DNA from: Candidatus Omnitrophota bacterium
GTDB lineage: Bacteria > Omnitrophota > Gorgyraeia > Gygaellales > Profunditerraquicolaceae
Length of the DNA stretch: 52,716 nucleotides
Direction of reading: 5' to 3'
Assembly: GCA_023819035.1 (NCBI GenBank)
Contig: JAMWCL010000004.1
Location: 1 to 52,716, forward strand
The notes under the pieces were generated by a model that saw nothing but the letters and a program-made list of their open reading frames with translations, had not been told where the DNA came from and did not search any database. The position numbers were made by a program, and so were the translations under genes. Positions 1 through 52,716 of this stretch are shown here, piece by piece. How positions within the stretch are numbered: position 1 is the first letter of the stretch; each line of letters starts with the position of its first letter.

Positions 1-46
1 TTATCCCTTGCATAATTTTGACTAAAAATCTTTTTCTTTTTTAACT

Positions 47-60
47 TCTTGAGCTCAAGA
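47..60. repeat. 14-bp perfect palindrome
   Basis: TCTTGAGCTCAAGA is its own reverse complement. A further inverted pair, TTATCCCTTGC (1-11) and GCAAGGATAA (73-82), lies around it but is not concentric with it. No gene is visible in bases 1-280. The role is unknown; it may be a hairpin at the end of a transcript from outside the window or part of the repeat-rich margin of the decayed IS. Confidence 0.4.
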
Positions 61-123
61 GGCAGATAATTGGCAAGGATAAGTTATATTTCTTAAGTGA
101 AAGTTTTTAATATCTTATCTAAG

Positions 124-159
124 GGGGACAGACTATGCTTTAGGATAAGGAACGCCCCT
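124..159. repeat. GGGGACA...CCCCT repeat, copy 1
   Basis: A 36-nt unit starts GGGGACA and ends CGCCCCT, so its tips are inverted (GGGG/CCCC). It matches the unit at 1570-1605 at 28 of 36 positions in the same orientation. The two copies sit on opposite sides of the decayed transposase. It looks like a dispersed REP-like or MITE-like repeat; no protein is encoded. Confidence 0.55.
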
Positions 160-169
160 GCTTAAGCCT

Positions 170-209
170 TCTACTTTGCAGAAAGATGACATTATTATAT
201 TGTGGTAAC
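170..209. repeat. 40-nt imperfect direct repeat, left copy
   Basis: The stretch TCTACTTTGCA, a 7-nt variable part and GACATTATTATATTGTGGTAAC matches 1522-1561 in the same orientation (about 34 of 40 positions). The right copy includes the presumed terminal inverted repeat of the IS (TCTATTTTGC). The left copy may therefore be a second, truncated IS end, or the pair may be a diverged target duplication. Confidence 0.55.
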
Positions 210-238
210 GGATAATTTTTGGCAGATGTAAAAGCAAA

Positions 239-283
239 ATAGAAATTTCATATTTTTAGCAATATAGAAATTTCATATTTTTA
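239..283. repeat. Tandem 20-nt repeat at IS left end
   Basis: ATAGAAATTTCATATTTTTA occurs at 239-258 and again at 264-283, with a 25-bp period. The second copy overlaps the transposase stop codon. Iterated subterminal motifs of this kind often serve as transposase binding sites; that role is inferred here. Confidence 0.75.
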
Positions 284-1512
284 AAGAGCACTAGCTAACA
301 TCTCTTCTTTCTCTTTAAAATTTAAAGAACCGGGTAACTTAAACTTCCTCCAAGGATGATCTTTAGGAGGAATGTATTTGGTTCTTGGTCTATAAGGTTC
401 TTTTGGTTTCGCTGGCTTTATATCTATGAGTTTGTATTTTAGGCTAAAGCCATTATAGTTAATGTACAATTTGCCGTTAAGTCTTTCTTCTACAAAGACA
501 TACTTTGTCCTTATGCCTAAAGGCAAATCCTAAGATCTGGTAAAGCCTTCTGTTATGTCTTATCGTTAAATCACTTCTTAAGACCCTCTTTGTTCTTACA
601 GATAATATCTTATCTAAGTCGTTTTTAGGTATGGCTCTGTGAAGATTTGCCGAATTTAATGGTTCAATACTGAATCTCTGATTAAATTTAACAAGATACG
701 CTTTTAAGAATTCATTTGCCTCTTCTTTAGTCTTAATAATCTTTAATCTCATCTCTTTTATCAGCCTATCTTGAAAGGTCCTTAAAACCCTCTCTATCCT
801 TCCTTTTGCCTGAGGTGAATTGGCATGAATGATATTTACGCCTAACTCGTTCAGAGCCCTCTCAAATTGGCTTAAAGGTTGTTTGTTCTCTAATTGTTCT
901 TCTATACTTTGTTTTTTAGTTGACCTATAAGTGGTGTGTTTGTTGACGTAGATAGCCTAGGGAATACCATACTTTTCTATGTATCTTTTAAAGCTATTCA
1001 TTGCAGGCATTGTTCCTTCGTAATCGTAGAATCTGGCAAAGACTAAATTTGTAGCATCATCGACATAAGTCATCAAAACAAGTTCTGGATCTCTTTCCTC
1101 AAGCCATTTATGGTGTGAGCCGTCGAGTTGGACCAGCTGGCCGAAACATTCACACCTTTGACGCCAAAATCTATGTTTTCGGGATTTTCCTTGTCTGTGC
1201 CATAAGCCCTCATCAATTAGCCACTTCCTTAGTGTCTCTTGCTTAATTTGATCTTATTTAACTCTAAGAGTTTTTCAGTTGCTAAGGTAGGACCAAAATC
1301 AGGGTATTTGTTCTTGTAAAGACTAATAACTTTATCTTTTAGTTTTTGAGGAAATAGACGATGAGAAGGCCTACCTCTTAGTCTATGAATTATACCCTTA
1401 TCACCTTCTTCTTTTATCCTTTTAATTATCCTCCTTATCTGTCTGGTGCTTAAATCTAATATCTGGGCTGCTTCTATTTGCTTTAGCTTTTTATCTATTA
1501 ACTTGTGAATTA
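281..1512 (-). pseudogene. ISNCY-family DDE transposase, broken
   Basis: Reading three frames together gives a near full-length integrase-like transposase. An N-terminal HTH (KLKQIEAAQILDLSTRQIRR) is followed by a linker (RLRGRPSHRLFP) and a catalytic core with VQLDGSHHKW (first Asp), YVDDATNLVF (second Asp) and SPQAKGRIERVF (Glu). At least three lesions are visible: a frameshift between IKLS and KQETLRKW near 1250, an in-frame TAG in YGIP*AIYV near 960, and a frameshift near 530 that separates the two ORFs of the track (477-752 and 281-526). The QLDGSHH motif is typical of the IS1202/ISNCY group. The start codon is unclear. The gene is not expected to be functional, and no cargo gene is seen. 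Confidence 0.87.
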
Positions 1513-1521
1513 GCGGACAAA

Positions 1522-1561
1522 TCTATTTTGCACAATTAGGACATTATTATATTGCGGTTAC
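1522..1561. repeat. 40-nt imperfect direct repeat, right copy
   Basis: This is the partner of 170-209. It contains the right terminal inverted repeat of the IS (TCTATTTTGC) followed by GACATTATTATATTGCGGTTAC, with only two mismatches to the left copy over the last 22 nt. Confidence 0.55.
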
Positions 1562-1569
1562 AGTCCTCA

Positions 1570-1605
1570 GGGGACAACCTTTGCTTCAGATTAAGGAGCG
1601 TCCCT
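1570..1605. repeat. GGGGACA...CCCT repeat, copy 2
   Basis: This second 36-nt unit has inverted tips (GGGGAC / GTCCCT) and matches 124-159 at 28 of 36 positions. It lies between the IS remnant and the end of btuB, where a short hairpin (CAGGAA/TTCCTG near 1621-1635) also sits. The hairpin lacks a clear T tract on either strand. Confidence 0.55.
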
Positions 1606-1679
1606 CAAACTCAAAGGCATCAGGAAACATTCCTGGAAAATATATATTGCGATTAGATCCTATCCTTTAGGGAGAAATG

Positions 1680-3548
1680 TTAAAATATAAGCCTTGTCCC
1701 AAAAAATAAAGAGAATTTAGAAGTCTGATATCCTTTTATCTCTTCATATTTTTCATCCACTATATTCTCAACACGACTAAATACTTCAAAATTATCTTTC
1801 AGTTTATAATTTATAGCAATATTTCCTAATACATAAGGTTTAAGAAGCTGATTTCCTGAAGTATCTGAAAAGCGATGTCCTGTATAGGAGATATCCAAAT
1901 AAGTGGTTAATTTATCAAATTCTCCTTTTATTCTAAATAATACTTTATTAGATGGACGTCTGGCAAGTTCTGCATGGTTTTCTTTATTTTCTGTATCTAA
2001 CCAAGTATACCCTAAACTTAAATCTATATTTTTATTTAAGGAGTAGATTAATTCATTTTCAATCCCTTTAATTCTGGATTTACTTACATTAACATAACCC
2101 TGTCCCCCGATATAATCTATAAGATCTTTAAGTTGACTGTGAAAATAAACAGAGCTTAATTTTAAATTATCATTAAATTTATGTTCAAAACCTATCTCAT
2201 AGGTTTCTGATTTCTCCGGTTTAAGATTACTATTGCCAATAGGTCCCCAGGCAGTTTGTGGAGCATAAAGTTGATATAAGGATGGTGCCTTAAAACCTGT
2301 GCCAAAAGATGCCTTTAGTTTTGTATCTTCATTAAACAGATAACTTCCTCCAATTCTATAAGTACTTTTGTCTTTAAAACTTGAATGATCATCTAATCTA
2401 TAAGATAAAGAAAAAAGTATATTTTTATTAGGTTCTAAGATATTTTCCAAAAAATAACCTTTGTTATTTGCAGTTTCTTTAGGAAAGTCAGAACCTCCCC
2501 AGCTGTCTGCCCTGAAAGAATCACCCTTTTCTCTTAAATAATCAAAACCAAAGATTATCTTATAAAAATCAACTGGTCTTAACTCAAATTGATTATCTAA
2601 CTGATAGGTTGAGCCAAGATACCAGTAGTCAGTTAAAGCATCCTCCCAGCCCTTTCGGTATATTTTGGTAGAGGCTAAAGTTAGTTTATAATCCAAATTA
2701 TTGCTAATGGAGTATTTTACCTTAAGACCTAAGATTCCTTCGTAGTCATAGGCATAGTTATCATCATCGTCGACAGGAAGATAGGGTGGAGTCCAGCTAC
2801 TTCCGTCGTATTCATATTTGGCATAGATGTAATGACCAATAAGTTCAAGTTTTGTTCTATCAGAAATTTCATAATCTAAATTTAAAATGGCATTTAAATT
2901 GTGATAAGAGTCTCTTTCGTGATTGTTATTTTTTTCTTTGGCTAAAGAATAGCCTCCGGTATCTGTCCTAATCACCCCTACATTATAACCAAAATTATCC
3001 TTCCTTCCATTAAATTCTAAAGACTCTTCATAGGTATGGTAACTACCTATTTTCTGTTGATAGATAAATTTAGGTTTTTCTTTCCCTTTTTTACTTAAAA
3101 GATTTATTATTCCTCCAATAGCATCTGAACCGTAAAGAGAACTTTGCGGACCTTTGGAGACTTCAATTCTATCAACGCCAATTAATTTAAAATGAGCAAA
3201 ATTATAATACCCGCTGGTAAGTATAGGGTCATATATCTTTATTCCATCAAGCATAAAACGGCTATGATAAGAATTGTGACCCCTTAAGAAAATAGAGGTA
3301 TCTCCACCTATTCCAGTTGCGGTCTTCATAATACTTGTAGATTCAGCCAGTGCCTCTTTTAGAGAATATATTCCTTTATTTTGGGTTTCTTCTACATCAA
3401 TTTCTTCTACAGTTGCACCTGCTACTTTAGATAGAATCTCTGTTCTATAAGGAGTTATTACAATCTTTTCCAGTTCCACCTCCCGCGCTGATACAGATAT
3501 TACCCAGACCCAAAAGAAGACTACTGTTAATAATATTGCTTTTTTCAT
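1680..3548 (-). CDS. btuB: BtuB-like TonB-dependent receptor
   Basis: Outer-membrane gated channel, predicted to import cobalamin or a related corrinoid using TonB energy. The 622-residue length is close to E. coli BtuB. A signal peptide (about residues 1-21) is followed by a TonB box (EKIVITPYR, about 27-35), a plug domain (about 45-155, with GPQSSLYGSDAIGGIINL) and a 22-strand-type barrel ending in aromatic FSLFFGTRLIF. The start is supported by a GGAGGT Shine-Dalgarno. It lies 5 nt after the DUF71 gene and behind a cobalamin aptamer, which fixes the likely substrate as a corrinoid. The family alone would also allow other siderophore-like ligands. Confidence 0.9.
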   Translation of the reverse strand: MKKAILLTVVFFWVWVISVSAREVELEKIVITPYRTEILSKVAGATVEEIDVEETQNKGIYSLKEALAESTSIMKTATGIGGDTSIFLRGHNSYHSRFMLDGIKIYDPILTSGYYNFAHFKLIGVDRIEVSKGPQSSLYGSDAIGGIINLLSKKGKEKPKFIYQQKIGSYHTYEESLEFNGRKDNFGYNVGVIRTDTGGYSLAKEKNNNHERDSYHNLNAILNLDYEISDRTKLELIGHYIYAKYEYDGSSWTPPYLPVDDDDNYAYDYEGILGLKVKYSISNNLDYKLTLASTKIYRKGWEDALTDYWYLGSTYQLDNQFELRPVDFYKIIFGFDYLREKGDSFRADSWGGSDFPKETANNKGYFLENILEPNKNILFSLSYRLDDHSSFKDKSTYRIGGSYLFNEDTKLKASFGTGFKAPSLYQLYAPQTAWGPIGNSNLKPEKSETYEIGFEHKFNDNLKLSSVYFHSQLKDLIDYIGGQGYVNVSKSRIKGIENELIYSLNKNIDLSLGYTWLDTENKENHAELARRPSNKVLFRIKGEFDKLTTYLDISYTGHRFSDTSGNQLLKPYVLGNIAINYKLKDNFEVFSRVENIVDEKYEEIKGYQTSKFSLFFGTRLIF

Positions 3549-3553
3549 CAGAC

Positions 3554-4237
3554 CTACCTCCTTTCTTTTGATTCAACACTATACTCCTGGATATCTAAGA
3601 ACCAGAAATTATTAATCAATAGTTTTTCTGTCTTTTTTATATTTATTCTTTTATTAAAGATCGGGCCATCATAAACAAAAGTATGATATTCTCCCTTTTC
3701 ACCACAGAGATCCACATCTTTTATGGTTTGTAAGTCTTTAATAAAATCTTTATCGATTGTGCGACCAATCCAATTCTCATCAAATTTATCTGCCTGTGCA
3801 CTTGTAACTATTGCTTTAAAACCCAAACTTATAAATTCATTTAGTAACTTCAAGGTAGATTTCTGCCATAAAGGAGAGATAACCTTAAGTCCTTCTTGGG
3901 CACAGATATTCTTAACCCACTCCTGTAGATCCTGTAGATATATATCACCCCGCACGATCTGATTAATATTTATTCTTTTTAATTCTTGCAAAGTCTTTCT
4001 AAATACTTCTTCATAGGTATCTTTTGTAGTTTCTTTCTGTATCAGGGGGATATCCAATACCTCTGATTGAAGTTGAACCAAATTGCTTTTAGTTCCATGA
4101 AAGGATACACGGCCATACTCATGAGAGATAAAATTAAAAATACAGGCAATTCTATAACCCTTCTGCATTGCCCTGTATAATGCCAGACAGCTATCTTTTC
4201 CACTACTCCAGGAACAAGCAGCAACTCTGTTCTTCAA
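3554..4237 (-). CDS. DUF71/COG2102 ATP-pyrophosphatase, B12-linked subgroup
   Basis: This 227-residue protein is an adenine-nucleotide alpha-hydrolase-like ATPase of the diphthine-ammonia ligase family. The PP-loop SWSSGKDSCLAL is at residues 9-20, and EKGEYHTFVYDGP near residue 180 is the family's second signature. Bacteria have no diphthamide; a COG2102 subgroup near B12 transporters has been proposed in comparative genomics to act in B12 salvage (amide or side-chain chemistry). Here it is the first gene after a cobalamin riboswitch and directly precedes btuB, which fits that subgroup. It starts with TTG, preceded by AAGGAA at suitable spacing. The precise reaction is unproven. Confidence 0.85.
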   Translation of the reverse strand: MKNRVAACSWSSGKDSCLALYRAMQKGYRIACIFNFISHEYGRVSFHGTKSNLVQLQSEVLDIPLIQKETTKDTYEEVFRKTLQELKRININQIVRGDIYLQDLQEWVKNICAQEGLKVISPLWQKSTLKLLNEFISLGFKAIVTSAQADKFDENWIGRTIDKDFIKDLQTIKDVDLCGEKGEYHTFVYDGPIFNKRINIKKTEKLLINNFWFLDIQEYSVESKERR

Positions 4238-4249
4238 AATTATTCCTTT

Positions 4250-4279
4250 TTATTAAAAACCCGAACTTCTAAGGCGGGT
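4250..4279 (-). terminator. Intrinsic terminator of the DUF71-btuB riboswitch
   Basis: On the minus strand ACCCG-C-CTT-AG-AAG-TT-CGGGT forms a hairpin followed by TTTTTAAT, about 50 nt after the cobalamin aptamer and just before the DUF71 Shine-Dalgarno. It is likely the expression platform: terminator formation would reduce readthrough when cobalamin is bound. Confidence 0.7.
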
Positions 4280-4327
4280 AGCTTTGGTTTTAAAACTTCC
4301 CTTCCCAGGAAGGTACTAACCTAAAAA

Positions 4328-4413
4328 ATAGATGATCGACCGGGCTACTCTTTTAGAGATTACCGTTGCTGGGGCAGCCTCAGGAATCTCATCTGAAATT
4401 CCTGCATCTATCT
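4328..4413 (-). promoter_or_regulatory. Cobalamin riboswitch, compact class-II-like
   Basis: On the minus strand the segment closes with a 7-bp P1 (ATAGATG / CATCTAT). It contains a P3-like hairpin (AGGAATTTC...GATTCCTG), the core GCTGCCCCAGCAACGGTAA and the B12-box-like AGCCCGGTCGATCA only about 15 nt later. The short gap means the peripheral P8-P12 region of class I aptamers is absent, as in the env/class II type. It lies between its own promoter and an intrinsic terminator, upstream of DUF71-btuB. The core motif is strong; the class assignment is by eye. Confidence 0.82.
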
Positions 4414-4429
4414 GGTTTATTTATGAAAA

Positions 4430-4458
4430 ATTTTATTTATATTTAAAAAATCCGTCAA
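4430..4458 (-). promoter_or_regulatory. Promoter of the DUF71-btuB unit
   Basis: TTGACG, a 17-nt spacer and TAAAAT lie on the minus strand just upstream of the cobalamin aptamer, so transcription would start about 7-10 nt before P1. This makes the unit independent of btuFCD. Confidence 0.72.
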
Positions 4459-4476
4459 TAGACAAAAATGGACAAA

Positions 4477-4620
4477 TTAAGACGTCTTTAAAATTCTACT
4501 TATATGTCTTATGCTTAGATTAAATTTTTTACTTAATTCTTTTAAAGAAATCCCTTTTTTTCTTAAGGTGATAATCTTTTGATTCCGTTTTTTTAAAAAA
4601 TCTTTGAATATAGAATTCAT
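4477..4620 (-). CDS. Small HTH protein (47 aa), not in ORF track
   Basis: An ATG 6 nt after the btuD stop opens a 47-codon frame ending in TAA. It starts MNSIFKDFLKKRNQKI and contains a compact helix-turn-helix, GISLKELSKKFNLSIRHIS, ending RILKTS. It is very basic. The HTH resembles those of Mor-like activators and transposase N-termini, but there is no further domain. It is the last gene of btuFCD and its stop lies directly before the promoter of the DUF71-btuB unit, so it could regulate that promoter. It might instead be the stump of a longer regulator. The frame, the position and the clear HTH support a real gene; the ribosome site is weak, suggesting coupling to btuD. Confidence 0.6.
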   Translation of the reverse strand: MNSIFKDFLKKRNQKIITLRKKGISLKELSKKFNLSIRHISRILKTS

Positions 4621-4626
4621 CTCATT

Positions 4627-5421
4627 TCATTCTTTTTGGCTCTCGGAAAATAAAATTATGAATGGCCTTCCTGTTAGAGGATTTTCTTTCACCAAAACCG
4701 GGGTTCTATATACTGTCTCTAAATCTTTATAGGTTAAAACCTCCGATATATCTCCCTGCTTCACAATTCTTCCTTTATCAAGAAGGATAAGCCTTTCACA
4801 ATATTGACTGGCTAAATTTAAATCATGTAATACAATTAAAACAGTTACATTTTTTGTTTGATTTAATTTTTTTATTAAGTCCATTATATGTATCTGATGC
4901 CCAATATCTAAATGGGCGGTAGGTTCATCCAGAATCAAAAGTTTTGGTTCCTGAGCAAGGGCACGTGCAATTAACACCCTCTGGCGTTCTCCACTGCTTA
5001 AGGCTTCGAAGGGCTTATTTCTTAAATCTAATGTTTCTGTTAAGAAAAGGGCATTTTCTACAATAGAAAAATCTTTTTTTGTTTCTGATTGCAGTCTTTT
5101 TAAGTAGGGTATCCTTCCCATGAAAACTATCTCCCAGACACTAAAAGAAAAATAAATCTTTGTTTCCTGGGCTACAAAAGCCACATTTTGAGAAAACTCC
5201 TTTAAACTTATTTTTTTTAAATCTTTGCCCTGCCAAAAAATTTTTCCTTTGGTAGGACTTAGGACTTTGGTAATTAATCTTAAAAGCGTAGATTTTCCCG
5301 AAGCATTTGGCCCAATAATACCTAAGAAATCTTTTTCATTTAATTCAAAAGAAACATTCTTTATTACTTCATTATTTTTATATCCTCCATATAGATTTTC
5401 TACTTTTAATATACTATCCAT
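4627..5421 (-). CDS. btuD: Cobalamin ABC transporter ATP-binding protein
   Basis: This 264-residue cytoplasmic ATPase would power the BtuC permease. Walker A is GPNASGKST (about residues 36-44), the Q-loop lies near VAFVAQET, the ABC signature is LSSGERQR (about 141-148) and Walker B is LLILDEPTAHLD (about 160-171), followed by the switch histidine in VLHDLNLAS. It belongs to the FecE/BtuD/FhuC subfamily. It follows btuC by 7 nt and lies in a riboswitch-controlled unit, which supports cobalamin rather than iron as cargo. Confidence 0.92.
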   Translation of the reverse strand: MDSILKVENLYGGYKNNEVIKNVSFELNEKDFLGIIGPNASGKSTLLRLITKVLSPTKGKIFWQGKDLKKISLKEFSQNVAFVAQETKIYFSFSVWEIVFMGRIPYLKRLQSETKKDFSIVENALFLTETLDLRNKPFEALSSGERQRVLIARALAQEPKLLILDEPTAHLDIGHQIHIMDLIKKLNQTKNVTVLIVLHDLNLASQYCERLILLDKGRIVKQGDISEVLTYKDLETVYRTPVLVKENPLTGRPFIILFSESQKE

Positions 5422-5428
5422 CTTTCTC

Positions 5429-6388
5429 TTAGGTTATTTTCTGTTTTCCTTTTAAAAGGAATATAAAAATGGGGGCTCCCAGAAAAGCAGTGATAACACC
5501 AATAGGTATCTCCAAAGGTGAGATTAAGGTACGTGCCAGCATATCAGAAAATACTAAAAATGCCGCTCCTAAGATAGCACTTAAAGGAATCAGTCTTTTA
5601 TGATTTGACCCAAAAGCAAATCTTATAATATGGGGAATAATTAGGCCTACAAAGCCAATAATTCCGCTTACACAAACGATACTTGAAGTAATTAAAGAAA
5701 CTAGAATAAATAGGATTTTTTTTACCTTTTCCACATCTATTCCTAAATGGATTGCCTCCTCTTCTCCTATACTTATTGCATTTAAGTCCTTCCAAAATAA
5801 AAATATCAGTGATATAGCTGATACAACTATAACTGTAACTAAAATTAAGGGTTTTAGATCATAATTACTTAAGCTTCCCCATAACCACCAAAATATTCCA
5901 TGCATTACCTGCTTAGGTGAAGTATAGATTAGCAAAATAATTATTCCTGATAAGACTAAAGAGACAATTACCCCTGCCAATATTAACGACTGAATGGGTA
6001 AACGATTATCCTCCCGAGCAATCTGATATACTAAAATTGTAGTAGAAATCGCACCTATAAATGCACTTAAAGGTAGAAATAATCCAGAAAATCCCAGAAC
6101 TATTGCTAAAACTGCCCCTAAACCTGCACCGCTAGATGTACCTAAAAGATACGGTTCGGCTAAAGGATTTTTAAGAATTGCTTGCATTACTACCCCAGAA
6201 ACTGTTAAACCTGCACCAGCAATTATGCCCAATAAGATACGAAGAATTCTTAAATAAAGAATAGGCCTATTTTCCTTTAAAAAAAGTTCTAAAAAATTAA
6301 GTTTTACTGAACCGTGGTTTAGAGCTAAAGTTAAAGATAAAATAAATAACAAAATTAATAGAATAATTCTTATATTAAAATTTTTCAT
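5429..6388 (-). CDS. btuC: Cobalamin ABC transporter permease (FecCD family)
   Basis: Inner-membrane permease of 319 residues with about nine to ten hydrophobic segments. It contains the family motifs GAGLTVSGVVMQAILKNPLA (about 57-76) and, in the C-terminal half, GIIGFVGLIIPHIIRFAFG, which includes the contact region for the ATPase. It overlaps btuF by 14 nt and precedes btuD by 7 nt, the standard binding protein-permease-ATPase arrangement. Confidence 0.93.
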   Translation of the reverse strand: MKNFNIRIILLILLFILSLTLALNHGSVKLNFLELFLKENRPILYLRILRILLGIIAGAGLTVSGVVMQAILKNPLAEPYLLGTSSGAGLGAVLAIVLGFSGLFLPLSAFIGAISTTILVYQIAREDNRLPIQSLILAGVIVSLVLSGIIILLIYTSPKQVMHGIFWWLWGSLSNYDLKPLILVTVIVVSAISLIFLFWKDLNAISIGEEEAIHLGIDVEKVKKILFILVSLITSSIVCVSGIIGFVGLIIPHIIRFAFGSNHKRLIPLSAILGAAFLVFSDMLARTLISPLEIPIGVITAFLGAPIFIFLLKGKQKIT

Positions 6389-7217
6389 CTTCGAAATATA
6401 ATCTTTGATATATTTTAAGAAGCCCTTCTATCAATCGCGGTCCGGGGCGTAAAAGAATATCTGGTTCTATATCCGTATAGATACGATTAGATTTAGTTGC
6501 TTTTAGAAAATTCCAAATAAAATTTTTTCTAAAACTATATTTATCTTTACCCATATATGTAGCGATAATACATTCGGGATCCTCTTTAATTAACTGTTCA
6601 AAACTGAAATAGGTATAAGGTCTTTTGATATGATGGGTGATATTTCTGCCTCCTGCTAAATAAATCAATTCATCGATAAAACAACCGTATCCTACGGTCA
6701 TTAAAGGCTCGTCCCAAAAAAGAAAAAATACCTTTGGTCTTTTATTTAGAGGAATGTCTTTTGTCTTATTGATAACTAAATTTATATTTCTTCTCATATT
6801 ATTAACTAATTCATCTGCCTCTTTGACTCTATTAGTAATTTGGCCAATTTCTTTTATGGATACCATTAACTCCTCTATATTTTTAGGGTCACTTATATAT
6901 AATTTTAAATTCAGCTGTTTTAATTGATTAACTACCCTTTCCTGTTGTAATCCCGTACAGAAGACAATATCGGGTCTTAAAGAAATAATTTTTTCTATAT
7001 CTGGCTGGCTGAAAGAACCTATCCTGGGTTTATTATTTGCCTGAGGTGGATAATTACAGAATGAACTTACCCCAACAATCTCTTCATCTAATCCTAAAGC
7101 AAAGAGTATCTCAGTAATTGAAGGAGCAAGGGAAATAACTCTTAATTTATGTTCGCTGGCAAAAAGGAAAGCTTTAAAGGAAAGCAAAACAGCTACCAAA
7201 ATAAATATCTTTTTCAT
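6375..7217 (-). CDS. btuF: Cobalamin-binding periplasmic protein
   Basis: This 280-residue protein has a signal peptide (about residues 1-20). The mature N-terminus, LRVISLAPSITEILFALG, is the hallmark of BtuF-type class III binding proteins. Later parts (PRIGSFSQPDIEKIISLRPD, PKVFFLFWDEPLMTVG) belong to the second lobe. It is the first gene after a class I cobalamin riboswitch; the start codon lies only about 9 nt after the terminator stem and has no clear Shine-Dalgarno, so the same hairpin could affect translation as well as termination. It overlaps btuC. Confidence 0.92.
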   Translation of the reverse strand: MKKIFILVAVLLSFKAFLFASEHKLRVISLAPSITEILFALGLDEEIVGVSSFCNYPPQANNKPRIGSFSQPDIEKIISLRPDIVFCTGLQQERVVNQLKQLNLKLYISDPKNIEELMVSIKEIGQITNRVKEADELVNNMRRNINLVINKTKDIPLNKRPKVFFLFWDEPLMTVGYGCFIDELIYLAGGRNITHHIKRPYTYFSFEQLIKEDPECIIATYMGKDKYSFRKNFIWNFLKATKSNRIYTDIEPDILLRPGPRLIEGLLKIYQRLYFEDEKF

Positions 7218-7220
7218 AAA

Positions 7221-7268
7221 ATAAAAAACCCCGAAAAATAGTAAATTTTCATACTAATTTTCGGGGTT
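7221..7268 (-). terminator. Intrinsic terminator of the btuF riboswitch
   Basis: On the minus strand AACCCCGAAAA and TTTTCGGGGTT form an 11-bp stem followed by TTTTTTATTTT. It lies between the cobalamin aptamer and the btuF start, as expected for a transcription-terminating expression platform. Confidence 0.9.
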
Positions 7269-7310
7269 GCACCCTTATTTTACTTTGGCCCTTACCACGA
7301 GGCACTTTAT

Positions 7311-7455
7311 TATACAGGCAGGTCTTCTGACTCGGAGATCATCCTACTTTTCTGCGCCTTCCCAGCTCTTGGCCAGTGGCATTAATGCAGAATTTCGTCC
7401 TTCCCTACAGCAGCGGGACTGTGACCGCTTCTACGGTCTTCCCTTAGCCTGTATA
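7311..7455 (-). promoter_or_regulatory. Cobalamin riboswitch, class I
   Basis: On the minus strand a 9-bp P1 (TATACAGGC / GCCTGTATA) encloses GGGAAGACCGTAGAAGCGGTC, GTCCCGCTGCTGT, GCCACTGG, CTGGGAAGGCGCAG and the canonical B12 box GAGTCAGAAGACCTGCC. All core elements are in normal order, with the full P7-P12 periphery. It controls btuF-btuC-btuD through the terminator at 7221-7268. Confidence 0.95.
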
Positions 7456-7484
7456 CTAAACCTCTTAAAGAACAAACAAAATTT

Positions 7485-7513
7485 AATATAAACTAAATTA
7501 AATTTTATGTCAA
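7485..7513 (-). promoter_or_regulatory. Promoter of btuFCD
   Basis: TTGACA, a 17-nt spacer and TATATT lie on the minus strand, with the -10 about 30 nt upstream of the riboswitch P1. The -35 lies only a few nt after the stop of the upstream lipoprotein gene. Confidence 0.82.
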
Positions 7514-7518
7514 GAAAA

Positions 7519-7971
7519 TTATTTTATTTTTGATTCCTTAGATTTCTTAAATACTTGAGATTTAGGCCCTAATAAAATACTGATGGTAATAAGCCTTCCT
7601 TTAGGTAATATATTAATAATACAGGTTTCGTTTTCACGCTCAAAATTCATCAAACGCTGACCATATTCTACAACATTTAAAAGATGCCAGTCGTACATCA
7701 ACATCTGTTCTTTATAAAAATTAATTATCCGTTCTACATCAGCTTTACCTTGATATTTTAATAATCCTACACGTACACCTGCAGTTTCAAAGACATAAGA
7801 TTCATTAGGAATTAGTGTAAAACCAGAAGGATAAGGTATATCTGTAAACTTTAACATTGCCGATGGTTCTAATGGGTTTGTTGAACTAATTAAGGAGGCA
7901 TCCTTCTTAGAAACTGTAGTACAACCACCTATATTAAAGATGACAAATAGAATCAAAAATATATATTTCAT
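7519..7971 (-). CDS. Putative lipoprotein of unknown function
   Basis: This 150-residue protein has a lipoprotein signal peptide with lipobox NIGGC (Cys at about 17), so it is likely anchored in a membrane. The mature part contains DIPYPSGFTLIPNESYVFE, a helix with FYKEQMLMYDWHLLN and a strand-rich end. This recalls small envelope proteins of diderms in which a 'fixed time-point' helix precedes a beta sheet, but no named family is recognised. It overlaps the PHP gene by 4 nt (ATGA), so the two are coupled. Confidence 0.8.
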   Translation of the reverse strand: MKYIFLILFVIFNIGGCTTVSKKDASLISSTNPLEPSAMLKFTDIPYPSGFTLIPNESYVFETAGVRVGLLKYQGKADVERIINFYKEQMLMYDWHLLNVVEYGQRLMNFERENETCIINILPKGRLITISILLGPKSQVFKKSKESKIK

Positions 7972-8621
7972 CTTACCTCCTTCTCTTTTAAAAAATAAAG
8001 AACCCGCTTGTTTATTGCCTCAAGATCCTTTTGTGTAAGACCTGCCTTAAAAGCAAAGTTGTTTAATTCATCAAGCTTGATAATATCCTCGGGTTGATGA
8101 CTATCAGTATTTAAGATTAAAGGGGCATCGATCTTTTTAGCATACTCTACTACATAAGGATTTGTCTCCGAATGACCTTTTCTTGAGGTTATCTCTAAAA
8201 ATATCCCCTTTTTTTTAGCTAATCTTACATCCTGCTCTTTGATTAAACCCGGATGAGCCAGAATGTCAATATCTGCCAATAAAGCAGCGTGATTAGTCCC
8301 CTTTATTACTGGCTCAACTAAGGTCTCTCCGTGGGCAACAATAACCTTTATTCCTTTTTTACGCGCAAGATTAGCCAGGGGTTTAAATTGCTCAAGAGGT
8401 AAATGCGTTAATTCAATTCCCGGCAAAACCTTTATCATAGAATCATCTGGCCAATGTTTACAGAAATTCATAATTGCCTGAACAGTAAATTCAATATTGC
8501 TGTAATCTGCGTGGTCGGTGATTGCGATTATCTTATAACCTAAAGAAGCATACCGAACAGCTACTTCCGAAGGAAGCAATACCCCATCGCTTAATAAAGA
8601 ATGGCAATGAAGGTTATACAT
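7968..8621 (-). CDS. PHP-domain phosphoesterase
   Basis: This 217-residue metal-dependent phosphoesterase is of the polymerase and histidinol phosphatase superfamily. The metal ligands are visible in order: NLHCHSLLSDG (about 3-13), AITDHADYSN (about 34-43), a Glu in PGIELTH, VAHGE, DILAHPGL and the late LNTDSHQPED. It could act on histidinol phosphate or on small nucleotides; the his genes are 19 kb away, so the context does not decide. The start lies 13 nt after a tRNA gene and lacks a Shine-Dalgarno. Confidence 0.85.
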   Translation of the reverse strand: MYNLHCHSLLSDGVLLPSEVAVRYASLGYKIIAITDHADYSNIEFTVQAIMNFCKHWPDDSMIKVLPGIELTHLPLEQFKPLANLARKKGIKVIVAHGETLVEPVIKGTNHAALLADIDILAHPGLIKEQDVRLAKKKGIFLEITSRKGHSETNPYVVEYAKKIDAPLILNTDSHQPEDIIKLDELNNFAFKAGLTQKDLEAINKRVLYFLKEKEVR

Positions 8622-8634
8622 TTTTAAAGATTAC

Positions 8635-8708
8635 TGCCCCAGGGCGGACTCGAACCTCCGACACCAGGTTTAGGAAACCTGTGCTCTATCCAACTGAGCT
8701 ACTGGGGC
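8635..8708 (-). tRNA. tRNA-Arg (anticodon CCT)
   Basis: A 74-nt cloverleaf: acceptor GCCCCAG/CTGGGGC, D arm GCTC...GAGC, anticodon stem CAGGT/ACCTG with loop TTCCTAA, T loop TTCGAGT and discriminator A. It reads AGG codons. CCA is not encoded. The T stem GGAGG/CCGCC has one A-G mismatch in its middle. Confidence 0.93.
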
Positions 8709-8753
8709 ATATTCTTTAACTTATTAATTTTCTATAACCTGTAGGATAATTTT

Positions 8754-8781
8754 ATTATAGCATTTGGATATACATTGTCAA
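8754..8781 (-). promoter_or_regulatory. Promoter of tRNA-Arg
   Basis: TTGACA, a 16-nt spacer and TATAAT lie on the minus strand, about 45 nt upstream of the tRNA. No terminator separates the tRNA from the PHP gene, so this promoter may also serve the PHP-lipoprotein pair. Confidence 0.82.
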
Positions 8782-8848
8782 TTTAATCATTTTATCCCTT
8801 TATTCTTAACTTAATTTTTCTATTTAAATTAGGATTAAGTTTAGTCTA

Positions 8849-9922
8849 TCAAGAAAGGAGTCCTTCTACCGCTGAATAAACCTCTTGTACCTTTATACTT
8901 TTAAGGCACCTTAAGTCATACTGACAACCTAAAAATCTAAATTTTTTATAACAGGGTCTGCAGGGAAGATCTTTTTTGATAACTATATTATTTTGACCTA
9001 ACGGATAAGGACCGTAGACCTTCTCATCTACCGGACCAAATATAGAAACCGTCTTTATCCCTAAGGCATTTGCCATATGGACATTGCCACTATCATTGGT
9101 AATTAAAATATTCAGTTTAGAAAGTAAACTTAAATATTGCATAAGAGAAAGCCTTCCTGCTAAATTAATCACTTCCTTGTTAATTTCTTTCTCTATAAAA
9201 TTGACAATCTCTTTCTCCTTTTCATCAGCAAAAAGAATAATTTTTGTATTATATCTATTTAATAATTTTTTTGTAAGTTCGATATAATTCTGTAAAGGCC
9301 AGTATTTTAAATAAGCCTGTTTTCCCCAGCTTGCCCCTCCACAGGGTGCAATACCAATTAGAGGTTTAACTCCCTTTAAATTGTACTCTTTTAAAAAAGC
9401 ATCTACCCAGGCTAATGACTTTTTATCTAAAAAGACATCCAATTTTATACTTTGAGGTGGCTTGGTTTTTAAAAATTTTAAAACCTCTAAATAGTACTCT
9501 ACTACATGTTTATTCTCAAAACCTTCAACATCAATTCCTTCAGTTAAAAATTTTACTTTTTTTTTATAGTTAAGTCCGATTCTTTTCTTAATCCCTGCTA
9601 TTTTACAAACTAGGCTATAGCGATGGTCTAAAGAAAAATCTACCGCGATATCAAAATTTTGTTTTTTTATCTCTGAAAAAAAAATCAAAGCCTCTTTTAT
9701 TCCCTCAATTTTACTTCTTTTAAAAATTTTCTTTAAATCACCTCTGGATAAAGCAAATGTCTTATTAATGAAAGGATTGTTCTTTAAAATCGGTTCCACC
9801 CTTTCATTACACCAATAACCTAAAAAACACTCTGGATAACTTTCTTTTATTACCCTGATCACCGGTGTGGTAAACAAAACATCCCCAATTCCAAAGGGAT
9901 TGATCAGTAAGATTTTTTTCAT
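8849..9922 (-). CDS. GT9 heptosyltransferase-like protein
   Basis: This 357-residue cytoplasmic glycosyltransferase of family 9 (ADP-heptose:LPS heptosyltransferase type) would add a sugar to a lipid-linked core or surface glycan. N-terminal NPFGIGDVLFTTPVIR (about 7-22) is the usual opening. GIAPCGGASWGKQAYLKYWP and ITNDSGNVHMANALGIKTVS form the donor-binding C-terminal lobe. The C-terminal CRPCYKKFRFLGCQYDLRC is cysteine-rich, as is common in the family. Its start overlaps the stop of an upstream remnant (ATGA). Confidence 0.88.
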   Translation of the reverse strand: MKKILLINPFGIGDVLFTTPVIRVIKESYPECFLGYWCNERVEPILKNNPFINKTFALSRGDLKKIFKRSKIEGIKEALIFFSEIKKQNFDIAVDFSLDHRYSLVCKIAGIKKRIGLNYKKKVKFLTEGIDVEGFENKHVVEYYLEVLKFLKTKPPQSIKLDVFLDKKSLAWVDAFLKEYNLKGVKPLIGIAPCGGASWGKQAYLKYWPLQNYIELTKKLLNRYNTKIILFADEKEKEIVNFIEKEINKEVINLAGRLSLMQYLSLLSKLNILITNDSGNVHMANALGIKTVSIFGPVDEKVYGPYPLGQNNIVIKKDLPCRPCYKKFRFLGCQYDLRCLKSIKVQEVYSAVEGLLS

Positions 9923-10065
9923 ACTGGCATAACTATACGCTTAATCTCATTTAAAAAATCCTTTAGATTTTGAGGTATAATATGTCCAATAAATGTTTTT
10001 AAAAAAGAGATAAGGAGTAAGATACTGACAGAAAAATTTTCTATTTTTACCAGGTAGTTGACTAT
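9919..10065 (-). pseudogene. 3' remnant of an unrecognised gene
   Basis: The 336 nt between two glycosyltransferase genes hold no convincing intact gene. One minus-strand frame is open from 10065 to a TGA at 9919-9921 that overlaps the ATG of the downstream GT9 gene (ATGA). Its end, PQNLKDFLNEIKRIVMPV, has normal protein character. Two TAA codons close the frame upstream. The track ORF 9947-10150 in another frame may be the same decayed gene before a frameshift (it contains SVEIEDFLINSQLPG). The family is unknown. Confidence 0.4.
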
Positions 10066-10258
10066 TTATTAAAAAATCTTCAATCTCTACACTTTCTAGC
10101 TTCATATTAAATATTATGATACTTAGGATAAATCCAAAAATATATGCCAAAAATCCTTATAATTCGTCAATCTTCAAATTTAGAGCAATAAAACCAAAGT
10201 GGTGAAAATAGATTAAATTTTGACTCTATTCCTATAGAGATATGATAGATTTTAAGCT

Positions 10259-11125
10259 TCATCTGAATTTATCTAGTTCAAAACCAATTATCTTAAAAAT
10301 CTCTTTTAATCTGTATCTATAGGTATGATTATTTTTTACATACTCAAATCCAGTATAGGCAATTTTTTCTCTTTCATTTTTATTTTCTAAATAATAATCT
10401 ATCTTTTGTTTCAATTCTTTCAATATATCATCAAAAACTACTAGATGCCTTCCTTCCTGAAATATCTCTTCAAAACCGTTATCTTTTATACGATGGGTCA
10501 TCACTAATGCTCCTGCAGACATCGCTTCAAAAATTCTCGCATTTATATCATTATTTATAGGATAATTTACCACAATCCTTGCTTTTGAATAATAATTTAA
10601 AATTTCTGTATAAGGAGCTTTCCCAAAATAGGAATTTGAATAATTTATTTTTAAAATTTCTAAAACCACTTTTCTTAAACTATATTTTCCTTCTGTGCCA
10701 ATAAAACATATATCCCATACCTTTTCTTTATCAGGGATAAATCTAAAATAAGAAGGCACCTCATCACCTGCCCAAGGAATCCAGAAACATAATTTCTTAA
10801 CTTCTTTTTTCAATCTCTCTGCGCCTTATTTTTGCATACAGAAAACAAAGTCATAATTCTTAATTATCTTTTTTATTTTCTTATACGGTTTAGGTAGGTG
10901 TGTATCTGAAACCCAGAAACCAGAAGGATGTAAACTTGAAGGTAAATCTAAGGAATAATCCCCATCATCAATTCTTAAATAGAAATCAAATTCCTTTTTT
11001 ATATTTTGAGCTTCCCTTAAATCAAATTGAGAGATATTGAGTCCGGGATAATCTTTTAAGATCTCTAAGCATCTTTCTCCCAAAGCAACCCTCTGATTAC
11101 GATTATAGATTAATGCAAGTCTCAT
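10259..11125 (-). pseudogene. CgeB-like glycosyltransferase split by in-frame TAA
   Basis: Two ORFs of the track (10826-11125, 99 codons; 10259-10813, 184 codons) lie in the same frame, separated only by a TAA (10826-10828) and GAERL. Read through, they give about 287 residues of a CgeB/DUF3880-type glycosyltransferase: N-terminal domain ending YDFVFCMQK, then CFWIPWAGDEV, DICFIGTEGKYSLR, and the C-terminal IVVNYPINNDINARIFEAMSAGA plus a GFEYVKNNHTYRYRL helix. The reading frame on both sides is otherwise intact, so this is a recent nonsense mutation, an assembly error or a readthrough site. The 5' end overlaps the radical SAM gene by 23 nt. Confidence 0.78.
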
Positions 11126-12047
11126 TTTTATGTTTGTTTTTTATCTTTTTTATCTTTTTCCTTATATTTTTTGAGACCTTAACAATAAAACCCCAAAATG
11201 GTCCGTAAAGAAAATAATAACTTTTTCTCTTTTCTTCTCCTAAATAATTCCAGGGTTGCCAATCTTTAGCAAATTCTTTTATTTCTTTTGTTGTATACTT
11301 TCTATCAACTAATTTTACGCATCCTTTCAAAAAACGTGGGCTCTTTAGATCCTCTAATCTTTTATAATTACTGATGGAGGAATAATCCTTACCTTCTTTA
11401 TTGGACACTGCAGGGTATGGTAAGGCAGCACCACAATTATAACAGTATCTTTTTATCTGATCTTTAAAGTCTTGAGGAGTTTTATTATACCAGCCTTTCT
11501 CTAAAGGATATCCTCCCGGACCATCGAATAACAAATCCATCGCTGCCGCCACCTCACAGAAAAAACCTCCTTTAGGATTTATGGAAGGAGACCATTTCTC
11601 CTGAATCCAACATTTTGAAATCAACTCCTCCATATATGCTTTATCTTCTAAAACATCCTTTATGGCAATAAGTATCGGTTGGTGTTTCTGGAGTGGCGTA
11701 GCATGATCATTATAATAGACATTTTCTTGAAAGGTTTTTCTGATTATACTTCTATATTTTTTCCAATTATATCCTGAAGTCCATAAAAATCTTTTCTCCA
11801 AAGATACTTTTTTGCGAAGGAGTTGACATATCTGATAAAAATTTGGATGTAGTAAAGGCTCTCCACCCATAATCCCAATACCACCTTTAAATCCTTCCAA
11901 GGACTCGATAGCTTTCTCTACTGTTTCTAAATCCATAAAATATGTTTTTTTATGATGACCTACAAAACGGGTGCAATTAGTACATTCAAAAACACAGGCA
12001 TTGGTAATCTCAATCTGTATAAGCCAGGTATCCTTTATTGCCTTCAT
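11103..12047 (-). CDS. Radical SAM protein in glycan cluster
   Basis: This 314-residue enzyme carries the iron-sulfur motif CVFECTNC (CX3CX2C, about residues 18-25) near its N-terminus and a GGEP motif (MGGEPLLHPNF, about 60-70) for SAM binding. Further cysteines in the C-terminal half (GFFCEVAAAM, RYCYNCGAALPYP, GCVKLVD) could ligate an auxiliary cluster. The final 30 residues are lysine-rich. The substrate is unknown. Its position between glycosyltransferases and its overlap with a CgeB-like gene suggest that it acts on a nucleotide sugar, lipid carrier or surface glycan. Confidence 0.85.
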   Translation of the reverse strand: MKAIKDTWLIQIEITNACVFECTNCTRFVGHHKKTYFMDLETVEKAIESLEGFKGGIGIMGGEPLLHPNFYQICQLLRKKVSLEKRFLWTSGYNWKKYRSIIRKTFQENVYYNDHATPLQKHQPILIAIKDVLEDKAYMEELISKCWIQEKWSPSINPKGGFFCEVAAAMDLLFDGPGGYPLEKGWYNKTPQDFKDQIKRYCYNCGAALPYPAVSNKEGKDYSSISNYKRLEDLKSPRFLKGCVKLVDRKYTTKEIKEFAKDWQPWNYLGEEKRKSYYFLYGPFWGFIVKVSKNIRKKIKKIKNKHKNETCINL

Positions 12048-12091
12048 AGCCTTATCCTAATTAAACTTAATAAAATTTTCAAAGTCCTAAA

Positions 12092-13066
12092 TTATACTTT
12101 TAAAATTAATTTAATTTTGTCAAAAACTTCCTCTACAGTAATCTCTGACAGATTTGATTTTTCAATCACTATATGACCTTTTCCCCAAGGCCCCCATCTT
12201 TTAGCAGATTTTGCAGGTATATCATTTCTAAAAAGTGCAATTACCGGAATCCCTACGCAGATTGCCAGATGCACCGGACCGCTATCTCCTGAAACTAATA
12301 ACCGACATTTCTTAAGTAAACTTGCCAATTCTTTTAAAGTAGTTTTACCGGTAAGATTAATTATATTCTTTGCTCCAAGACTAGAAAAATATTGTTTACT
12401 CTTCTCTTCTTCCTCTTTTCCACCAATAATTATTACATTTAAATTACTATTTGCTGAAATTTTTTTTACCAATTCCACAAAATTCTCAATTTGCCATTGT
12501 TTTATGGGATCCGATGTCCAAGGATGTATAGCAATCAAATTAGATACATCTTTAATCTGAGGGATAGCAAAATCTTCAGTAATATTTAAAGATAAGCTTT
12601 TATCCTCTGTCTTTGCGCCAACCAAACCTACCAATTCTAAATTGTATTCTACTTCGTGTTTAAGACCCAGATACTTCTTATCTTTTATTTTATGAGTGAG
12701 CAAAAAATCCCATTTTCGCGCATAACCTACCCTTGTAGGTATACCTATAAGAAAACTAATTATATTTAATTCTTTAGATGGGTTAAGAATTATACAGATA
12801 TCAAACCTTTCCTTCTTAAGTTTATAACTAAACTTTAAAATTTCAAAAAACTTATGTTTTCTGTTTTCCCAAATAATTATCTCATCAATATAAGGAATAT
12901 ACTGCGCTAATTCTTTTGTATAAAGATTTACAACTGCACAAATTTTTGCTTGAGGAAAACTTTCCTTCAAAGCTCTAAAAGCAGGAATATTTAAAAGAAA
13001 CTCACCGAAGCGGTCATTTCTTACTACCAGAATTTTTTTAATTCTTAAAGGATTTATCTGTTGCAT
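12092..13066 (-). CDS. GT9 heptosyltransferase-like protein
   Basis: This second family 9 glycosyltransferase (324 residues) starts with KILVVRNDRFGEFLLNIPAF (about 10-29). It has AIHPWTSDPIKQW in the donor-binding lobe, a short IIIGGKEEEEKS segment and the conserved LVSGDSGPVHLAICVGIPVI. It overlaps the GT4 gene by 13 nt. Together with the 8849-9922 gene it implies a heptose-like or related core sugar in the surface polysaccharide. Confidence 0.88.
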   Translation of the reverse strand: MQQINPLRIKKILVVRNDRFGEFLLNIPAFRALKESFPQAKICAVVNLYTKELAQYIPYIDEIIIWENRKHKFFEILKFSYKLKKERFDICIILNPSKELNIISFLIGIPTRVGYARKWDFLLTHKIKDKKYLGLKHEVEYNLELVGLVGAKTEDKSLSLNITEDFAIPQIKDVSNLIAIHPWTSDPIKQWQIENFVELVKKISANSNLNVIIIGGKEEEEKSKQYFSSLGAKNIINLTGKTTLKELASLLKKCRLLVSGDSGPVHLAICVGIPVIALFRNDIPAKSAKRWGPWGKGHIVIEKSNLSEITVEEVFDKIKLILKV

Positions 13067-14199
13067 AAATTCTTATATATCTTTAATGTCTCTGAAGCAG
13101 TTTTTCCCCATGAAAAATTTTTTAATCTTTCTCTACCTTTTCTTATCAAATAGTTTTGTAAATCCTCTTTTTTTAAGAGATCTATAATTTTAAAACTTAA
13201 ATCCCTATAATCATCCGGATTAAAATATACCACTGCATCACCTGCCACCTCCGGAATTGCTCCTCTATCTGAAGATATTAATGGCACCCCGCAGGAAAAA
13301 CATTCCAGAATCGGTAGACCAAATCCTTCATATAAAGATGGTATAATTGCTATCTTTGCTTTAGAAATAAGAGCCTTCAGCTCTTCTGTAGGTATCCAGC
13401 CTGTAATTATAACCTTATCCTGAAGTTTTAACTTTTCAATGCGCTTAATCAGTTTTATATATTCTATAGATTCATTATAAAAATTTCCTGTATATACTAA
13501 TTTAAGATTATTATTTATTTGGCTTAAGCAATCATAAAATCCTTCCAGCACAATTAAAGCATTTCGCCGGAGATGATCTATTCCTAAAGGATCAATAAGA
13601 TATTTATCCTTTGTTAAATTGTATTTAGATAAAATTGTTTCTATATAATTCGATTCCATCTCTTCACTAAACTCTTCATCTAAACCTAAATAGACTACCT
13701 TTACCTTATCTTTCTTAACTTTTAATACTCTGACAATATCCTCTCTACTTTTATAAGAATCAGTAATAATCAAATCCGCCAGATGTGCAGATAAAAGATG
13801 TCTTAATTTATACCGGATTTCTTTCCTTTTATTTTTAAAATGTCCACCCAAAATCCAGGGGGCTAAATCATGAATAGTTAAGATACAAGGACAACTTTTA
13901 AAAAAAGGAATTCCCCAATTCCAAGTAGCATGATATAAATCTATTCTATACTCTTTTAATTTTTTAGGCAGATATTTAGAAAACCATCTCTTTTTTTCTT
14001 TTTTACTAGAAGCAAAAATAACCTTTGTAATCCGGGGGGTATTAAAAACATCATACTGTGCTTGAATGGGATTATCTGAAAAAAGAAACAGTTCTATAGA
14101 TTTATCAAGCTTTATAATATTCTTTACTAAATTAAAAACGTAACTGGAGATTCCACATTTTGGATAATACATAATTCTGGCATCGATAGCAATCCGCAT
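13054..14199 (-). CDS. GT4 glycosyltransferase
   Basis: This 381-residue GT-B glycosyltransferase of family 4 has an N-terminal acceptor lobe with CGISSYVFNLVKNI and DLYHATWNWG, and a C-terminal donor lobe containing YTGNFYNE, ITGWIPTEELKALISKAKIA, the signature PSLYEGFGLPILECFSCGVP (about 290-309) and GRERLKNFSWGKTA. It lies 1 nt from the FkbM gene. It is a retaining transferase by family; the sugar and acceptor are unknown. Confidence 0.9.
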   Translation of the reverse strand: MRIAIDARIMYYPKCGISSYVFNLVKNIIKLDKSIELFLFSDNPIQAQYDVFNTPRITKVIFASSKKEKKRWFSKYLPKKLKEYRIDLYHATWNWGIPFFKSCPCILTIHDLAPWILGGHFKNKRKEIRYKLRHLLSAHLADLIITDSYKSREDIVRVLKVKKDKVKVVYLGLDEEFSEEMESNYIETILSKYNLTKDKYLIDPLGIDHLRRNALIVLEGFYDCLSQINNNLKLVYTGNFYNESIEYIKLIKRIEKLKLQDKVIITGWIPTEELKALISKAKIAIIPSLYEGFGLPILECFSCGVPLISSDRGAIPEVAGDAVVYFNPDDYRDLSFKIIDLLKKEDLQNYLIRKGRERLKNFSWGKTASETLKIYKNLCNR

Positions 14200-14200
14200 C

Positions 14201-15229
14201 TCAGAAATTATAGTGATTGCTGTTTATCGCAAATAAAATCCCAGTTATCGAGAAAGCGCTTCTGGTCCAATTCTCTATCTTTACTTTAAATCCTGAATTG
14301 TTAAGATGTTCGATTAAAGGAGCGGGGTCTTTATGATATTCTATTAATATAATCTTTATTTTTTTTAATGTTTCAGTGGGACAGGAAAAAATGGCTGGGA
14401 ATTCTGCTCCTTCACAGTCCATTTTAAGTATATCAATCCTTTCCATATTTTCTATCAATTTAAAAAAAGAGACAATTCTTAAAGAAATAGTCTTTGCTTG
14501 ATTTGTCTGTTTATACCCGAATGTTCCACCCGGACCATAAAAACTATCTTCTTTAATTTCCACTATACCCTCTTTATCACCTACACCAAAATTAAAAACC
14601 TCTATAGAATTATTAAGATTATTTAAATCTATGTTCTTTTTACAAACCTCAAAAAACAAAGGATGGGGTTCATAGGCATAAACTTTTCTTGCCCCTTTAT
14701 TGCAGAATAAAACAGCAGTATCTCCGATATAAGCACCAATATCTAAAACAAAACTATCTTTTAGATATGGATAAATAAGGCTATATTGATTATCCCTGAA
14801 AGATTCTCTCAATATCTGCCAATCAGAAATAAATCTTTTTCGTATAAAAAACTTTGTAATTTTGTCAATTTCCACCAGAAAAAAATCATTATCATAATCG
14901 CTAAATTTTATCTGATTATCCAAAAGTTCCTTTATGGTTTCTAAGGCGAATATATCTAAATTACTTTCTTTTCTAATATCTCTGGTTTTATTATAAACAA
15001 TCATTTTATCTTTTTCTTTATAATATTCTAATCTTTTTTCTCTAATCAAATTAAAGATAACCTTAAATAAACCTTTGTTGTAAGTTAACTGGTTTCTGTT
15101 TACTTTAAAAAAAATCCTGTCTGGCTGAGTATTTAAAATTAAGTTTATCTTTTTTTTAAATCCCCATTTTAAGATATAGTAATCCCAGAAGTTCTTACAG
15201 ACTTTAAAGTCACAACTTGATTTTCCCAT
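14201..15229 (-). CDS. FkbM-family methyltransferase
   Basis: This 342-residue protein has a C-terminal SAM-dependent methyltransferase domain: FVLDIGAYIGDTAVLF (motif I, about 161-176), YAYEPHPLFFEVCKKN and IDILKMDCEGAEF, all typical of FkbM. The N-terminal 150 residues are unassigned and may position a glycan acceptor. It is the first gene of the glycan unit and likely O-methylates a sugar of the surface polysaccharide. Confidence 0.85.
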   Translation of the reverse strand: MGKSSCDFKVCKNFWDYYILKWGFKKKINLILNTQPDRIFFKVNRNQLTYNKGLFKVIFNLIREKRLEYYKEKDKMIVYNKTRDIRKESNLDIFALETIKELLDNQIKFSDYDNDFFLVEIDKITKFFIRKRFISDWQILRESFRDNQYSLIYPYLKDSFVLDIGAYIGDTAVLFCNKGARKVYAYEPHPLFFEVCKKNIDLNNLNNSIEVFNFGVGDKEGIVEIKEDSFYGPGGTFGYKQTNQAKTISLRIVSFFKLIENMERIDILKMDCEGAEFPAIFSCPTETLKKIKIILIEYHKDPAPLIEHLNNSGFKVKIENWTRSAFSITGILFAINSNHYNF

Positions 15230-15364
15230 CTTATTAATTAAGTTCTTTATTTTAACCTATTTTAAATTTCTTAGAAATTAAAATTTCTTTCTCTGTTTCA
15301 AACAATATAAAGGTCCTTTTAACCAAATGTTATCGCAAATCACAATTATATAAAATTATGTTTA

Positions 15365-15393
15365 ATTATAGATAAAATCTAAAGCTATGTCAA
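15365..15393 (-). promoter_or_regulatory. Consensus promoter of the glycan cluster
   Basis: A perfect TTGACA, a 17-nt spacer and a perfect TATAAT lie on the minus strand, followed by a leader of about 130 nt before the FkbM ATG. The leader is AT-rich with a small inverted repeat (AGAAATT/AATTTCT). No riboswitch or other known leader was recognised. Confidence 0.88.
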
Positions 15394-15422
15394 AGAGAAC
15401 CTAATACACTGTTTATAAAGAT

Positions 15423-16208
15423 TTATATAAAATTAATAAGGTTGATAAAATCCTTTAAGGAAAGCTTTTCTGCACGGATAGAAGGATTAATATTATATTT
15501 AATAAAAAATTGTTGTAATTTTTCTTCGGGTATTAAATCCTTTAAGCTATTTTTAAGCATCTTTCTTCGATAATTAAAAGCAGTCCGAATAATTCTTAAA
15601 AGAAATGATTCATCATTAACCATTATTGGATAAGCCCTGAACTTTAATCTTATAAAACTTGAATCAATTTTGGGTTTCGGGAAAAAGGAGGTTTTTTTAA
15701 TCTTAAATAAAATTTCTGGCTCGCTATAATATTGAACAAAACAACTCAATGCTCCATAAAGTCTTGAACCAGGTTGGGAAATCATTCTTTTAGCAAATTC
15801 TTCTTGAACTGTAATAAATATATCTTTGATCTTTTCTTTATATTTAAATAGCTGTTCAATTATAGGGGTAGTAATATAATAAGGGATATTACCAATAACC
15901 TTAATCTTATCTTCTATTTTATTCAAGAAATTTTGAAAATTAAATCTTAAAATATCTTGCCTTATTACTTTTGTATTAGAATAATCTTTAAGATTTTTTT
16001 TTAAAAGCGTACATAAATCCTTATCTAATTCAATAGCATACAAAGATTTTACCTTTTTCGCTATCTGGCAAGTAAGCTCTCCCCTCCCTGCCCCAATCTC
16101 TAAAACAATATCTGAAGGATTGAATTCACATGCAGTAATAATTTTGTTTTGGATATTCCTATCAATTAAGAAATGCTGACCTAAACCCTTCTTAGGTTTA
16201 ACGTACAT
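15423..16208 (-). CDS. rsmA: 16S rRNA (adenine(1518)-N6/(1519)-N6)-dimethyltransferase
   Basis: This 261-residue enzyme (KsgA) dimethylates two adjacent adenines near the 3' end of 16S rRNA during 30S maturation. The N-terminal KPKKGLGQHFLID is family-typical. VLEIGAGRGELT (about 36-47) binds SAM, IGNIPYYITTPII (about 101-113) is the catalytic NPY-type motif, and FFPKPKIDSSFIRL follows. It overlaps pdxA by 28 nt, a frequent neighbour in diderms. The length is normal. Confidence 0.95.
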   Translation of the reverse strand: MYVKPKKGLGQHFLIDRNIQNKIITACEFNPSDIVLEIGAGRGELTCQIAKKVKSLYAIELDKDLCTLLKKNLKDYSNTKVIRQDILRFNFQNFLNKIEDKIKVIGNIPYYITTPIIEQLFKYKEKIKDIFITVQEEFAKRMISQPGSRLYGALSCFVQYYSEPEILFKIKKTSFFPKPKIDSSFIRLKFRAYPIMVNDESFLLRIIRTAFNYRRKMLKNSLKDLIPEEKLQQFFIKYNINPSIRAEKLSLKDFINLINFI

Positions 16209-17164
16209 TGTATTGCAAGCTTTATTGCAGCAATTAATGAGGAAGGATCAGCTAATTCAGTCCCGGCAATATCAAAGGCTGTTCCGTGTAAAGGAGATGT
16301 TCTGATAAAATCAAGACCTAAAGTAAGATTTACTCCTATTTCGTAAGAAAGTAATTTTAAAGGTATCAAAGCCTGATCATGATACATAGCAACTACACAA
16401 TCATACTGCTTCTGATATGTCCTAGATATAGCTACATCCGAAGGTAAAGGACCATCAATATATTTTATTATTCTTTTTAAATTTTTAACTGCTGGTTTTA
16501 TGATTCTCTCTTCTTCATTACCTAAAAGCCCATTATCAGAGGCATGAGGATTCAATCCACAAATTACCAGATGCGGTTCTTTAATTAAGAATAACTTTTT
16601 TAATGCCTTGTAGCTTAAAAGGGTAGTTTTATATATTTTATCCTGTGTCAAAGTCGAAGGAACATCTCTTAAGGGAAGATGCCGGGTCACCAGACTAATT
16701 TTTAATTTATTATTCAGAAGCATCATCACCAAATCTTGGTTATTAAAGTTAGATGAGAAATACTCTGTATGTCCCACGTAGGGAAAGCCTGCCAGATTTA
16801 TTGCCTTTTTAGAAATCGGACAGGTAACCAGACAATCTATTTTCTTAGCTCTTATTAACTCTAAAGCCCGATCAAGATACTCAATTGATGCTCTTCCATA
16901 TTCTGATTTTATTTTTCCAAATCGAAAGTAACGATGGTTAACATTATTTAAATCTATAAAATTTATATCTTTTAGTTCTAACTGACAAATCTTAAGTGAT
17001 TTACTAAATACCCATCTATCTCCAATAATATAGAATCTTGCAGGTTTATCAATTATCTTTAATGCCTTAGCAATTATTAATGGTCCGATGCCTGATGGAT
17101 CCCCCATCGTGATACCTACCCTAATCAGAGAAGATCTTGATATACGCCTTCTTTTTAAGTTCAT
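16181..17164 (-). CDS. pdxA: 4-hydroxythreonine-4-phosphate dehydrogenase
   Basis: This 327-residue enzyme oxidises 4-phosphohydroxy-L-threonine in pyridoxal 5'-phosphate synthesis. VGITMGDPSGIGPLI opens the fold. The metal-binding histidines appear in PYVGHTEYF (about 145), CGLNPHASDNG and AMYHDQALIPLK. The chosen ATG has GAGGTG before it and overlaps the upstream surA-like gene by 44 nt. PdxA2-type paralogs exist, but the pairing with rsmA favours PdxA. Confidence 0.94.
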   Translation of the reverse strand: MNLKRRRISRSSLIRVGITMGDPSGIGPLIIAKALKIIDKPARFYIIGDRWVFSKSLKICQLELKDINFIDLNNVNHRYFRFGKIKSEYGRASIEYLDRALELIRAKKIDCLVTCPISKKAINLAGFPYVGHTEYFSSNFNNQDLVMMLLNNKLKISLVTRHLPLRDVPSTLTQDKIYKTTLLSYKALKKLFLIKEPHLVICGLNPHASDNGLLGNEEERIIKPAVKNLKRIIKYIDGPLPSDVAISRTYQKQYDCVVAMYHDQALIPLKLLSYEIGVNLTLGLDFIRTSPLHGTAFDIAGTELADPSSLIAAIKLAIQCTLNLRRV

Positions 17165-18026
17165 CTAACCACCTCGTTATCTCCTTATGGATTTTTTCTT
17201 CGAAAAGAAAGGCATAAATCTCATCCTGAGCTTCAGATAAGCTTTTATGACGATAAGGAATAATATTATATAATTTAAATATATAAAAATTATCTTCAAC
17301 CTTAATAGGAAAGGAAACCTGTCCTAAGTTTAGGTTAAATAAAATATCCTCAAGTTCTTTTTTTAACTCTCTGTCTTTAGAAACAGAGAGTTGTTCTATA
17401 TTTAGAGAGTAATTCTTTACTAATTCTGTAAAATCTAAACCTTTATTTAATTCCGCGTATAATTCTTTGGCAACATTTTCATCCTTAACCTTTATATACA
17501 TAAATTCCCTTTTTTCTGGTTCAATCAGATTATCTTTATTTTTTTGATAGAATTCAGTAACCTCGGATGGCTTAACCATGATTTTATTTTTTATCTTTGT
17601 CTCAATTAGATTAGCGATTAAAAATTGTTCTTTAATTCTTTTTTCTATGTCTGCCTGGGTTAATCCTTGATTAGTTAAGGCATGTTGGAATTCTAAGTCA
17701 GAGGAAAAACCTCTTTTTATCTGTTCTATCCTTGCTCTAATTCTATTTTCATCAATCTGAATATTTTCTTTATTAGCTTCCCGAAGAATAAGTTTTTCTT
17801 CAATAAGTCTTTCTAATAGTTCTTTTTTCATTAATTGCATTTTATCCTCAAAGACATCCTCCTCATAACCTGAGATTGACTGCATGCGAATAAAATTATA
17901 AAAATTATCCAAATCAGCCTGTGTAATTACTTCTTTATCTACAATAGCAATAATTCTATCTTGAGCAGATAAAGGATAAGACAAGATGAATCCTGCCAAT
18001 AGAATAAATACTATTAACTTACGCAT
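17121..18026 (-). CDS. SurA-like periplasmic chaperone
   Basis: This 301-residue secreted protein would help outer-membrane protein folding. A signal peptide (about 1-21) is followed by a SurA N-domain: IIAIVDKEVITQADLDNF, LIEEKLILREANKENIQID and a helical region to about 155. A parvulin-like segment comes next (EKREFMYIKVKDENVAKELYAEL...DFTELVKNYS), then YRHKSLSEAQDEI. The parvulin core is diverged and may be catalytically weak. Pairing with mfd is seen in several diderm phyla. It overlaps mfd by 8 nt. Confidence 0.82.
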   Translation of the reverse strand: MRKLIVFILLAGFILSYPLSAQDRIIAIVDKEVITQADLDNFYNFIRMQSISGYEEDVFEDKMQLMKKELLERLIEEKLILREANKENIQIDENRIRARIEQIKRGFSSDLEFQHALTNQGLTQADIEKRIKEQFLIANLIETKIKNKIMVKPSEVTEFYQKNKDNLIEPEKREFMYIKVKDENVAKELYAELNKGLDFTELVKNYSLNIEQLSVSKDRELKKELEDILFNLNLGQVSFPIKVEDNFYIFKLYNIIPYRHKSLSEAQDEIYAFLFEEKIHKEITRWLDELKKKAYIKIFSD

Positions 18027-19917
18027 TAACCAACCCTGCTTTTTTAAAAGTATTGATTGCTTCCTTTAATAATCTACAGTAAAGGTCAAATCCTACCGCA
18101 GCAATAAAGCCATGTTGTTGTTCTCCTAAAAGATTACCTGCTCCTCTCAATTCTAAATCCTCCATAGCAATCTTAAAACCTGCTCCTAATTGGGTGTAGG
18201 ACTGAATTACCCGAAGCCTTCTTCTTGCCTCTGTATCTAAAACTTCATCTTTGGGGATCAAAAAATATGCATATGCGGGTTTATCAAACCTTCCTACCCT
18301 CCCCCGTAATTGATGTAGATCAGCTAAACCAAATGTATGGGCATCATTTACAATAATCGTATTAACATTTGGAATGTCTATTCCAGATTCAATGATAGCA
18401 GTACTAATCAAAACATCAATATTACCTTTTAAAAAATCAAGCATAATTTTCTCTAATATACAAGCAGGCATCTGACCGTGAGCAACAGCAAGCTTTGTTT
18501 GAGAAGGACAGATCTTGCTGATCCTTTCTTTAATCTTCTCAATATCCTTAATGCGATTATGCACAAAATAGACTTGACCTTTTCTTTCCAATTCTTTCAT
18601 AATTGCCTGACGAATTAAATCTTCATCATATTCTACCACAATCGTAGTGATTGGCAATCTATTTGGTGGTGGTGTATTTATTACCGAAAGGTCTTTAGCA
18701 TCCATGAGACTCATATATAAGGTTCGTGGTATAGGTGTAGCGGTAAGGGTAAGTACATCGGTAGTTAATCTTAAAACCTTTAATTTTTCCTTTGCCCTAA
18801 CACCAAAACGCTGTTCCTCATCAATGATCACTAAACCTAAGTCTTTAAATCTTACATCATCCGAAAGCAAACGATGGGTTCCGATTACAATATCTACTAT
18901 TCCCTGAGTAATTCCTTCAATGATGCGTTTTTGCTCTTTATAACTTTTAAAGCGACAAAGTAGCTCAATATTAATGGGGAAATCCTTCATCCGAGTAGTA
19001 AAATTATGGAAATGCTGTTCTGCCAGAATGGTAGTAGGCACAAGGTAGGCTACCTGTTTATTATCCATAACTGCCTTAAATGCTGCGCGCATAGCCACCT
19101 CGGTTTTTCCGTATCCTACATCACCACAGATAAGTCTATCCATAGGTTTAGGCGATTCCATATCCTGTTTTACTTGTTGGGTGACAATTATCTGGTCGGG
19201 TGTCTCCTGATAAGGAAAGCTTGCTTCGAACTGCTTCTGCCACTGGGTGTCTTTAGAGTAAGAAAAACCCGGTACAGACATTCGTAGTGCCTGAAGAGAA
19301 AGTAGTTCCCAAGCTAATTTCTGTATTCCCTTACGGGTTCTCTCTTTGGTTCTTAGCCATTCCTTGGTTCCTAAACGATGAAGCCGGGGTCTTCTTGCTT
19401 GAAAGGCAATGTATTTCTGAACAAGGTGCATGGATTCAACAGGTACATAGAGTTTTTCCTGACGGTCATACTCAATTACTAAATGGTCTTTATATTTATC
19501 CTTTATCTTTATCTTATCCATCCCCAAGAACCTACCTATACCATATTGGTTATGAACCACATAATCTCCCACATTTAAATCTAAAAAATTATCAAGGGGA
19601 AAATCCTCTTTAAATGTTAAGGTTCTAAATTTGGGAGGCCTTTTAATTGGAAGAATAATTACCATCTTATGTTCCCATAGCAGATTGCCATTTAAAGGAT
19701 CAAAGGTTCTTATCAAGTTAAGCTTATCAAATTGAAATTCAATACGGATGGGTAACTCGAAGGTAAAAGGAAAAATATCGATAATACCGCCCCTGCGCGC
19801 AAAATCCCCTTCCTCTAAAACATGTTCCTGTCTTTTATAACCAAAATCAATCAAGGTAGATAAAACCTTCTCTAGATCAAAATTACCCTCAGTATAAAGT
19901 TTTAAAGACTTAAACAT
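18019..19917 (-). CDS. mfd: Short Mfd-type transcription-repair coupling factor
   Basis: This SF2 ATP-dependent translocase of 632 residues compares with about 1,150 for E. coli Mfd. Residues 30-75 match the UvrB-like domain 2/1b (FARRGGIIDIFPF). The RNA polymerase-interaction domain (NVGDYVVHNQYGIGRFLGMD) is at about 115-175, and the motor follows with Walker A GDVGYGKTEVAMRAAF, DEEQRFGV, TATPIPRTLY and the TRG-like motif ELRGAGNLLGEQQHGF. Domains 1a and 3 and the C-terminal domain 7 are missing. Both ends abut real genes (secDF 28 nt upstream; surA overlapping downstream), so this is not a frameshift. DEEQ rather than DEQH separates it from RecG. Confidence 0.88.
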   Translation of the reverse strand: MFKSLKLYTEGNFDLEKVLSTLIDFGYKRQEHVLEEGDFARRGGIIDIFPFTFELPIRIEFQFDKLNLIRTFDPLNGNLLWEHKMVIILPIKRPPKFRTLTFKEDFPLDNFLDLNVGDYVVHNQYGIGRFLGMDKIKIKDKYKDHLVIEYDRQEKLYVPVESMHLVQKYIAFQARRPRLHRLGTKEWLRTKERTRKGIQKLAWELLSLQALRMSVPGFSYSKDTQWQKQFEASFPYQETPDQIIVTQQVKQDMESPKPMDRLICGDVGYGKTEVAMRAAFKAVMDNKQVAYLVPTTILAEQHFHNFTTRMKDFPINIELLCRFKSYKEQKRIIEGITQGIVDIVIGTHRLLSDDVRFKDLGLVIIDEEQRFGVRAKEKLKVLRLTTDVLTLTATPIPRTLYMSLMDAKDLSVINTPPPNRLPITTIVVEYDEDLIRQAIMKELERKGQVYFVHNRIKDIEKIKERISKICPSQTKLAVAHGQMPACILEKIMLDFLKGNIDVLISTAIIESGIDIPNVNTIIVNDAHTFGLADLHQLRGRVGRFDKPAYAYFLIPKDEVLDTEARRRLRVIQSYTQLGAGFKIAMEDLELRGAGNLLGEQQHGFIAAVGFDLYCRLLKEAINTFKKAGLVNA

Positions 19918-19945
19918 AATAATTAAAATCCGATGGTGTCTACAT

Positions 19946-22153
19946 TTATAACCTTATATTTTTACTCTTGTGCTGCCAGGCGAGAACCAAAGGTGAGGCA
20001 ATATAGATGGTAGAATAAACCCCAGAAATAAATCCAATTAGAAGACAAAAGGCAAAGTTATTTAATACCTCTCCCCCATAAAATAAAATAGCAATTACTA
20101 CTAATAAGGTAACTAAAGAGGTAAGTAGTGTTCTACTAAGAGTCTGATTCACACTTAAATTTATAAGATTGTATAAACTATATTTTCGTAGAAGTTGACT
20201 ATTTTCTCTAACTCGGTCATAAATCACAATGGTATCATTAATAGAATATCCAGCAATAGTTAAAAAAGCAGTAATAGTCAGAAGGTCTATCTGTCTACCC
20301 GTAATAGCCATAAAGCCTAAAGCTACTAAGACATCGTGAAAAAGAGCAATTACCCCCGCTACAGCAAAATTAAGGTGTTTAAATCTTAAAGCCACATAAA
20401 TTAAAATTCCCAGTAATGACCAAAGGATCGCCTTTACTGCCTTTACCTTAAGATGTCTTCCTGCTACAGGTCCTACACGTTCTACCCTTAAGATTTGGAT
20501 ATCCTCATCAGGAAAAACCTCCTTTAGTTTTTGGGTAATTAGTTGATTTTTATCCTCAACCGTACGGATTAATAAAACCCGGGGGTTATCTTTAAATTGC
20601 TGTAAAGAGGCGTCTGCTAAGTTTAACTCTTTAAGAATATTACGTACCTTATCTATATCGGGGGTAGATTTAAAACTATATTCCTGTAATTGTCCGCCGG
20701 CAAAATCAATACCGTATGCCTGTTTTCCTCTTTTAAAATAAACAATGAGACCAAAAATAATTACCAATAACGATAAAATATAAAATATTCTTCTTTTTCC
20801 AATAAAATCTAATCTTGCTTCCTTAATAAATCTTAGCATAGGTAAAGAATTCTTCAATAAGCCAAACTCGATAAGTAATTCAAAGATTGTGCGTGTAACT
20901 ATAACCGCAGTAAAAAGACTAGCAATAAGACCGGTGGTTAAGGTTACAGCAAAACCTCTTATGGGACCGGTTCCAAAGATAAATAATAATGCAGAAGCAA
21001 TTATGGTAGTGACATTAGAATCAAATATGGCACTAAAAGCTTTATTATATCCATTGGCAATCGCACTACGTAAAGATCTACCCCCAGCCAATTCTTCTTT
21101 TATTCTTTCGTTAATTAAGACATTTGCATCTACTGCCATACCTAAAGATAAAGCCATCCCGGCAATACCCGGTAAGGTTAAGGTTGCTGAAATACCAAAT
21201 AAAGCAGGTAACATTCCTAATATTCCTAAGATTATAAGGAGATTCAAGATAAGTGCAAAGTCAGCAATGATTCCTGCTGAAAGATAATAAAATGCCATAA
21301 AGATAAAAATCAATATACTTCCAACAATGCTTGCCTTAATCCCTTTTCGAATTGAATCTTGACCTAACAACGGCCCGATTGTCCTTTCTTCTTCTACCCA
21401 CATAGGGGCAGGTAATGCCCCTACCCTTAAGACTAAAGCCAAATCCCTAGCTTCCTCAATATCAAAACGACCTGTAATCACTGCTTCCCCATAAGGAATA
21501 TGTTCCTTTATATTAGGTGCAGATTGAACCTTGCCGTCTAATACTATGGCTAATCTTTTTCCTATATTCTCTGAGGTTATCTTAGAGAATTTCTTTGCTC
21601 CTTCACTGTTAAATTTTAATCCCACTACTGGCTCATTAAATTCGCCTTGGAAACGTACCATCGCATCCACCAAGGTATCGCCGGTTAGAACCGGCTCTTT
21701 TTCTAAAAGCAGTTGTTCTTCAGTGTCATGCACGGTCTTTAACTCATAACCTTCGGGGACATTTCCTTGAAGGGCTTGCTTTATTTTTTCGGGTTCAGAA
21801 CAAACCAATTTGAACTCAAGAAGAGCGGTCCTACCAATTATCTCTATTGCGCGTTCTCTATCAGTAACCCCGGGTAATTGAACAACTATCTCATCCTCAC
21901 CCTGTCGCTGAATATACGGTTCTCTTACCCCAAATTCATCAACTCGATTTCTAATCACCTCTAAAGCTCTTTCTACAACATCTATTTTGGCAAAATCACT
22001 TATCGATTTAGTGTCTACCTTAAGTAGAAGATGTATTCCTCCTTTAAGATCTAAACCTAAGTTAATTCTTCTATTCAATGGAAAAGCAAAATATATACAG
22101 ATTCCCAATACCAGTAAGATAAAAATTAACTTATAGATAATTCGTTTTTTCAT
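19946..22153 (-). CDS. secDF: SecDF fusion, Sec translocon accessory protein
   Basis: This 735-residue inner-membrane protein uses the proton gradient to help pull secreted proteins from SecYEG. The SecD half has TM1, the LGLDLKGGIHLLLKVD motif (about 32-47), a periplasmic P1 domain with IVVQLPGV, and TM2-6 with GMAVDANVLINERIKEEL. The SecF half starts at about residue 445 with its own TM, GIDFAGGQLQEY, and TITAFLTIAGYSINDTIVIYDRVREN. Fused SecDF occurs in several phyla. It follows yajC by 2 nt, the usual order. Confidence 0.96.
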   Translation of the reverse strand: MKKRIIYKLIFILLVLGICIYFAFPLNRRINLGLDLKGGIHLLLKVDTKSISDFAKIDVVERALEVIRNRVDEFGVREPYIQRQGEDEIVVQLPGVTDRERAIEIIGRTALLEFKLVCSEPEKIKQALQGNVPEGYELKTVHDTEEQLLLEKEPVLTGDTLVDAMVRFQGEFNEPVVGLKFNSEGAKKFSKITSENIGKRLAIVLDGKVQSAPNIKEHIPYGEAVITGRFDIEEARDLALVLRVGALPAPMWVEEERTIGPLLGQDSIRKGIKASIVGSILIFIFMAFYYLSAGIIADFALILNLLIILGILGMLPALFGISATLTLPGIAGMALSLGMAVDANVLINERIKEELAGGRSLRSAIANGYNKAFSAIFDSNVTTIIASALLFIFGTGPIRGFAVTLTTGLIASLFTAVIVTRTIFELLIEFGLLKNSLPMLRFIKEARLDFIGKRRIFYILSLLVIIFGLIVYFKRGKQAYGIDFAGGQLQEYSFKSTPDIDKVRNILKELNLADASLQQFKDNPRVLLIRTVEDKNQLITQKLKEVFPDEDIQILRVERVGPVAGRHLKVKAVKAILWSLLGILIYVALRFKHLNFAVAGVIALFHDVLVALGFMAITGRQIDLLTITAFLTIAGYSINDTIVIYDRVRENSQLLRKYSLYNLINLSVNQTLSRTLLTSLVTLLVVIAILFYGGEVLNNFAFCLLIGFISGVYSTIYIASPLVLAWQHKSKNIRL

Positions 22154-22155
22154 TT

Positions 22156-22455
22156 TTAAACTTCCGATTTATTAATTTTATTCTTTATATAAGCAATACA
22201 GTTTTTCTCTAATTCTATCTTTACATTATCGTCTATTCTTAATGTAACGGTCTTTTCTTTAATATTAACTATTGTTCCATGAATACCACCCGTGGTAACT
22301 ACCTCATCATTTTTCTTTAAATTATTCAGCATATCTTGATGCTGTTTTTCTCTTATCTTTTGTGGACGAATCAGTAAGAAATAAAAGATTATAATTATAA
22401 AAATTAATGGTATAAGATTTAAAATAGGATTAACCGCTTGATTCTGAGGTGACAT
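22156..22455 (-). CDS. yajC: Sec translocon accessory subunit YajC
   Basis: This 99-residue single-pass membrane protein associates with SecDF. The hydrophobic segment NLIPLIFIIIIFYFLLIRPQ (about 13-32) ends in the family RPQ motif, followed by the cytoplasmic NNLKKNDEVVTTGGIHGTI. It overlaps the end of rpsP by 26 nt, so translation is probably coupled. Its placement before secDF is standard. Confidence 0.95.
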   Translation of the reverse strand: MSPQNQAVNPILNLIPLIFIIIIFYFLLIRPQKIREKQHQDMLNNLKKNDEVVTTGGIHGTIVNIKEKTVTLRIDDNVKIELEKNCIAYIKNKINKSEV

Positions 22456-22702
22456 GTTTTTGCTCCTTTCTGTAGCGTTTTACTAAACATTCTACAGTCT
22501 CAGAAAGTTGCGCACCATTTTTAATCCAATAATTCAAGCGTTCTAAGTTTATCTTTATCTGTTTATTTATAGGGTTATAGAACCCTAACTCTTCTATAAT
22601 CTTACTATCCCTGGCCCTTCGTGCATCAAAGACACTGATACGAAAATGCGGCCTTTTCTTGGCACCCTTGCCTATTCTTCTTAAACGAATACGGACTGCC
22701 AT
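22430..22702 (-). CDS. rpsP: 30S ribosomal protein S16
   Basis: This 90-residue ribosomal protein of the 30S body begins VRIRLRRIGKGAKKRPHFRI, followed by DARRARDSKIIEELGFYNP. The start has a GGAGGA site. The usual rpsP-rimM-trmD-rplS neighbourhood is absent; instead rpsP sits between trpE and yajC and overlaps yajC by 26 nt. That overlap covers the S16 tail KEQKHVTSESSG. Confidence 0.96.
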   Translation of the reverse strand: MAVRIRLRRIGKGAKKRPHFRISVFDARRARDSKIIEELGFYNPINKQIKINLERLNYWIKNGAQLSETVECLVKRYRKEQKHVTSESSG

Positions 22703-22718
22703 CTTAATCCTCCTTTTA

Positions 22719-24203
22719 TCATCTAATAAGTGCCTCTAACAAAGCTTTTGCCTTATTTATTGATTCAAGATACTCTTTTTTTGGTTGCGAATCAGCCACT
22801 ATTCCTGCACCTGTTTGAATATAAGCAATATTATTCTTAATTAAGATAGTTCTTATAGTAATACAGGTATCCATATTTTCTGAAAAGCTAAAATATCCTA
22901 CACACCCTGCATAGGGTCCGCGTCGGATATTTTCTAATTCGTCAATTATCTCCATCGCCCTGATCTTTGGACTGCCCGTTACTGTACCTGCAGGAAAACA
23001 CGCCTTTAATACATCATAGATATTATATCTTTTATCAATGATTCCTTTTATCTCACTTACCAGATGCATAACATGAGAATATCTTTCCACTTTCATAAAT
23101 TCCTTAACCTCTACTTTACCTATTTTAGAAACCCTGCCTAAATCATTTCTTCCTAGATCCACAAGCATAATATGCTCTGCCTTTTCCTTATTACTATTTA
23201 AAAGTTGCCATTCCAATCTTTTATCTTCTTCTTCTGTGTTTCCACGCGGTCTTGTGCCGGCAATCGGTCGGGTTTCGATTATGCCATCTTCACAACGCAC
23301 AAGCATTTCGGGAGAAGAACCGATAAGGATGATATCTTTTAACTTCAAGAAGAACATATAAGGCGAAGGATTTATATTCCTTAAATCTCGATAAATAAAA
23401 AAAGGTGATTTTTTTATAGGTATCTTAAGTCTTTGTGATAAAACTACTTGAGTAATATCTCCTTTTTTAATATATTCCTTTGCTTTTTTTACTATATTTA
23501 TAAATTCCGATTTTTTAAAATTTGAGGTAATCTTTATTTTTTCTCTTAAATTCTTTACTTGAAGTTTATTATAATTAAGTGGCTTTGAAAGTGTATCATG
23601 GATTGATTCGATTTTTTTAATTGCGGAAATATAAATCCGATGCTTTTTATTTCCTGATAACCTATCTTTTTCAAATATAACATTGTTAACAATCTTTATG
23701 GTATGTTTTATGTGGTCAAAGATTAAAATAGTATCAGTGAGAATAAAAAATGCATCGGGTAATCTTAAATCATCAGGATTTTTATCTGGTATTTCTTCAA
23801 AAAACCTAACAAAATCATAGCCTATATAACCTACAAGACCCCCCCAAAAACGGGGAAGTCCTTTTATATCTACAGCTTTAAAATTCTGCATAAATTTTTT
23901 GATCTCATCTAAAGGGGAGGTGTTGGTAATAAACCTTCTGATTATCTTTTTCTGGGCAAAGATCATCTCAATGTTTTTTTCTTTGCTTTTAAAGATAAAT
24001 GAAGGTCTACTTCCTAAGAATGAATAACGTGCAAGCTTTTCCTGTCCCTCTACGGATTCTAAAAGAAATGCATAATCGTTCTTTTTTATTTTTAGGAAAG
24101 CAGATACCGGTGTATCTAGATCTGCATTTATTTCTTTATAAACAGGGATCACATTATAGTCTCGGGATAATTTTATAAATTCTTTTAGACTTGGATAATA
24201 CAT
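22719..24203 (-). CDS. trpE: Anthranilate synthase component I
   Basis: This 494-residue chorismate-using enzyme forms anthranilate with a glutamine amidotransferase partner. The N-terminal AFLLESVEGQEKLARYSFLG contains the LLES motif linked to tryptophan feedback. The C-terminal catalytic half contains ETRPIAGTRPRG, HIMLVDLGRNDLGRV, CFPAGTVTGSPKIRAMEII and QTGAGIVADS. The LLES motif favours TrpE over PabB. No trpG follows; the downstream gene is rpsP, so the partner must be elsewhere. Confidence 0.93.
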   Translation of the reverse strand: MYYPSLKEFIKLSRDYNVIPVYKEINADLDTPVSAFLKIKKNDYAFLLESVEGQEKLARYSFLGSRPSFIFKSKEKNIEMIFAQKKIIRRFITNTSPLDEIKKFMQNFKAVDIKGLPRFWGGLVGYIGYDFVRFFEEIPDKNPDDLRLPDAFFILTDTILIFDHIKHTIKIVNNVIFEKDRLSGNKKHRIYISAIKKIESIHDTLSKPLNYNKLQVKNLREKIKITSNFKKSEFINIVKKAKEYIKKGDITQVVLSQRLKIPIKKSPFFIYRDLRNINPSPYMFFLKLKDIILIGSSPEMLVRCEDGIIETRPIAGTRPRGNTEEEDKRLEWQLLNSNKEKAEHIMLVDLGRNDLGRVSKIGKVEVKEFMKVERYSHVMHLVSEIKGIIDKRYNIYDVLKACFPAGTVTGSPKIRAMEIIDELENIRRGPYAGCVGYFSFSENMDTCITIRTILIKNNIAYIQTGAGIVADSQPKKEYLESINKAKALLEALIR

Positions 24204-24206
24204 AAT

Positions 24207-24542
24207 TTATTTTATTCTTCTATAAAAACAGGATTTATTACCTGTGTGACAAGCAAAACCTACCTGCTTAACCTTAATCAGGACTGCATCCATATCGCAA
24301 TCATAATAGATAGCTTTCACATACTGATAATTTCCTGAGGTTTGACCCTTGACCCAAAATTCCTTTCGTGAACGCGACCAAAAACAGGTTTTTTTGATTC
24401 TTATCGTTCTGCGTAACGATTCTTTATTCATATAAGCCAGCATCAAAACCTCGTTTGTTTTATAATCCTGGATTATCGCAGGAATTAAACCTTGATTATC
24501 AAATCTTAATTCATCTATATTAAACTTAATCTTTTTTTTCAT
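24207..24542 (-). CDS. hisI: Phosphoribosyl-AMP cyclohydrolase
   Basis: This 111-residue enzyme opens the adenine ring of PR-AMP, the third step of histidine synthesis. The pattern [18 protein letters not shown] (about 52-69), the Zn/Mg site [13 protein letters not shown] and [13 protein letters not shown] are all present. It is the stand-alone form: the HisE pyrophosphohydrolase half of HisIE is not fused and not in the window. It overlaps hisF by 4 nt. Confidence 0.95.
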
Positions 24543-25312
24543 ATCCTTACTGCGATACCCTTTTCTTTTAAATACTGTTTAATTTCTCTTATAGTATATT
24601 GTTGATAATGAAAAATCGATGCTGCCAAAGCAGCATCAGCACCTGTGTTGACAAAAACCTCATAAAAATGTTCAGGCCTACCGGCACCTCCTGAGGCGAC
24701 AACTGGAATATTCACCGCCTCCGTAATCGCCCTAGTTAAATCTAAATCATATCCATCCTTCGTTCCATCTTGATCCATACTAGTTAAAAGGATCTCTCCC
24801 GCACCCCGCCAAGCCACCTCTTTTGCCCATTCTACTGCATCTAAATCTGTAGAGGTTCGTCCTCCATTTATATAAACCTGCCATCTTTCTACCCTTAAAC
24901 CCCTGTCCATGATACTCTTGGCATCAATAGCGACAACAATACATTGACTACCAAATCTACGTGCCGACTCGTTAACTAAATCCGGATATTTTACCGCTGC
25001 AGTATTAATAGAAACCTTATCTGCTCCTGCATTAAGTAAATCCCTGATATCATTTATATCCTTTATTCCACCTCCGACAGTAAAAGGCATATATATATTC
25101 TTAGCTATCTTCTCTACCAGTTCTACCAAGGTTTTTCTCTGCTGGAAACTGGCAGTAATATCTAAAAAGACTAACTCATCTGCCTCCTCTTGCTCATAAA
25201 GTTTAGCTACCTCTACAGGATCTCCTGCATCTTTAAGACCGACAAACCTTACACCTTTTACTACCCGGTTATCTTTTATATCCAAACAAGGAATGATGCG
25301 TTTAGCAAGCAT
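24539..25312 (-). CDS. hisF: Imidazole glycerol phosphate synthase cyclase subunit
   Basis: This 257-residue TIM barrel uses ammonia from HisH to make imidazole glycerol phosphate and AICAR. The N-terminal [17 protein letters not shown] carries the first catalytic Asp, [12 protein letters not shown] is a phosphate site, and [17 protein letters not shown] contains the second catalytic Asp. Its ATG overlaps the stop of the lipoprotein gene (TAATG), which separates it from hisA. Confidence 0.97.
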
Positions 25313-25761
25313 TACTTTTCTTTCTTATATAAATAATTTTTCAATAAATCCCAGGTTTCTTTGCCTACTTTACCATCTACAGTTAAATTATTTGCCCTCT
25401 GAAATGCCTCAATTGCCTGCCGTGTCTGCCTGCCCATCTTGCCATCTATTGCACCAGGATTAAACCCAGCATTTTTTAAAGCAATCTGTATATCTCTTAC
25501 TGTGGGTTGAGATCTTTTTTCTCGAATAATGGCCTTTTTTTCTGTCTTATCTACCTTTTTACTTAAAATCTCTTCCCTTTCTTTTTCTGCCTCTCTTAGA
25601 GACTCTTTAAGATATTCGATTTGTCGATTCTTCTCTTGGATCTGTGCCTCTAAGGCTTGGATTTGATTCCTTAAACCTTGGATTTGGTAATCCTTAGCGG
25701 TGGTTGCACAACCACTAAGTAAAATTAAAAAAGATAAAGAAATAATTCTTATCTTACCCAT
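25312..25761 (-). CDS. Peptidoglycan-binding lipoprotein within the his run
   Basis: This 149-residue protein has a lipoprotein signal with lipobox LLSGC (Cys about 18), a coiled coil at about 28-75 ([19 protein letters not shown]), a basic linker and a C-terminal PG_binding_1 domain ([20 protein letters not shown]...[11 protein letters not shown]). It is likely membrane-anchored and holds the cell wall. Its function has no obvious link to histidine, yet it lies 11 nt after hisA and overlaps hisF, so it must be co-expressed with them. Confidence 0.88.
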
Positions 25762-25772
25762 ATTCCTCCTTT

Positions 25773-26492
25773 TTAGTTTAATCTTAAGGCCTGACTTAAG
25801 GTAAATCTTCCTTCGTACAGAGCCTTACCAATAATTACACCTATAAGACCCTTCTTTTCTAATGACTTAAGTTTATATAGATCATCTAAAGAGGAGATTC
25901 CTCCTGAAGCAATGATCTCTAAATTAGTTTTTTTTAAGAATTCGTTTATCCCCCTAATATCCGGGCCTTTTAGGGTACCGTCTCTAGTTACATTTGTATA
26001 GATAATTTGTTTAAAGCCAAGTTGTTTTAAACCATAAGCAAATTCTAATGCAGATATTTTTTTATTAATTGTCTGCCAGCCATTAGTTAAGATGTAAGTA
26101 TCCTTTATATCGATGCTAACAATAATTCTCTCTTTAAATTCTTCAAAAACCTTCTTAAGTAATTTTTTATCTCGAATCGCCTTAGTAGATAAAATTATAC
26201 GATATATTCCAAAATTAAGCAAAGATTTAATTAAATCTATACTTCTTATTCCTCCGCCAAATTGGATAGGGATATCGATATTTTTTACTATCTCTTTTAT
26301 AATATTTAAATTCTTAGGAATGCCTGTTATTGCCCCATCCAAATCTATAACATGCAGTAACCTTGCTCCTTGTTTTACCCAGTGCTTTGCAGTATTTACA
26401 GGATTACGCGAATATATCTTCTTATTAAATCTTCCCTGAACATATCTTACCACACAACCATCTTTTATATCTATTGCAGGAATAATTAACAT
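25773..26492 (-). CDS. hisA: ProFAR isomerase
   Basis: This 239-residue TIM barrel converts ProFAR to PRFAR in histidine synthesis. The catalytic Asp is in IIPAIDIKDGCVVRYVQG, phosphate-binding IQFGGGIRSIDL is mid-protein, and the second Asp lies in YTNVTRDGTLKGPDI. IIASGGISSLDDL is near the end. It overlaps hisH by 7 nt. A bifunctional HisA/TrpF (PriA) cannot be excluded from sequence alone, although trpE alone is present nearby. Confidence 0.95.
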   Translation of the reverse strand: MLIIPAIDIKDGCVVRYVQGRFNKKIYSRNPVNTAKHWVKQGARLLHVIDLDGAITGIPKNLNIIKEIVKNIDIPIQFGGGIRSIDLIKSLLNFGIYRIILSTKAIRDKKLLKKVFEEFKERIIVSIDIKDTYILTNGWQTINKKISALEFAYGLKQLGFKQIIYTNVTRDGTLKGPDIRGINEFLKKTNLEIIASGGISSLDDLYKLKSLEKKGLIGVIIGKALYEGRFTLSQALRLN

Positions 26493-27097
26493 AAACTAAT
26501 AAAATTTTTAATTATCTTTAATCCTATTGCTTGACTTTTTTCCGGATGGAATTGAACCCCATAGATATTATCCTTCCAAACTACAGAAGCAAAATCTAAG
26601 CCATAATCTGTGTAGGTTACGATTATATTTTTATCCTCAGGCTCAGGATAATATGAGTGACAGAAATAAACATAAGAATTATCTGGTATATCTTTTAATA
26701 AAGGGCAATCCTTTAAAACCATCTTTATTTGATTCCATCCGATGTGAGGGATTTTTAAAGATAAATTATTATCAAATTTTTTTATCCTGCCTTTTAAGAT
26801 ACCCAAACCCCTTGAATCTTTTGCCTCCTGACTCTCTTCAAATAATAATTGCATCCCTAAGCAGATACCTAAAATTGTTTTTTTATTTTCTATATGTTTA
26901 ATTAAATTTGAAATTAAATCTTTCTTTTTTAGCCCTAAAATAGCATCATCAAAAGCTCCCACGCCTGGTAAAATTATCTTATCAGCTTTTTCTAAATCCT
27001 GAGGATTACTGGTCACTAAGGTCTTTACACCAAATGATTCCAGTGCCTTCTTTACACTGTGAATATTACCCATTCCGTAGTCAATGATACAAATCAT
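26486..27097 (-). CDS. hisH: Imidazole glycerol phosphate synthase glutaminase subunit
   Basis: This class I glutamine amidotransferase supplies ammonia to HisF. MICIIDYGMGNIHSVKKAL starts at the ATG at 27097, four codons inside the track ORF, whose TTG start would add MINK; the ATG fits the family. The oxyanion strand IILPGVGAFDDA, nucleophile motif ILGICLGMQLLFE (Cys about 79) and VQFHPEKSQ (His/Glu of the triad) are intact. Confidence 0.96.
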   Translation of the reverse strand: MICIIDYGMGNIHSVKKALESFGVKTLVTSNPQDLEKADKIILPGVGAFDDAILGLKKKDLISNLIKHIENKKTILGICLGMQLLFEESQEAKDSRGLGILKGRIKKFDNNLSLKIPHIGWNQIKMVLKDCPLLKDIPDNSYVYFCHSYYPEPEDKNIIVTYTDYGLDFASVVWKDNIYGVQFHPEKSQAIGLKIIKNFISLC

Positions 27098-27101
27098 CTT
27101 A

Positions 27102-27698
27102 TTAATCAATTATACCTTTGGTAGAAGGGATGCCTTTCCTTCGTGGATCTACTTGAGTTGCCTGATCTAAAGCGATTCCCAAGGCCTTAAAGACAGGCTC
27201 TAAGGTTGTATGTAAATCAGAAACAGGATTTTCTATATTTATATTTAAATTCATCCCGAGGTGTTTAGCGAATGAATCAAAGAAATGTCGAATATCAGAA
27301 AATTGATATTTGTCTTTTTTTAAAGAGGTAATCTTTTTTGAGGTCTTTAATTGAAGATGTCCTCTTCCACTTATATCTAAGATTACATAAGCTATAACTT
27401 CCTCCATTGGTACAGAGGCCGAACCAAATCTGCGAATTCCTTTTTTGTCACCCAAGGCTTGTTTAAATGCCTCACCTAAAACAATCCCGATATCTTCATT
27501 AGTATGGTGAAGATCTATATTTAGATCTCCCTTGGCAATAAGTTCTAAATCAAAAAATCCCCAAAAAGCAAACAACTCTAACATATGGTCTAAAATACCG
27601 ATTCCCGTATTTATCTTAGATTTACCTGAACCATCTATATTTAATTTGGCTAAGATAGTAGTTTCTTTGGTTTTTCTGTTTATAATTGCTTTTCTCAT
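27102..27698 (-). CDS. hisB: Imidazoleglycerol-phosphate dehydratase
   Basis: This Mn-dependent enzyme dehydrates IGP to imidazole acetol phosphate. The metal sites are GILDHMLELFAFWG, IDLHHTNEDIGIVLGEA, DIRHFFDSFAKHLGMN and DLHTTLEPVFKALG. The track start is a TTG eight codons upstream; the ATG at 27698 (MRKAIINRK) has AAGGA at good spacing and matches the family N-terminus, so it is preferred. There is no HisB phosphatase domain. Confidence 0.95.
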   Translation of the reverse strand: MRKAIINRKTKETTILAKLNIDGSGKSKINTGIGILDHMLELFAFWGFFDLELIAKGDLNIDLHHTNEDIGIVLGEAFKQALGDKKGIRRFGSASVPMEEVIAYVILDISGRGHLQLKTSKKITSLKKDKYQFSDIRHFFDSFAKHLGMNLNINIENPVSDLHTTLEPVFKALGIALDQATQVDPRRKGIPSTKGIID

Positions 27699-27714
27699 TT
27701 TATCCATTCCTTTT

Positions 27715-28941
27715 TTATTCAAATCTTACCTTTACTGAATTAAGGTGTTGATTTAAACCTTCGATACTCGCGATCTTCTCCAACGGCTCCTTAACATTTT
27801 CTAATGCCTTTTTAGAGAAGCTAACAATATGAGTATGTTTTAAAAAATCAATTACCGATAAACCTGAGAAGAACCTTGCAGTACCTAAGGTAGGTAAAAC
27901 ATGACTGGGACCCGCTACATAATCCCCCACTGCCACTGGACTATAAGAACCTAAAAATATTGCACCGGCATTCTTTATCCCTTTTATTAATCGATAAGGA
28001 TTTTTGACCATAATCTCTAAATGTTCAGGAGCAATCTTATTAGTAATGGTTATCGCCTCTTCTAAGTTTTTTACTAGAATAATATAACCATTTAAATCAT
28101 TAAGCTCTGCTTTAACCTGTTTGGCTAAGGTCTTTGAATTTGTAATTAAGATACTTAAACCTTGTGTATGTTCTGCCTGTGCTTTTAAATCCGCAATAAC
28201 AAATTTTGGTTCACTAAAACGATTGGCAATAATGACTAATTCTGTGGGCCCGGCAATCATATCAATATCTACTATACCAAAAACCTGTCTCTTTGCTTCA
28301 GTTACATAGATATTTCCTGGTCCAACAATCTTGTCTACTTTAGGTATAGTTTTCGTTCCATAGGCTAAACTGGCTATTGCCTGTGCTCCACCTACCTTGT
28401 AGATTTCATTTACTCTTAAAAGATCCGCTACAACTAAAATATGAGGGTTAATATTTCCATTTTTATCTGGCGGACAGACTAAGACGATCCTTTTCACTTG
28501 CGCTATCTTTGCAGGAATCACTGTCATATAGACTGTAGATACTAAAGGGGCAGTACCTGCGGGAATATAAATACCCACACTTTCGATTGCCTGATAGTTA
28601 TTACTTAAGATAAGACCGTTGTTATCCTTAATACGCCAAGATTTAATCAGAAATCTACGTTGGTATCTGTTTATATTCTCAAAGATCTGTTTTAATGAAG
28701 AAACAAATTTAGGATCTATATTATGATAAGCAGCGCTTATCTCTGTTTCTGAAACCTTTAATTGGTAAGCAGATAACCTTACCCCATCGAATTTGCGGGT
28801 ATATTTTATCACGGCCTCATCTCCAAATAGGCGCACATCTTCAATAATCTTTTTTACCCTTTCTTCTATAGTTTTTGAGCGAAGAACACTCCGATTATAG
28901 ATCTTATCTAATTTTTTATTAGTTGAAAGGATAAGCTTCAT
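27715..28941 (-). CDS. hisD: Histidinol dehydrogenase
   Basis: This Zn-dependent 408-residue enzyme does the last two oxidations from histidinol to histidine. It contains the NAD-linked stretch VGIYIPAGTAPLVSTVYM, PKVDKIVGPGNIYVTEAKR, DMIAGPTELVI, the zinc region AQAEHTQGLSILI, and APEHLEIM. It is the first his gene of this run and overlaps alaS by 4 nt (ATGA). hisG and hisC are not in the window. Confidence 0.97.
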   Translation of the reverse strand: MKLILSTNKKLDKIYNRSVLRSKTIEERVKKIIEDVRLFGDEAVIKYTRKFDGVRLSAYQLKVSETEISAAYHNIDPKFVSSLKQIFENINRYQRRFLIKSWRIKDNNGLILSNNYQAIESVGIYIPAGTAPLVSTVYMTVIPAKIAQVKRIVLVCPPDKNGNINPHILVVADLLRVNEIYKVGGAQAIASLAYGTKTIPKVDKIVGPGNIYVTEAKRQVFGIVDIDMIAGPTELVIIANRFSEPKFVIADLKAQAEHTQGLSILITNSKTLAKQVKAELNDLNGYIILVKNLEEAITITNKIAPEHLEIMVKNPYRLIKGIKNAGAIFLGSYSPVAVGDYVAGPSHVLPTLGTARFFSGLSVIDFLKHTHIVSFSKKALENVKEPLEKIASIEGLNQHLNSVKVRFE

Positions 28942-31559
28942 TTTAAATGGGCAATTATATTCTTTAACTCTTCAAAAACTAGAAAAATATTTTTAGGATT
29001 ATTGCCTCCTGCCTGGGCAAAGTCTAACCTTCCTCCTCCCTTGCCACCGATTAAAGGGGCGAGATTATTTATTAGCTTTGAAGCATCTAAGCCTTTCTGA
29101 CATAAATCTGAGGTTAAACCCATAACTAAAGATATTTTATCTTCAAATAAAGAGGCTAAAGCAATAACCGCATTATTTGTTTTTTCTTTAATTAAATCTA
29201 ATGTCTTTCTTAATAAATCTATATCTATTTCTTTTAAAGTGTAAGTGATTATCTTTATCCCATTTAAAACTGGTGCCTCCCGAATCAATTTATCTAAAGA
29301 AGCCTTTAACATCTCCATAACCTGAAGATTTAATCTTTTTTCTAATTCCTTTATTTGGATAAGATTCCTTTGTAACTCAGGAATAATTCTTTCTTTTGAT
29401 GTATTTAACAAAGAAGCAATGCGGTTAACTAAATCCTCTTCTTCTTTAATTTTCTTAAAAGCGATTTTACCTGTAACTGCCTCTATTCTTCTGATCCCAC
29501 TGGCTATTGAACCTTCGTGAATTATCTTAAATAAACCAATCTGACCAGTAAATTTAAGATGAGTTCCTCCACATAATTCTTTAGAAAAATCGCTAATCGA
29601 AACTACCCTGACCCTTTCTTCATATTTATCAGCGAAGAAAGCCAAAGCACCCTCTTTTTTTGCTTTAGATAAAGACATTTGTTTTATCTTAACCTTATGG
29701 TTTTCAATTACATATTCATTAACGATCTCTTCTATTCTCTCTAATTGATCTTGCTTAAGATCTTTAAAATGAGTAAAATCAAAACGCAATCTATCCTCAG
29801 CTACCAAGGAGCCCTGTTGTTTTACATGTTCACCTAATACCTTTCTTAAAACAGATTGTAATAGATGAGTAGCAGTGTGATTTCTGGCAATTGCTAATCG
29901 ACGCTCAAGATTAATTAAAGCATTAACCTTATCCGCTTTTTTAAAACCTCCTTCCTTAACCTTTCCTATATGAATAATTACCTTATCAAACCTTTTAGTA
30001 TCCAAAACTTCAAAGAGACTTTTACCCTTTTTTATATATCCTGTATCACCCACCTGTCCACCTGATTCGGCATAAAAAGGAGTCTTATCTAAAATAATTT
30101 CAGCGGATTCCCCTTTTTGAATCTTTTCTGTAAATTTGGCATCTTTAATTATTCTCAATATCTTGGCACAAAGCTGATATCTGTTATAACCTAAAAATTT
30201 AGTTTTTATTTTGGGCAGACCTAAACCTTTAAGATCAAATACCTGTCCTTTCATCAGGCTTTGTTGTCGAGAACGAATCTTCTGCGCCTCTAATTCCTTA
30301 TCAAATGCCTCTTGAGAAAAGGCAATATTATGTTTCTTAAGCCAATCCTTAGTCAACTCTAAAGGTACTCCATAGGTATCATAAAGATTAAAGCTAATTT
30401 TCCCTACTAATTCAGGATCAGGTTTATTAAATACTGAAGAGAATTTATCCATAAATAAGGTATCAGTTGAATTAAGTGTGGAAATAAATCCTTCCTCTTC
30501 AGCTAAGATAATCTCTGAGATATTTTCTTTACGCGTATAAAGTTGAGGGTAGAAACCTTTCATAGTTGTAGATACTATTGGTACAAGTTTATATAAAAAC
30601 GATTGTTTTATACCTAAACCCCTTAAATTTAGAATACTTTTTCTAATTAATCTTCTTACCACATAACCCCTTGCTTCGTTAGAAGGTTGAACCCCATCGT
30701 ATATGGCAAAAGATATGGCACGAATATGGTCAGCGATTGCATAAACAAGCTCTCGCTGTTTTAAACCCTCAGGGGTTAATTTTGATTCTATCTCCTTTAC
30801 AATCGGTAAGAATAAATCGGTTTGAAAGTTATTATAGACTCCCTGCATAACTGCAGATAATCTTTCTAAACCCATTCCTGTATCGATATTCTTTTTAGGG
30901 AGTGGTTTTAATATTTTCCCTTCTTTACGATTAAACTGAGTAAAGACTAAATTCCAGATTTCAGAGAACCTTCCACAATCACAGGAAGGATTACATTCCG
31001 GCCTTTTGCAACCTGTATCCTTACCCCAATCAAAGAATATCTCCGAGCATGGACCGCAAGGACCATTAGGGCCCTTTTCTTTCGCCTCGGAAGGCCAGAA
31101 GTTTTCTTTATCTCCTAATTTGACAATTTTTTCAGGTAAGATTTTTATCTTTTTAACCCAAATATTATAAGCTTCTTCATCATCCTTATATACTGAAACC
31201 CAGAGTCTTTCTTTTTTAATCTTCAGTTTTTCAGTTAAAAATTCCCAGGCAAAACTAATCGCTTCTTCTTTAAAATAATCACCAAAAGAAAAATTTCCTA
31301 ACATCTCAAAAAAGGTATGATGCCAAGGGGTCTTTCCTACCTTCTCTAAATCATCGGTACGCAAACATCTTTGACAAGTAGCAACTCTTTTTAGCCCTGA
31401 ATCGTAACCTAAGAATTCCTTTTTAAATTGATTCATACCTGCAGGGGTAAAAAGCACAGTTGGGTCATCCTTAGGTATTAAGGAATCGGGTTCAAAGATT
31501 TTATGTTTCTTAGACTTAAAAAAATCTAAAAACTTTTCCCTTAAGATATCTGCCTTCAT
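28938..31559 (-). CDS. alaS: Alanyl-tRNA synthetase
   Basis: At 873 residues this is full length. The class II catalytic core runs from FLDFFKSKKHKIFEPDSL to about residue 440, with LFTPAGMNQFK and CLRTDDLEKVGKT. The editing domain carries the metal motif NHTATHLLQSVL (about 560) and CGGTHLKFTGQIG (about 660), and the C-Ala domain ends with GGKGGGRLDFAQAGG. It also has the cysteine-rich CKRPECNPSCDCGRF insertion. It sits between recX and hisD. Confidence 0.97.
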   Translation of the reverse strand: MKADILREKFLDFFKSKKHKIFEPDSLIPKDDPTVLFTPAGMNQFKKEFLGYDSGLKRVATCQRCLRTDDLEKVGKTPWHHTFFEMLGNFSFGDYFKEEAISFAWEFLTEKLKIKKERLWVSVYKDDEEAYNIWVKKIKILPEKIVKLGDKENFWPSEAKEKGPNGPCGPCSEIFFDWGKDTGCKRPECNPSCDCGRFSEIWNLVFTQFNRKEGKILKPLPKKNIDTGMGLERLSAVMQGVYNNFQTDLFLPIVKEIESKLTPEGLKQRELVYAIADHIRAISFAIYDGVQPSNEARGYVVRRLIRKSILNLRGLGIKQSFLYKLVPIVSTTMKGFYPQLYTRKENISEIILAEEEGFISTLNSTDTLFMDKFSSVFNKPDPELVGKISFNLYDTYGVPLELTKDWLKKHNIAFSQEAFDKELEAQKIRSRQQSLMKGQVFDLKGLGLPKIKTKFLGYNRYQLCAKILRIIKDAKFTEKIQKGESAEIILDKTPFYAESGGQVGDTGYIKKGKSLFEVLDTKRFDKVIIHIGKVKEGGFKKADKVNALINLERRLAIARNHTATHLLQSVLRKVLGEHVKQQGSLVAEDRLRFDFTHFKDLKQDQLERIEEIVNEYVIENHKVKIKQMSLSKAKKEGALAFFADKYEERVRVVSISDFSKELCGGTHLKFTGQIGLFKIIHEGSIASGIRRIEAVTGKIAFKKIKEEEDLVNRIASLLNTSKERIIPELQRNLIQIKELEKRLNLQVMEMLKASLDKLIREAPVLNGIKIITYTLKEIDIDLLRKTLDLIKEKTNNAVIALASLFEDKISLVMGLTSDLCQKGLDASKLINNLAPLIGGKGGGRLDFAQAGGNNPKNIFLVFEELKNIIAHLK

Positions 31560-31575
31560 TTATTCTTATAAAAAA

Positions 31576-32046
31576 TTAATCTAGCAATCTACTTATCACA
31601 TCATTAACTATCTCCTGAGAAAAACCACGTCGTAAAAGGTAATCATAGATACGCCTTTTTGTTTTATCAATTGGAAGATTCTCTAGTCTTTTAAATCTTT
31701 TCCTGGCTATTTCGGTAACAATTTTTTCTTCAGAATAATCCTTTAAAATCTCATTAATTTTTGAATCAATAATTGCCTTATCTATTCCTTTTAAGATTAA
31801 TTCCTGTTTTATTCGATTTATTCCCAAAGGCTTTTTTAGGCGGGATTCAATCCAAGCCTGGGCAAAGGAGGCATCGTTTATAAAATTATTCTTCCTTAGA
31901 AAGACCAATATTTTTTCAATTACCTCTTCCGAAAAGCCCTTTTTTTTTAGACGCTGAGATATCTCTTTTTCCGTTCGTGGTCTAAATCTAAGTAATAAAA
32001 AAGCGTAATCCTTTGCCTGCTGGAATAAATCTATTTTTTTCTTCAC
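31576..32046 (-). CDS. recX: RecX, RecA modulator
   Basis: This 156-residue all-helical protein binds and dampens RecA filaments. Three RecX three-helix repeats are visible: RFRPRTEKEISQRLKKKGF, IKQELILKGIDKAIIDSKI and KRRIYDYLLRRGFSQEIVND. It overlaps htrA by 4 nt and is two genes from recA, which fits the common recA-recX linkage with htrA inserted between. Confidence 0.92.
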   Translation of the reverse strand: MKKKIDLFQQAKDYAFLLLRFRPRTEKEISQRLKKKGFSEEVIEKILVFLRKNNFINDASFAQAWIESRLKKPLGINRIKQELILKGIDKAIIDSKINEILKDYSEEKIVTEIARKRFKRLENLPIDKTKRRIYDYLLRRGFSQEIVNDVISRLLD

Positions 32047-33527
32047 TCCTTTATTATAAAATAACCCCGGTTTGTTCGCACAAGGGCATTTCCCTTCAAC
32101 TTCTGAGTTATTCTTTTATAGTCAGAAAGGTTATTTATCGGTTCTCTATTTATCTCAACAATCACATCCCCTGGCATAATACCTGCTTCGTCGGCAGGAC
32201 TATTGGGCTCAACATTAACTACCACTACCCCTCTTTTTTCTTCAATCCTATACTGCCGTAAATTTCCCGGGGTTAAATCCTCAACCTCAATACCCCGCCA
32301 AATAGCTCCTGATATTGCGGTGCTAGAGAGTTCTTCTATGTTCTCCGGCCTTGAACCAATCTCAACATCTAGATTAATCTCTTTCTTATCGCGAATCACT
32401 GCTACCTTCACCTTGCGGCCGACCTCAGTCTGGCTAACTATATTAACAAGTTCACGAGTATTATTTATACTTTTATTATCAAATTTACGAATTATATCGC
32501 TTTCTTTTATACCTGCTTTCTGAGCAGGACTGTTCTCTAAAACCTTAGCTACTAAAACGCCATTTTTGTCAGGTAAACCAAAATATTTAGCTAAATCTTC
32601 GGTTAAATCTTGAACCGTAACCCCTAACCATCCATAAAGTACCTTTTTGCCTTCGATTAACCGGGAGATAATCCTTTTTGCTTTATTAATGGGGATAGCA
32701 AAACCAATACCTTGATATCCTCCGCTTGTAGTAAATATTGCTACATTTATCCCCACAACTTCGCCTTTAAGATTTACTAAGGGGCCTCCCGAATTACCCG
32801 GATTAATGGCGGCATCGGTTTGAATCAAATCCGTATAATCCCTATCCTTTCCTAAGGATCTACTTAATGAACGATGCAAAGCACTGACTACCCCTACGGT
32901 AACCGTCGGTTCAGGATTCTGGAGGGCAAAACCAAAGGGATTACCAATCGCCACCACCCATTCTCCGATGCGTAATCTATCGGAATCACCTAACCCTGCT
33001 ACGGGAAGATTATGAGCATTTATTTTTACAATTGCTAGATCGGAACGTTTATCCTTACCTTTAATCTCGCCTTTGAATTCCCTTCCATCAGGTAAGGTTA
33101 CAGTGATCTTATCTGCTTCTCCTACAACATGCTCATTAGTTAAAATATAACCTTCAGGATCAATGATTACCCCTGAACCTAACCCTATCTGCTTATACTC
33201 TCTTTCTGGGAATTCTGGAAAAAAATCCTCAAAGAATCGACGGAAGAAATCGTCTTCTGGGAAAGGCGATTCTCCAAAAGGAAAACTGTAATATCTCCTT
33301 ACACCAATACGCCGGGTGTATTCAGTACTAATAGAAACTACCGCCTTACCTGCGGTATTTGCCACATTTATTACCGCATCCTCCAATTTATCTCCTAAAA
33401 AGGAATAATAAGGAGCGGTTTTGTCAACTTGACCTTCTAATTGCGTAGAAAAGTTTAATTTAACAGAGATTATAAGCCCCAGAATTAAACCGATTAACAA
33501 AAAAAGGAACCTCCTCTTTCCTTTCAT
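32043..33527 (-). CDS. HtrA/DegP-type periplasmic serine protease
   Basis: This 494-residue envelope protease/chaperone acts in protein quality control. An N-terminal signal anchor (about 5-25) is followed by a trypsin-like domain with the catalytic triad in YILTNEHVVGEA (His), KRSDLAIVKI (Asp) and AAINPGNSGGPLVNL (Ser). Two PDZ domains follow, at about 295-385 (GWLGVTVQDLTEDL, PAQKAGIKESDII) and 405-490 (PADEAGIMPGDVI). The start has a strong AAGGAGG site. Confidence 0.95.
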   Translation of the reverse strand: MKGKRRFLFLLIGLILGLIISVKLNFSTQLEGQVDKTAPYYSFLGDKLEDAVINVANTAGKAVVSISTEYTRRIGVRRYYSFPFGESPFPEDDFFRRFFEDFFPEFPEREYKQIGLGSGVIIDPEGYILTNEHVVGEADKITVTLPDGREFKGEIKGKDKRSDLAIVKINAHNLPVAGLGDSDRLRIGEWVVAIGNPFGFALQNPEPTVTVGVVSALHRSLSRSLGKDRDYTDLIQTDAAINPGNSGGPLVNLKGEVVGINVAIFTTSGGYQGIGFAIPINKAKRIISRLIEGKKVLYGWLGVTVQDLTEDLAKYFGLPDKNGVLVAKVLENSPAQKAGIKESDIIRKFDNKSINNTRELVNIVSQTEVGRKVKVAVIRDKKEINLDVEIGSRPENIEELSSTAISGAIWRGIEVEDLTPGNLRQYRIEEKRGVVVVNVEPNSPADEAGIMPGDVIVEINREPINNLSDYKRITQKLKGNALVRTNRGYFIIKE

Positions 33528-33579
33528 ATTATTTCCTCCTTCCTTTTTGTCTTAAGTTAACAGTATCTAAAAATTTAAC

Positions 33580-34593
33580 TTACACTAATTTTTTTCTTAC
33601 TTCTTTTTCTATTTCTTCTTGTAACTTGGGGTGCTCTTTTAAATATTTTATTGCCATATCCCTACCCTGCCCGAGTTTTTCACCTTTAAATGAAAGCCAG
33701 GTTCCGGATTTTTCAATTATATTTAGATTAAGGCCTGCATCCACAATACTGTTAACCTTGGCGATACCTTCATTATGAAAGATCTCAAATTCTGCTTCTT
33801 TAAAGGGAGGGGCAACCTTATTCTTAACTACCCTTGCCTTGATTCTTCCTCCAATAACCGTATCCTGCGATTTTATTGAGGCGATCCTTCTTAAGTCTAA
33901 TCTTACTGAGGCATAAAATTTAAGCGCCCTTCCGCCCGGGGTAGTCTCGGGTGAACCAAACATTACTCCAATTTTTTCCCTTATTTGATTAATAAATATT
34001 ACACAGGTGTGCGATTTACTGATTGCTGCCGTAAGTTTTCGTAATGCCTGAGACATAAGCCTTGCCTGTAAACCTACATGGGCATCGCCCATTTCACCTT
34101 CAATCTCCGCCCGCGGGGTAAGCGCAGCTACCGAATCGATCACGATTAAATCCACTGCGTTAGAACGTACTAGGGTTTCTGCAATCTCTAATGCCTGTTC
34201 TCCCGTATCGGGTTGCGAAATTAACAGATCATCTAAATTTACTCCCACAATCTTAGCATATGTAGAATCAAAAGCATGCTCCGCATCAATAAAAGCAGCT
34301 ACCCCATTTCTTTTTTGAATCTCCTTAATTACACTTAAGGTAAGCGTTGTCTTTCCCGATGCCTCAGGCCCAAATATTTCGATAACCCTTCCCCGAGGAA
34401 ACCCACCCACCCCTAACGCCCAGTCAAGGGTAAGCGCACCCGAGGGTATAACCTCTACATCCTGTTTTACCTGAGCCCCTAACTTCATTATCGAACCTTT
34501 GCCAAACTGTTTTTCTATTTGAGCAAGTGCAAGTTCCAAGGCCTTTTGTCGATCGGTTATTTGTTTAGATACTATCTTTTTGTCTAAATTCAT
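33580..34593 (-). CDS. recA: RecA recombinase
   Basis: This 337-residue DNA strand-exchange ATPase has Walker [11 protein letters not shown] (about 71-80), [12 protein letters not shown], Walker [13 protein letters not shown], the loop L1 region [20 protein letters not shown], the signature [17 protein letters not shown] and L2 [21 protein letters not shown] precedes the ATG. It is the first gene of the long housekeeping run. No Gram-positive or E. coli type LexA box was seen near its promoter. Confidence 0.98.
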
Positions 34594-34621
34594 CTTAATA
34601 CCTCCAATTTTTAGAATTTGT

Positions 34622-34650
34622 ATTATATATTATTAAATATAAATGGTCAA
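34622..34650 (-). promoter_or_regulatory. Promoter of recA and the downstream run
   Basis: TTGACC, a 17-nt spacer and TATAAT lie on the minus strand, about 30 nt before the recA ATG. No other promoter of comparable quality was noticed between recA and ksgA, consistent with one long transcript, although internal promoters cannot be excluded. Confidence 0.87.
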
Positions 34651-34670
34651 GGTAAAATATTGTTTAAAAA

Positions 34671-35105
34671 TTAACTGCCGGAGGGAATACAGGTATCATC
34701 CTGTGATAGAGACCGGCCAGAGATAAAAGTAAAACTTTTTGTACCCAAGGTAATACAGTTTAAAGGCCTGGCAGTAAGGATATATCCAGTAGATGTAAAT
34801 TCACAATTATAGGTATAGCCATTTTCTGTTTTTCCACAATAGGCGCGATTAAGATAAGGAAGATCCGCTTCTCCTCCCATTTGCTTTGAGAGTAATTTTT
34901 TCTCATCCTCGGGATATCTACCTTCATGATCCTGAGCATATTTTTCTAAAGCCAAAGAGATGGTTTTTAGTGTCTGTTGAGCCATAGCCTCATTATTTCT
35001 TATGCGTTCCTGTAAAAACTTAGAAATAAAAAAAGCCAAAGTCAAACATACAAAAGCAATGGCTATTACCGCACCTATTAAACTAACCGCCTTATTTTTG
35101 TCCAT
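34671..35105 (-). CDS. Pilin-like protein
   Basis: This 144-residue protein has an N-terminal segment AVSLIGAVIAIAFVCLTLAFF resembling a prepilin helix, but it lacks the usual Gly at the cleavage site and the Glu at +5. A soluble part with two pairs of cysteines (RAYCGKTENGYTYNCEF, LNCITLG...DDTCIP) follows. ALEKYAQDHEGRYPEDEKKL resembles T2SS major pseudopilins. It is the last gene of the pilus run and overlaps the MshEN-PilZ gene by 14 nt. Whether it enters a pilus is open. Confidence 0.75.
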   Translation of the reverse strand: MDKNKAVSLIGAVIAIAFVCLTLAFFISKFLQERIRNNEAMAQQTLKTISLALEKYAQDHEGRYPEDEKKLLSKQMGGEADLPYLNRAYCGKTENGYTYNCEFTSTGYILTARPLNCITLGTKSFTFISGRSLSQDDTCIPSGS

Positions 35106-35940
35106 ACTTACCTGCCAAGGTAATTAACTTATTGCGACTTTCATCATCTATTTGGATAAATTTTATGCCAAGAAAATAACGTTGCTCTTTTTCCATACGG
35201 CAATAGATTATTTCACCCTTTGCTTTGATATTCAATGGGGAACTTGAATTTAAATCGTGCTTAGGTTTAAATTCCAAATTAACTTTTACACCCTTGGGGA
35301 TAAATAAAAATATGTTTAAACCTACTGCTGTTCCCCCGTGAGATATATTACAGGTAGTACCTTCAATAGGTGAAGAATAATGTAATTTTATCTCTTTATC
35401 ATCCAACTGTAAATAAACCGGAATTTTTAAAGGTAGGCGTTCCTGTTCTCGCCAATAACCTATCTTACGCAATGGCTGTTGCTTAAAAACAAATTTTTCT
35501 ATCGCAAATGCCTCTTCAGATAAACCATAGTAGGTATCTAAAGCGCTATTTATTGATTCAATATTAGAAATCAAAGGTTCGATATCTAAACCCGTTATTT
35601 TAGTAATCCTGTCTACTAAAGCAGTATCCAAAGGATTTATCATTGCAATATATAATTTTTCTTTAACCTTAAATAAGGGAATAAATAAGTTTTCTCGACA
35701 AAAACCTTCTTCTACTAAATTTAATACTTCAGATGATATACTATAATCGGAGACCCGGACATAAGGGATACCTGTTTCTTGAGCAAAAAAAATCGCAACA
35801 TCCTCTGAACTAAGAAAACCTAATTTTATTAAACTTGCCCAGATAGACTTTCCCGTCCTTTCTGACTCTTGACTAGCAAGATTAAACTGTTGTGTATCAA
35901 TCCAGTTATCTTGAATAAGTTTTAGGGTTATATCTTGCAT
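35092..35940 (-). CDS. MshEN-PilZ fusion protein
   Basis: This 282-residue cytoplasmic protein has an N-terminal MshEN (T2SSE_N) domain at about 1-145 without the ATPase that normally follows. A C-terminal PilZ domain occupies about 160-280, with both c-di-GMP motifs intact: REQER (RxxxR) and NISHGG (NxSxxG). By eye the two MshEN ligand motifs are degenerate (SIW and DIT where RLG is expected; N for G in the first). It could therefore sense c-di-GMP through PilZ and dock to the pilus machinery through MshEN. It has a good AAGGAG site and lies in the pilus run. Confidence 0.85.
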   Translation of the reverse strand: MQDITLKLIQDNWIDTQQFNLASQESERTGKSIWASLIKLGFLSSEDVAIFFAQETGIPYVRVSDYSISSEVLNLVEEGFCRENLFIPLFKVKEKLYIAMINPLDTALVDRITKITGLDIEPLISNIESINSALDTYYGLSEEAFAIEKFVFKQQPLRKIGYWREQERLPLKIPVYLQLDDKEIKLHYSSPIEGTTCNISHGGTAVGLNIFLFIPKGVKVNLEFKPKHDLNSSSPLNIKAKGEIIYCRMEKEQRYFLGIKFIQIDDESRNKLITLAGKYGQK

Positions 35941-35942
35941 AA

Positions 35943-36515
35943 TTACTCCTTAAGTTGATGAGGATAATACTTCTTCATAAATTCTATCAATGTTTGAGAA
36001 ACCTTCTGTTCATCAATAATATATACTCCCGATTTAGCAATATCACTTTGAGAAACCTCTGGATATCTCTTTTTTACTTCTGCTAATAGCTCTGCATGTT
36101 GTCTGGCGATCTGGAGTAATATCCGGTTATCCCTAATCACATCATAGTAATCCAATGCTTGGTTTACAATTAATTTTAACTCCTCATTATCCCATGGCTT
36201 AGGAATGTAGCGATAGACCTGCCCCATATTTATTGCCTGGATTGCTGAATATAGATCGGGATATCCAGTAATAAGCATCCGAACAGTATCAGGATAAGCA
36301 TGTTTTACCTTGATTAAAAACTCAATACCTGAAATATCAGGAAGACGGTAATCTGTAATAACTAAATCTACACCATTTAAACTTTTAATCTTTTCCCAAG
36401 CCTCAGTAGCGGTCTCCGCAGTAATAATCTGACGATCCTCGGTTTTTAGAAGTCTAGTTAAACTATTTAAGATATTACGTTCATCATCAACCAAAAGAAT
36501 TGTATGCTTAGCCAT
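35943..36515 (-). CDS. Response regulator with short C-terminal helix region
   Basis: This 190-residue protein has a receiver domain (about 1-125) with acidic pocket DDE near 11, phospho-acceptor Asp in DLVITDYRLPD (about 55), switch Thr in MLITGYPDL and the conserved Lys in YIPKPWDNEEL. The receiver is of the RpfG type, but no HD-GYP output follows; instead there is a helical tail (LLQIARQHAELLAEVKKRYP). It likely works by binding a partner. The gene overlaps the PilZ gene by 8 nt and is two genes from a histidine kinase. Confidence 0.88.
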   Translation of the reverse strand: MAKHTILLVDDERNILNSLTRLLKTEDRQIITAETATEAWEKIKSLNGVDLVITDYRLPDISGIEFLIKVKHAYPDTVRMLITGYPDLYSAIQAINMGQVYRYIPKPWDNEELKLIVNQALDYYDVIRDNRILLQIARQHAELLAEVKKRYPEVSQSDIAKSGVYIIDEQKVSQTLIEFMKKYYPHQLKE

Positions 36516-36882
36516 TCTTTTTCTCCTCCTTTATATTTATTGTCTTTACTAGTTGATCAATAAAATCCTGGGCGCTCATGGGGGTAAGCTTAGTGAACAT
36601 AATACCCATGCCTGCAGGATTAATCTTGCCTTCACTATCTTGAGCCGGTTCTTTTCTATTCCAGGCCACTACCCCTTCAGCATGAACAAATTTTTTTTCT
36701 TCTCCCAATTCAAACATTACCTCGATCTTGGTTCCAGGTGGCTCTACATTATTGGTGACCAAAAATAGTCCTCCTGCTGAGATATCCGTTGCATCAATAT
36801 ATTGCCAGAAATTTTGACTACGATATTCTACCGGAAATTTAATATAAGCTCTTTGATATTTTCTTTTTTCTTCCCAACCCAT
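36508..36882 (-). CDS. PilZ-domain protein
   Basis: This single PilZ domain of 124 residues is a predicted c-di-GMP receptor. RKYQR near residue 6 (RxxxR) and DISAGG near 33 (DxSxxG) are both intact, followed by the beta-barrel with GVVAWNRKEP and GMGIMFTKL. Single-domain PilZ proteins act by docking to targets such as PilB or motors; the target is unknown. It lies between a histidine kinase and a response regulator. Confidence 0.9.
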   Translation of the reverse strand: MGWEEKRKYQRAYIKFPVEYRSQNFWQYIDATDISAGGLFLVTNNVEPPGTKIEVMFELGEEKKFVHAEGVVAWNRKEPAQDSEGKINPAGMGIMFTKLTPMSAQDFIDQLVKTINIKEEKKNG

Positions 36883-36899
36883 AGTTCTTCCTCCTTTTA

Positions 36900-37727
36900 C
36901 TAAACCTTGGGTAACTGGATAATAAAACTAGTGCCCTTGTTTACTTTACTTTCTACTTTTATCTCACCTCCATGGTGCTTAATAATATTATAACTTACCG
37001 AAAGACCGAGGCCTGTACCTTTTTTGGTAGAGAAAAATGGATCAAATATCTTGGGTAAAATTTCAGGAGCAATTCCACAACCCGTATCACTAATTTTAAT
37101 ATAAACATTTTTTGTATCTTCATAAGTTGAAATTGTAATCGTACCTTTATTTTCTATAGCTTGACTGGCATTTATTAAAATATTTAAAAATACCTGTGAT
37201 AGTTGCGTGGGGTCAGCAAGAATTGATGTCTTCGCTTGGTAGTCTTTAATTACGGTGATTTTATATTTTATCTCATTCCAAACTATAGCCAATGTTGACT
37301 CCAGTACCTGATTTACATCAGTGGGAACCCTCTGTGTTTCTTCCTTGCGACGCGAGAATGTGCGCAGATCTTGAACAATTCTTTTTATCCGCAAAGCACC
37401 TTCTAATGACTCCTGTGCAATTGAGGTTAAATCATCTAGTATCGCCTGAATATGGAAATCGTTAGAGGTCATTGATTGATTTAATTGATGTGTGTAATCC
37501 TTTAAGGTCTCCAAATTACTGATTAAGAAACTCAAGGGATTATTTATCTCATGAGCAATACCTGCCGCTAATGTACCCAAGGAAGCCATCTTTTCCATAT
37601 GGATAAGTTGTGCTTCCGTTTCCTTAATACGTCGGGTCTTTTCTTTAAGTTTAGATTCCCAGTAAAAACTAATAACTACACCATAAATAATAAAAAAGAT
37701 CAAGACAATAACTAACCAAACAAACAT
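36900..37727 (-). CDS. Sensor histidine kinase
   Basis: This 275-residue kinase has one N-terminal transmembrane helix (about 2-22) and a short coiled linker. The phospho-acceptor motif is LAAGIAHEINNPLSFL (His about 58), and the HATPase domain carries NILINASQAI (N box), DTGCGIAPE (G1), FDPFFSTKKGTGLGL (F/G2) and HHGGEIKV. There is no periplasmic or PAS sensing domain, so a signal is probably received from partners. It sits 3 nt from pilC and heads the PilZ-response regulator segment. Confidence 0.92.
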   Translation of the reverse strand: MFVWLVIVLIFFIIYGVVISFYWESKLKEKTRRIKETEAQLIHMEKMASLGTLAAGIAHEINNPLSFLISNLETLKDYTHQLNQSMTSNDFHIQAILDDLTSIAQESLEGALRIKRIVQDLRTFSRRKEETQRVPTDVNQVLESTLAIVWNEIKYKITVIKDYQAKTSILADPTQLSQVFLNILINASQAIENKGTITISTYEDTKNVYIKISDTGCGIAPEILPKIFDPFFSTKKGTGLGLSVSYNIIKHHGGEIKVESKVNKGTSFIIQLPKV

Positions 37728-37730
37728 TTT

Positions 37731-38957
37731 TTAACCTGAACCCTTAAATACCTGAATCATATTCCATAAAGGTAAGAATATCGCTAAAGCCATACCCATT
37801 ACCACAACACCTAATACCGCAGTCATAATTGGTTCAATCATCGTGGTAAGATTTTTTATAGTAGTTCTTACCTCTAGACCAAAATATTCGCATAAGGAAT
37901 CTAACATTAAGCTTAAGGCTCCACTTTTTTCTCCTACAGAAATCATGTATCCTACTAAGCGAGGAAAGTATTTACTTTCTAAGACCCCTCCGGAAATACC
38001 CTTACCATCCGCCACATCACCTTTTATCCTCTGTATCTCTTTAGTTAATACCGCATTACCAATCGTCATACCCACAATATCTAATGTCTTAAGCACAGGT
38101 AGTCCTGCTTGATAAAGTACGCTTAACATCGAGGCAAAACGTAACATTGTAATTTTAATATAAATCTTGCCTACGATGGGTAGCTTAAATTTTTGCCCAT
38201 CCCACCAAAACCTTCCTTTTTTGGTATTAATAAATGTTCGGCACAAGACAAACAAAAATATCAAGGAAGGAAAGGTAATATACCAATAATTTTTAAAAGC
38301 ATTGCTTATAAAAATCATAATCTGAGTAGGTAAAGGTAATTTAATCCCTGCGCTCATATAAATCTTGGCGAACTGCGGAATAACGAATACAGATAATACA
38401 AAGATAGCCACAAATAAAGCAATTATCACCATGATTGGATATCTTAAAGCAGATTTAATGTTCGTGCGTGTTTGAAGGTCTTCTTCTAACATCTGGGCAA
38501 GTCTTAGGAGCACTTTATCTAGTACCCCTGCGCTTTCACCCGCAATAACTGTATTTACGTATAAATCAGAAAATACCCCGGGATGCTTAGCCATCGCCAA
38601 AGAAAGACTTAATCCTCCTTCTACATCATGGGTAACCTGATTTAAAGCAGTTTTTAATGCAAGATCATCGGCTTGTTCTGCTAATACCCCTAATCCCTCA
38701 ATAATCGGAACCGCAGCCTTTATAATTGTGGCAAATTGACGCGTAAAGATGACCAGGGATTCTATCCTAACTTTTTTAGTCTTTTTAAATAAATTCTCTA
38801 ATAAAGAGGCTTCTTTTTGAGACTTAAAACTTATACTTATCGGCATGTAGCCGATCTTAGCAAGCTGGGTGGTAACTTCTACCTCACCACTTGCTTCCAA
38901 TTCACCTTTGATTATCTTCCCTTTCGAATCTACTGCTCTATAAATATAGATGGGCAT
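37731..38957 (-). CDS. pilC: Pilus platform protein PilC/MshG (GspF family)
   Basis: This 408-residue inner-membrane platform links the ATPase to the growing pilus. N-terminal YIYRAVDSKGKIIKGELEA and two T2SSF domains (about 70-195 and 272-395) are present. TRQFATIIKAAVPIIEGLGVL and GESAGVLDKVLLRLAQML (first), and LRFASMLSVLYQAGLPVLKTL and VGEKSGALSLMLDSL (second) are typical. Three TM segments are visible. It is 1 nt from the AAA gene. Confidence 0.95.
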   Translation of the reverse strand: MPIYIYRAVDSKGKIIKGELEASGEVEVTTQLAKIGYMPISISFKSQKEASLLENLFKKTKKVRIESLVIFTRQFATIIKAAVPIIEGLGVLAEQADDLALKTALNQVTHDVEGGLSLSLAMAKHPGVFSDLYVNTVIAGESAGVLDKVLLRLAQMLEEDLQTRTNIKSALRYPIMVIIALFVAIFVLSVFVIPQFAKIYMSAGIKLPLPTQIMIFISNAFKNYWYITFPSLIFLFVLCRTFINTKKGRFWWDGQKFKLPIVGKIYIKITMLRFASMLSVLYQAGLPVLKTLDIVGMTIGNAVLTKEIQRIKGDVADGKGISGGVLESKYFPRLVGYMISVGEKSGALSLMLDSLCEYFGLEVRTTIKNLTTMIEPIMTAVLGVVVMGMALAIFLPLWNMIQVFKGSG

Positions 38958-38958
38958 T

Positions 38959-39795
38959 TTAACTAAAATTAAAATCCTTTATTACCAAATTGATTAAATC
39001 CGGTTCAATCCTTGAAACCTTTTTGGCAAAGCCTTCCATAAGTAAAAGATCTAAAAGGGTATTGATCCTTCGCGGAATGCCACCTGTATGTTTAAATATT
39101 TGTTTTATTGTTTCCGAAGAAAGTATGGGATTAGTATCTATATCCTTTCTACCGGCAATCCTTAAACGATGATTTATATATTTAGTTACATCATCTTCTT
39201 TAAGGGGTTCCAAATTACAGCGTACCGCGATCCTCTGACTTAAAGGTTTACTCGCATCTACTTTATCTTTTAATTCGGGCTGACCCATAATAATTAAGCT
39301 TAAAAGGAACCTATCTTCTGATTGAAAATTTAAGATAAGGCGTAACTGCTCAAAGATATGCATATCCTCAATCGTATGTGCCTCATCAATAATCACAACA
39401 TTCTGTTTGCCATCGCGTAAGTTATTTAAAAGAATATTATTTAATTTTTCAAGGAGGGGGTCAGCTAATAACTCGGTTTTCTTCTCTGGCAAGGTAACCT
39501 CAGGACTTAACCCCCGTACTATTGCACGTAATAGCTCTGATGGCTCTAAAAAACAAGGATTGGTAATAAAAGCACAACGCACCCTATCTTGACCTAAATC
39601 ATTTAATATGACCTTTGCAATAAGGGTTTTTCCGCAGCCAAATACCCCGGTAAGCATACCACAACCTAAATCTTGAGCAATTACATAGGTTAACTTCATC
39701 AAAGCCTCTTCATGTTGACCGGAAAGATAAAGATAACGTGGATCTGGTGTATTCTGAAATGGTTTCTCGTTAAGACCCCAATATTGCTCATACAT
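38959..39795 (-). CDS. MshM/ExeA-like AAA ATPase
   Basis: This 278-residue AAA protein of the GspA/ExeA group starts MYEQYWGLNEKPFQNTPDPR, the family signature. Walker A is GVFGCGKT (about 50-57), Walker B NVVIIDEAHTI, and GGIPRRINTLLD is the sensor-2 helix. ExeA's periplasmic peptidoglycan-binding part and TM are missing, as in MshM. It is probably cytoplasmic and helps to assemble the secretin or other parts. It lies between the ATPase and pilC. Confidence 0.9.
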   Translation of the reverse strand: MYEQYWGLNEKPFQNTPDPRYLYLSGQHEEALMKLTYVIAQDLGCGMLTGVFGCGKTLIAKVILNDLGQDRVRCAFITNPCFLEPSELLRAIVRGLSPEVTLPEKKTELLADPLLEKLNNILLNNLRDGKQNVVIIDEAHTIEDMHIFEQLRLILNFQSEDRFLLSLIIMGQPELKDKVDASKPLSQRIAVRCNLEPLKEDDVTKYINHRLRIAGRKDIDTNPILSSETIKQIFKHTGGIPRRINTLLDLLLMEGFAKKVSRIEPDLINLVIKDFNFS

Positions 39796-39799
39796 TGGA

Positions 39800-41623
39800 T
39801 TATTTCTCTCTTCGACTTAACCAATTGGCAATGCGTTTTTGATATTCTTCTAACTGCGAGGCATCGACCCTTACCGGAGTAATCGCTGGTTTTTCTTTTG
39901 GTGGAATTTGAGGTTCTGCTGGTGATGCCTCAGCCTTTGCCTCCGTAAGCGGCCTTAATTCTACCTGTTCTTCGCAAACCCTAGCTACTTCCTCAATAGT
40001 AGTAATACCCGCTAAAACTTTACTGACTCCGTCTTCGGCTAAAAGACGCATTCCCTTCTCCTGTGCCTTCTTGCGCAAAGCTACTGTAGAAGCCTGAGAA
40101 ATAATCATTTCTCTTAACTCATCATCTATAATCATTAACTCGAATATCCCGGTTCGACCTTTATATCCAGTACCTCTACATTGTTCGCAACCTCTACCTC
40201 GGTAAAGAATAAGATTTTCCTTTCCTGAAAGCCCCCATCTTTCTAATAGCGCCTTAGATGGTGTATAGGGTTCTTTACAATTATCACAGATTACCCTCAC
40301 CAAACGCTGTGCCATCACCCCAATAAGACAGGCAGAGATAAGATAAGGTTCAACCCCCATATTTACTAAACGTGTCACTGCTGAAGGTGCATCGTTAGTA
40401 TGTAAGGTAGATAAGACTAAGTGTCCGGTAAGTGCGGCTTGAATTGAGATAATTGCGGTCTCTAAATCCCTAATCTCTCCCACCATAATTACATCGGGGT
40501 CCTGGCGTAAGATAGAACGTAAGCCATTAGCAAAGGTAATCCCTGCCTTGGGATTTACCTGTATCTGACGAATAAGACCTAAGCGATACTCTACAGGGTC
40601 TTCAATTGTAACGATATTACGATCAATAGTATTTATTCTCATTAAGGAAGAATACAAGGTGGTAGTTTTACCACTACCTGTTGGACCGGTAGAGAGGATT
40701 ATACCATAGGGTTTAGAGATTATACTTTCAAATCTTTTTAGTTCCTCATAGGTACTAAATCCTAGTTTCTCAATACCAATCATTACGGAAGCGGTATCTA
40801 ACAAACGCATAACCAGATTTTCTCCGTATACGGTAGGGATAGTAGAAACACGAAAATCGATTATACGATCCTCAAATTTAGCCTGAAAGTGTCCATCTTG
40901 AGGGATTCGACTCTCTGCGATATCCATACCTGCTAATACCTTAATACGGGAGATTATTGCCGACTCCCATTCTTTAGGGGGTGAGGGTATCTCATGAAGA
41001 ATACCATCGATTCTAAATCGTATACGCGTTATCTCCTGTTCTGGCTCAATATGGATATCAGAGGCGCGGTCACGAACTGCTTGAGCAATAATTAAATCTA
41101 CTAACTGAATAACTGTACTGCCTTCTCCTGCGGTTCCTTTTGATTCAGATGAGGTCTTAGCCTTTAAATCATCTAAGAAGTCCTTAGTAATCTTGCGTTC
41201 TGAATATAATTTATTCTGAGCTTCCTTTATTTCTTCGGGCGATGATAAATAGATCTCAAGAGGCATATTTGTATGAAGCTGAATGCGATCAACATAATAA
41301 AGATCGGTAGGATCGACCATTGCAATATGTAATTTACCATTCTCAATCATAATGGGAATAGACTGGGTTTGTCTAGCTAAATCCATGGGCATTATCTTAA
41401 TCAATTCTTCATTGGGCTGAAGATTCTCTAAATTTACATAAGAAAACCCTAAATGCTGGGCAATAGTCTCGTATAAAGAGGCACGGGTTAAAAGATGCCT
41501 ATCGATGATTATCTTTTCTAAAGGCCTTTTTAATTTTTTTGTTTCATCAACTGCCTGTGCCAAATCCTCTGGAGAGACAAGCCCCGAACTAAGGAGTAGA
41601 TTTTCTAATTCCTCATCGGTCAT
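39800..41623 (-). CDS. pilB: Pilus assembly ATPase PilB/MshE
   Basis: This 607-residue hexameric ATPase drives pilus extension. An N-terminal MshEN domain (about 1-145) is followed by VQLVDLIIAQAVRDRASDIHIEP, Walker A GPTGSGKTTTLYS (about 312-324), the Asp box and Walker B, and the zinc tetracysteine CDNC...CEQC. The MshEN ligand motifs look weakened (ELE and PLE where RLG is expected), so c-di-GMP binding is doubtful. A proline-rich C-terminal extension (EAKAEASPAEPQIPPKEKP) of about 60 residues is unusual. It overlaps the TPR gene by 4 nt. Confidence 0.94.
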   Translation of the reverse strand: MTDEELENLLLSSGLVSPEDLAQAVDETKKLKRPLEKIIIDRHLLTRASLYETIAQHLGFSYVNLENLQPNEELIKIMPMDLARQTQSIPIMIENGKLHIAMVDPTDLYYVDRIQLHTNMPLEIYLSSPEEIKEAQNKLYSERKITKDFLDDLKAKTSSESKGTAGEGSTVIQLVDLIIAQAVRDRASDIHIEPEQEITRIRFRIDGILHEIPSPPKEWESAIISRIKVLAGMDIAESRIPQDGHFQAKFEDRIIDFRVSTIPTVYGENLVMRLLDTASVMIGIEKLGFSTYEELKRFESIISKPYGIILSTGPTGSGKTTTLYSSLMRINTIDRNIVTIEDPVEYRLGLIRQIQVNPKAGITFANGLRSILRQDPDVIMVGEIRDLETAIISIQAALTGHLVLSTLHTNDAPSAVTRLVNMGVEPYLISACLIGVMAQRLVRVICDNCKEPYTPSKALLERWGLSGKENLILYRGRGCEQCRGTGYKGRTGIFELMIIDDELREMIISQASTVALRKKAQEKGMRLLAEDGVSKVLAGITTIEEVARVCEEQVELRPLTEAKAEASPAEPQIPPKEKPAITPVRVDASQLEEYQKRIANWLSRREK

Positions 41624-42321
41624 TTGATACCTAACCCCTTTTTTAAATATTCAATCCTTTGTTTTATCTTTTTAATCTCCTCTTTGTTTGAGGCAAGTTT
41701 TAAATACCGTAGATAACAGTTAATTGCCTCTTTTTTATTGATAAGATAACTATCGTAGAGAATCCCTAGATTATAATAAGCATCCTTGTCTTTAGGATTT
41801 AATTTAACTGCCATTTTAAAAGATTCCTCTGCTTGAGCATACTGATTTATTTTAATATACTCTACACCTAAATTATAATAAAGATTACTATTTTGAGGTT
41901 GAAGTTGAATAGCTTTAAGATAAAATGTAATTGCTTCTTCGTATTGATTCTTCTGGTCTAATTCCATAGCAGTTCTGGCTAAGGTAACCGCAGTTTCTCC
42001 TCCTGATTTTAATTCAGCCTCCTGGGATTCTTCCGTAACTGGAGCTTTATCTTCTTTAACTGATCCTACCAGTGTTTGTAGTTCCAATGAAGGTGATTCT
42101 AAAAGGATCTGTGCTTTTTTAAACTCCTCATCTGCTGCCTGGAAATCCTGCGTTTCAATTAATTGCTTTCCTCTTAGATAATGCTCTTTTGCCTTCTGTA
42201 TCTTTTCTTCGGTAGATAATATTTTATCTTGTTCAGCAAACAAATTCATATGAAAAATTTCCATAAACATTACCAAGATAAATAAACCAATAAACTTAAA
42301 ATATCGGTAATTATTTTTCAT
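41620..42321 (-). CDS. TPR protein (MshN-like position)
   Basis: This 233-residue exported protein has a signal peptide or anchor (about 8-28), a helical region, and at least three TPR units, including AITFYLKAIQLQPQNSNLYYNLGVEYI and AEESFKMAVKLNPKDKDAYYNLG. It is predicted to be periplasmic. A TPR protein stands at this position in MSHA clusters (MshN), where its role is poorly known. It overlaps the coiled-coil gene by 11 nt. Confidence 0.85.
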   Translation of the reverse strand: MKNNYRYFKFIGLFILVMFMEIFHMNLFAEQDKILSTEEKIQKAKEHYLRGKQLIETQDFQAADEEFKKAQILLESPSLELQTLVGSVKEDKAPVTEESQEAELKSGGETAVTLARTAMELDQKNQYEEAITFYLKAIQLQPQNSNLYYNLGVEYIKINQYAQAEESFKMAVKLNPKDKDAYYNLGILYDSYLINKKEAINCYLRYLKLASNKEEIKKIKQRIEYLKKGLGIK

Positions 42322-43414
42322 TTTTTACCTCGGTTTTATTTTCAGGATATAACTGCACCTCTATCTTTTTGCTTGATTCTGGCTCAGCTTCTGTTTGTGA
42401 AGAAGTAGAAGATAAAGGTTTACCAAAAAGCTCATTAAATTTCTTAAATCTTTCCTGTAAATCTGTATTTAATTGCCCTATCTGGATATTTAATTGCCCT
42501 ATCTGGATTAATTGTTTCTGTAGATCGTTTAAATAAAGATTAGTTTGATTTAAACGTAAATTCAAATCCTCTTTTTCCAATTGAAGTGCCACATACCTTT
42601 CTCTTAAGTTAATATTTTCTTTTTTGAAATCTTCTAAATCCGATTCTAGCTTTTTACTTTTGTTTTCTGTATCTATTAATTTAGTCTCTAAGCCCAATAT
42701 CTTATCTGCTCTTTTGCCTAACTCTATATCCTTTTTCTCAATAAGCTCCCTTAAATTCTTCTCCTCTGTCTTTAAAGATACATAATCTTGATTTAAACGT
42801 GCTAATTCAACATTAAGTGAATTTATCTGTTCCTGAAGTTTCTGATTTGTCTGTACAAATGAGTTCAGTTTATCCTCAAGTTCTTTTTGTTTTAAAAGTG
42901 CTTCTTGTTTTTGTTTAATTAGAAGCTCTTTCTCTTCTAAACCTGACTGTTTTTCTTTAAGTAGCTTTGAATACTCTTGATTCATCCTCTTTAATTCTAT
43001 ATTTAATCTCTCCAGTTCCTTATTTAAGTTAAAATTATATTCTTTCAATTTTTTAATGAGAATCTTTAATTCTTCATTTTCTTTCTTTATTTTATTCTGC
43101 TTTAACTGGGCGATAAGCTCTTGTTCTTTTGCTATCGATTCTTTCAATCTTTCTTCTAATTGTTGTTTATTTTCATTTGTCAGTTGCAGAATTTCTTTCT
43201 GATAAGAGAGATCTTTCTGCAATAAAATATTTTCTTTCAGGATAGCATCTAAGACACTCCTGAGATGCTTAACCTGGACTTGTAATCTATCTAAAGCTAA
43301 TCTTTGTGATTTTATATTTAAGAAAAGACCTTTTTCTAAGGTTAAAAAAATCAGAAAGACTAAAGCTATAAATGCAAAAAGGATTGTTAAAAATAGATTT
43401 TTTTTATCTTTCAT
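42311..43414 (-). CDS. Membrane-anchored coiled-coil protein
   Basis: This 367-residue protein has an N-terminal TM helix (about 6-28) and then a nearly continuous coiled coil to about residue 330, rich in Leu/Lys/Glu heptads. A repeated QIGQLN unit lies near 310 and a short acidic tail follows. No domain is recognised. It lies between the secretin and TPR genes. It may be a periplasmic spacer that spans from inner membrane to secretin, or an interaction hub. Confidence 0.8.
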   Translation of the reverse strand: MKDKKNLFLTILFAFIALVFLIFLTLEKGLFLNIKSQRLALDRLQVQVKHLRSVLDAILKENILLQKDLSYQKEILQLTNENKQQLEERLKESIAKEQELIAQLKQNKIKKENEELKILIKKLKEYNFNLNKELERLNIELKRMNQEYSKLLKEKQSGLEEKELLIKQKQEALLKQKELEDKLNSFVQTNQKLQEQINSLNVELARLNQDYVSLKTEEKNLRELIEKKDIELGKRADKILGLETKLIDTENKSKKLESDLEDFKKENINLRERYVALQLEKEDLNLRLNQTNLYLNDLQKQLIQIGQLNIQIGQLNTDLQERFKKFNELFGKPLSSTSSQTEAEPESSKKIEVQLYPENKTEVKNEK

Positions 43415-43441
43415 ATCTCTACTCCTTTTGATTTGACCATT

Positions 43442-44791
43442 CTATCTAATCGGTCTTAACTCTAATTTAAAAGGTTCAACAGGTAAGGTTACTAATTCTG
43501 ATTCCCAAGCAATAAGCTTATTTTTTGATTCTCTAAGGATACGTGCGGTAACAAAGATAAGCAAATCGGTTTTTTCATTAGGATCCTCTTCAGTTCCCAG
43601 CTCCTTTTGGCTAAATAAAAAATTAAGTAGTGGAATATCACCGAGAATTGGAATTTTGTTTATTGTAGTTTTTATTTTATTCTTTACTAATCCCCCAATC
43701 ACTACGGTTTGACCGTCTTGTATTTGCACCTCAGTTTCTGCTTCACGAGTAGAGGTAATCGGTCTTTGTTTGTTTCCATCCTCATCAGTTATCCAATCAA
43801 CGATTTCACTTACTTCCGGTTTAAGGTTTAATTTTATTTTATTCGCAGGATTAACCTGGGGAGTAACCTCTAAGACAACCCCTACCTTTTCGGGTTCCAT
43901 TTCCCAGCCAGTCATCTCCCACCTACCTGTCTCAGCATTTCGTTCATATCTAGGGATGGGGATCTTCCTTCCCACATGTATCCTTGCCTTATGATTATTA
44001 ATTGTGACAATACGTGGGTTAGCCACAAGTTTAGCATCAGAACGCGACTGCAAAAAGTCAAATATGGCTTTAACCTTGGTAAAATCCAGGGTAGCAAGAT
44101 CAATATTTGTAGTTACTTGCGGATCAAACTTAAAATTACTCTTAAGTGTATATGGGAATTGATAAGCAGATTGTGCTAAGGTGGTCTCAATTGTTGTTGT
44201 CCAGTCAATACCCAATCTTTCTGTATTGGTTAAGGAGGTCTCAATAAACCTTGCCTCAATCAATACCTGGGGAGTAATCTCATCTAAGGTGGGAATCATA
44301 TTTTCGATCTTATTTATTACGGAAAGTGTATCGGTTACTAATAAAGAATTTGAACGGGCATCCGCCTCTATCGAGCCATCAGGAGTTAAAACTTTCTTTA
44401 AACTTTCCTTAAGACTGAGAGCGCTGGCATTATTTAACTTAAAAAGCCGGGTTTGTTTTCCTTCCTGTAACGCCTCCTGAGGAGTGGTAACCTTAATTAC
44501 CTTTCCTTTACGAGTATATACAAAACCATTTACGGTAATAATGGAATCCAATGCCTCTTCCAAAGTTACATTACTTAACTGCACCGTAATTAATCCGGTG
44601 ACCTTCTCTGAGAACACAATATTTAGATTATATTGTTTAGCTAATTGACGAAGCACATCCTTAATATCCACCTCGCGGAATTCCAAAAACTCAATAATTT
44701 GGTATTCGGTCTCCTGAGCATAATCCAAGTACGGTAATAAAATAAATGTAAGCATAAATAGAAAAATCAATCCTTTATTTTTTTTCTTCAT
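43442..44791 (-). CDS. pilQ: Type IV pilus secretin (PilQ/MshL type)
   Basis: This 449-residue outer-membrane channel has a signal peptide (about 1-25). An STN/N0 domain (FREVDIKDVLRQLAKQYNLNI, about 37-57) is followed by one N1-like domain (LKESLKKVLTPDGSIEADARSNSLLV). The secretin beta domain contains VLIEARFIETSL, VANPRIVTINNHKARIHVG and the signature QTVVIGGLVKNKIKTTINKI. It is shorter than PilQ because it lacks AMIN domains and is closer to MshL. It lies 13 nt from the pilP gene. Confidence 0.94.
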   Translation of the reverse strand: MKKKNKGLIFLFMLTFILLPYLDYAQETEYQIIEFLEFREVDIKDVLRQLAKQYNLNIVFSEKVTGLITVQLSNVTLEEALDSIITVNGFVYTRKGKVIKVTTPQEALQEGKQTRLFKLNNASALSLKESLKKVLTPDGSIEADARSNSLLVTDTLSVINKIENMIPTLDEITPQVLIEARFIETSLTNTERLGIDWTTTIETTLAQSAYQFPYTLKSNFKFDPQVTTNIDLATLDFTKVKAIFDFLQSRSDAKLVANPRIVTINNHKARIHVGRKIPIPRYERNAETGRWEMTGWEMEPEKVGVVLEVTPQVNPANKIKLNLKPEVSEIVDWITDEDGNKQRPITSTREAETEVQIQDGQTVVIGGLVKNKIKTTINKIPILGDIPLLNFLFSQKELGTEEDPNEKTDLLIFVTARILRESKNKLIAWESELVTLPVEPFKLELRPIR

Positions 44792-44804
44792 CTTTCACCT
44801 CGAT

Positions 44805-45266
44805 TTAATCTTTGGGTAATCCTAAATAAAATATTTGACCATCCCGATGTTGTAGCGTAACCTTATCCTTCTCAACAGAAACCACTTCATAATCTCCCAC
44901 CCTATCTCCGGCTTTAACTATCTCATTATTAATAAAGGCGTATCCTCTTTTATCTGCGCCAAAAGAAATACCTTTAAGATGAAGCTCACTTTGAACAAAT
45001 TCACTGCCTTTTTCTAAACTAAAGGGATCCCTGCCCCAGCTAAGGTTTAAACGCTCTTTTTGTAAATTCAATATCTTCTCATCTAAGGGGGTCTCAGTAA
45101 AAACAGGGGTTGCTTTATTACTAGAAAGACTGGAGGTTGTCGATTTCGGAGGGGCAATAGGAGGTTTTCTTTTTTTACTGGTGGTCTTAAGATTATTCAT
45201 TATCACCATAATAAAAACTACACTTAAAATTCCTGTAATAATCAGTTCCTTGATTTTTTTATCCAT
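44805..45266 (-). CDS. pilP: PilP/MshK-like protein
   Basis: This 153-residue protein has one N-terminal TM (about 10-25), a proline-rich flexible stretch (KKRKPPIAPPKSTTSS), and the PilP-type motif NLSWGRDPFSLEKG (about 74-87). A small beta domain LKGISFGADKRGYAFINNEIV...GDYEVVSVEKDKVTLQ follows. It connects the PilO/N inner-membrane complex to the secretin. It lacks the usual lipobox and uses a TM anchor instead. Confidence 0.85.
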   Translation of the reverse strand: MDKKIKELIITGILSVVFIMVIMNNLKTTSKKRKPPIAPPKSTTSSLSSNKATPVFTETPLDEKILNLQKERLNLSWGRDPFSLEKGSEFVQSELHLKGISFGADKRGYAFINNEIVKAGDRVGDYEVVSVEKDKVTLQHRDGQIFYLGLPKD

Positions 45267-45267
45267 T

Positions 45268-45885
45268 CTAAAGTTCCCAAATCATATAGGTACTTAAAAG
45301 CATTGTAGCCAGGATCTCCTTAGCAGATGACTCAGATTTTTTGCCTATCTTTTCTGAACCAGGTGATTGCGGCTCAATGCTCGTTGGTTCTAAAATCAAT
45401 GTCTCGATCTTAAAAGCAAGGGGTGATTCAGCAATAGATTTTATAAATTCACCTACTAAACGATAAGGACAGCTCACGATTACCTCAATATAAGTCTTGG
45501 TAACCCCTAAAGGTAAACTCTCATTTTCATCCTTTATATCTTCGCGGGGTCTTATCGAGATAATCTTTTTGATATTTAGTCTATTTGCGATTTGGCCTAA
45601 TAACTGAACAGCCCGGGGCAATTGTTTTCTACTTATCCCTAATTCTTTAAGCTCTTCACTTTTTTTCTGAATCTCCTCCAGTGCTTTCTGTGGGTCAGGA
45701 AAATTTCGGATAAGCATCTCGGATTCTTTAATCTTATCTTGCTTCGCCTTTAATTCCTGACGCAACCTTCTTTCATATTGTATTGCGGGTCTACCTAAAA
45801 AAATATATAATCCCAATAGAAAAATAAGAAAGCCCAAACAACTAAGGAAGATATTCAACATTCTATTTTGGGGCTCTTTAAACAT
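45268..45885 (-). CDS. pilO: PilO/MshJ-like inner-membrane protein
   Basis: This 205-residue protein has one N-terminal TM (about 12-30), a coiled coil (RRLRQELKAKQDKIKESEML) and a ferredoxin-like domain with LPRAVQLLGQIANRLNIKKI and YIEVIVSCPYRLVGEFIKSI. PilO-like proteins form a dimeric periplasmic ring with PilN. It starts 5 nt after the PilM-PilN gene and precedes pilP by 1 nt. Confidence 0.87.
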   Translation of the reverse strand: MFKEPQNRMLNIFLSCLGFLIFLLGLYIFLGRPAIQYERRLRQELKAKQDKIKESEMLIRNFPDPQKALEEIQKKSEELKELGISRKQLPRAVQLLGQIANRLNIKKIISIRPREDIKDENESLPLGVTKTYIEVIVSCPYRLVGEFIKSIAESPLAFKIETLILEPTSIEPQSPGSEKIGKKSESSAKEILATMLLSTYMIWEL

Positions 45886-45890
45886 CTTAT

Positions 45891-47684
45891 TTAATAATTA
45901 AGTTCGCAGATAATTTCAAAGTTTGCTGCAGGAATTGAAGAGTACATATCCTTTTTGCTTGTAACCAATTGCGCATGTTTAAAAAATGGTGATTCTTCTA
46001 AAGCCATAAGATACTGAGAAAGTGCCAGATCAACAATAGTATAGCGAGCAAAAATCTTTCCTTCTAAATGAATCTGGCGGGGTTCTTTTTTCTGCGGGAT
46101 CGCGATGCGGTTTAAAATAACATCGTTAGGGGTAATATTACTTAATTCTTTTAATATACCCCACCAGATGGGTTGCCTACCTTCTGCTTTTTTTATTAAT
46201 TCCTTCCTCTGTTCCAGTTTTGTTTTGGTAAGAACATATTCCCTCGCTTTAGAGGCAATTGGTTCTAAACGATTTATCTCTGCCTCCAGTTTACTTAACC
46301 AGATTTTATATCTTAAGGCATTGGCATAAGCTAATCCATAAAAAGAAAGGCTAAAAGTAAGTAGTAAAGGAAAAACTATTCTTAAGAGGGTAGTAGCGAA
46401 GATGACTTTCTGCTCCACTCTTTCTTTTAAAGGAAGGAGATTTACCTTTCCTCCATTTCCTAAGCAAAGACCAAAAGATACCGCCATGTGACTGGCAACC
46501 TGCTCCATTACCATCTCTTGTTTAAATACACTGGTGTCCTGCCAACCCTTTAACGCTTGCAGGGTGTTAAGTATCTCTACCTTCTTTAATCCCTCAAGAT
46601 TATATAAGAGAAATTTATCTAGATTTTTTAAACGTGCACTCCCACCGGTAAGATATAACTCTTCAATGGGCTCAGATTTAAATGTCTTAATGTAGAAACT
46701 TATAGTGCGGTTAATCTCTGTAACCAATCTTTCTAAGGTAGGCCTTAATAGGGAGGATAACTGATTACCTAATATTACTCCAAAATCCGTAAGATATTGT
46801 GTCTGAGCGTCATCATCCAAAGGAATGCCACATTGTCGCTTAATCTTTTCTGCATCCTCCGCCAAAATATTTACTGTTCCCAAGGAGGTAGTAATTGTCT
46901 TAGTCAACGCTCTTGTGAGATGCTCGCCTGCTACCGGAATCTCGCGCGAAAACTGTAAGGCATTTCCTTTATAAAAATTAAGTAATGAGCAGGAGGCACC
47001 TATATCCAAGACTACGGTGGTCTTATCGGGAGTAATCTCAAGACAATATGGCAGAAGATTTCCAATTGCATCAGGAATTACATTTATACTGCGCGGTCTT
47101 AAGCCCATCTCTTTTAATAATTGCACCTGCTCATCAAGCACAAAGCGGTCGCAGGCAATACAGGTAACCTGAAGATTCACCCCTCCACCTTCATCATGTA
47201 TCTCATCGGTAACGAAGAAGTCAAAAAAAACATTAGAAAGATCGGTTTGAAAAGGAAGTCGCTTCTTTAACTCAATACTTACCGCTCCCCTAAGATCCTT
47301 CTTACTTAAGGCAGGAATGATTAAGGAAAGAATAAATACGCCTTTGCCTGAGATAGCAGTACGTCCTAAGGTAGTCTTTACCCGTGCATCGGCAATAAAC
47401 TGTTTAACAAATTCCCGAACAAATCTTCTTTTTTGTTGAAAAGTATCTTTAGCAGTAGAAGGGATTGCCCGTGTAATATAATTGGTAATAACATAACCGG
47501 TTCTTATCTTTTGAAGTTGAACAATCTTTATGTGACTGGAGCCTATATCTAAACCAATCACATTTTGAGTGGAGGCAAAGAAACTCTTAATTGAAGAAAG
47601 GATTTTTTCTGGTGAGAGCTTAAGTTTAGAGAGATCGATTAACTGGTTTTTTTTAATCTGAGATTCCTTTAAAGAATCTACCAT
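45891..47684 (-). CDS. pilM: PilM-PilN fusion protein
   Basis: This 597-residue protein has a PilM actin-like ATPase at about 40-410: NVIGLDIGSSHIKIVQL opening, TTVVLDIGASCSLLNFY phosphate loop, and EELYLTGGSARLKNL. It is followed by a TM helix (about 432-452) and a PilN domain (coiled coil LSKLEAEINRLEPIASKAREY, then IWWGILKELSNITPNDVILNRI and IHLEGKIFA). PilM and PilN normally are separate and joined by the PilN N-terminal tail; here they are one chain. It is the first gene downstream of a strong promoter. Confidence 0.92.
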   Translation of the reverse strand: MVDSLKESQIKKNQLIDLSKLKLSPEKILSSIKSFFASTQNVIGLDIGSSHIKIVQLQKIRTGYVITNYITRAIPSTAKDTFQQKRRFVREFVKQFIADARVKTTLGRTAISGKGVFILSLIIPALSKKDLRGAVSIELKKRLPFQTDLSNVFFDFFVTDEIHDEGGGVNLQVTCIACDRFVLDEQVQLLKEMGLRPRSINVIPDAIGNLLPYCLEITPDKTTVVLDIGASCSLLNFYKGNALQFSREIPVAGEHLTRALTKTITTSLGTVNILAEDAEKIKRQCGIPLDDDAQTQYLTDFGVILGNQLSSLLRPTLERLVTEINRTISFYIKTFKSEPIEELYLTGGSARLKNLDKFLLYNLEGLKKVEILNTLQALKGWQDTSVFKQEMVMEQVASHMAVSFGLCLGNGGKVNLLPLKERVEQKVIFATTLLRIVFPLLLTFSLSFYGLAYANALRYKIWLSKLEAEINRLEPIASKAREYVLTKTKLEQRKELIKKAEGRQPIWWGILKELSNITPNDVILNRIAIPQKKEPRQIHLEGKIFARYTIVDLALSQYLMALEESPFFKHAQLVTSKKDMYSSIPAANFEIICELNY

Positions 47685-47744
47685 TTTAAGAGAAGTCCTG
47701 TTTTGTCAAAAGATTACCCAACGCTAACTTATTTAATTATAATT

Positions 47745-47773
47745 ATTTTACAGATTTTCCAAAGCACTGTCAA
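47745..47773 (-). promoter_or_regulatory. Promoter of the pilus machinery run
   Basis: TTGACA, a 17-nt spacer and TAAAAT lie on the minus strand, about 60 nt upstream of the PilM-PilN ATG. It separates the machinery genes from the minor-prepilin genes upstream. No strong terminator is visible between the two. Confidence 0.85.
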
Positions 47774-47805
47774 GGGATTTTAGTTATCACTGTTATATGT
47801 CTTTC

Positions 47806-48075
47806 TTAGCGGGTAGCGCGGACCTTAATTACCTGAAGTTCTTGTTGCATCTGGCTTTGGGTATTAAGGATAAGGTCTAATTTCTGAAGGATTTGCTTCT
47901 GATTTTCTAATTGGATAAGCACCCGATCAAGTTTGGCTTCTACTTCTTTAAGTCGGTCCGCTAAATCTTCAATAAAGATCTGATCCTGGGGATAATTCTG
48001 GGCTCTTAATAGATTAAGGGCAGTGATTAAAAAGAGGGTAATTAAGAAGATAAAAAAAATATTTTTTTTAAACAT
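47806..48075 (-). CDS. Small exported coiled-coil protein
   Basis: This 89-residue protein has a hydrophobic signal sequence (about 4-24, possibly cleaved near LLRAQ) followed by a coiled coil: IEDLADRLKEVEAKLDRVL and LENQKQILQKLDLIL. No known domain is recognised. It is the last gene of the minor-prepilin group, 42 nt after the PilX-like gene. It might oligomerise in the periplasm. Confidence 0.7.
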   Translation of the reverse strand: MFKKNIFFIFLITLFLITALNLLRAQNYPQDQIFIEDLADRLKEVEAKLDRVLIQLENQKQILQKLDLILNTQSQMQQELQVIKVRATR

Positions 48076-48117
48076 CCTCTACCTCCTATTTAGATAAGAT
48101 ATTTATAAATTCTTATC

Positions 48118-49824
48118 TTATTGTATCTGGGAGATCTCTCTCCAGCTAAACCCTGCAAGGCAAGGAAAGAAGGCATCTTCATCTGTCCATTTAGAAGGTC
48201 CTTTTCTCTGACAGGTATCAAAAGTTAATCGGCATAAACCATCCAAGGTTATATTATATCCGTATATAGAAACACCATCGATACCATCGATAAAATAAAC
48301 ATTGCCGGTGGCTTGATTATTCATTATCGCATTAATCTCTCCTGCAGCATAAACCAAACCATCAAAGAATGGCTGGTGGGCACTAGAGAAAATATTGCCA
48401 TTTTCCGTAGCGATATTTGGATAGGTTTGGTTTGCTGAGCGTCTATTGTGGGCGCGAAATCTTAAAAAGCCCTGACCCACAAGACCAATATCGCCCTCGG
48501 TGATAAAACTGGACATTTGGAAATTCGCGTTTCCATTCCTTGCATCAAAAAGCAGATCTCCTTTTAGATACCAGAGTTGACTATTGGCATTTGCCGAAAA
48601 TCTCCTTACCTCTCCAAGATACTCTCCTACTGTCCAATTAGGTGGACTACCTACAGAATTATCAAAATTAACCCTAATTGTCGTTGCTCCTGCTCCCGAA
48701 CTTACATAGGTAATCACTCCCCAATTTGTATAACTCCAGCGGTTACCACCTTTTGAGAAATTAGTTACAGCATTACCCACACTCATCGGAATATTACAAG
48801 TAAAGCTAATCTGATAGGTTCTTGTTGACCAATTACCACCGTATAAAGAGATGGAGGAAATCATAGGTAAAAGATAAATATTATCTCCTACATTCCAGTT
48901 TACTACGGTAGTTAACCTTACTGTTCTCCTATCTAAAACACCCCCTGTATCGATTTCTGCCCAACTTCCTATCTGAAACGAACCCATGGTAGTATTTCTA
49001 AGTCTTTGACCGTCAAAGCTTGAATAAGGGGTATCAAAGAAATCACTCTCGAAGGTAATTATACTTTTACCTGCTACTGTCTGAATACTTGCAATCTTGC
49101 CTGCTCTTGCCGGTGACCAGACCCGTGAGGGATTCTCATCAGCAATCTCTTGTTCCATCTGAGCCATATCAATCTTTAAGAAACTATTGTCATTGGGTGA
49201 GGTCTCTCTTGAAAAATGTTTATCTTCCGGGCAGGTATCGGGTACAGCGAAATCTACCTCTTGATTATGGGGTAAACTACCATTACCTTCATATCCATCA
49301 CCGGTTATAGGGTCAGGTCGGTCAGTAACTACTATATCTCCATTGATATAGGAACCGCTATCCATAGCGGACCAATCAAAGAGATATCTACAGTTAACTG
49401 CCTTATCAATGGTTCCAAAACTTACCTCTACCTTTACCAGACGCGTCGCGCGATAATTTGTCTGTGAGGGCACAAAACCACCAGAAATAATCACCACCCC
49501 TTCTTCTTCGGAGGTGGCATTACGACAGCAAACCCTATATTGACCGGGGAACAAAGAATGGGTAATCCAATCAGTGGCATCTAAACAATCATCATCTGTA
49601 CTTGTCCTCCAAGAGGGATCTGCCCATAGTTGATTCAACCCCCACTGTATGCCTGCCTCAGCAATATATAATGCATTTTCAGATTCAAGATTACGCAGAT
49701 TAACCTCAAAACTTGAAGACAGCATTATTGCTAAGGTCCAGCCTAAAATGGCAAAAAGTATCATCGCGGAAACCACAATAATTAAGGCAACCCCCTTCTT
49801 ATTCGGTGTACGGAACTTACTCAT
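48118..49824 (-). CDS. PilX-like pilus assembly protein
   Basis: This 568-residue protein has an N-terminal prepilin-like segment KKGVALIIVVSAMILFAILGW, the PilX/GspK type, and YIAEAGIQWGLNQLW. The long remainder is rich in Ser, Asn, Gly, Trp and beta strands and has many aromatic residues, as expected for a large surface-exposed or tip-like domain. The length is far above typical PilX. It is not cysteine-rich apart from a few scattered pairs, such as RVCCRNATSEE. It may form a pilus tip or adhesin with the minor pilins; function inferred. Confidence 0.8.
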   Translation of the reverse strand: MSKFRTPNKKGVALIIVVSAMILFAILGWTLAIMLSSSFEVNLRNLESENALYIAEAGIQWGLNQLWADPSWRTSTDDDCLDATDWITHSLFPGQYRVCCRNATSEEEGVVIISGGFVPSQTNYRATRLVKVEVSFGTIDKAVNCRYLFDWSAMDSGSYINGDIVVTDRPDPITGDGYEGNGSLPHNQEVDFAVPDTCPEDKHFSRETSPNDNSFLKIDMAQMEQEIADENPSRVWSPARAGKIASIQTVAGKSIITFESDFFDTPYSSFDGQRLRNTTMGSFQIGSWAEIDTGGVLDRRTVRLTTVVNWNVGDNIYLLPMISSISLYGGNWSTRTYQISFTCNIPMSVGNAVTNFSKGGNRWSYTNWGVITYVSSGAGATTIRVNFDNSVGSPPNWTVGEYLGEVRRFSANANSQLWYLKGDLLFDARNGNANFQMSSFITEGDIGLVGQGFLRFRAHNRRSANQTYPNIATENGNIFSSAHQPFFDGLVYAAGEINAIMNNQATGNVYFIDGIDGVSIYGYNITLDGLCRLTFDTCQRKGPSKWTDEDAFFPCLAGFSWREISQIQ

Positions 49825-49838
49825 TTTATCTCCTTATT

Positions 49839-50339
49839 TTATAGATTTCGCGGATATACCTGTGTCCGAAGTATCTTTGTTTGTCCACCCGAAGTTACTT
49901 GAATCTCTATAACAATCCGAGAGATATCGGAAAAATTTGAAACACTACAATTACATTCAGGTAAACAACTTGGTTGATTATCAAAGTTATAATAACAAAA
50001 TTTTAAACTCGTAACATTGCCTGCTAAAATATAAGAATTGCGCATCAGATTATTACCGGAGAGATAGAAGTTTATACTATTCTCATTTATATCGGTAAAT
50101 TGAAATTGATTTACCGAAGCAACCGATATAGAGAGGCTATCTCTTACCTCTCTTATCTCGCGTTGCATCCGACTCAGGGCAAGCCTTACCTCTGAGACTA
50201 CCTCGTTACGAAAGCTTAAGAAACGCCACAGATCAATAATTTCTTTTATATACATGCTAGACACCCCTACTAAAACCGCTACAATTATAATTACCATTAT
50301 TAATTCAATTAAAGTTATGCCCTTTTTCTTATGTATCAT
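49839..50339 (-). CDS. Minor prepilin (PilW-like)
   Basis: This 166-residue protein has the type III signal KKKGITLIELIMVIIIVAV: Gly cleavage site, N-terminal methylated residue I in place of F, and the conserved Glu at +5. The soluble domain contains RMQREIREVRDSLS and a CCCYNFD-like small disulfide region (CYYNFDNQPSCLPECNC). It fits a PilW/MshO-type minor pilin by position. Confidence 0.85.
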   Translation of the reverse strand: MIHKKKGITLIELIMVIIIVAVLVGVSSMYIKEIIDLWRFLSFRNEVVSEVRLALSRMQREIREVRDSLSISVASVNQFQFTDINENSINFYLSGNNLMRNSYILAGNVTSLKFCYYNFDNQPSCLPECNCSVSNFSDISRIVIEIQVTSGGQTKILRTQVYPRNL

Positions 50340-50362
50340 TATTTTATTTCTCCCATAAATCT

Positions 50363-50827
50363 TTAATAAAATGTCACAATTGTTACCAAACTAACCTCAC
50401 CTGCTAATTGTTCACTGCGTAAAACCGAGACAGTGATACGTTTAAAATTCGTTGTACTTGCTGAACTCTCCCAGATATTTGTATTTAAGGTAACATAATC
50501 TACGATACAGCGACGTGTATATCCAGGCGCAGGACTATCCAAATAGCCATTAAAATCATCTACATCATCATAATCTAACCTTTGGTTTTCTCCACTATTA
50601 GGACCTAAATTAGGATTGCTTCTATCCTGGGGATCAACAAATTCTTTTGATTTTATCTCCTCCATTAATTCTTCGGCATAAAAAGTTGCCTCAGCAATTG
50701 CTTCAGAGCGACTGGACCTTAAAGCCACCTCTGCCCACATCCTTAAAAGCACCGGGATAGCCACGCCTAAGACAACAATGATTGTAATTAATTCAATTAA
50801 AGTTAAAGCCTTTCTTTTTATTACCAA
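50363..50827 (-). CDS. Minor prepilin (PilV/MshD-like)
   Basis: This 154-residue protein has KRKALTLIELITIIVVLGVA at the N-terminus: Ala replaces the usual Gly before the cleavage site, while the Glu at +5 is kept. The globular part has EATFYAEELMEEIKSKEF and a strand-rich end. It overlaps the GspH/FimT-like gene by 7 nt. A PilV/MshD-like role is assigned from order. Confidence 0.85.
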   Translation of the reverse strand: MVIKRKALTLIELITIIVVLGVAIPVLLRMWAEVALRSSRSEAIAEATFYAEELMEEIKSKEFVDPQDRSNPNLGPNSGENQRLDYDDVDDFNGYLDSPAPGYTRRCIVDYVTLNTNIWESSASTTNFKRITVSVLRSEQLAGEVSLVTIVTFY

Positions 50828-51321
50828 TTTATCCTTCCTGTATTAGGACTAATATAAATTGTAATATTATTTCCTCCGTAAGATAGATTAATCCAGCCAC
50901 TATTAGTTAAAGGATTGCCATTGGCATCCTGCGGTTCTCCCTTCCAATTAAAGCGCAAAGAGCTTGTTCCGCCAAAATTAACCCCTGTAATATCGATACC
51001 CCTGTATTGTGGGTCGGTAGTAAAATTAGTTTGCATATTCGCTCTAGTGAAAGGGTCAATTGCATAAGCATTATCCAAGACCCGGCGTGCCTCATAGGTA
51101 TCGGTAATAGCATTAAAGTTTAGGTAATAATCTTGGTGTTGACTAATCGCTAATTGTTGAATATATCTAATATCAGAAACAGTTTTTTTAACCGCTCCGC
51201 TTAATTTTATCATAGAGAAACTGGCAAAACGAGGGATGCTTAATCCCGCAAGGATACCGATAATTAGAATTATCATCACCACTTCAATAAAATTATATCC
51301 CTTCCTTAAAACCTTATTCAT
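50821..51321 (-). CDS. GspH/FimT-type minor prepilin
   Basis: This 166-residue protein has the signal RKGYNFIEVVMIILIIGIL, with Gly cleavage and Glu at +5, then the GspH/FimT-like sequence GAVKKTVSDIRYIQQLAISQH and a beta-strand domain ending YISPNTGRI. It is the first gene of the prepilin group and is divergent from the ComFB-CheR gene. The ribosome site is weak (AGAG). Confidence 0.85.
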   Translation of the reverse strand: MNKVLRKGYNFIEVVMIILIIGILAGLSIPRFASFSMIKLSGAVKKTVSDIRYIQQLAISQHQDYYLNFNAITDTYEARRVLDNAYAIDPFTRANMQTNFTTDPQYRGIDITGVNFGGTSSLRFNWKGEPQDANGNPLTNSGWINLSYGGNNITIYISPNTGRINW

Positions 51322-51400
51322 CTCTGTTCATCTTTTATATCCTCTAATATAAATTATAATATATCTAAAATGAAAAAGCCAGTAAAATATAAAAAAATAC

Positions 51401-51429
51401 TTTTCAATCTACCTGATTTATGGTATATT
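51401..51429 (+). promoter_or_regulatory. Promoter of the ComFB-CheR gene
   Basis: TTTTCA, a 17-nt spacer and TATATT lie on the plus strand. The predicted start site lies within a few nt of the ATG at 51439, so the message may be leaderless. No Shine-Dalgarno was seen before that ATG or before the upstream ATG at 51370. Confidence 0.6.
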
Positions 51430-51438
51430 TTATTTTTG

Positions 51439-52530
51439 ATGGCTGAAAAGGTTAAGAATATTGTGGAGGATATTGTAAGAGAGTATCTTAACGTTTCTCT
51501 TTCTTTGCGATATGACATCTGTACCTGCCCTCTCTGCAGAAACGCAATGCTTGCAGAAGCACTCTCTAATATCCCACCTAAATATGTTTCTACTGAAGAA
51601 GCGGGTATGCGAGCAGTAATTGAGCAGACCCGCCTTGAATATCAAGCAAGAATTGCCAAAGAGGTTTTAAATACAATAGACAGGATCAGTAAAAATCCTC
51701 CACATGAATTAAATGAAGATAAAAAACAGGCATTTAGATTACTCCTTAATAAGATCTATGAAGATAGAGGATTAGATTTTCGGCATTATCGAGAGGGGAT
51801 TTTAAAAAGAAGATTCGCCTTAAGGATGCATGCAAATAAGGTGAAATCCTATGCCGAATATCTTTTACTTCTCAACAAAACTCCTGAGGAATATGAAAAA
51901 CTCTTTGAGGCCCTCTGCATTAATGTCTCAGAATTCTTCCGTGACCCTCCAGTCTGGGAGGTAATAGAAAAAATCCTAAAAGAACTTATTAAAGAAAGGG
52001 TCGAAACCAATCAATCCCTTAAGATCTGGTCAGCAGGCTGTGCTAATGGAGAGGAACCTTATTCAATAGCCATTCTTATAAAAAAAATCTTAAAAGATTA
52101 TCCTCCGGATAAATTTAAAGGTGTGGAGATCTTGGCTACCGATATTGATAAACAGGTATTAAGGAATGGGGAGAAGGCAGAATATAGCTTAGCGAGTTTG
52201 AAAAATGTCTCTCCGAGAGTTTTAAAAGAATATTTTACTTACGAAGATGGACGCTACTGCATAATTCCTGAGATAAGAAAGATGGTCTTATTTAAACATA
52301 TGGACCTAATCCTGCAAGAGCCCCAGATTAAAGATTTAGATATAATCCTTTGTCGAAATGTCTTTATTTATTTTAACCGCAGTCTCCAAGACATCTTGTT
52401 TACCAAATTCTACAAATTTTTAAAGTCAGGCGGTTATCTGGTGTTAGGCAAGGTGGAAACTATATGGGATGAGGTAAAGGATATTTTCGAAAAAGTGGAC
52501 TTAGAAAACCGGATATTCCGCAAGAAATAA
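51439..52530 (+). CDS. ComFB-CheR fusion protein
   Basis: This 363-residue protein (386 if the ATG at 51370 is used) has an N-terminal ComFB domain, about 3-88: EDIVREYLNVSLSL, then CTCPLCRNAMLAEALSNIPPKYV with three cysteines. A CheR-type methyltransferase covers about 95-360: LRMHANKVKSYAEYLLLL, NVSEFFRDPPVWEVI, the SAM site SAGCANGEEPYSIAILI, and DIILCRNVFIYFN. ComFB has recently been described as a cyclic-di-nucleotide receptor; CheR methylates chemoreceptor glutamates. No chemoreceptor or CheB is in the window. The preferred start lies downstream of a promoter and it is divergent from the prepilins. Confidence 0.88.
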   Translation: MAEKVKNIVEDIVREYLNVSLSLRYDICTCPLCRNAMLAEALSNIPPKYVSTEEAGMRAVIEQTRLEYQARIAKEVLNTIDRISKNPPHELNEDKKQAFRLLLNKIYEDRGLDFRHYREGILKRRFALRMHANKVKSYAEYLLLLNKTPEEYEKLFEALCINVSEFFRDPPVWEVIEKILKELIKERVETNQSLKIWSAGCANGEEPYSIAILIKKILKDYPPDKFKGVEILATDIDKQVLRNGEKAEYSLASLKNVSPRVLKEYFTYEDGRYCIIPEIRKMVLFKHMDLILQEPQIKDLDIILCRNVFIYFNRSLQDILFTKFYKFLKSGGYLVLGKVETIWDEVKDIFEKVDLENRIFRKK

Positions 52531-52625
52531 AAAATTATTAAGCGAAAGGGTTATTTATTGCTAAGACCGCTTCAGGATTTATCTTTTTTACGGAACTTTG
52601 ACAGAAAAATAGGATTTTGATATAC

Positions 52626-52652
52626 CCTCTCGTCGTGAGAGGATTATTTTTT
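52626..52652 (+). terminator. Terminator after ComFB-CheR
   Basis: CCTCTC-GTCGT-GAGAGG followed by ATTATTTTTT forms a 6-bp hairpin with a T tract on the plus strand, about 95 nt after the CheR stop codon. Confidence 0.85.
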
Positions 52653-52687
52653 GTCTAATTTGTTGTGCAATATTTAAAAGAAATATC

Positions 52688-52716
52688 TTGACAAATAAAT
52701 ATAAATTTATTATAAT
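52688..52716 (+). promoter_or_regulatory. Perfect consensus promoter at window end
   Basis: TTGACA, a 17-nt AT-only spacer and TATAAT match the sigma-70 consensus exactly and end at the last base of the window. The promoter must serve a plus-strand gene beyond the window; it follows the terminator at 52626-52652. Confidence 0.85.

Follow-up and report, generated by a model that had tools for sequence, protein, structure and literature searches.

How a second messenger gets to the motor of a pilus is still unsettled, and a 2024 review describes the contribution of the MshEN/N1D domain as poorly understood and the roles of PilZ and FimX as varying between species (PMC11656802). A locus from a Candidatus Omnitrophota MAG raises this question directly, as a pilus operon there runs on into genes for a histidine kinase (HK), a PilZ protein, a response regulator (RR) and an MshEN-PilZ fusion. 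Do these genes belong to the pilus system, and how might they act on it? Omnitrophota are uncultured, mostly ultra-small and have been proposed to be host- or prey-associated using pili (PMC10066038); a literature search for c-di-GMP together with Omnitrophota found no mention. The window, i.e. the whole stretch of DNA that was analysed (52 716 nucleotides), is the whole of contig JAMWCL010000004.1.

Organization of the locus

The pilus and signalling genes are tightly packed in operon order on the minus strand (34671-51321; Table 1). The preliminary description had claimed an unbroken run from PilM-PilN to the terminal ORF and a ComFB-CheR gene divergent from the prepilins, and both claims hold. 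Each named gene is an intact ORF and either gives a significant match or has a layout that can be recognised, and the intergenic distances from PilMN to the last ORF range from -14 to +27 bp. The single larger gap (121 bp) is located upstream of PilMN and contains a promoter-like sequence close to consensus, TTGACA-17-TAAAAT (47773-47745 on the minus strand; pattern match only). A terminator-like hairpin (52626-52642) is found 3' of ComFB-CheR, beyond which the contig and the window end.

Table 1. Features of the pilus and signalling locus.
Feature	Coordinates	Strand	Evidence
Membrane-anchored terminal ORF, pilin-like N-terminal helix only	34671..35105	-	MDKNKAVSLIGAVIAI...
MshEN-PilZ fusion	35092..35940	-	Pfam MshEN 8.1e-19, PilZ 9.2e-11
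Response regulator, 190 aa	35943..36515	-	Pfam Response_reg 9.8e-21
Stand-alone PilZ protein, RxxxR and DxSxGG intact	36508..36882	-	Pfam PilZ 6.6e-10
Histidine kinase	36900..37727	-	Pfam HisKA 4e-10, HATPase_c 6e-27
PilC platform protein	37731..38957	-	Pfam T2SSF 5.9e-56
AAA ATPase, MshM-like position, TIGR03015 relative	38959..39795	-	Pfam AAA_22 1.4e-19
PilB extension ATPase with MshEN	39800..41623	-	Pfam T2SSE 1.9e-138, MshEN 7.9e-19
TPR protein	41620..42321	-	Pfam TPR 1.5e-18
Coiled-coil membrane protein	42311..43414	-	Sequence; homologues likewise placed
Secretin	43442..44791	-	Pfam Secretin 5.6e-47; below GspD, PilQ, MshL cut-offs
PilP-like	44805..45266	-	Position conserved in relatives; no Pfam match
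PilO-like	45268..45885	-	Pfam T2SSM/PilO weak; position conserved
PilM-PilN fusion	45891..47684	-	Pfam PilM_2 8.6e-31, PilN 4.2e-6
Small exported coiled-coil protein, 89 aa	47806..48075	-	Conserved ahead of PilMN in relatives
PilX/GspK-like large minor pilin, 568 aa	48118..49824	-	Sequence read; homologue likewise placed in relatives
Prepilin 1, GspJ/PilW-like	49839..50339	-	Pfam N_methyl 1.5e-5; TIGR02596 2.3e-6, below cut-off
Prepilin 2, GspI/PilV-like	50363..50827	-	NCBIfam XpsI 0.005 (weak); position conserved
Prepilin 3, GspH/FimU/ComGD-like minor pilin	50821..51321	-	NCBIfam ComGD 2.6e-7, below cut-off
ComFB-CheR fusion, 386 aa	51370..52530	+	Pfam ComFB 2.6e-13, CheR 1.6e-51

Homologues of prepilin 3 are found at the equivalent position in relatives (L042, L104 and others). 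The PilX/GspK-like protein has an N-terminal hydrophobic helix (...ALIIVVSAMILFAILGW...YIAEAG) and gave no match in Pfam and NCBIfam searches. The terminal ORF had been called pilin-like, a label that it loses here: the G^F..E prepilin cleavage signature is absent, and Pfam and NCBIfam gave no significant family match. It was also rejected as the major pilin; it differs from the pilin encoded at the same place in relatives, the best match to which sits on another contig (G000:C52, L050:2844-3185).

Conservation of the linkage

Separation of the signalling genes from the pilus genes in related genomes had been named beforehand as evidence against a common system, and a search for the conserved neighbourhood as the way to look for it. 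The two sets of genes were found together: 15 loci, spread over at least three families within a single class, hold PilC-HK-PilZ-RR-MshEN/PilZ complete and with constant order, and this recurrence excludes chance linkage. In seven more loci PilC-MshEN/PilZ is retained and HK-PilZ-RR is absent, so that the pilus can do without the phosphorelay; PilZ was not found in one locus (L087). In genomes without the block the best RR match reaches 33-38% over the receiver only, versus 61-66% over the full length. Relocation of the block in these genomes was rejected by this search, and because no close RR was found elsewhere the RR is taken as lost, not relocated.

On the PilC tree the block requires two changes, compared with 5.4 with shuffled labels. 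The protein distances of the HK, PilZ, RR and fusion correlate with those of PilC (r = 0.86-0.91, permutation p = 0.0005), a congruence that is also expected from vertical inheritance alone. Among 59 genomes of the same family, a PilMN orthologue (E<1e-200) is present in eight, the source genome included. MshEN/PilZ was found in 8/8 genomes with this orthologue and in 1/51 without it, and in that sole exception the contig is cut inside PilB. Fisher values on co-occurrence treat genomes as independent, and both the congruent distances and the co-occurrence partly reflect shared ancestry. A wider scan with two PilC peptide patterns, which distant analogues could escape, gave 21 loci, 20 in entries labelled Omnitrophota and one in an entry labelled Planctomycetales. 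These results support the view that the signalling genes form part of the pilus locus and are conserved and inherited with it.

Could the block nevertheless be a general c-di-GMP/phosphorelay module, linked to the pilus operon because this is convenient for its transcription, that has other targets? The genome encodes 20 PilZ domains, from which it follows that PilZ proteins serve many targets, and the block is dispensable in the seven loci noted above. Against this, the linkage is conserved across families, the junctions are short or overlap in most loci, and the fusion, with its motor-like MshEN, adjoins PilC, or the block that follows PilC, wherever a locus holds both. We regard a general module as unlikely.

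Class of the machine

The T4aP-like core set (T2SSE, T2SSF, PilM_2, PilN, Secretin and N_methyl; Pfam) is present. None of the machine proteins in the window reached the curated MSHA, T4P or T2SS cut-offs tested. The T4P models were missed narrowly (PilB TIGR02538, 607 against 676 bits; PilQ TIGR02515, 232 against 284; PilM TIGR01175, 128 against 133). The locus had been described as MSHA-like, with an order parallel to that of msh. The likeness stands for the gene layout, as PilM/N/O/P, secretin, TPR, MshEN-type motor, AAA ATPase and PilC genes are contiguous here as in mshIJKLMNEGF of Vibrio and Shewanella; it fails for the curated models (TIGR02519 MshL, 145 against 250 bits; TIGR03015, 199 against 324.5 bits). 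The parallel in order also breaks down. In msh the AAA gene (mshM) follows the secretin gene; here it lies between PilB and PilC, and it is missing from some member loci in the gene-order comparison. To our knowledge HK-PilZ-RR-MshEN/PilZ is absent from msh. In MSHA, c-di-GMP is the controlling messenger and is bound by MshE (PMC5013675), whereas the MshEN of the extension motor in the window lacks the binding residues.

The machine might instead be a DNA-uptake or T2SS-like secretion apparatus, with the block controlling competence or secretion. The GspE, GspD and GspF models score about as high as the pilus models, likewise below cut-off; the four minor pilins follow a GspH-I-J-K-like order; and ComFB is a competence-related protein (PMC12313861). 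This explanation is rather improbable in view of the PilM-PilN fusion, PilO and PilP, two PilT retraction ATPases in the genome (468 and 407 bits; cut-off 319) and a major-pilin-like gene 3' of the signalling block in several relatives.

Histidine kinase and response regulator

The HK has one N-terminal hydrophobic helix, with no sensor domain recognised, and its phospho-acceptor His59 (H59) and the N, G1, F and G2 box residues are invariant in 18 loci. D55, T83 and K106 of the RR are invariant in 17 loci. The receiver is closest to REC-HD-GYP receivers and is followed by a helical tail of ~70 residues; Pfam recognised neither a DNA-binding nor an enzymatic domain beyond it. In a structure model of modest confidence the tail consists only of an extension of α-5 to ~40 residues and a short helix, and the top structural matches are plain receivers; a novel output domain was rejected on these grounds.

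An ordinary PilS/PilR-type transcriptional switch beside pilC, with the PilZ genes as separate regulators, is very unlikely: HK-RR pairs within T4P clusters are a known layout (PilS-PilR in Myxococcus and Geobacter; PMC6060248) and the kinase core resembles AtoS/ZraS/T2SS_HK kinases, but the 190-residue RR is a receiver with a short tail, kept in 15-17 homologues, in place of an NtrC-type regulator with AAA, HTH or other DNA-binding domains, and its gene lies between those of PilZ and MshEN-PilZ in a constant arrangement.

Nucleotide-binding motifs

MshEN domains were scored over 22 positions of the c-di-GMP receptor motif (tandem RLGxx..Q motifs with a five-residue spacer; PMC5013675). The MshEN of PilB in the window scores 13/22, with R1, G3 and Q24 absent from both half-motifs. 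The fusion scores 7/22, as do shuffled PilB N-termini (mean 7.1, maximum 10), and its MshEN is unlikely to bind c-di-GMP. The MshEN-PilZ gene itself is as had been described; its MshEN domain is degenerate. Across loci, cluster PilBs score 10-14/22 and fusions 7-12/22; a stand-alone MshEN in the source genome scores 20 and the second-cluster PilBs of three relatives score 16-18. Loss of these residues may not be compensatory, since PilBs of other pilus clusters in two relatives (L056, L064) also score low (9-10).

Both PilZ proteins in the window carry the receptor motifs RxxxR and (D/N)xSxxG. In the stand-alone protein R7, R11, S35, G37 and G38 are invariant in 16 loci. In the fusion (RxxxR and NxSxxG intact) R164 and R168 are invariant in 24 loci and S200 is kept in at least 23; the last glycine of the motif is missing from some fusions (G002, G014). 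With the MshEN residues lost from PilB and the fusion and the PilZ motifs mostly intact, c-di-GMP sensing appears to have been transferred to the PilZ proteins. Four GGDEF domains, three of them with GGEEF, are encoded in the genome, so the messenger is probably made.

There is a likeness in regulation to Xanthomonas PilB-PilZ-FimX with PdeK-PdeR, i.e. PilZ on the N1/MshEN domain of PilB, c-di-GMP input and a two-component feed (PMC11656802). In Xanthomonas FimX, not PilZ, binds c-di-GMP, whereas here both PilZ domains keep their ligand motifs, the operon has no FimX, an MshEN-PilZ fusion is present and the RR lacks an EAL domain.

ComFB-CheR and the chemosensory genes

The ComFB domain scores 50 bits (Pfam cut-off 25), and its CxCxxC motif is retained in an alignment of 14 fused homologues. 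The SAM-binding and catalytic motifs of CheR (NVSEFFRD, WSAGCANGEEPYS, ATDID, CRNVFIYF) are present, with a near-invariant core in the same homologues. In the family sample, a ComFB-associated CheR was found in 8/9 pilus-positive genomes versus 1/50 others. Five relatives (G014, G002, G242, G170 and G003, the last at a contig edge) have the gene in divergent orientation to the prepilins; in G004 it is unlinked to the pilus, and in G217 and G028 it is adjacent to the chemosensory operon. Of the earlier proposal that a methyltransferase meets the pilus system, adjacency in several genomes therefore survives, and membership of the operon does not.

ComFB-CheR co-occurs with a separate chemosensory operon, which has another ComFB gene beside CheR and a gene for an FtsA-fold actin-like protein; no receptor gene was seen there. 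The genome encodes a single MCP (G000:C20). The MCP candidates beside ComFB-CheR were rejected, being a hydrogenase/NuoF pair, an ABC transporter, PheRS and TrkH. Pil-Chp and Frz likewise tie a CheA-type pathway to pili, and in FrzF a control domain has been added to a CheR (PMC3447774); the domain added here is instead ComFB, a cyclic-dinucleotide receptor, and the chemosensory operon differs from theirs in the content given above. Cyanobacterial ComFB/CdgR shares the domain and the link to type IV pili, binding c-di-AMP and c-di-GMP and controlling pili, with no fusion mentioned (PMC12313861); in the window the domain is fused to CheR. A literature search for ComFB, CheR and cyclic di-GMP in combination found nothing.

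Proposed mechanism and implications

We consider that there is an even chance that the locus is a type IV pilus (T4aP/MSHA-like) operon in which, in this Omnitrophota lineage, a post-translational control block resides, with c-di-GMP and a phosphorelay gating the machine and a tie to chemosensory adaptation. For this mechanism we infer every protein-protein contact, nucleotide binding, the direction in which control runs and the function in the cell. PilB would retain the MshEN fold without its own c-di-GMP pocket, and c-di-GMP would be read by two proteins of the same operon, the free PilZ and the PilZ on an orphan MshEN that may imitate the N1 domain of the motor. Nucleotide bound to PilZ might then take effect at the PilB/PilC base, through capping or loading of PilB or competition with it. 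Contact between PilZ and the motor is plausible because the genome encodes, beside the canonical stand-alone MshEN, another PilB with a covalently attached PilZ domain, and PilZ binds the N1D of PilB in X. citri (PMC11656802). The membrane-anchored kinase would phosphorylate the receiver, the helical tail of which could dock on PilZ, MshEN-PilZ or motor proteins, and phosphorelay and c-di-GMP would jointly gate extension. ComFB-CheR may set the methylation of a chemoreceptor array encoded elsewhere, tying adaptation to the same messenger.

The fixed signalling block, with its constant order in many relatives, suggests signal-dependent switching of pilus assembly of a kind that has not been described previously. 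A more far-reaching possibility, which we put forward tentatively and hold to be doubtful, is a distinct signalling-pilus class of one Omnitrophota class, in which the sensor of the motor was discarded, PilZ proteins (one with a decoy sensor domain) substitute for it under a phosphorelay, and ComFB-CheR puts receptor methylation under direct control of the same messenger.

Evolution has here placed the motor, the sensor domain and PilZ in separate genes and fusions, which amounts to a natural dissection of the motor interface. If nucleotide-responsive, ComFB-CheR would link a cyclic dinucleotide directly to chemoreceptor adaptation; should the distinct class prove real, a chemoreceptor methyltransferase would be a direct cyclic-dinucleotide effector.

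Operon layout and gene order in relatives

All pilus and signalling genes named in the preliminary description are intact and were assigned using Pfam, NCBIfam or layout. The run is indeed unbroken: from PilM-N to the last ORF, adjacent genes overlap or lie at most 27 bp apart. By pattern match only, a promoter-like site is present in the 121-bp gap upstream of PilM-N and a terminator-like hairpin 3' of ComFB-CheR. The genome (G000; 1.25 Mb, 57 contigs, 92.6% complete), of which the window is contig C12 in its entirety, is dense in genes for c-di-GMP signalling and filaments: it encodes 20 PilZ domains along with 10 T2SSE-type ATPases.

For the gene-order comparison, the MshEN-PilZ fusion was used as a query against 59 same-family genomes and against a phylum sample of 285. 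The former gave eight near-full-length homologues beyond that of the window (32-52% identity) and the latter 13, from three families of one class. The relatives retrieved with PilC are labelled Candidatus Omnitrophota, apart from one record labelled Planctomycetales. The order PilC, histidine kinase (HK), PilZ, response regulator (RR), MshEN/PilZ, for which the preliminary description had proposed this comparison, is complete and identical in 15 loci (the window, L039, L040, L041, L042, L070, L071, L073, L076, L079, L081, L083, L088, L103 and L104). PilZ is not recognisable in L087, and L043, L075 and L080, interrupted by contig ends, are outside the 15. PilC is followed directly by MshEN/PilZ in seven loci (L044, L045, L047, L084, L089, L090 and L106). 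A conserved pilus-associated signalling block is very probable. A small protein with two hydrophobic stretches separates HK and PilZ in seven relatives; the window is without it. Genes matching L088 dnaA/dnaN in length follow the pilus operon in L073 and L076.

Coordinates of features in the window, in relatives and elsewhere in G000 (L numbers denote stretches read around matches)
Feature	Location	Strand	Contig	Remark
PilM-N	45891-47684			first gene of tight run
Last ORF of run	34671-35105
ComFB-CheR	51370-52530
Stand-alone MshEN, 187 aa	L136:413-976		G000:C6	near-perfect c-di-GMP motifs
PilB-type ATPase with C-terminal PilZ, 705 aa	L136:976-3093	+	G000:C6
Small protein, 66-80 aa	L039:4738-4980; L041:12715-12924; L042:14739-14957; L040:2680-2886; L081:12312-12512; L083:2189-2392; L075:2838-3047			between HK and PilZ
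dnaA and dnaN	L088:14085-16717			directly downstream of pilus operon
Tandem ComFB-CheR pairs	L046:3449-5682; L051:1764-3874			adjoin prepilins
719-aa FtsA-fold protein	L050:11906-14065	+	G000:C52	homologues in L041, L049, L052, L047, L055, L062
Sole MCP and sole stand-alone CheW	L069:8805-11875		G000:C20	flank two small c554-type cytochromes; TatC adjoins

Inheritance of the block

Mapped onto a 24-row PilC tree, the HK-PilZ-RR block requires two changes, compared with a mean of 5.4 with shuffled labels, which fits presence in the ancestor followed by two losses. Relocation of the RR was ruled out: the closest RR-like sequences in the five genomes lacking the block align over the receiver only, at no more than 33-38% (none in G293), versus 61-66% over the full length in two block-bearing controls, so the gene was lost, not moved. 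Protein distances track those of PilC (HK, r = 0.91; PilZ, 0.88; RR, 0.86; MshEN-PilZ, 0.87), as expected of vertical co-inheritance; alone, this is no proof of contact.

Signalling proteins

HK is invariant in 18 loci at its phospho-acceptor, H59, and at the residues of its N, G1, F and G2 boxes. In the window copy a single hydrophobic helix lies at the N terminus, and no sensor domain was recognised. D55, T83 and K106 of RR are invariant in 17 loci. Its receiver most resembles those of REC-HD-GYP regulators (a match to the NosR family over residues 6-148; 41% identity to the HD-domain protein receiver in PDB entry 3hv2), but the enzymatic domain of that type is absent. In the predicted model, α5 runs for about 40 residues as a coiled-coil-like helix, followed by a short final helix. 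A PilS/PilR pair was ruled out, RR having no DNA-binding domain.

The stand-alone PilZ retains RxxxR and DxSxGG in the window, and its key residues are invariant in 16 loci. The RxxxR in the PilZ domain of the fusion does not vary among 24 loci; the window also has a complete NxSxxG, but G002 and G014 lack the last G of this motif. MshEN motifs were scored over 22 positions of the published ligand motif, RLGxx(LVI)(LVI)xxG(LVI)(LVI)xxxxLxxxLxxQ occurring twice with a five-residue spacer (PMC5013675). The window PilB scores 13 and the fusion 7 (10-14 for 18 cluster PilBs; 7-12 for 23 fusions), with R1, G3 and Q24 kept in neither half of the motif in either protein. In contrast, the stand-alone MshEN of G000 scores 20 and second-cluster PilBs of three relatives 16-18. 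Two other PilBs score 9-10, so a degenerate MshEN is not peculiar to this cluster. On G000:C6 the stand-alone MshEN is followed directly by PilB-PilZ and then PilC; this natural fusion supports PilZ action on the motor.

ComFB-CheR and chemosensory genes

ComFB is a demonstrated receptor of c-di-AMP and c-di-GMP that controls cyanobacterial pili (PMC12313861), and FrzF is a precedent for a CheR carrying an extra control domain (PMC3447774). The divergence of ComFB-CheR from the prepilins recurs in G014, G002, G242, G170 and G003 (cut by a contig end). Tandem pairs lie beside the prepilins in G014 and G002; L046 and L051 are from two genomes without the block. Elsewhere the gene is unlinked (G004), directly 5' of CheY-CheC (G217) or divergent from CheC-CheA (G028). 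G170 carries a distinct ComFB and CheR 26 kb away on the same contig. ComFB-associated CheR occurs in 8/9 pilus-positive genomes versus 1/50 others (Fisher p = 4e-8, relatedness ignored).

Related genomes have a separate operon, CheY-CheC-CheA-(CheC)-719-aa FtsA-fold protein-ComFB-CheR-CheY-CheD-CheB-CheC. In G004, G005 and G047 it is a near neighbour of the pilus operon, and in G000 it is on another contig (C52). The 719-aa protein, beside ComFB and CheR, is also PilM-like and ends in β-rich repeats. G000 encodes two CheR but a single MCP, along with one separate CheW and one CheA that includes a CheW domain; ComFB-CheR would therefore provide that receptor with a second methyltransferase. 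The cytochromes and TatC near the sole MCP hint at a redox-sensing input.

Identity and proposed mechanism

The pilus had been called MSHA-like; an MSHA identity is not supported, its machine proteins in the window missing every MSHA, T4P and T2SS curated cut-off tested. The surface-sensing role suggested in the preliminary description is likewise unsupported. The separate parts are already known, as are the single links MshE, PilB-PilZ-FimX, PdeK-PdeR, Pil-Chp, FrzF and ComFB. The literature searched, which covered few subscription papers, yielded no description of the fixed five-gene arrangement, an MshEN-PilZ fusion with degenerate MshEN, or ComFB-CheR with an FtsA-fold chemosensory operon.

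The analysis shows gene facts and motif states. The mechanism proposed here follows the steps considered most likely and, as worded, is about evenly balanced between right and wrong. GGDEF proteins would make c-di-GMP, which would bind the PilZ domains; the base of the machine at PilB/PilC/PilM would be where PilZ and MshEN-PilZ act, the HK-RR pair would modulate their action through protein contact and ComFB-CheR would tune the chemoreceptor. In its fullest form, which is possible but rather doubtful, the motor would have discarded its own c-di-GMP sensor, PilZ proteins would replace it under phosphorelay and ComFB-CheR would set receptor methylation by the same messenger.
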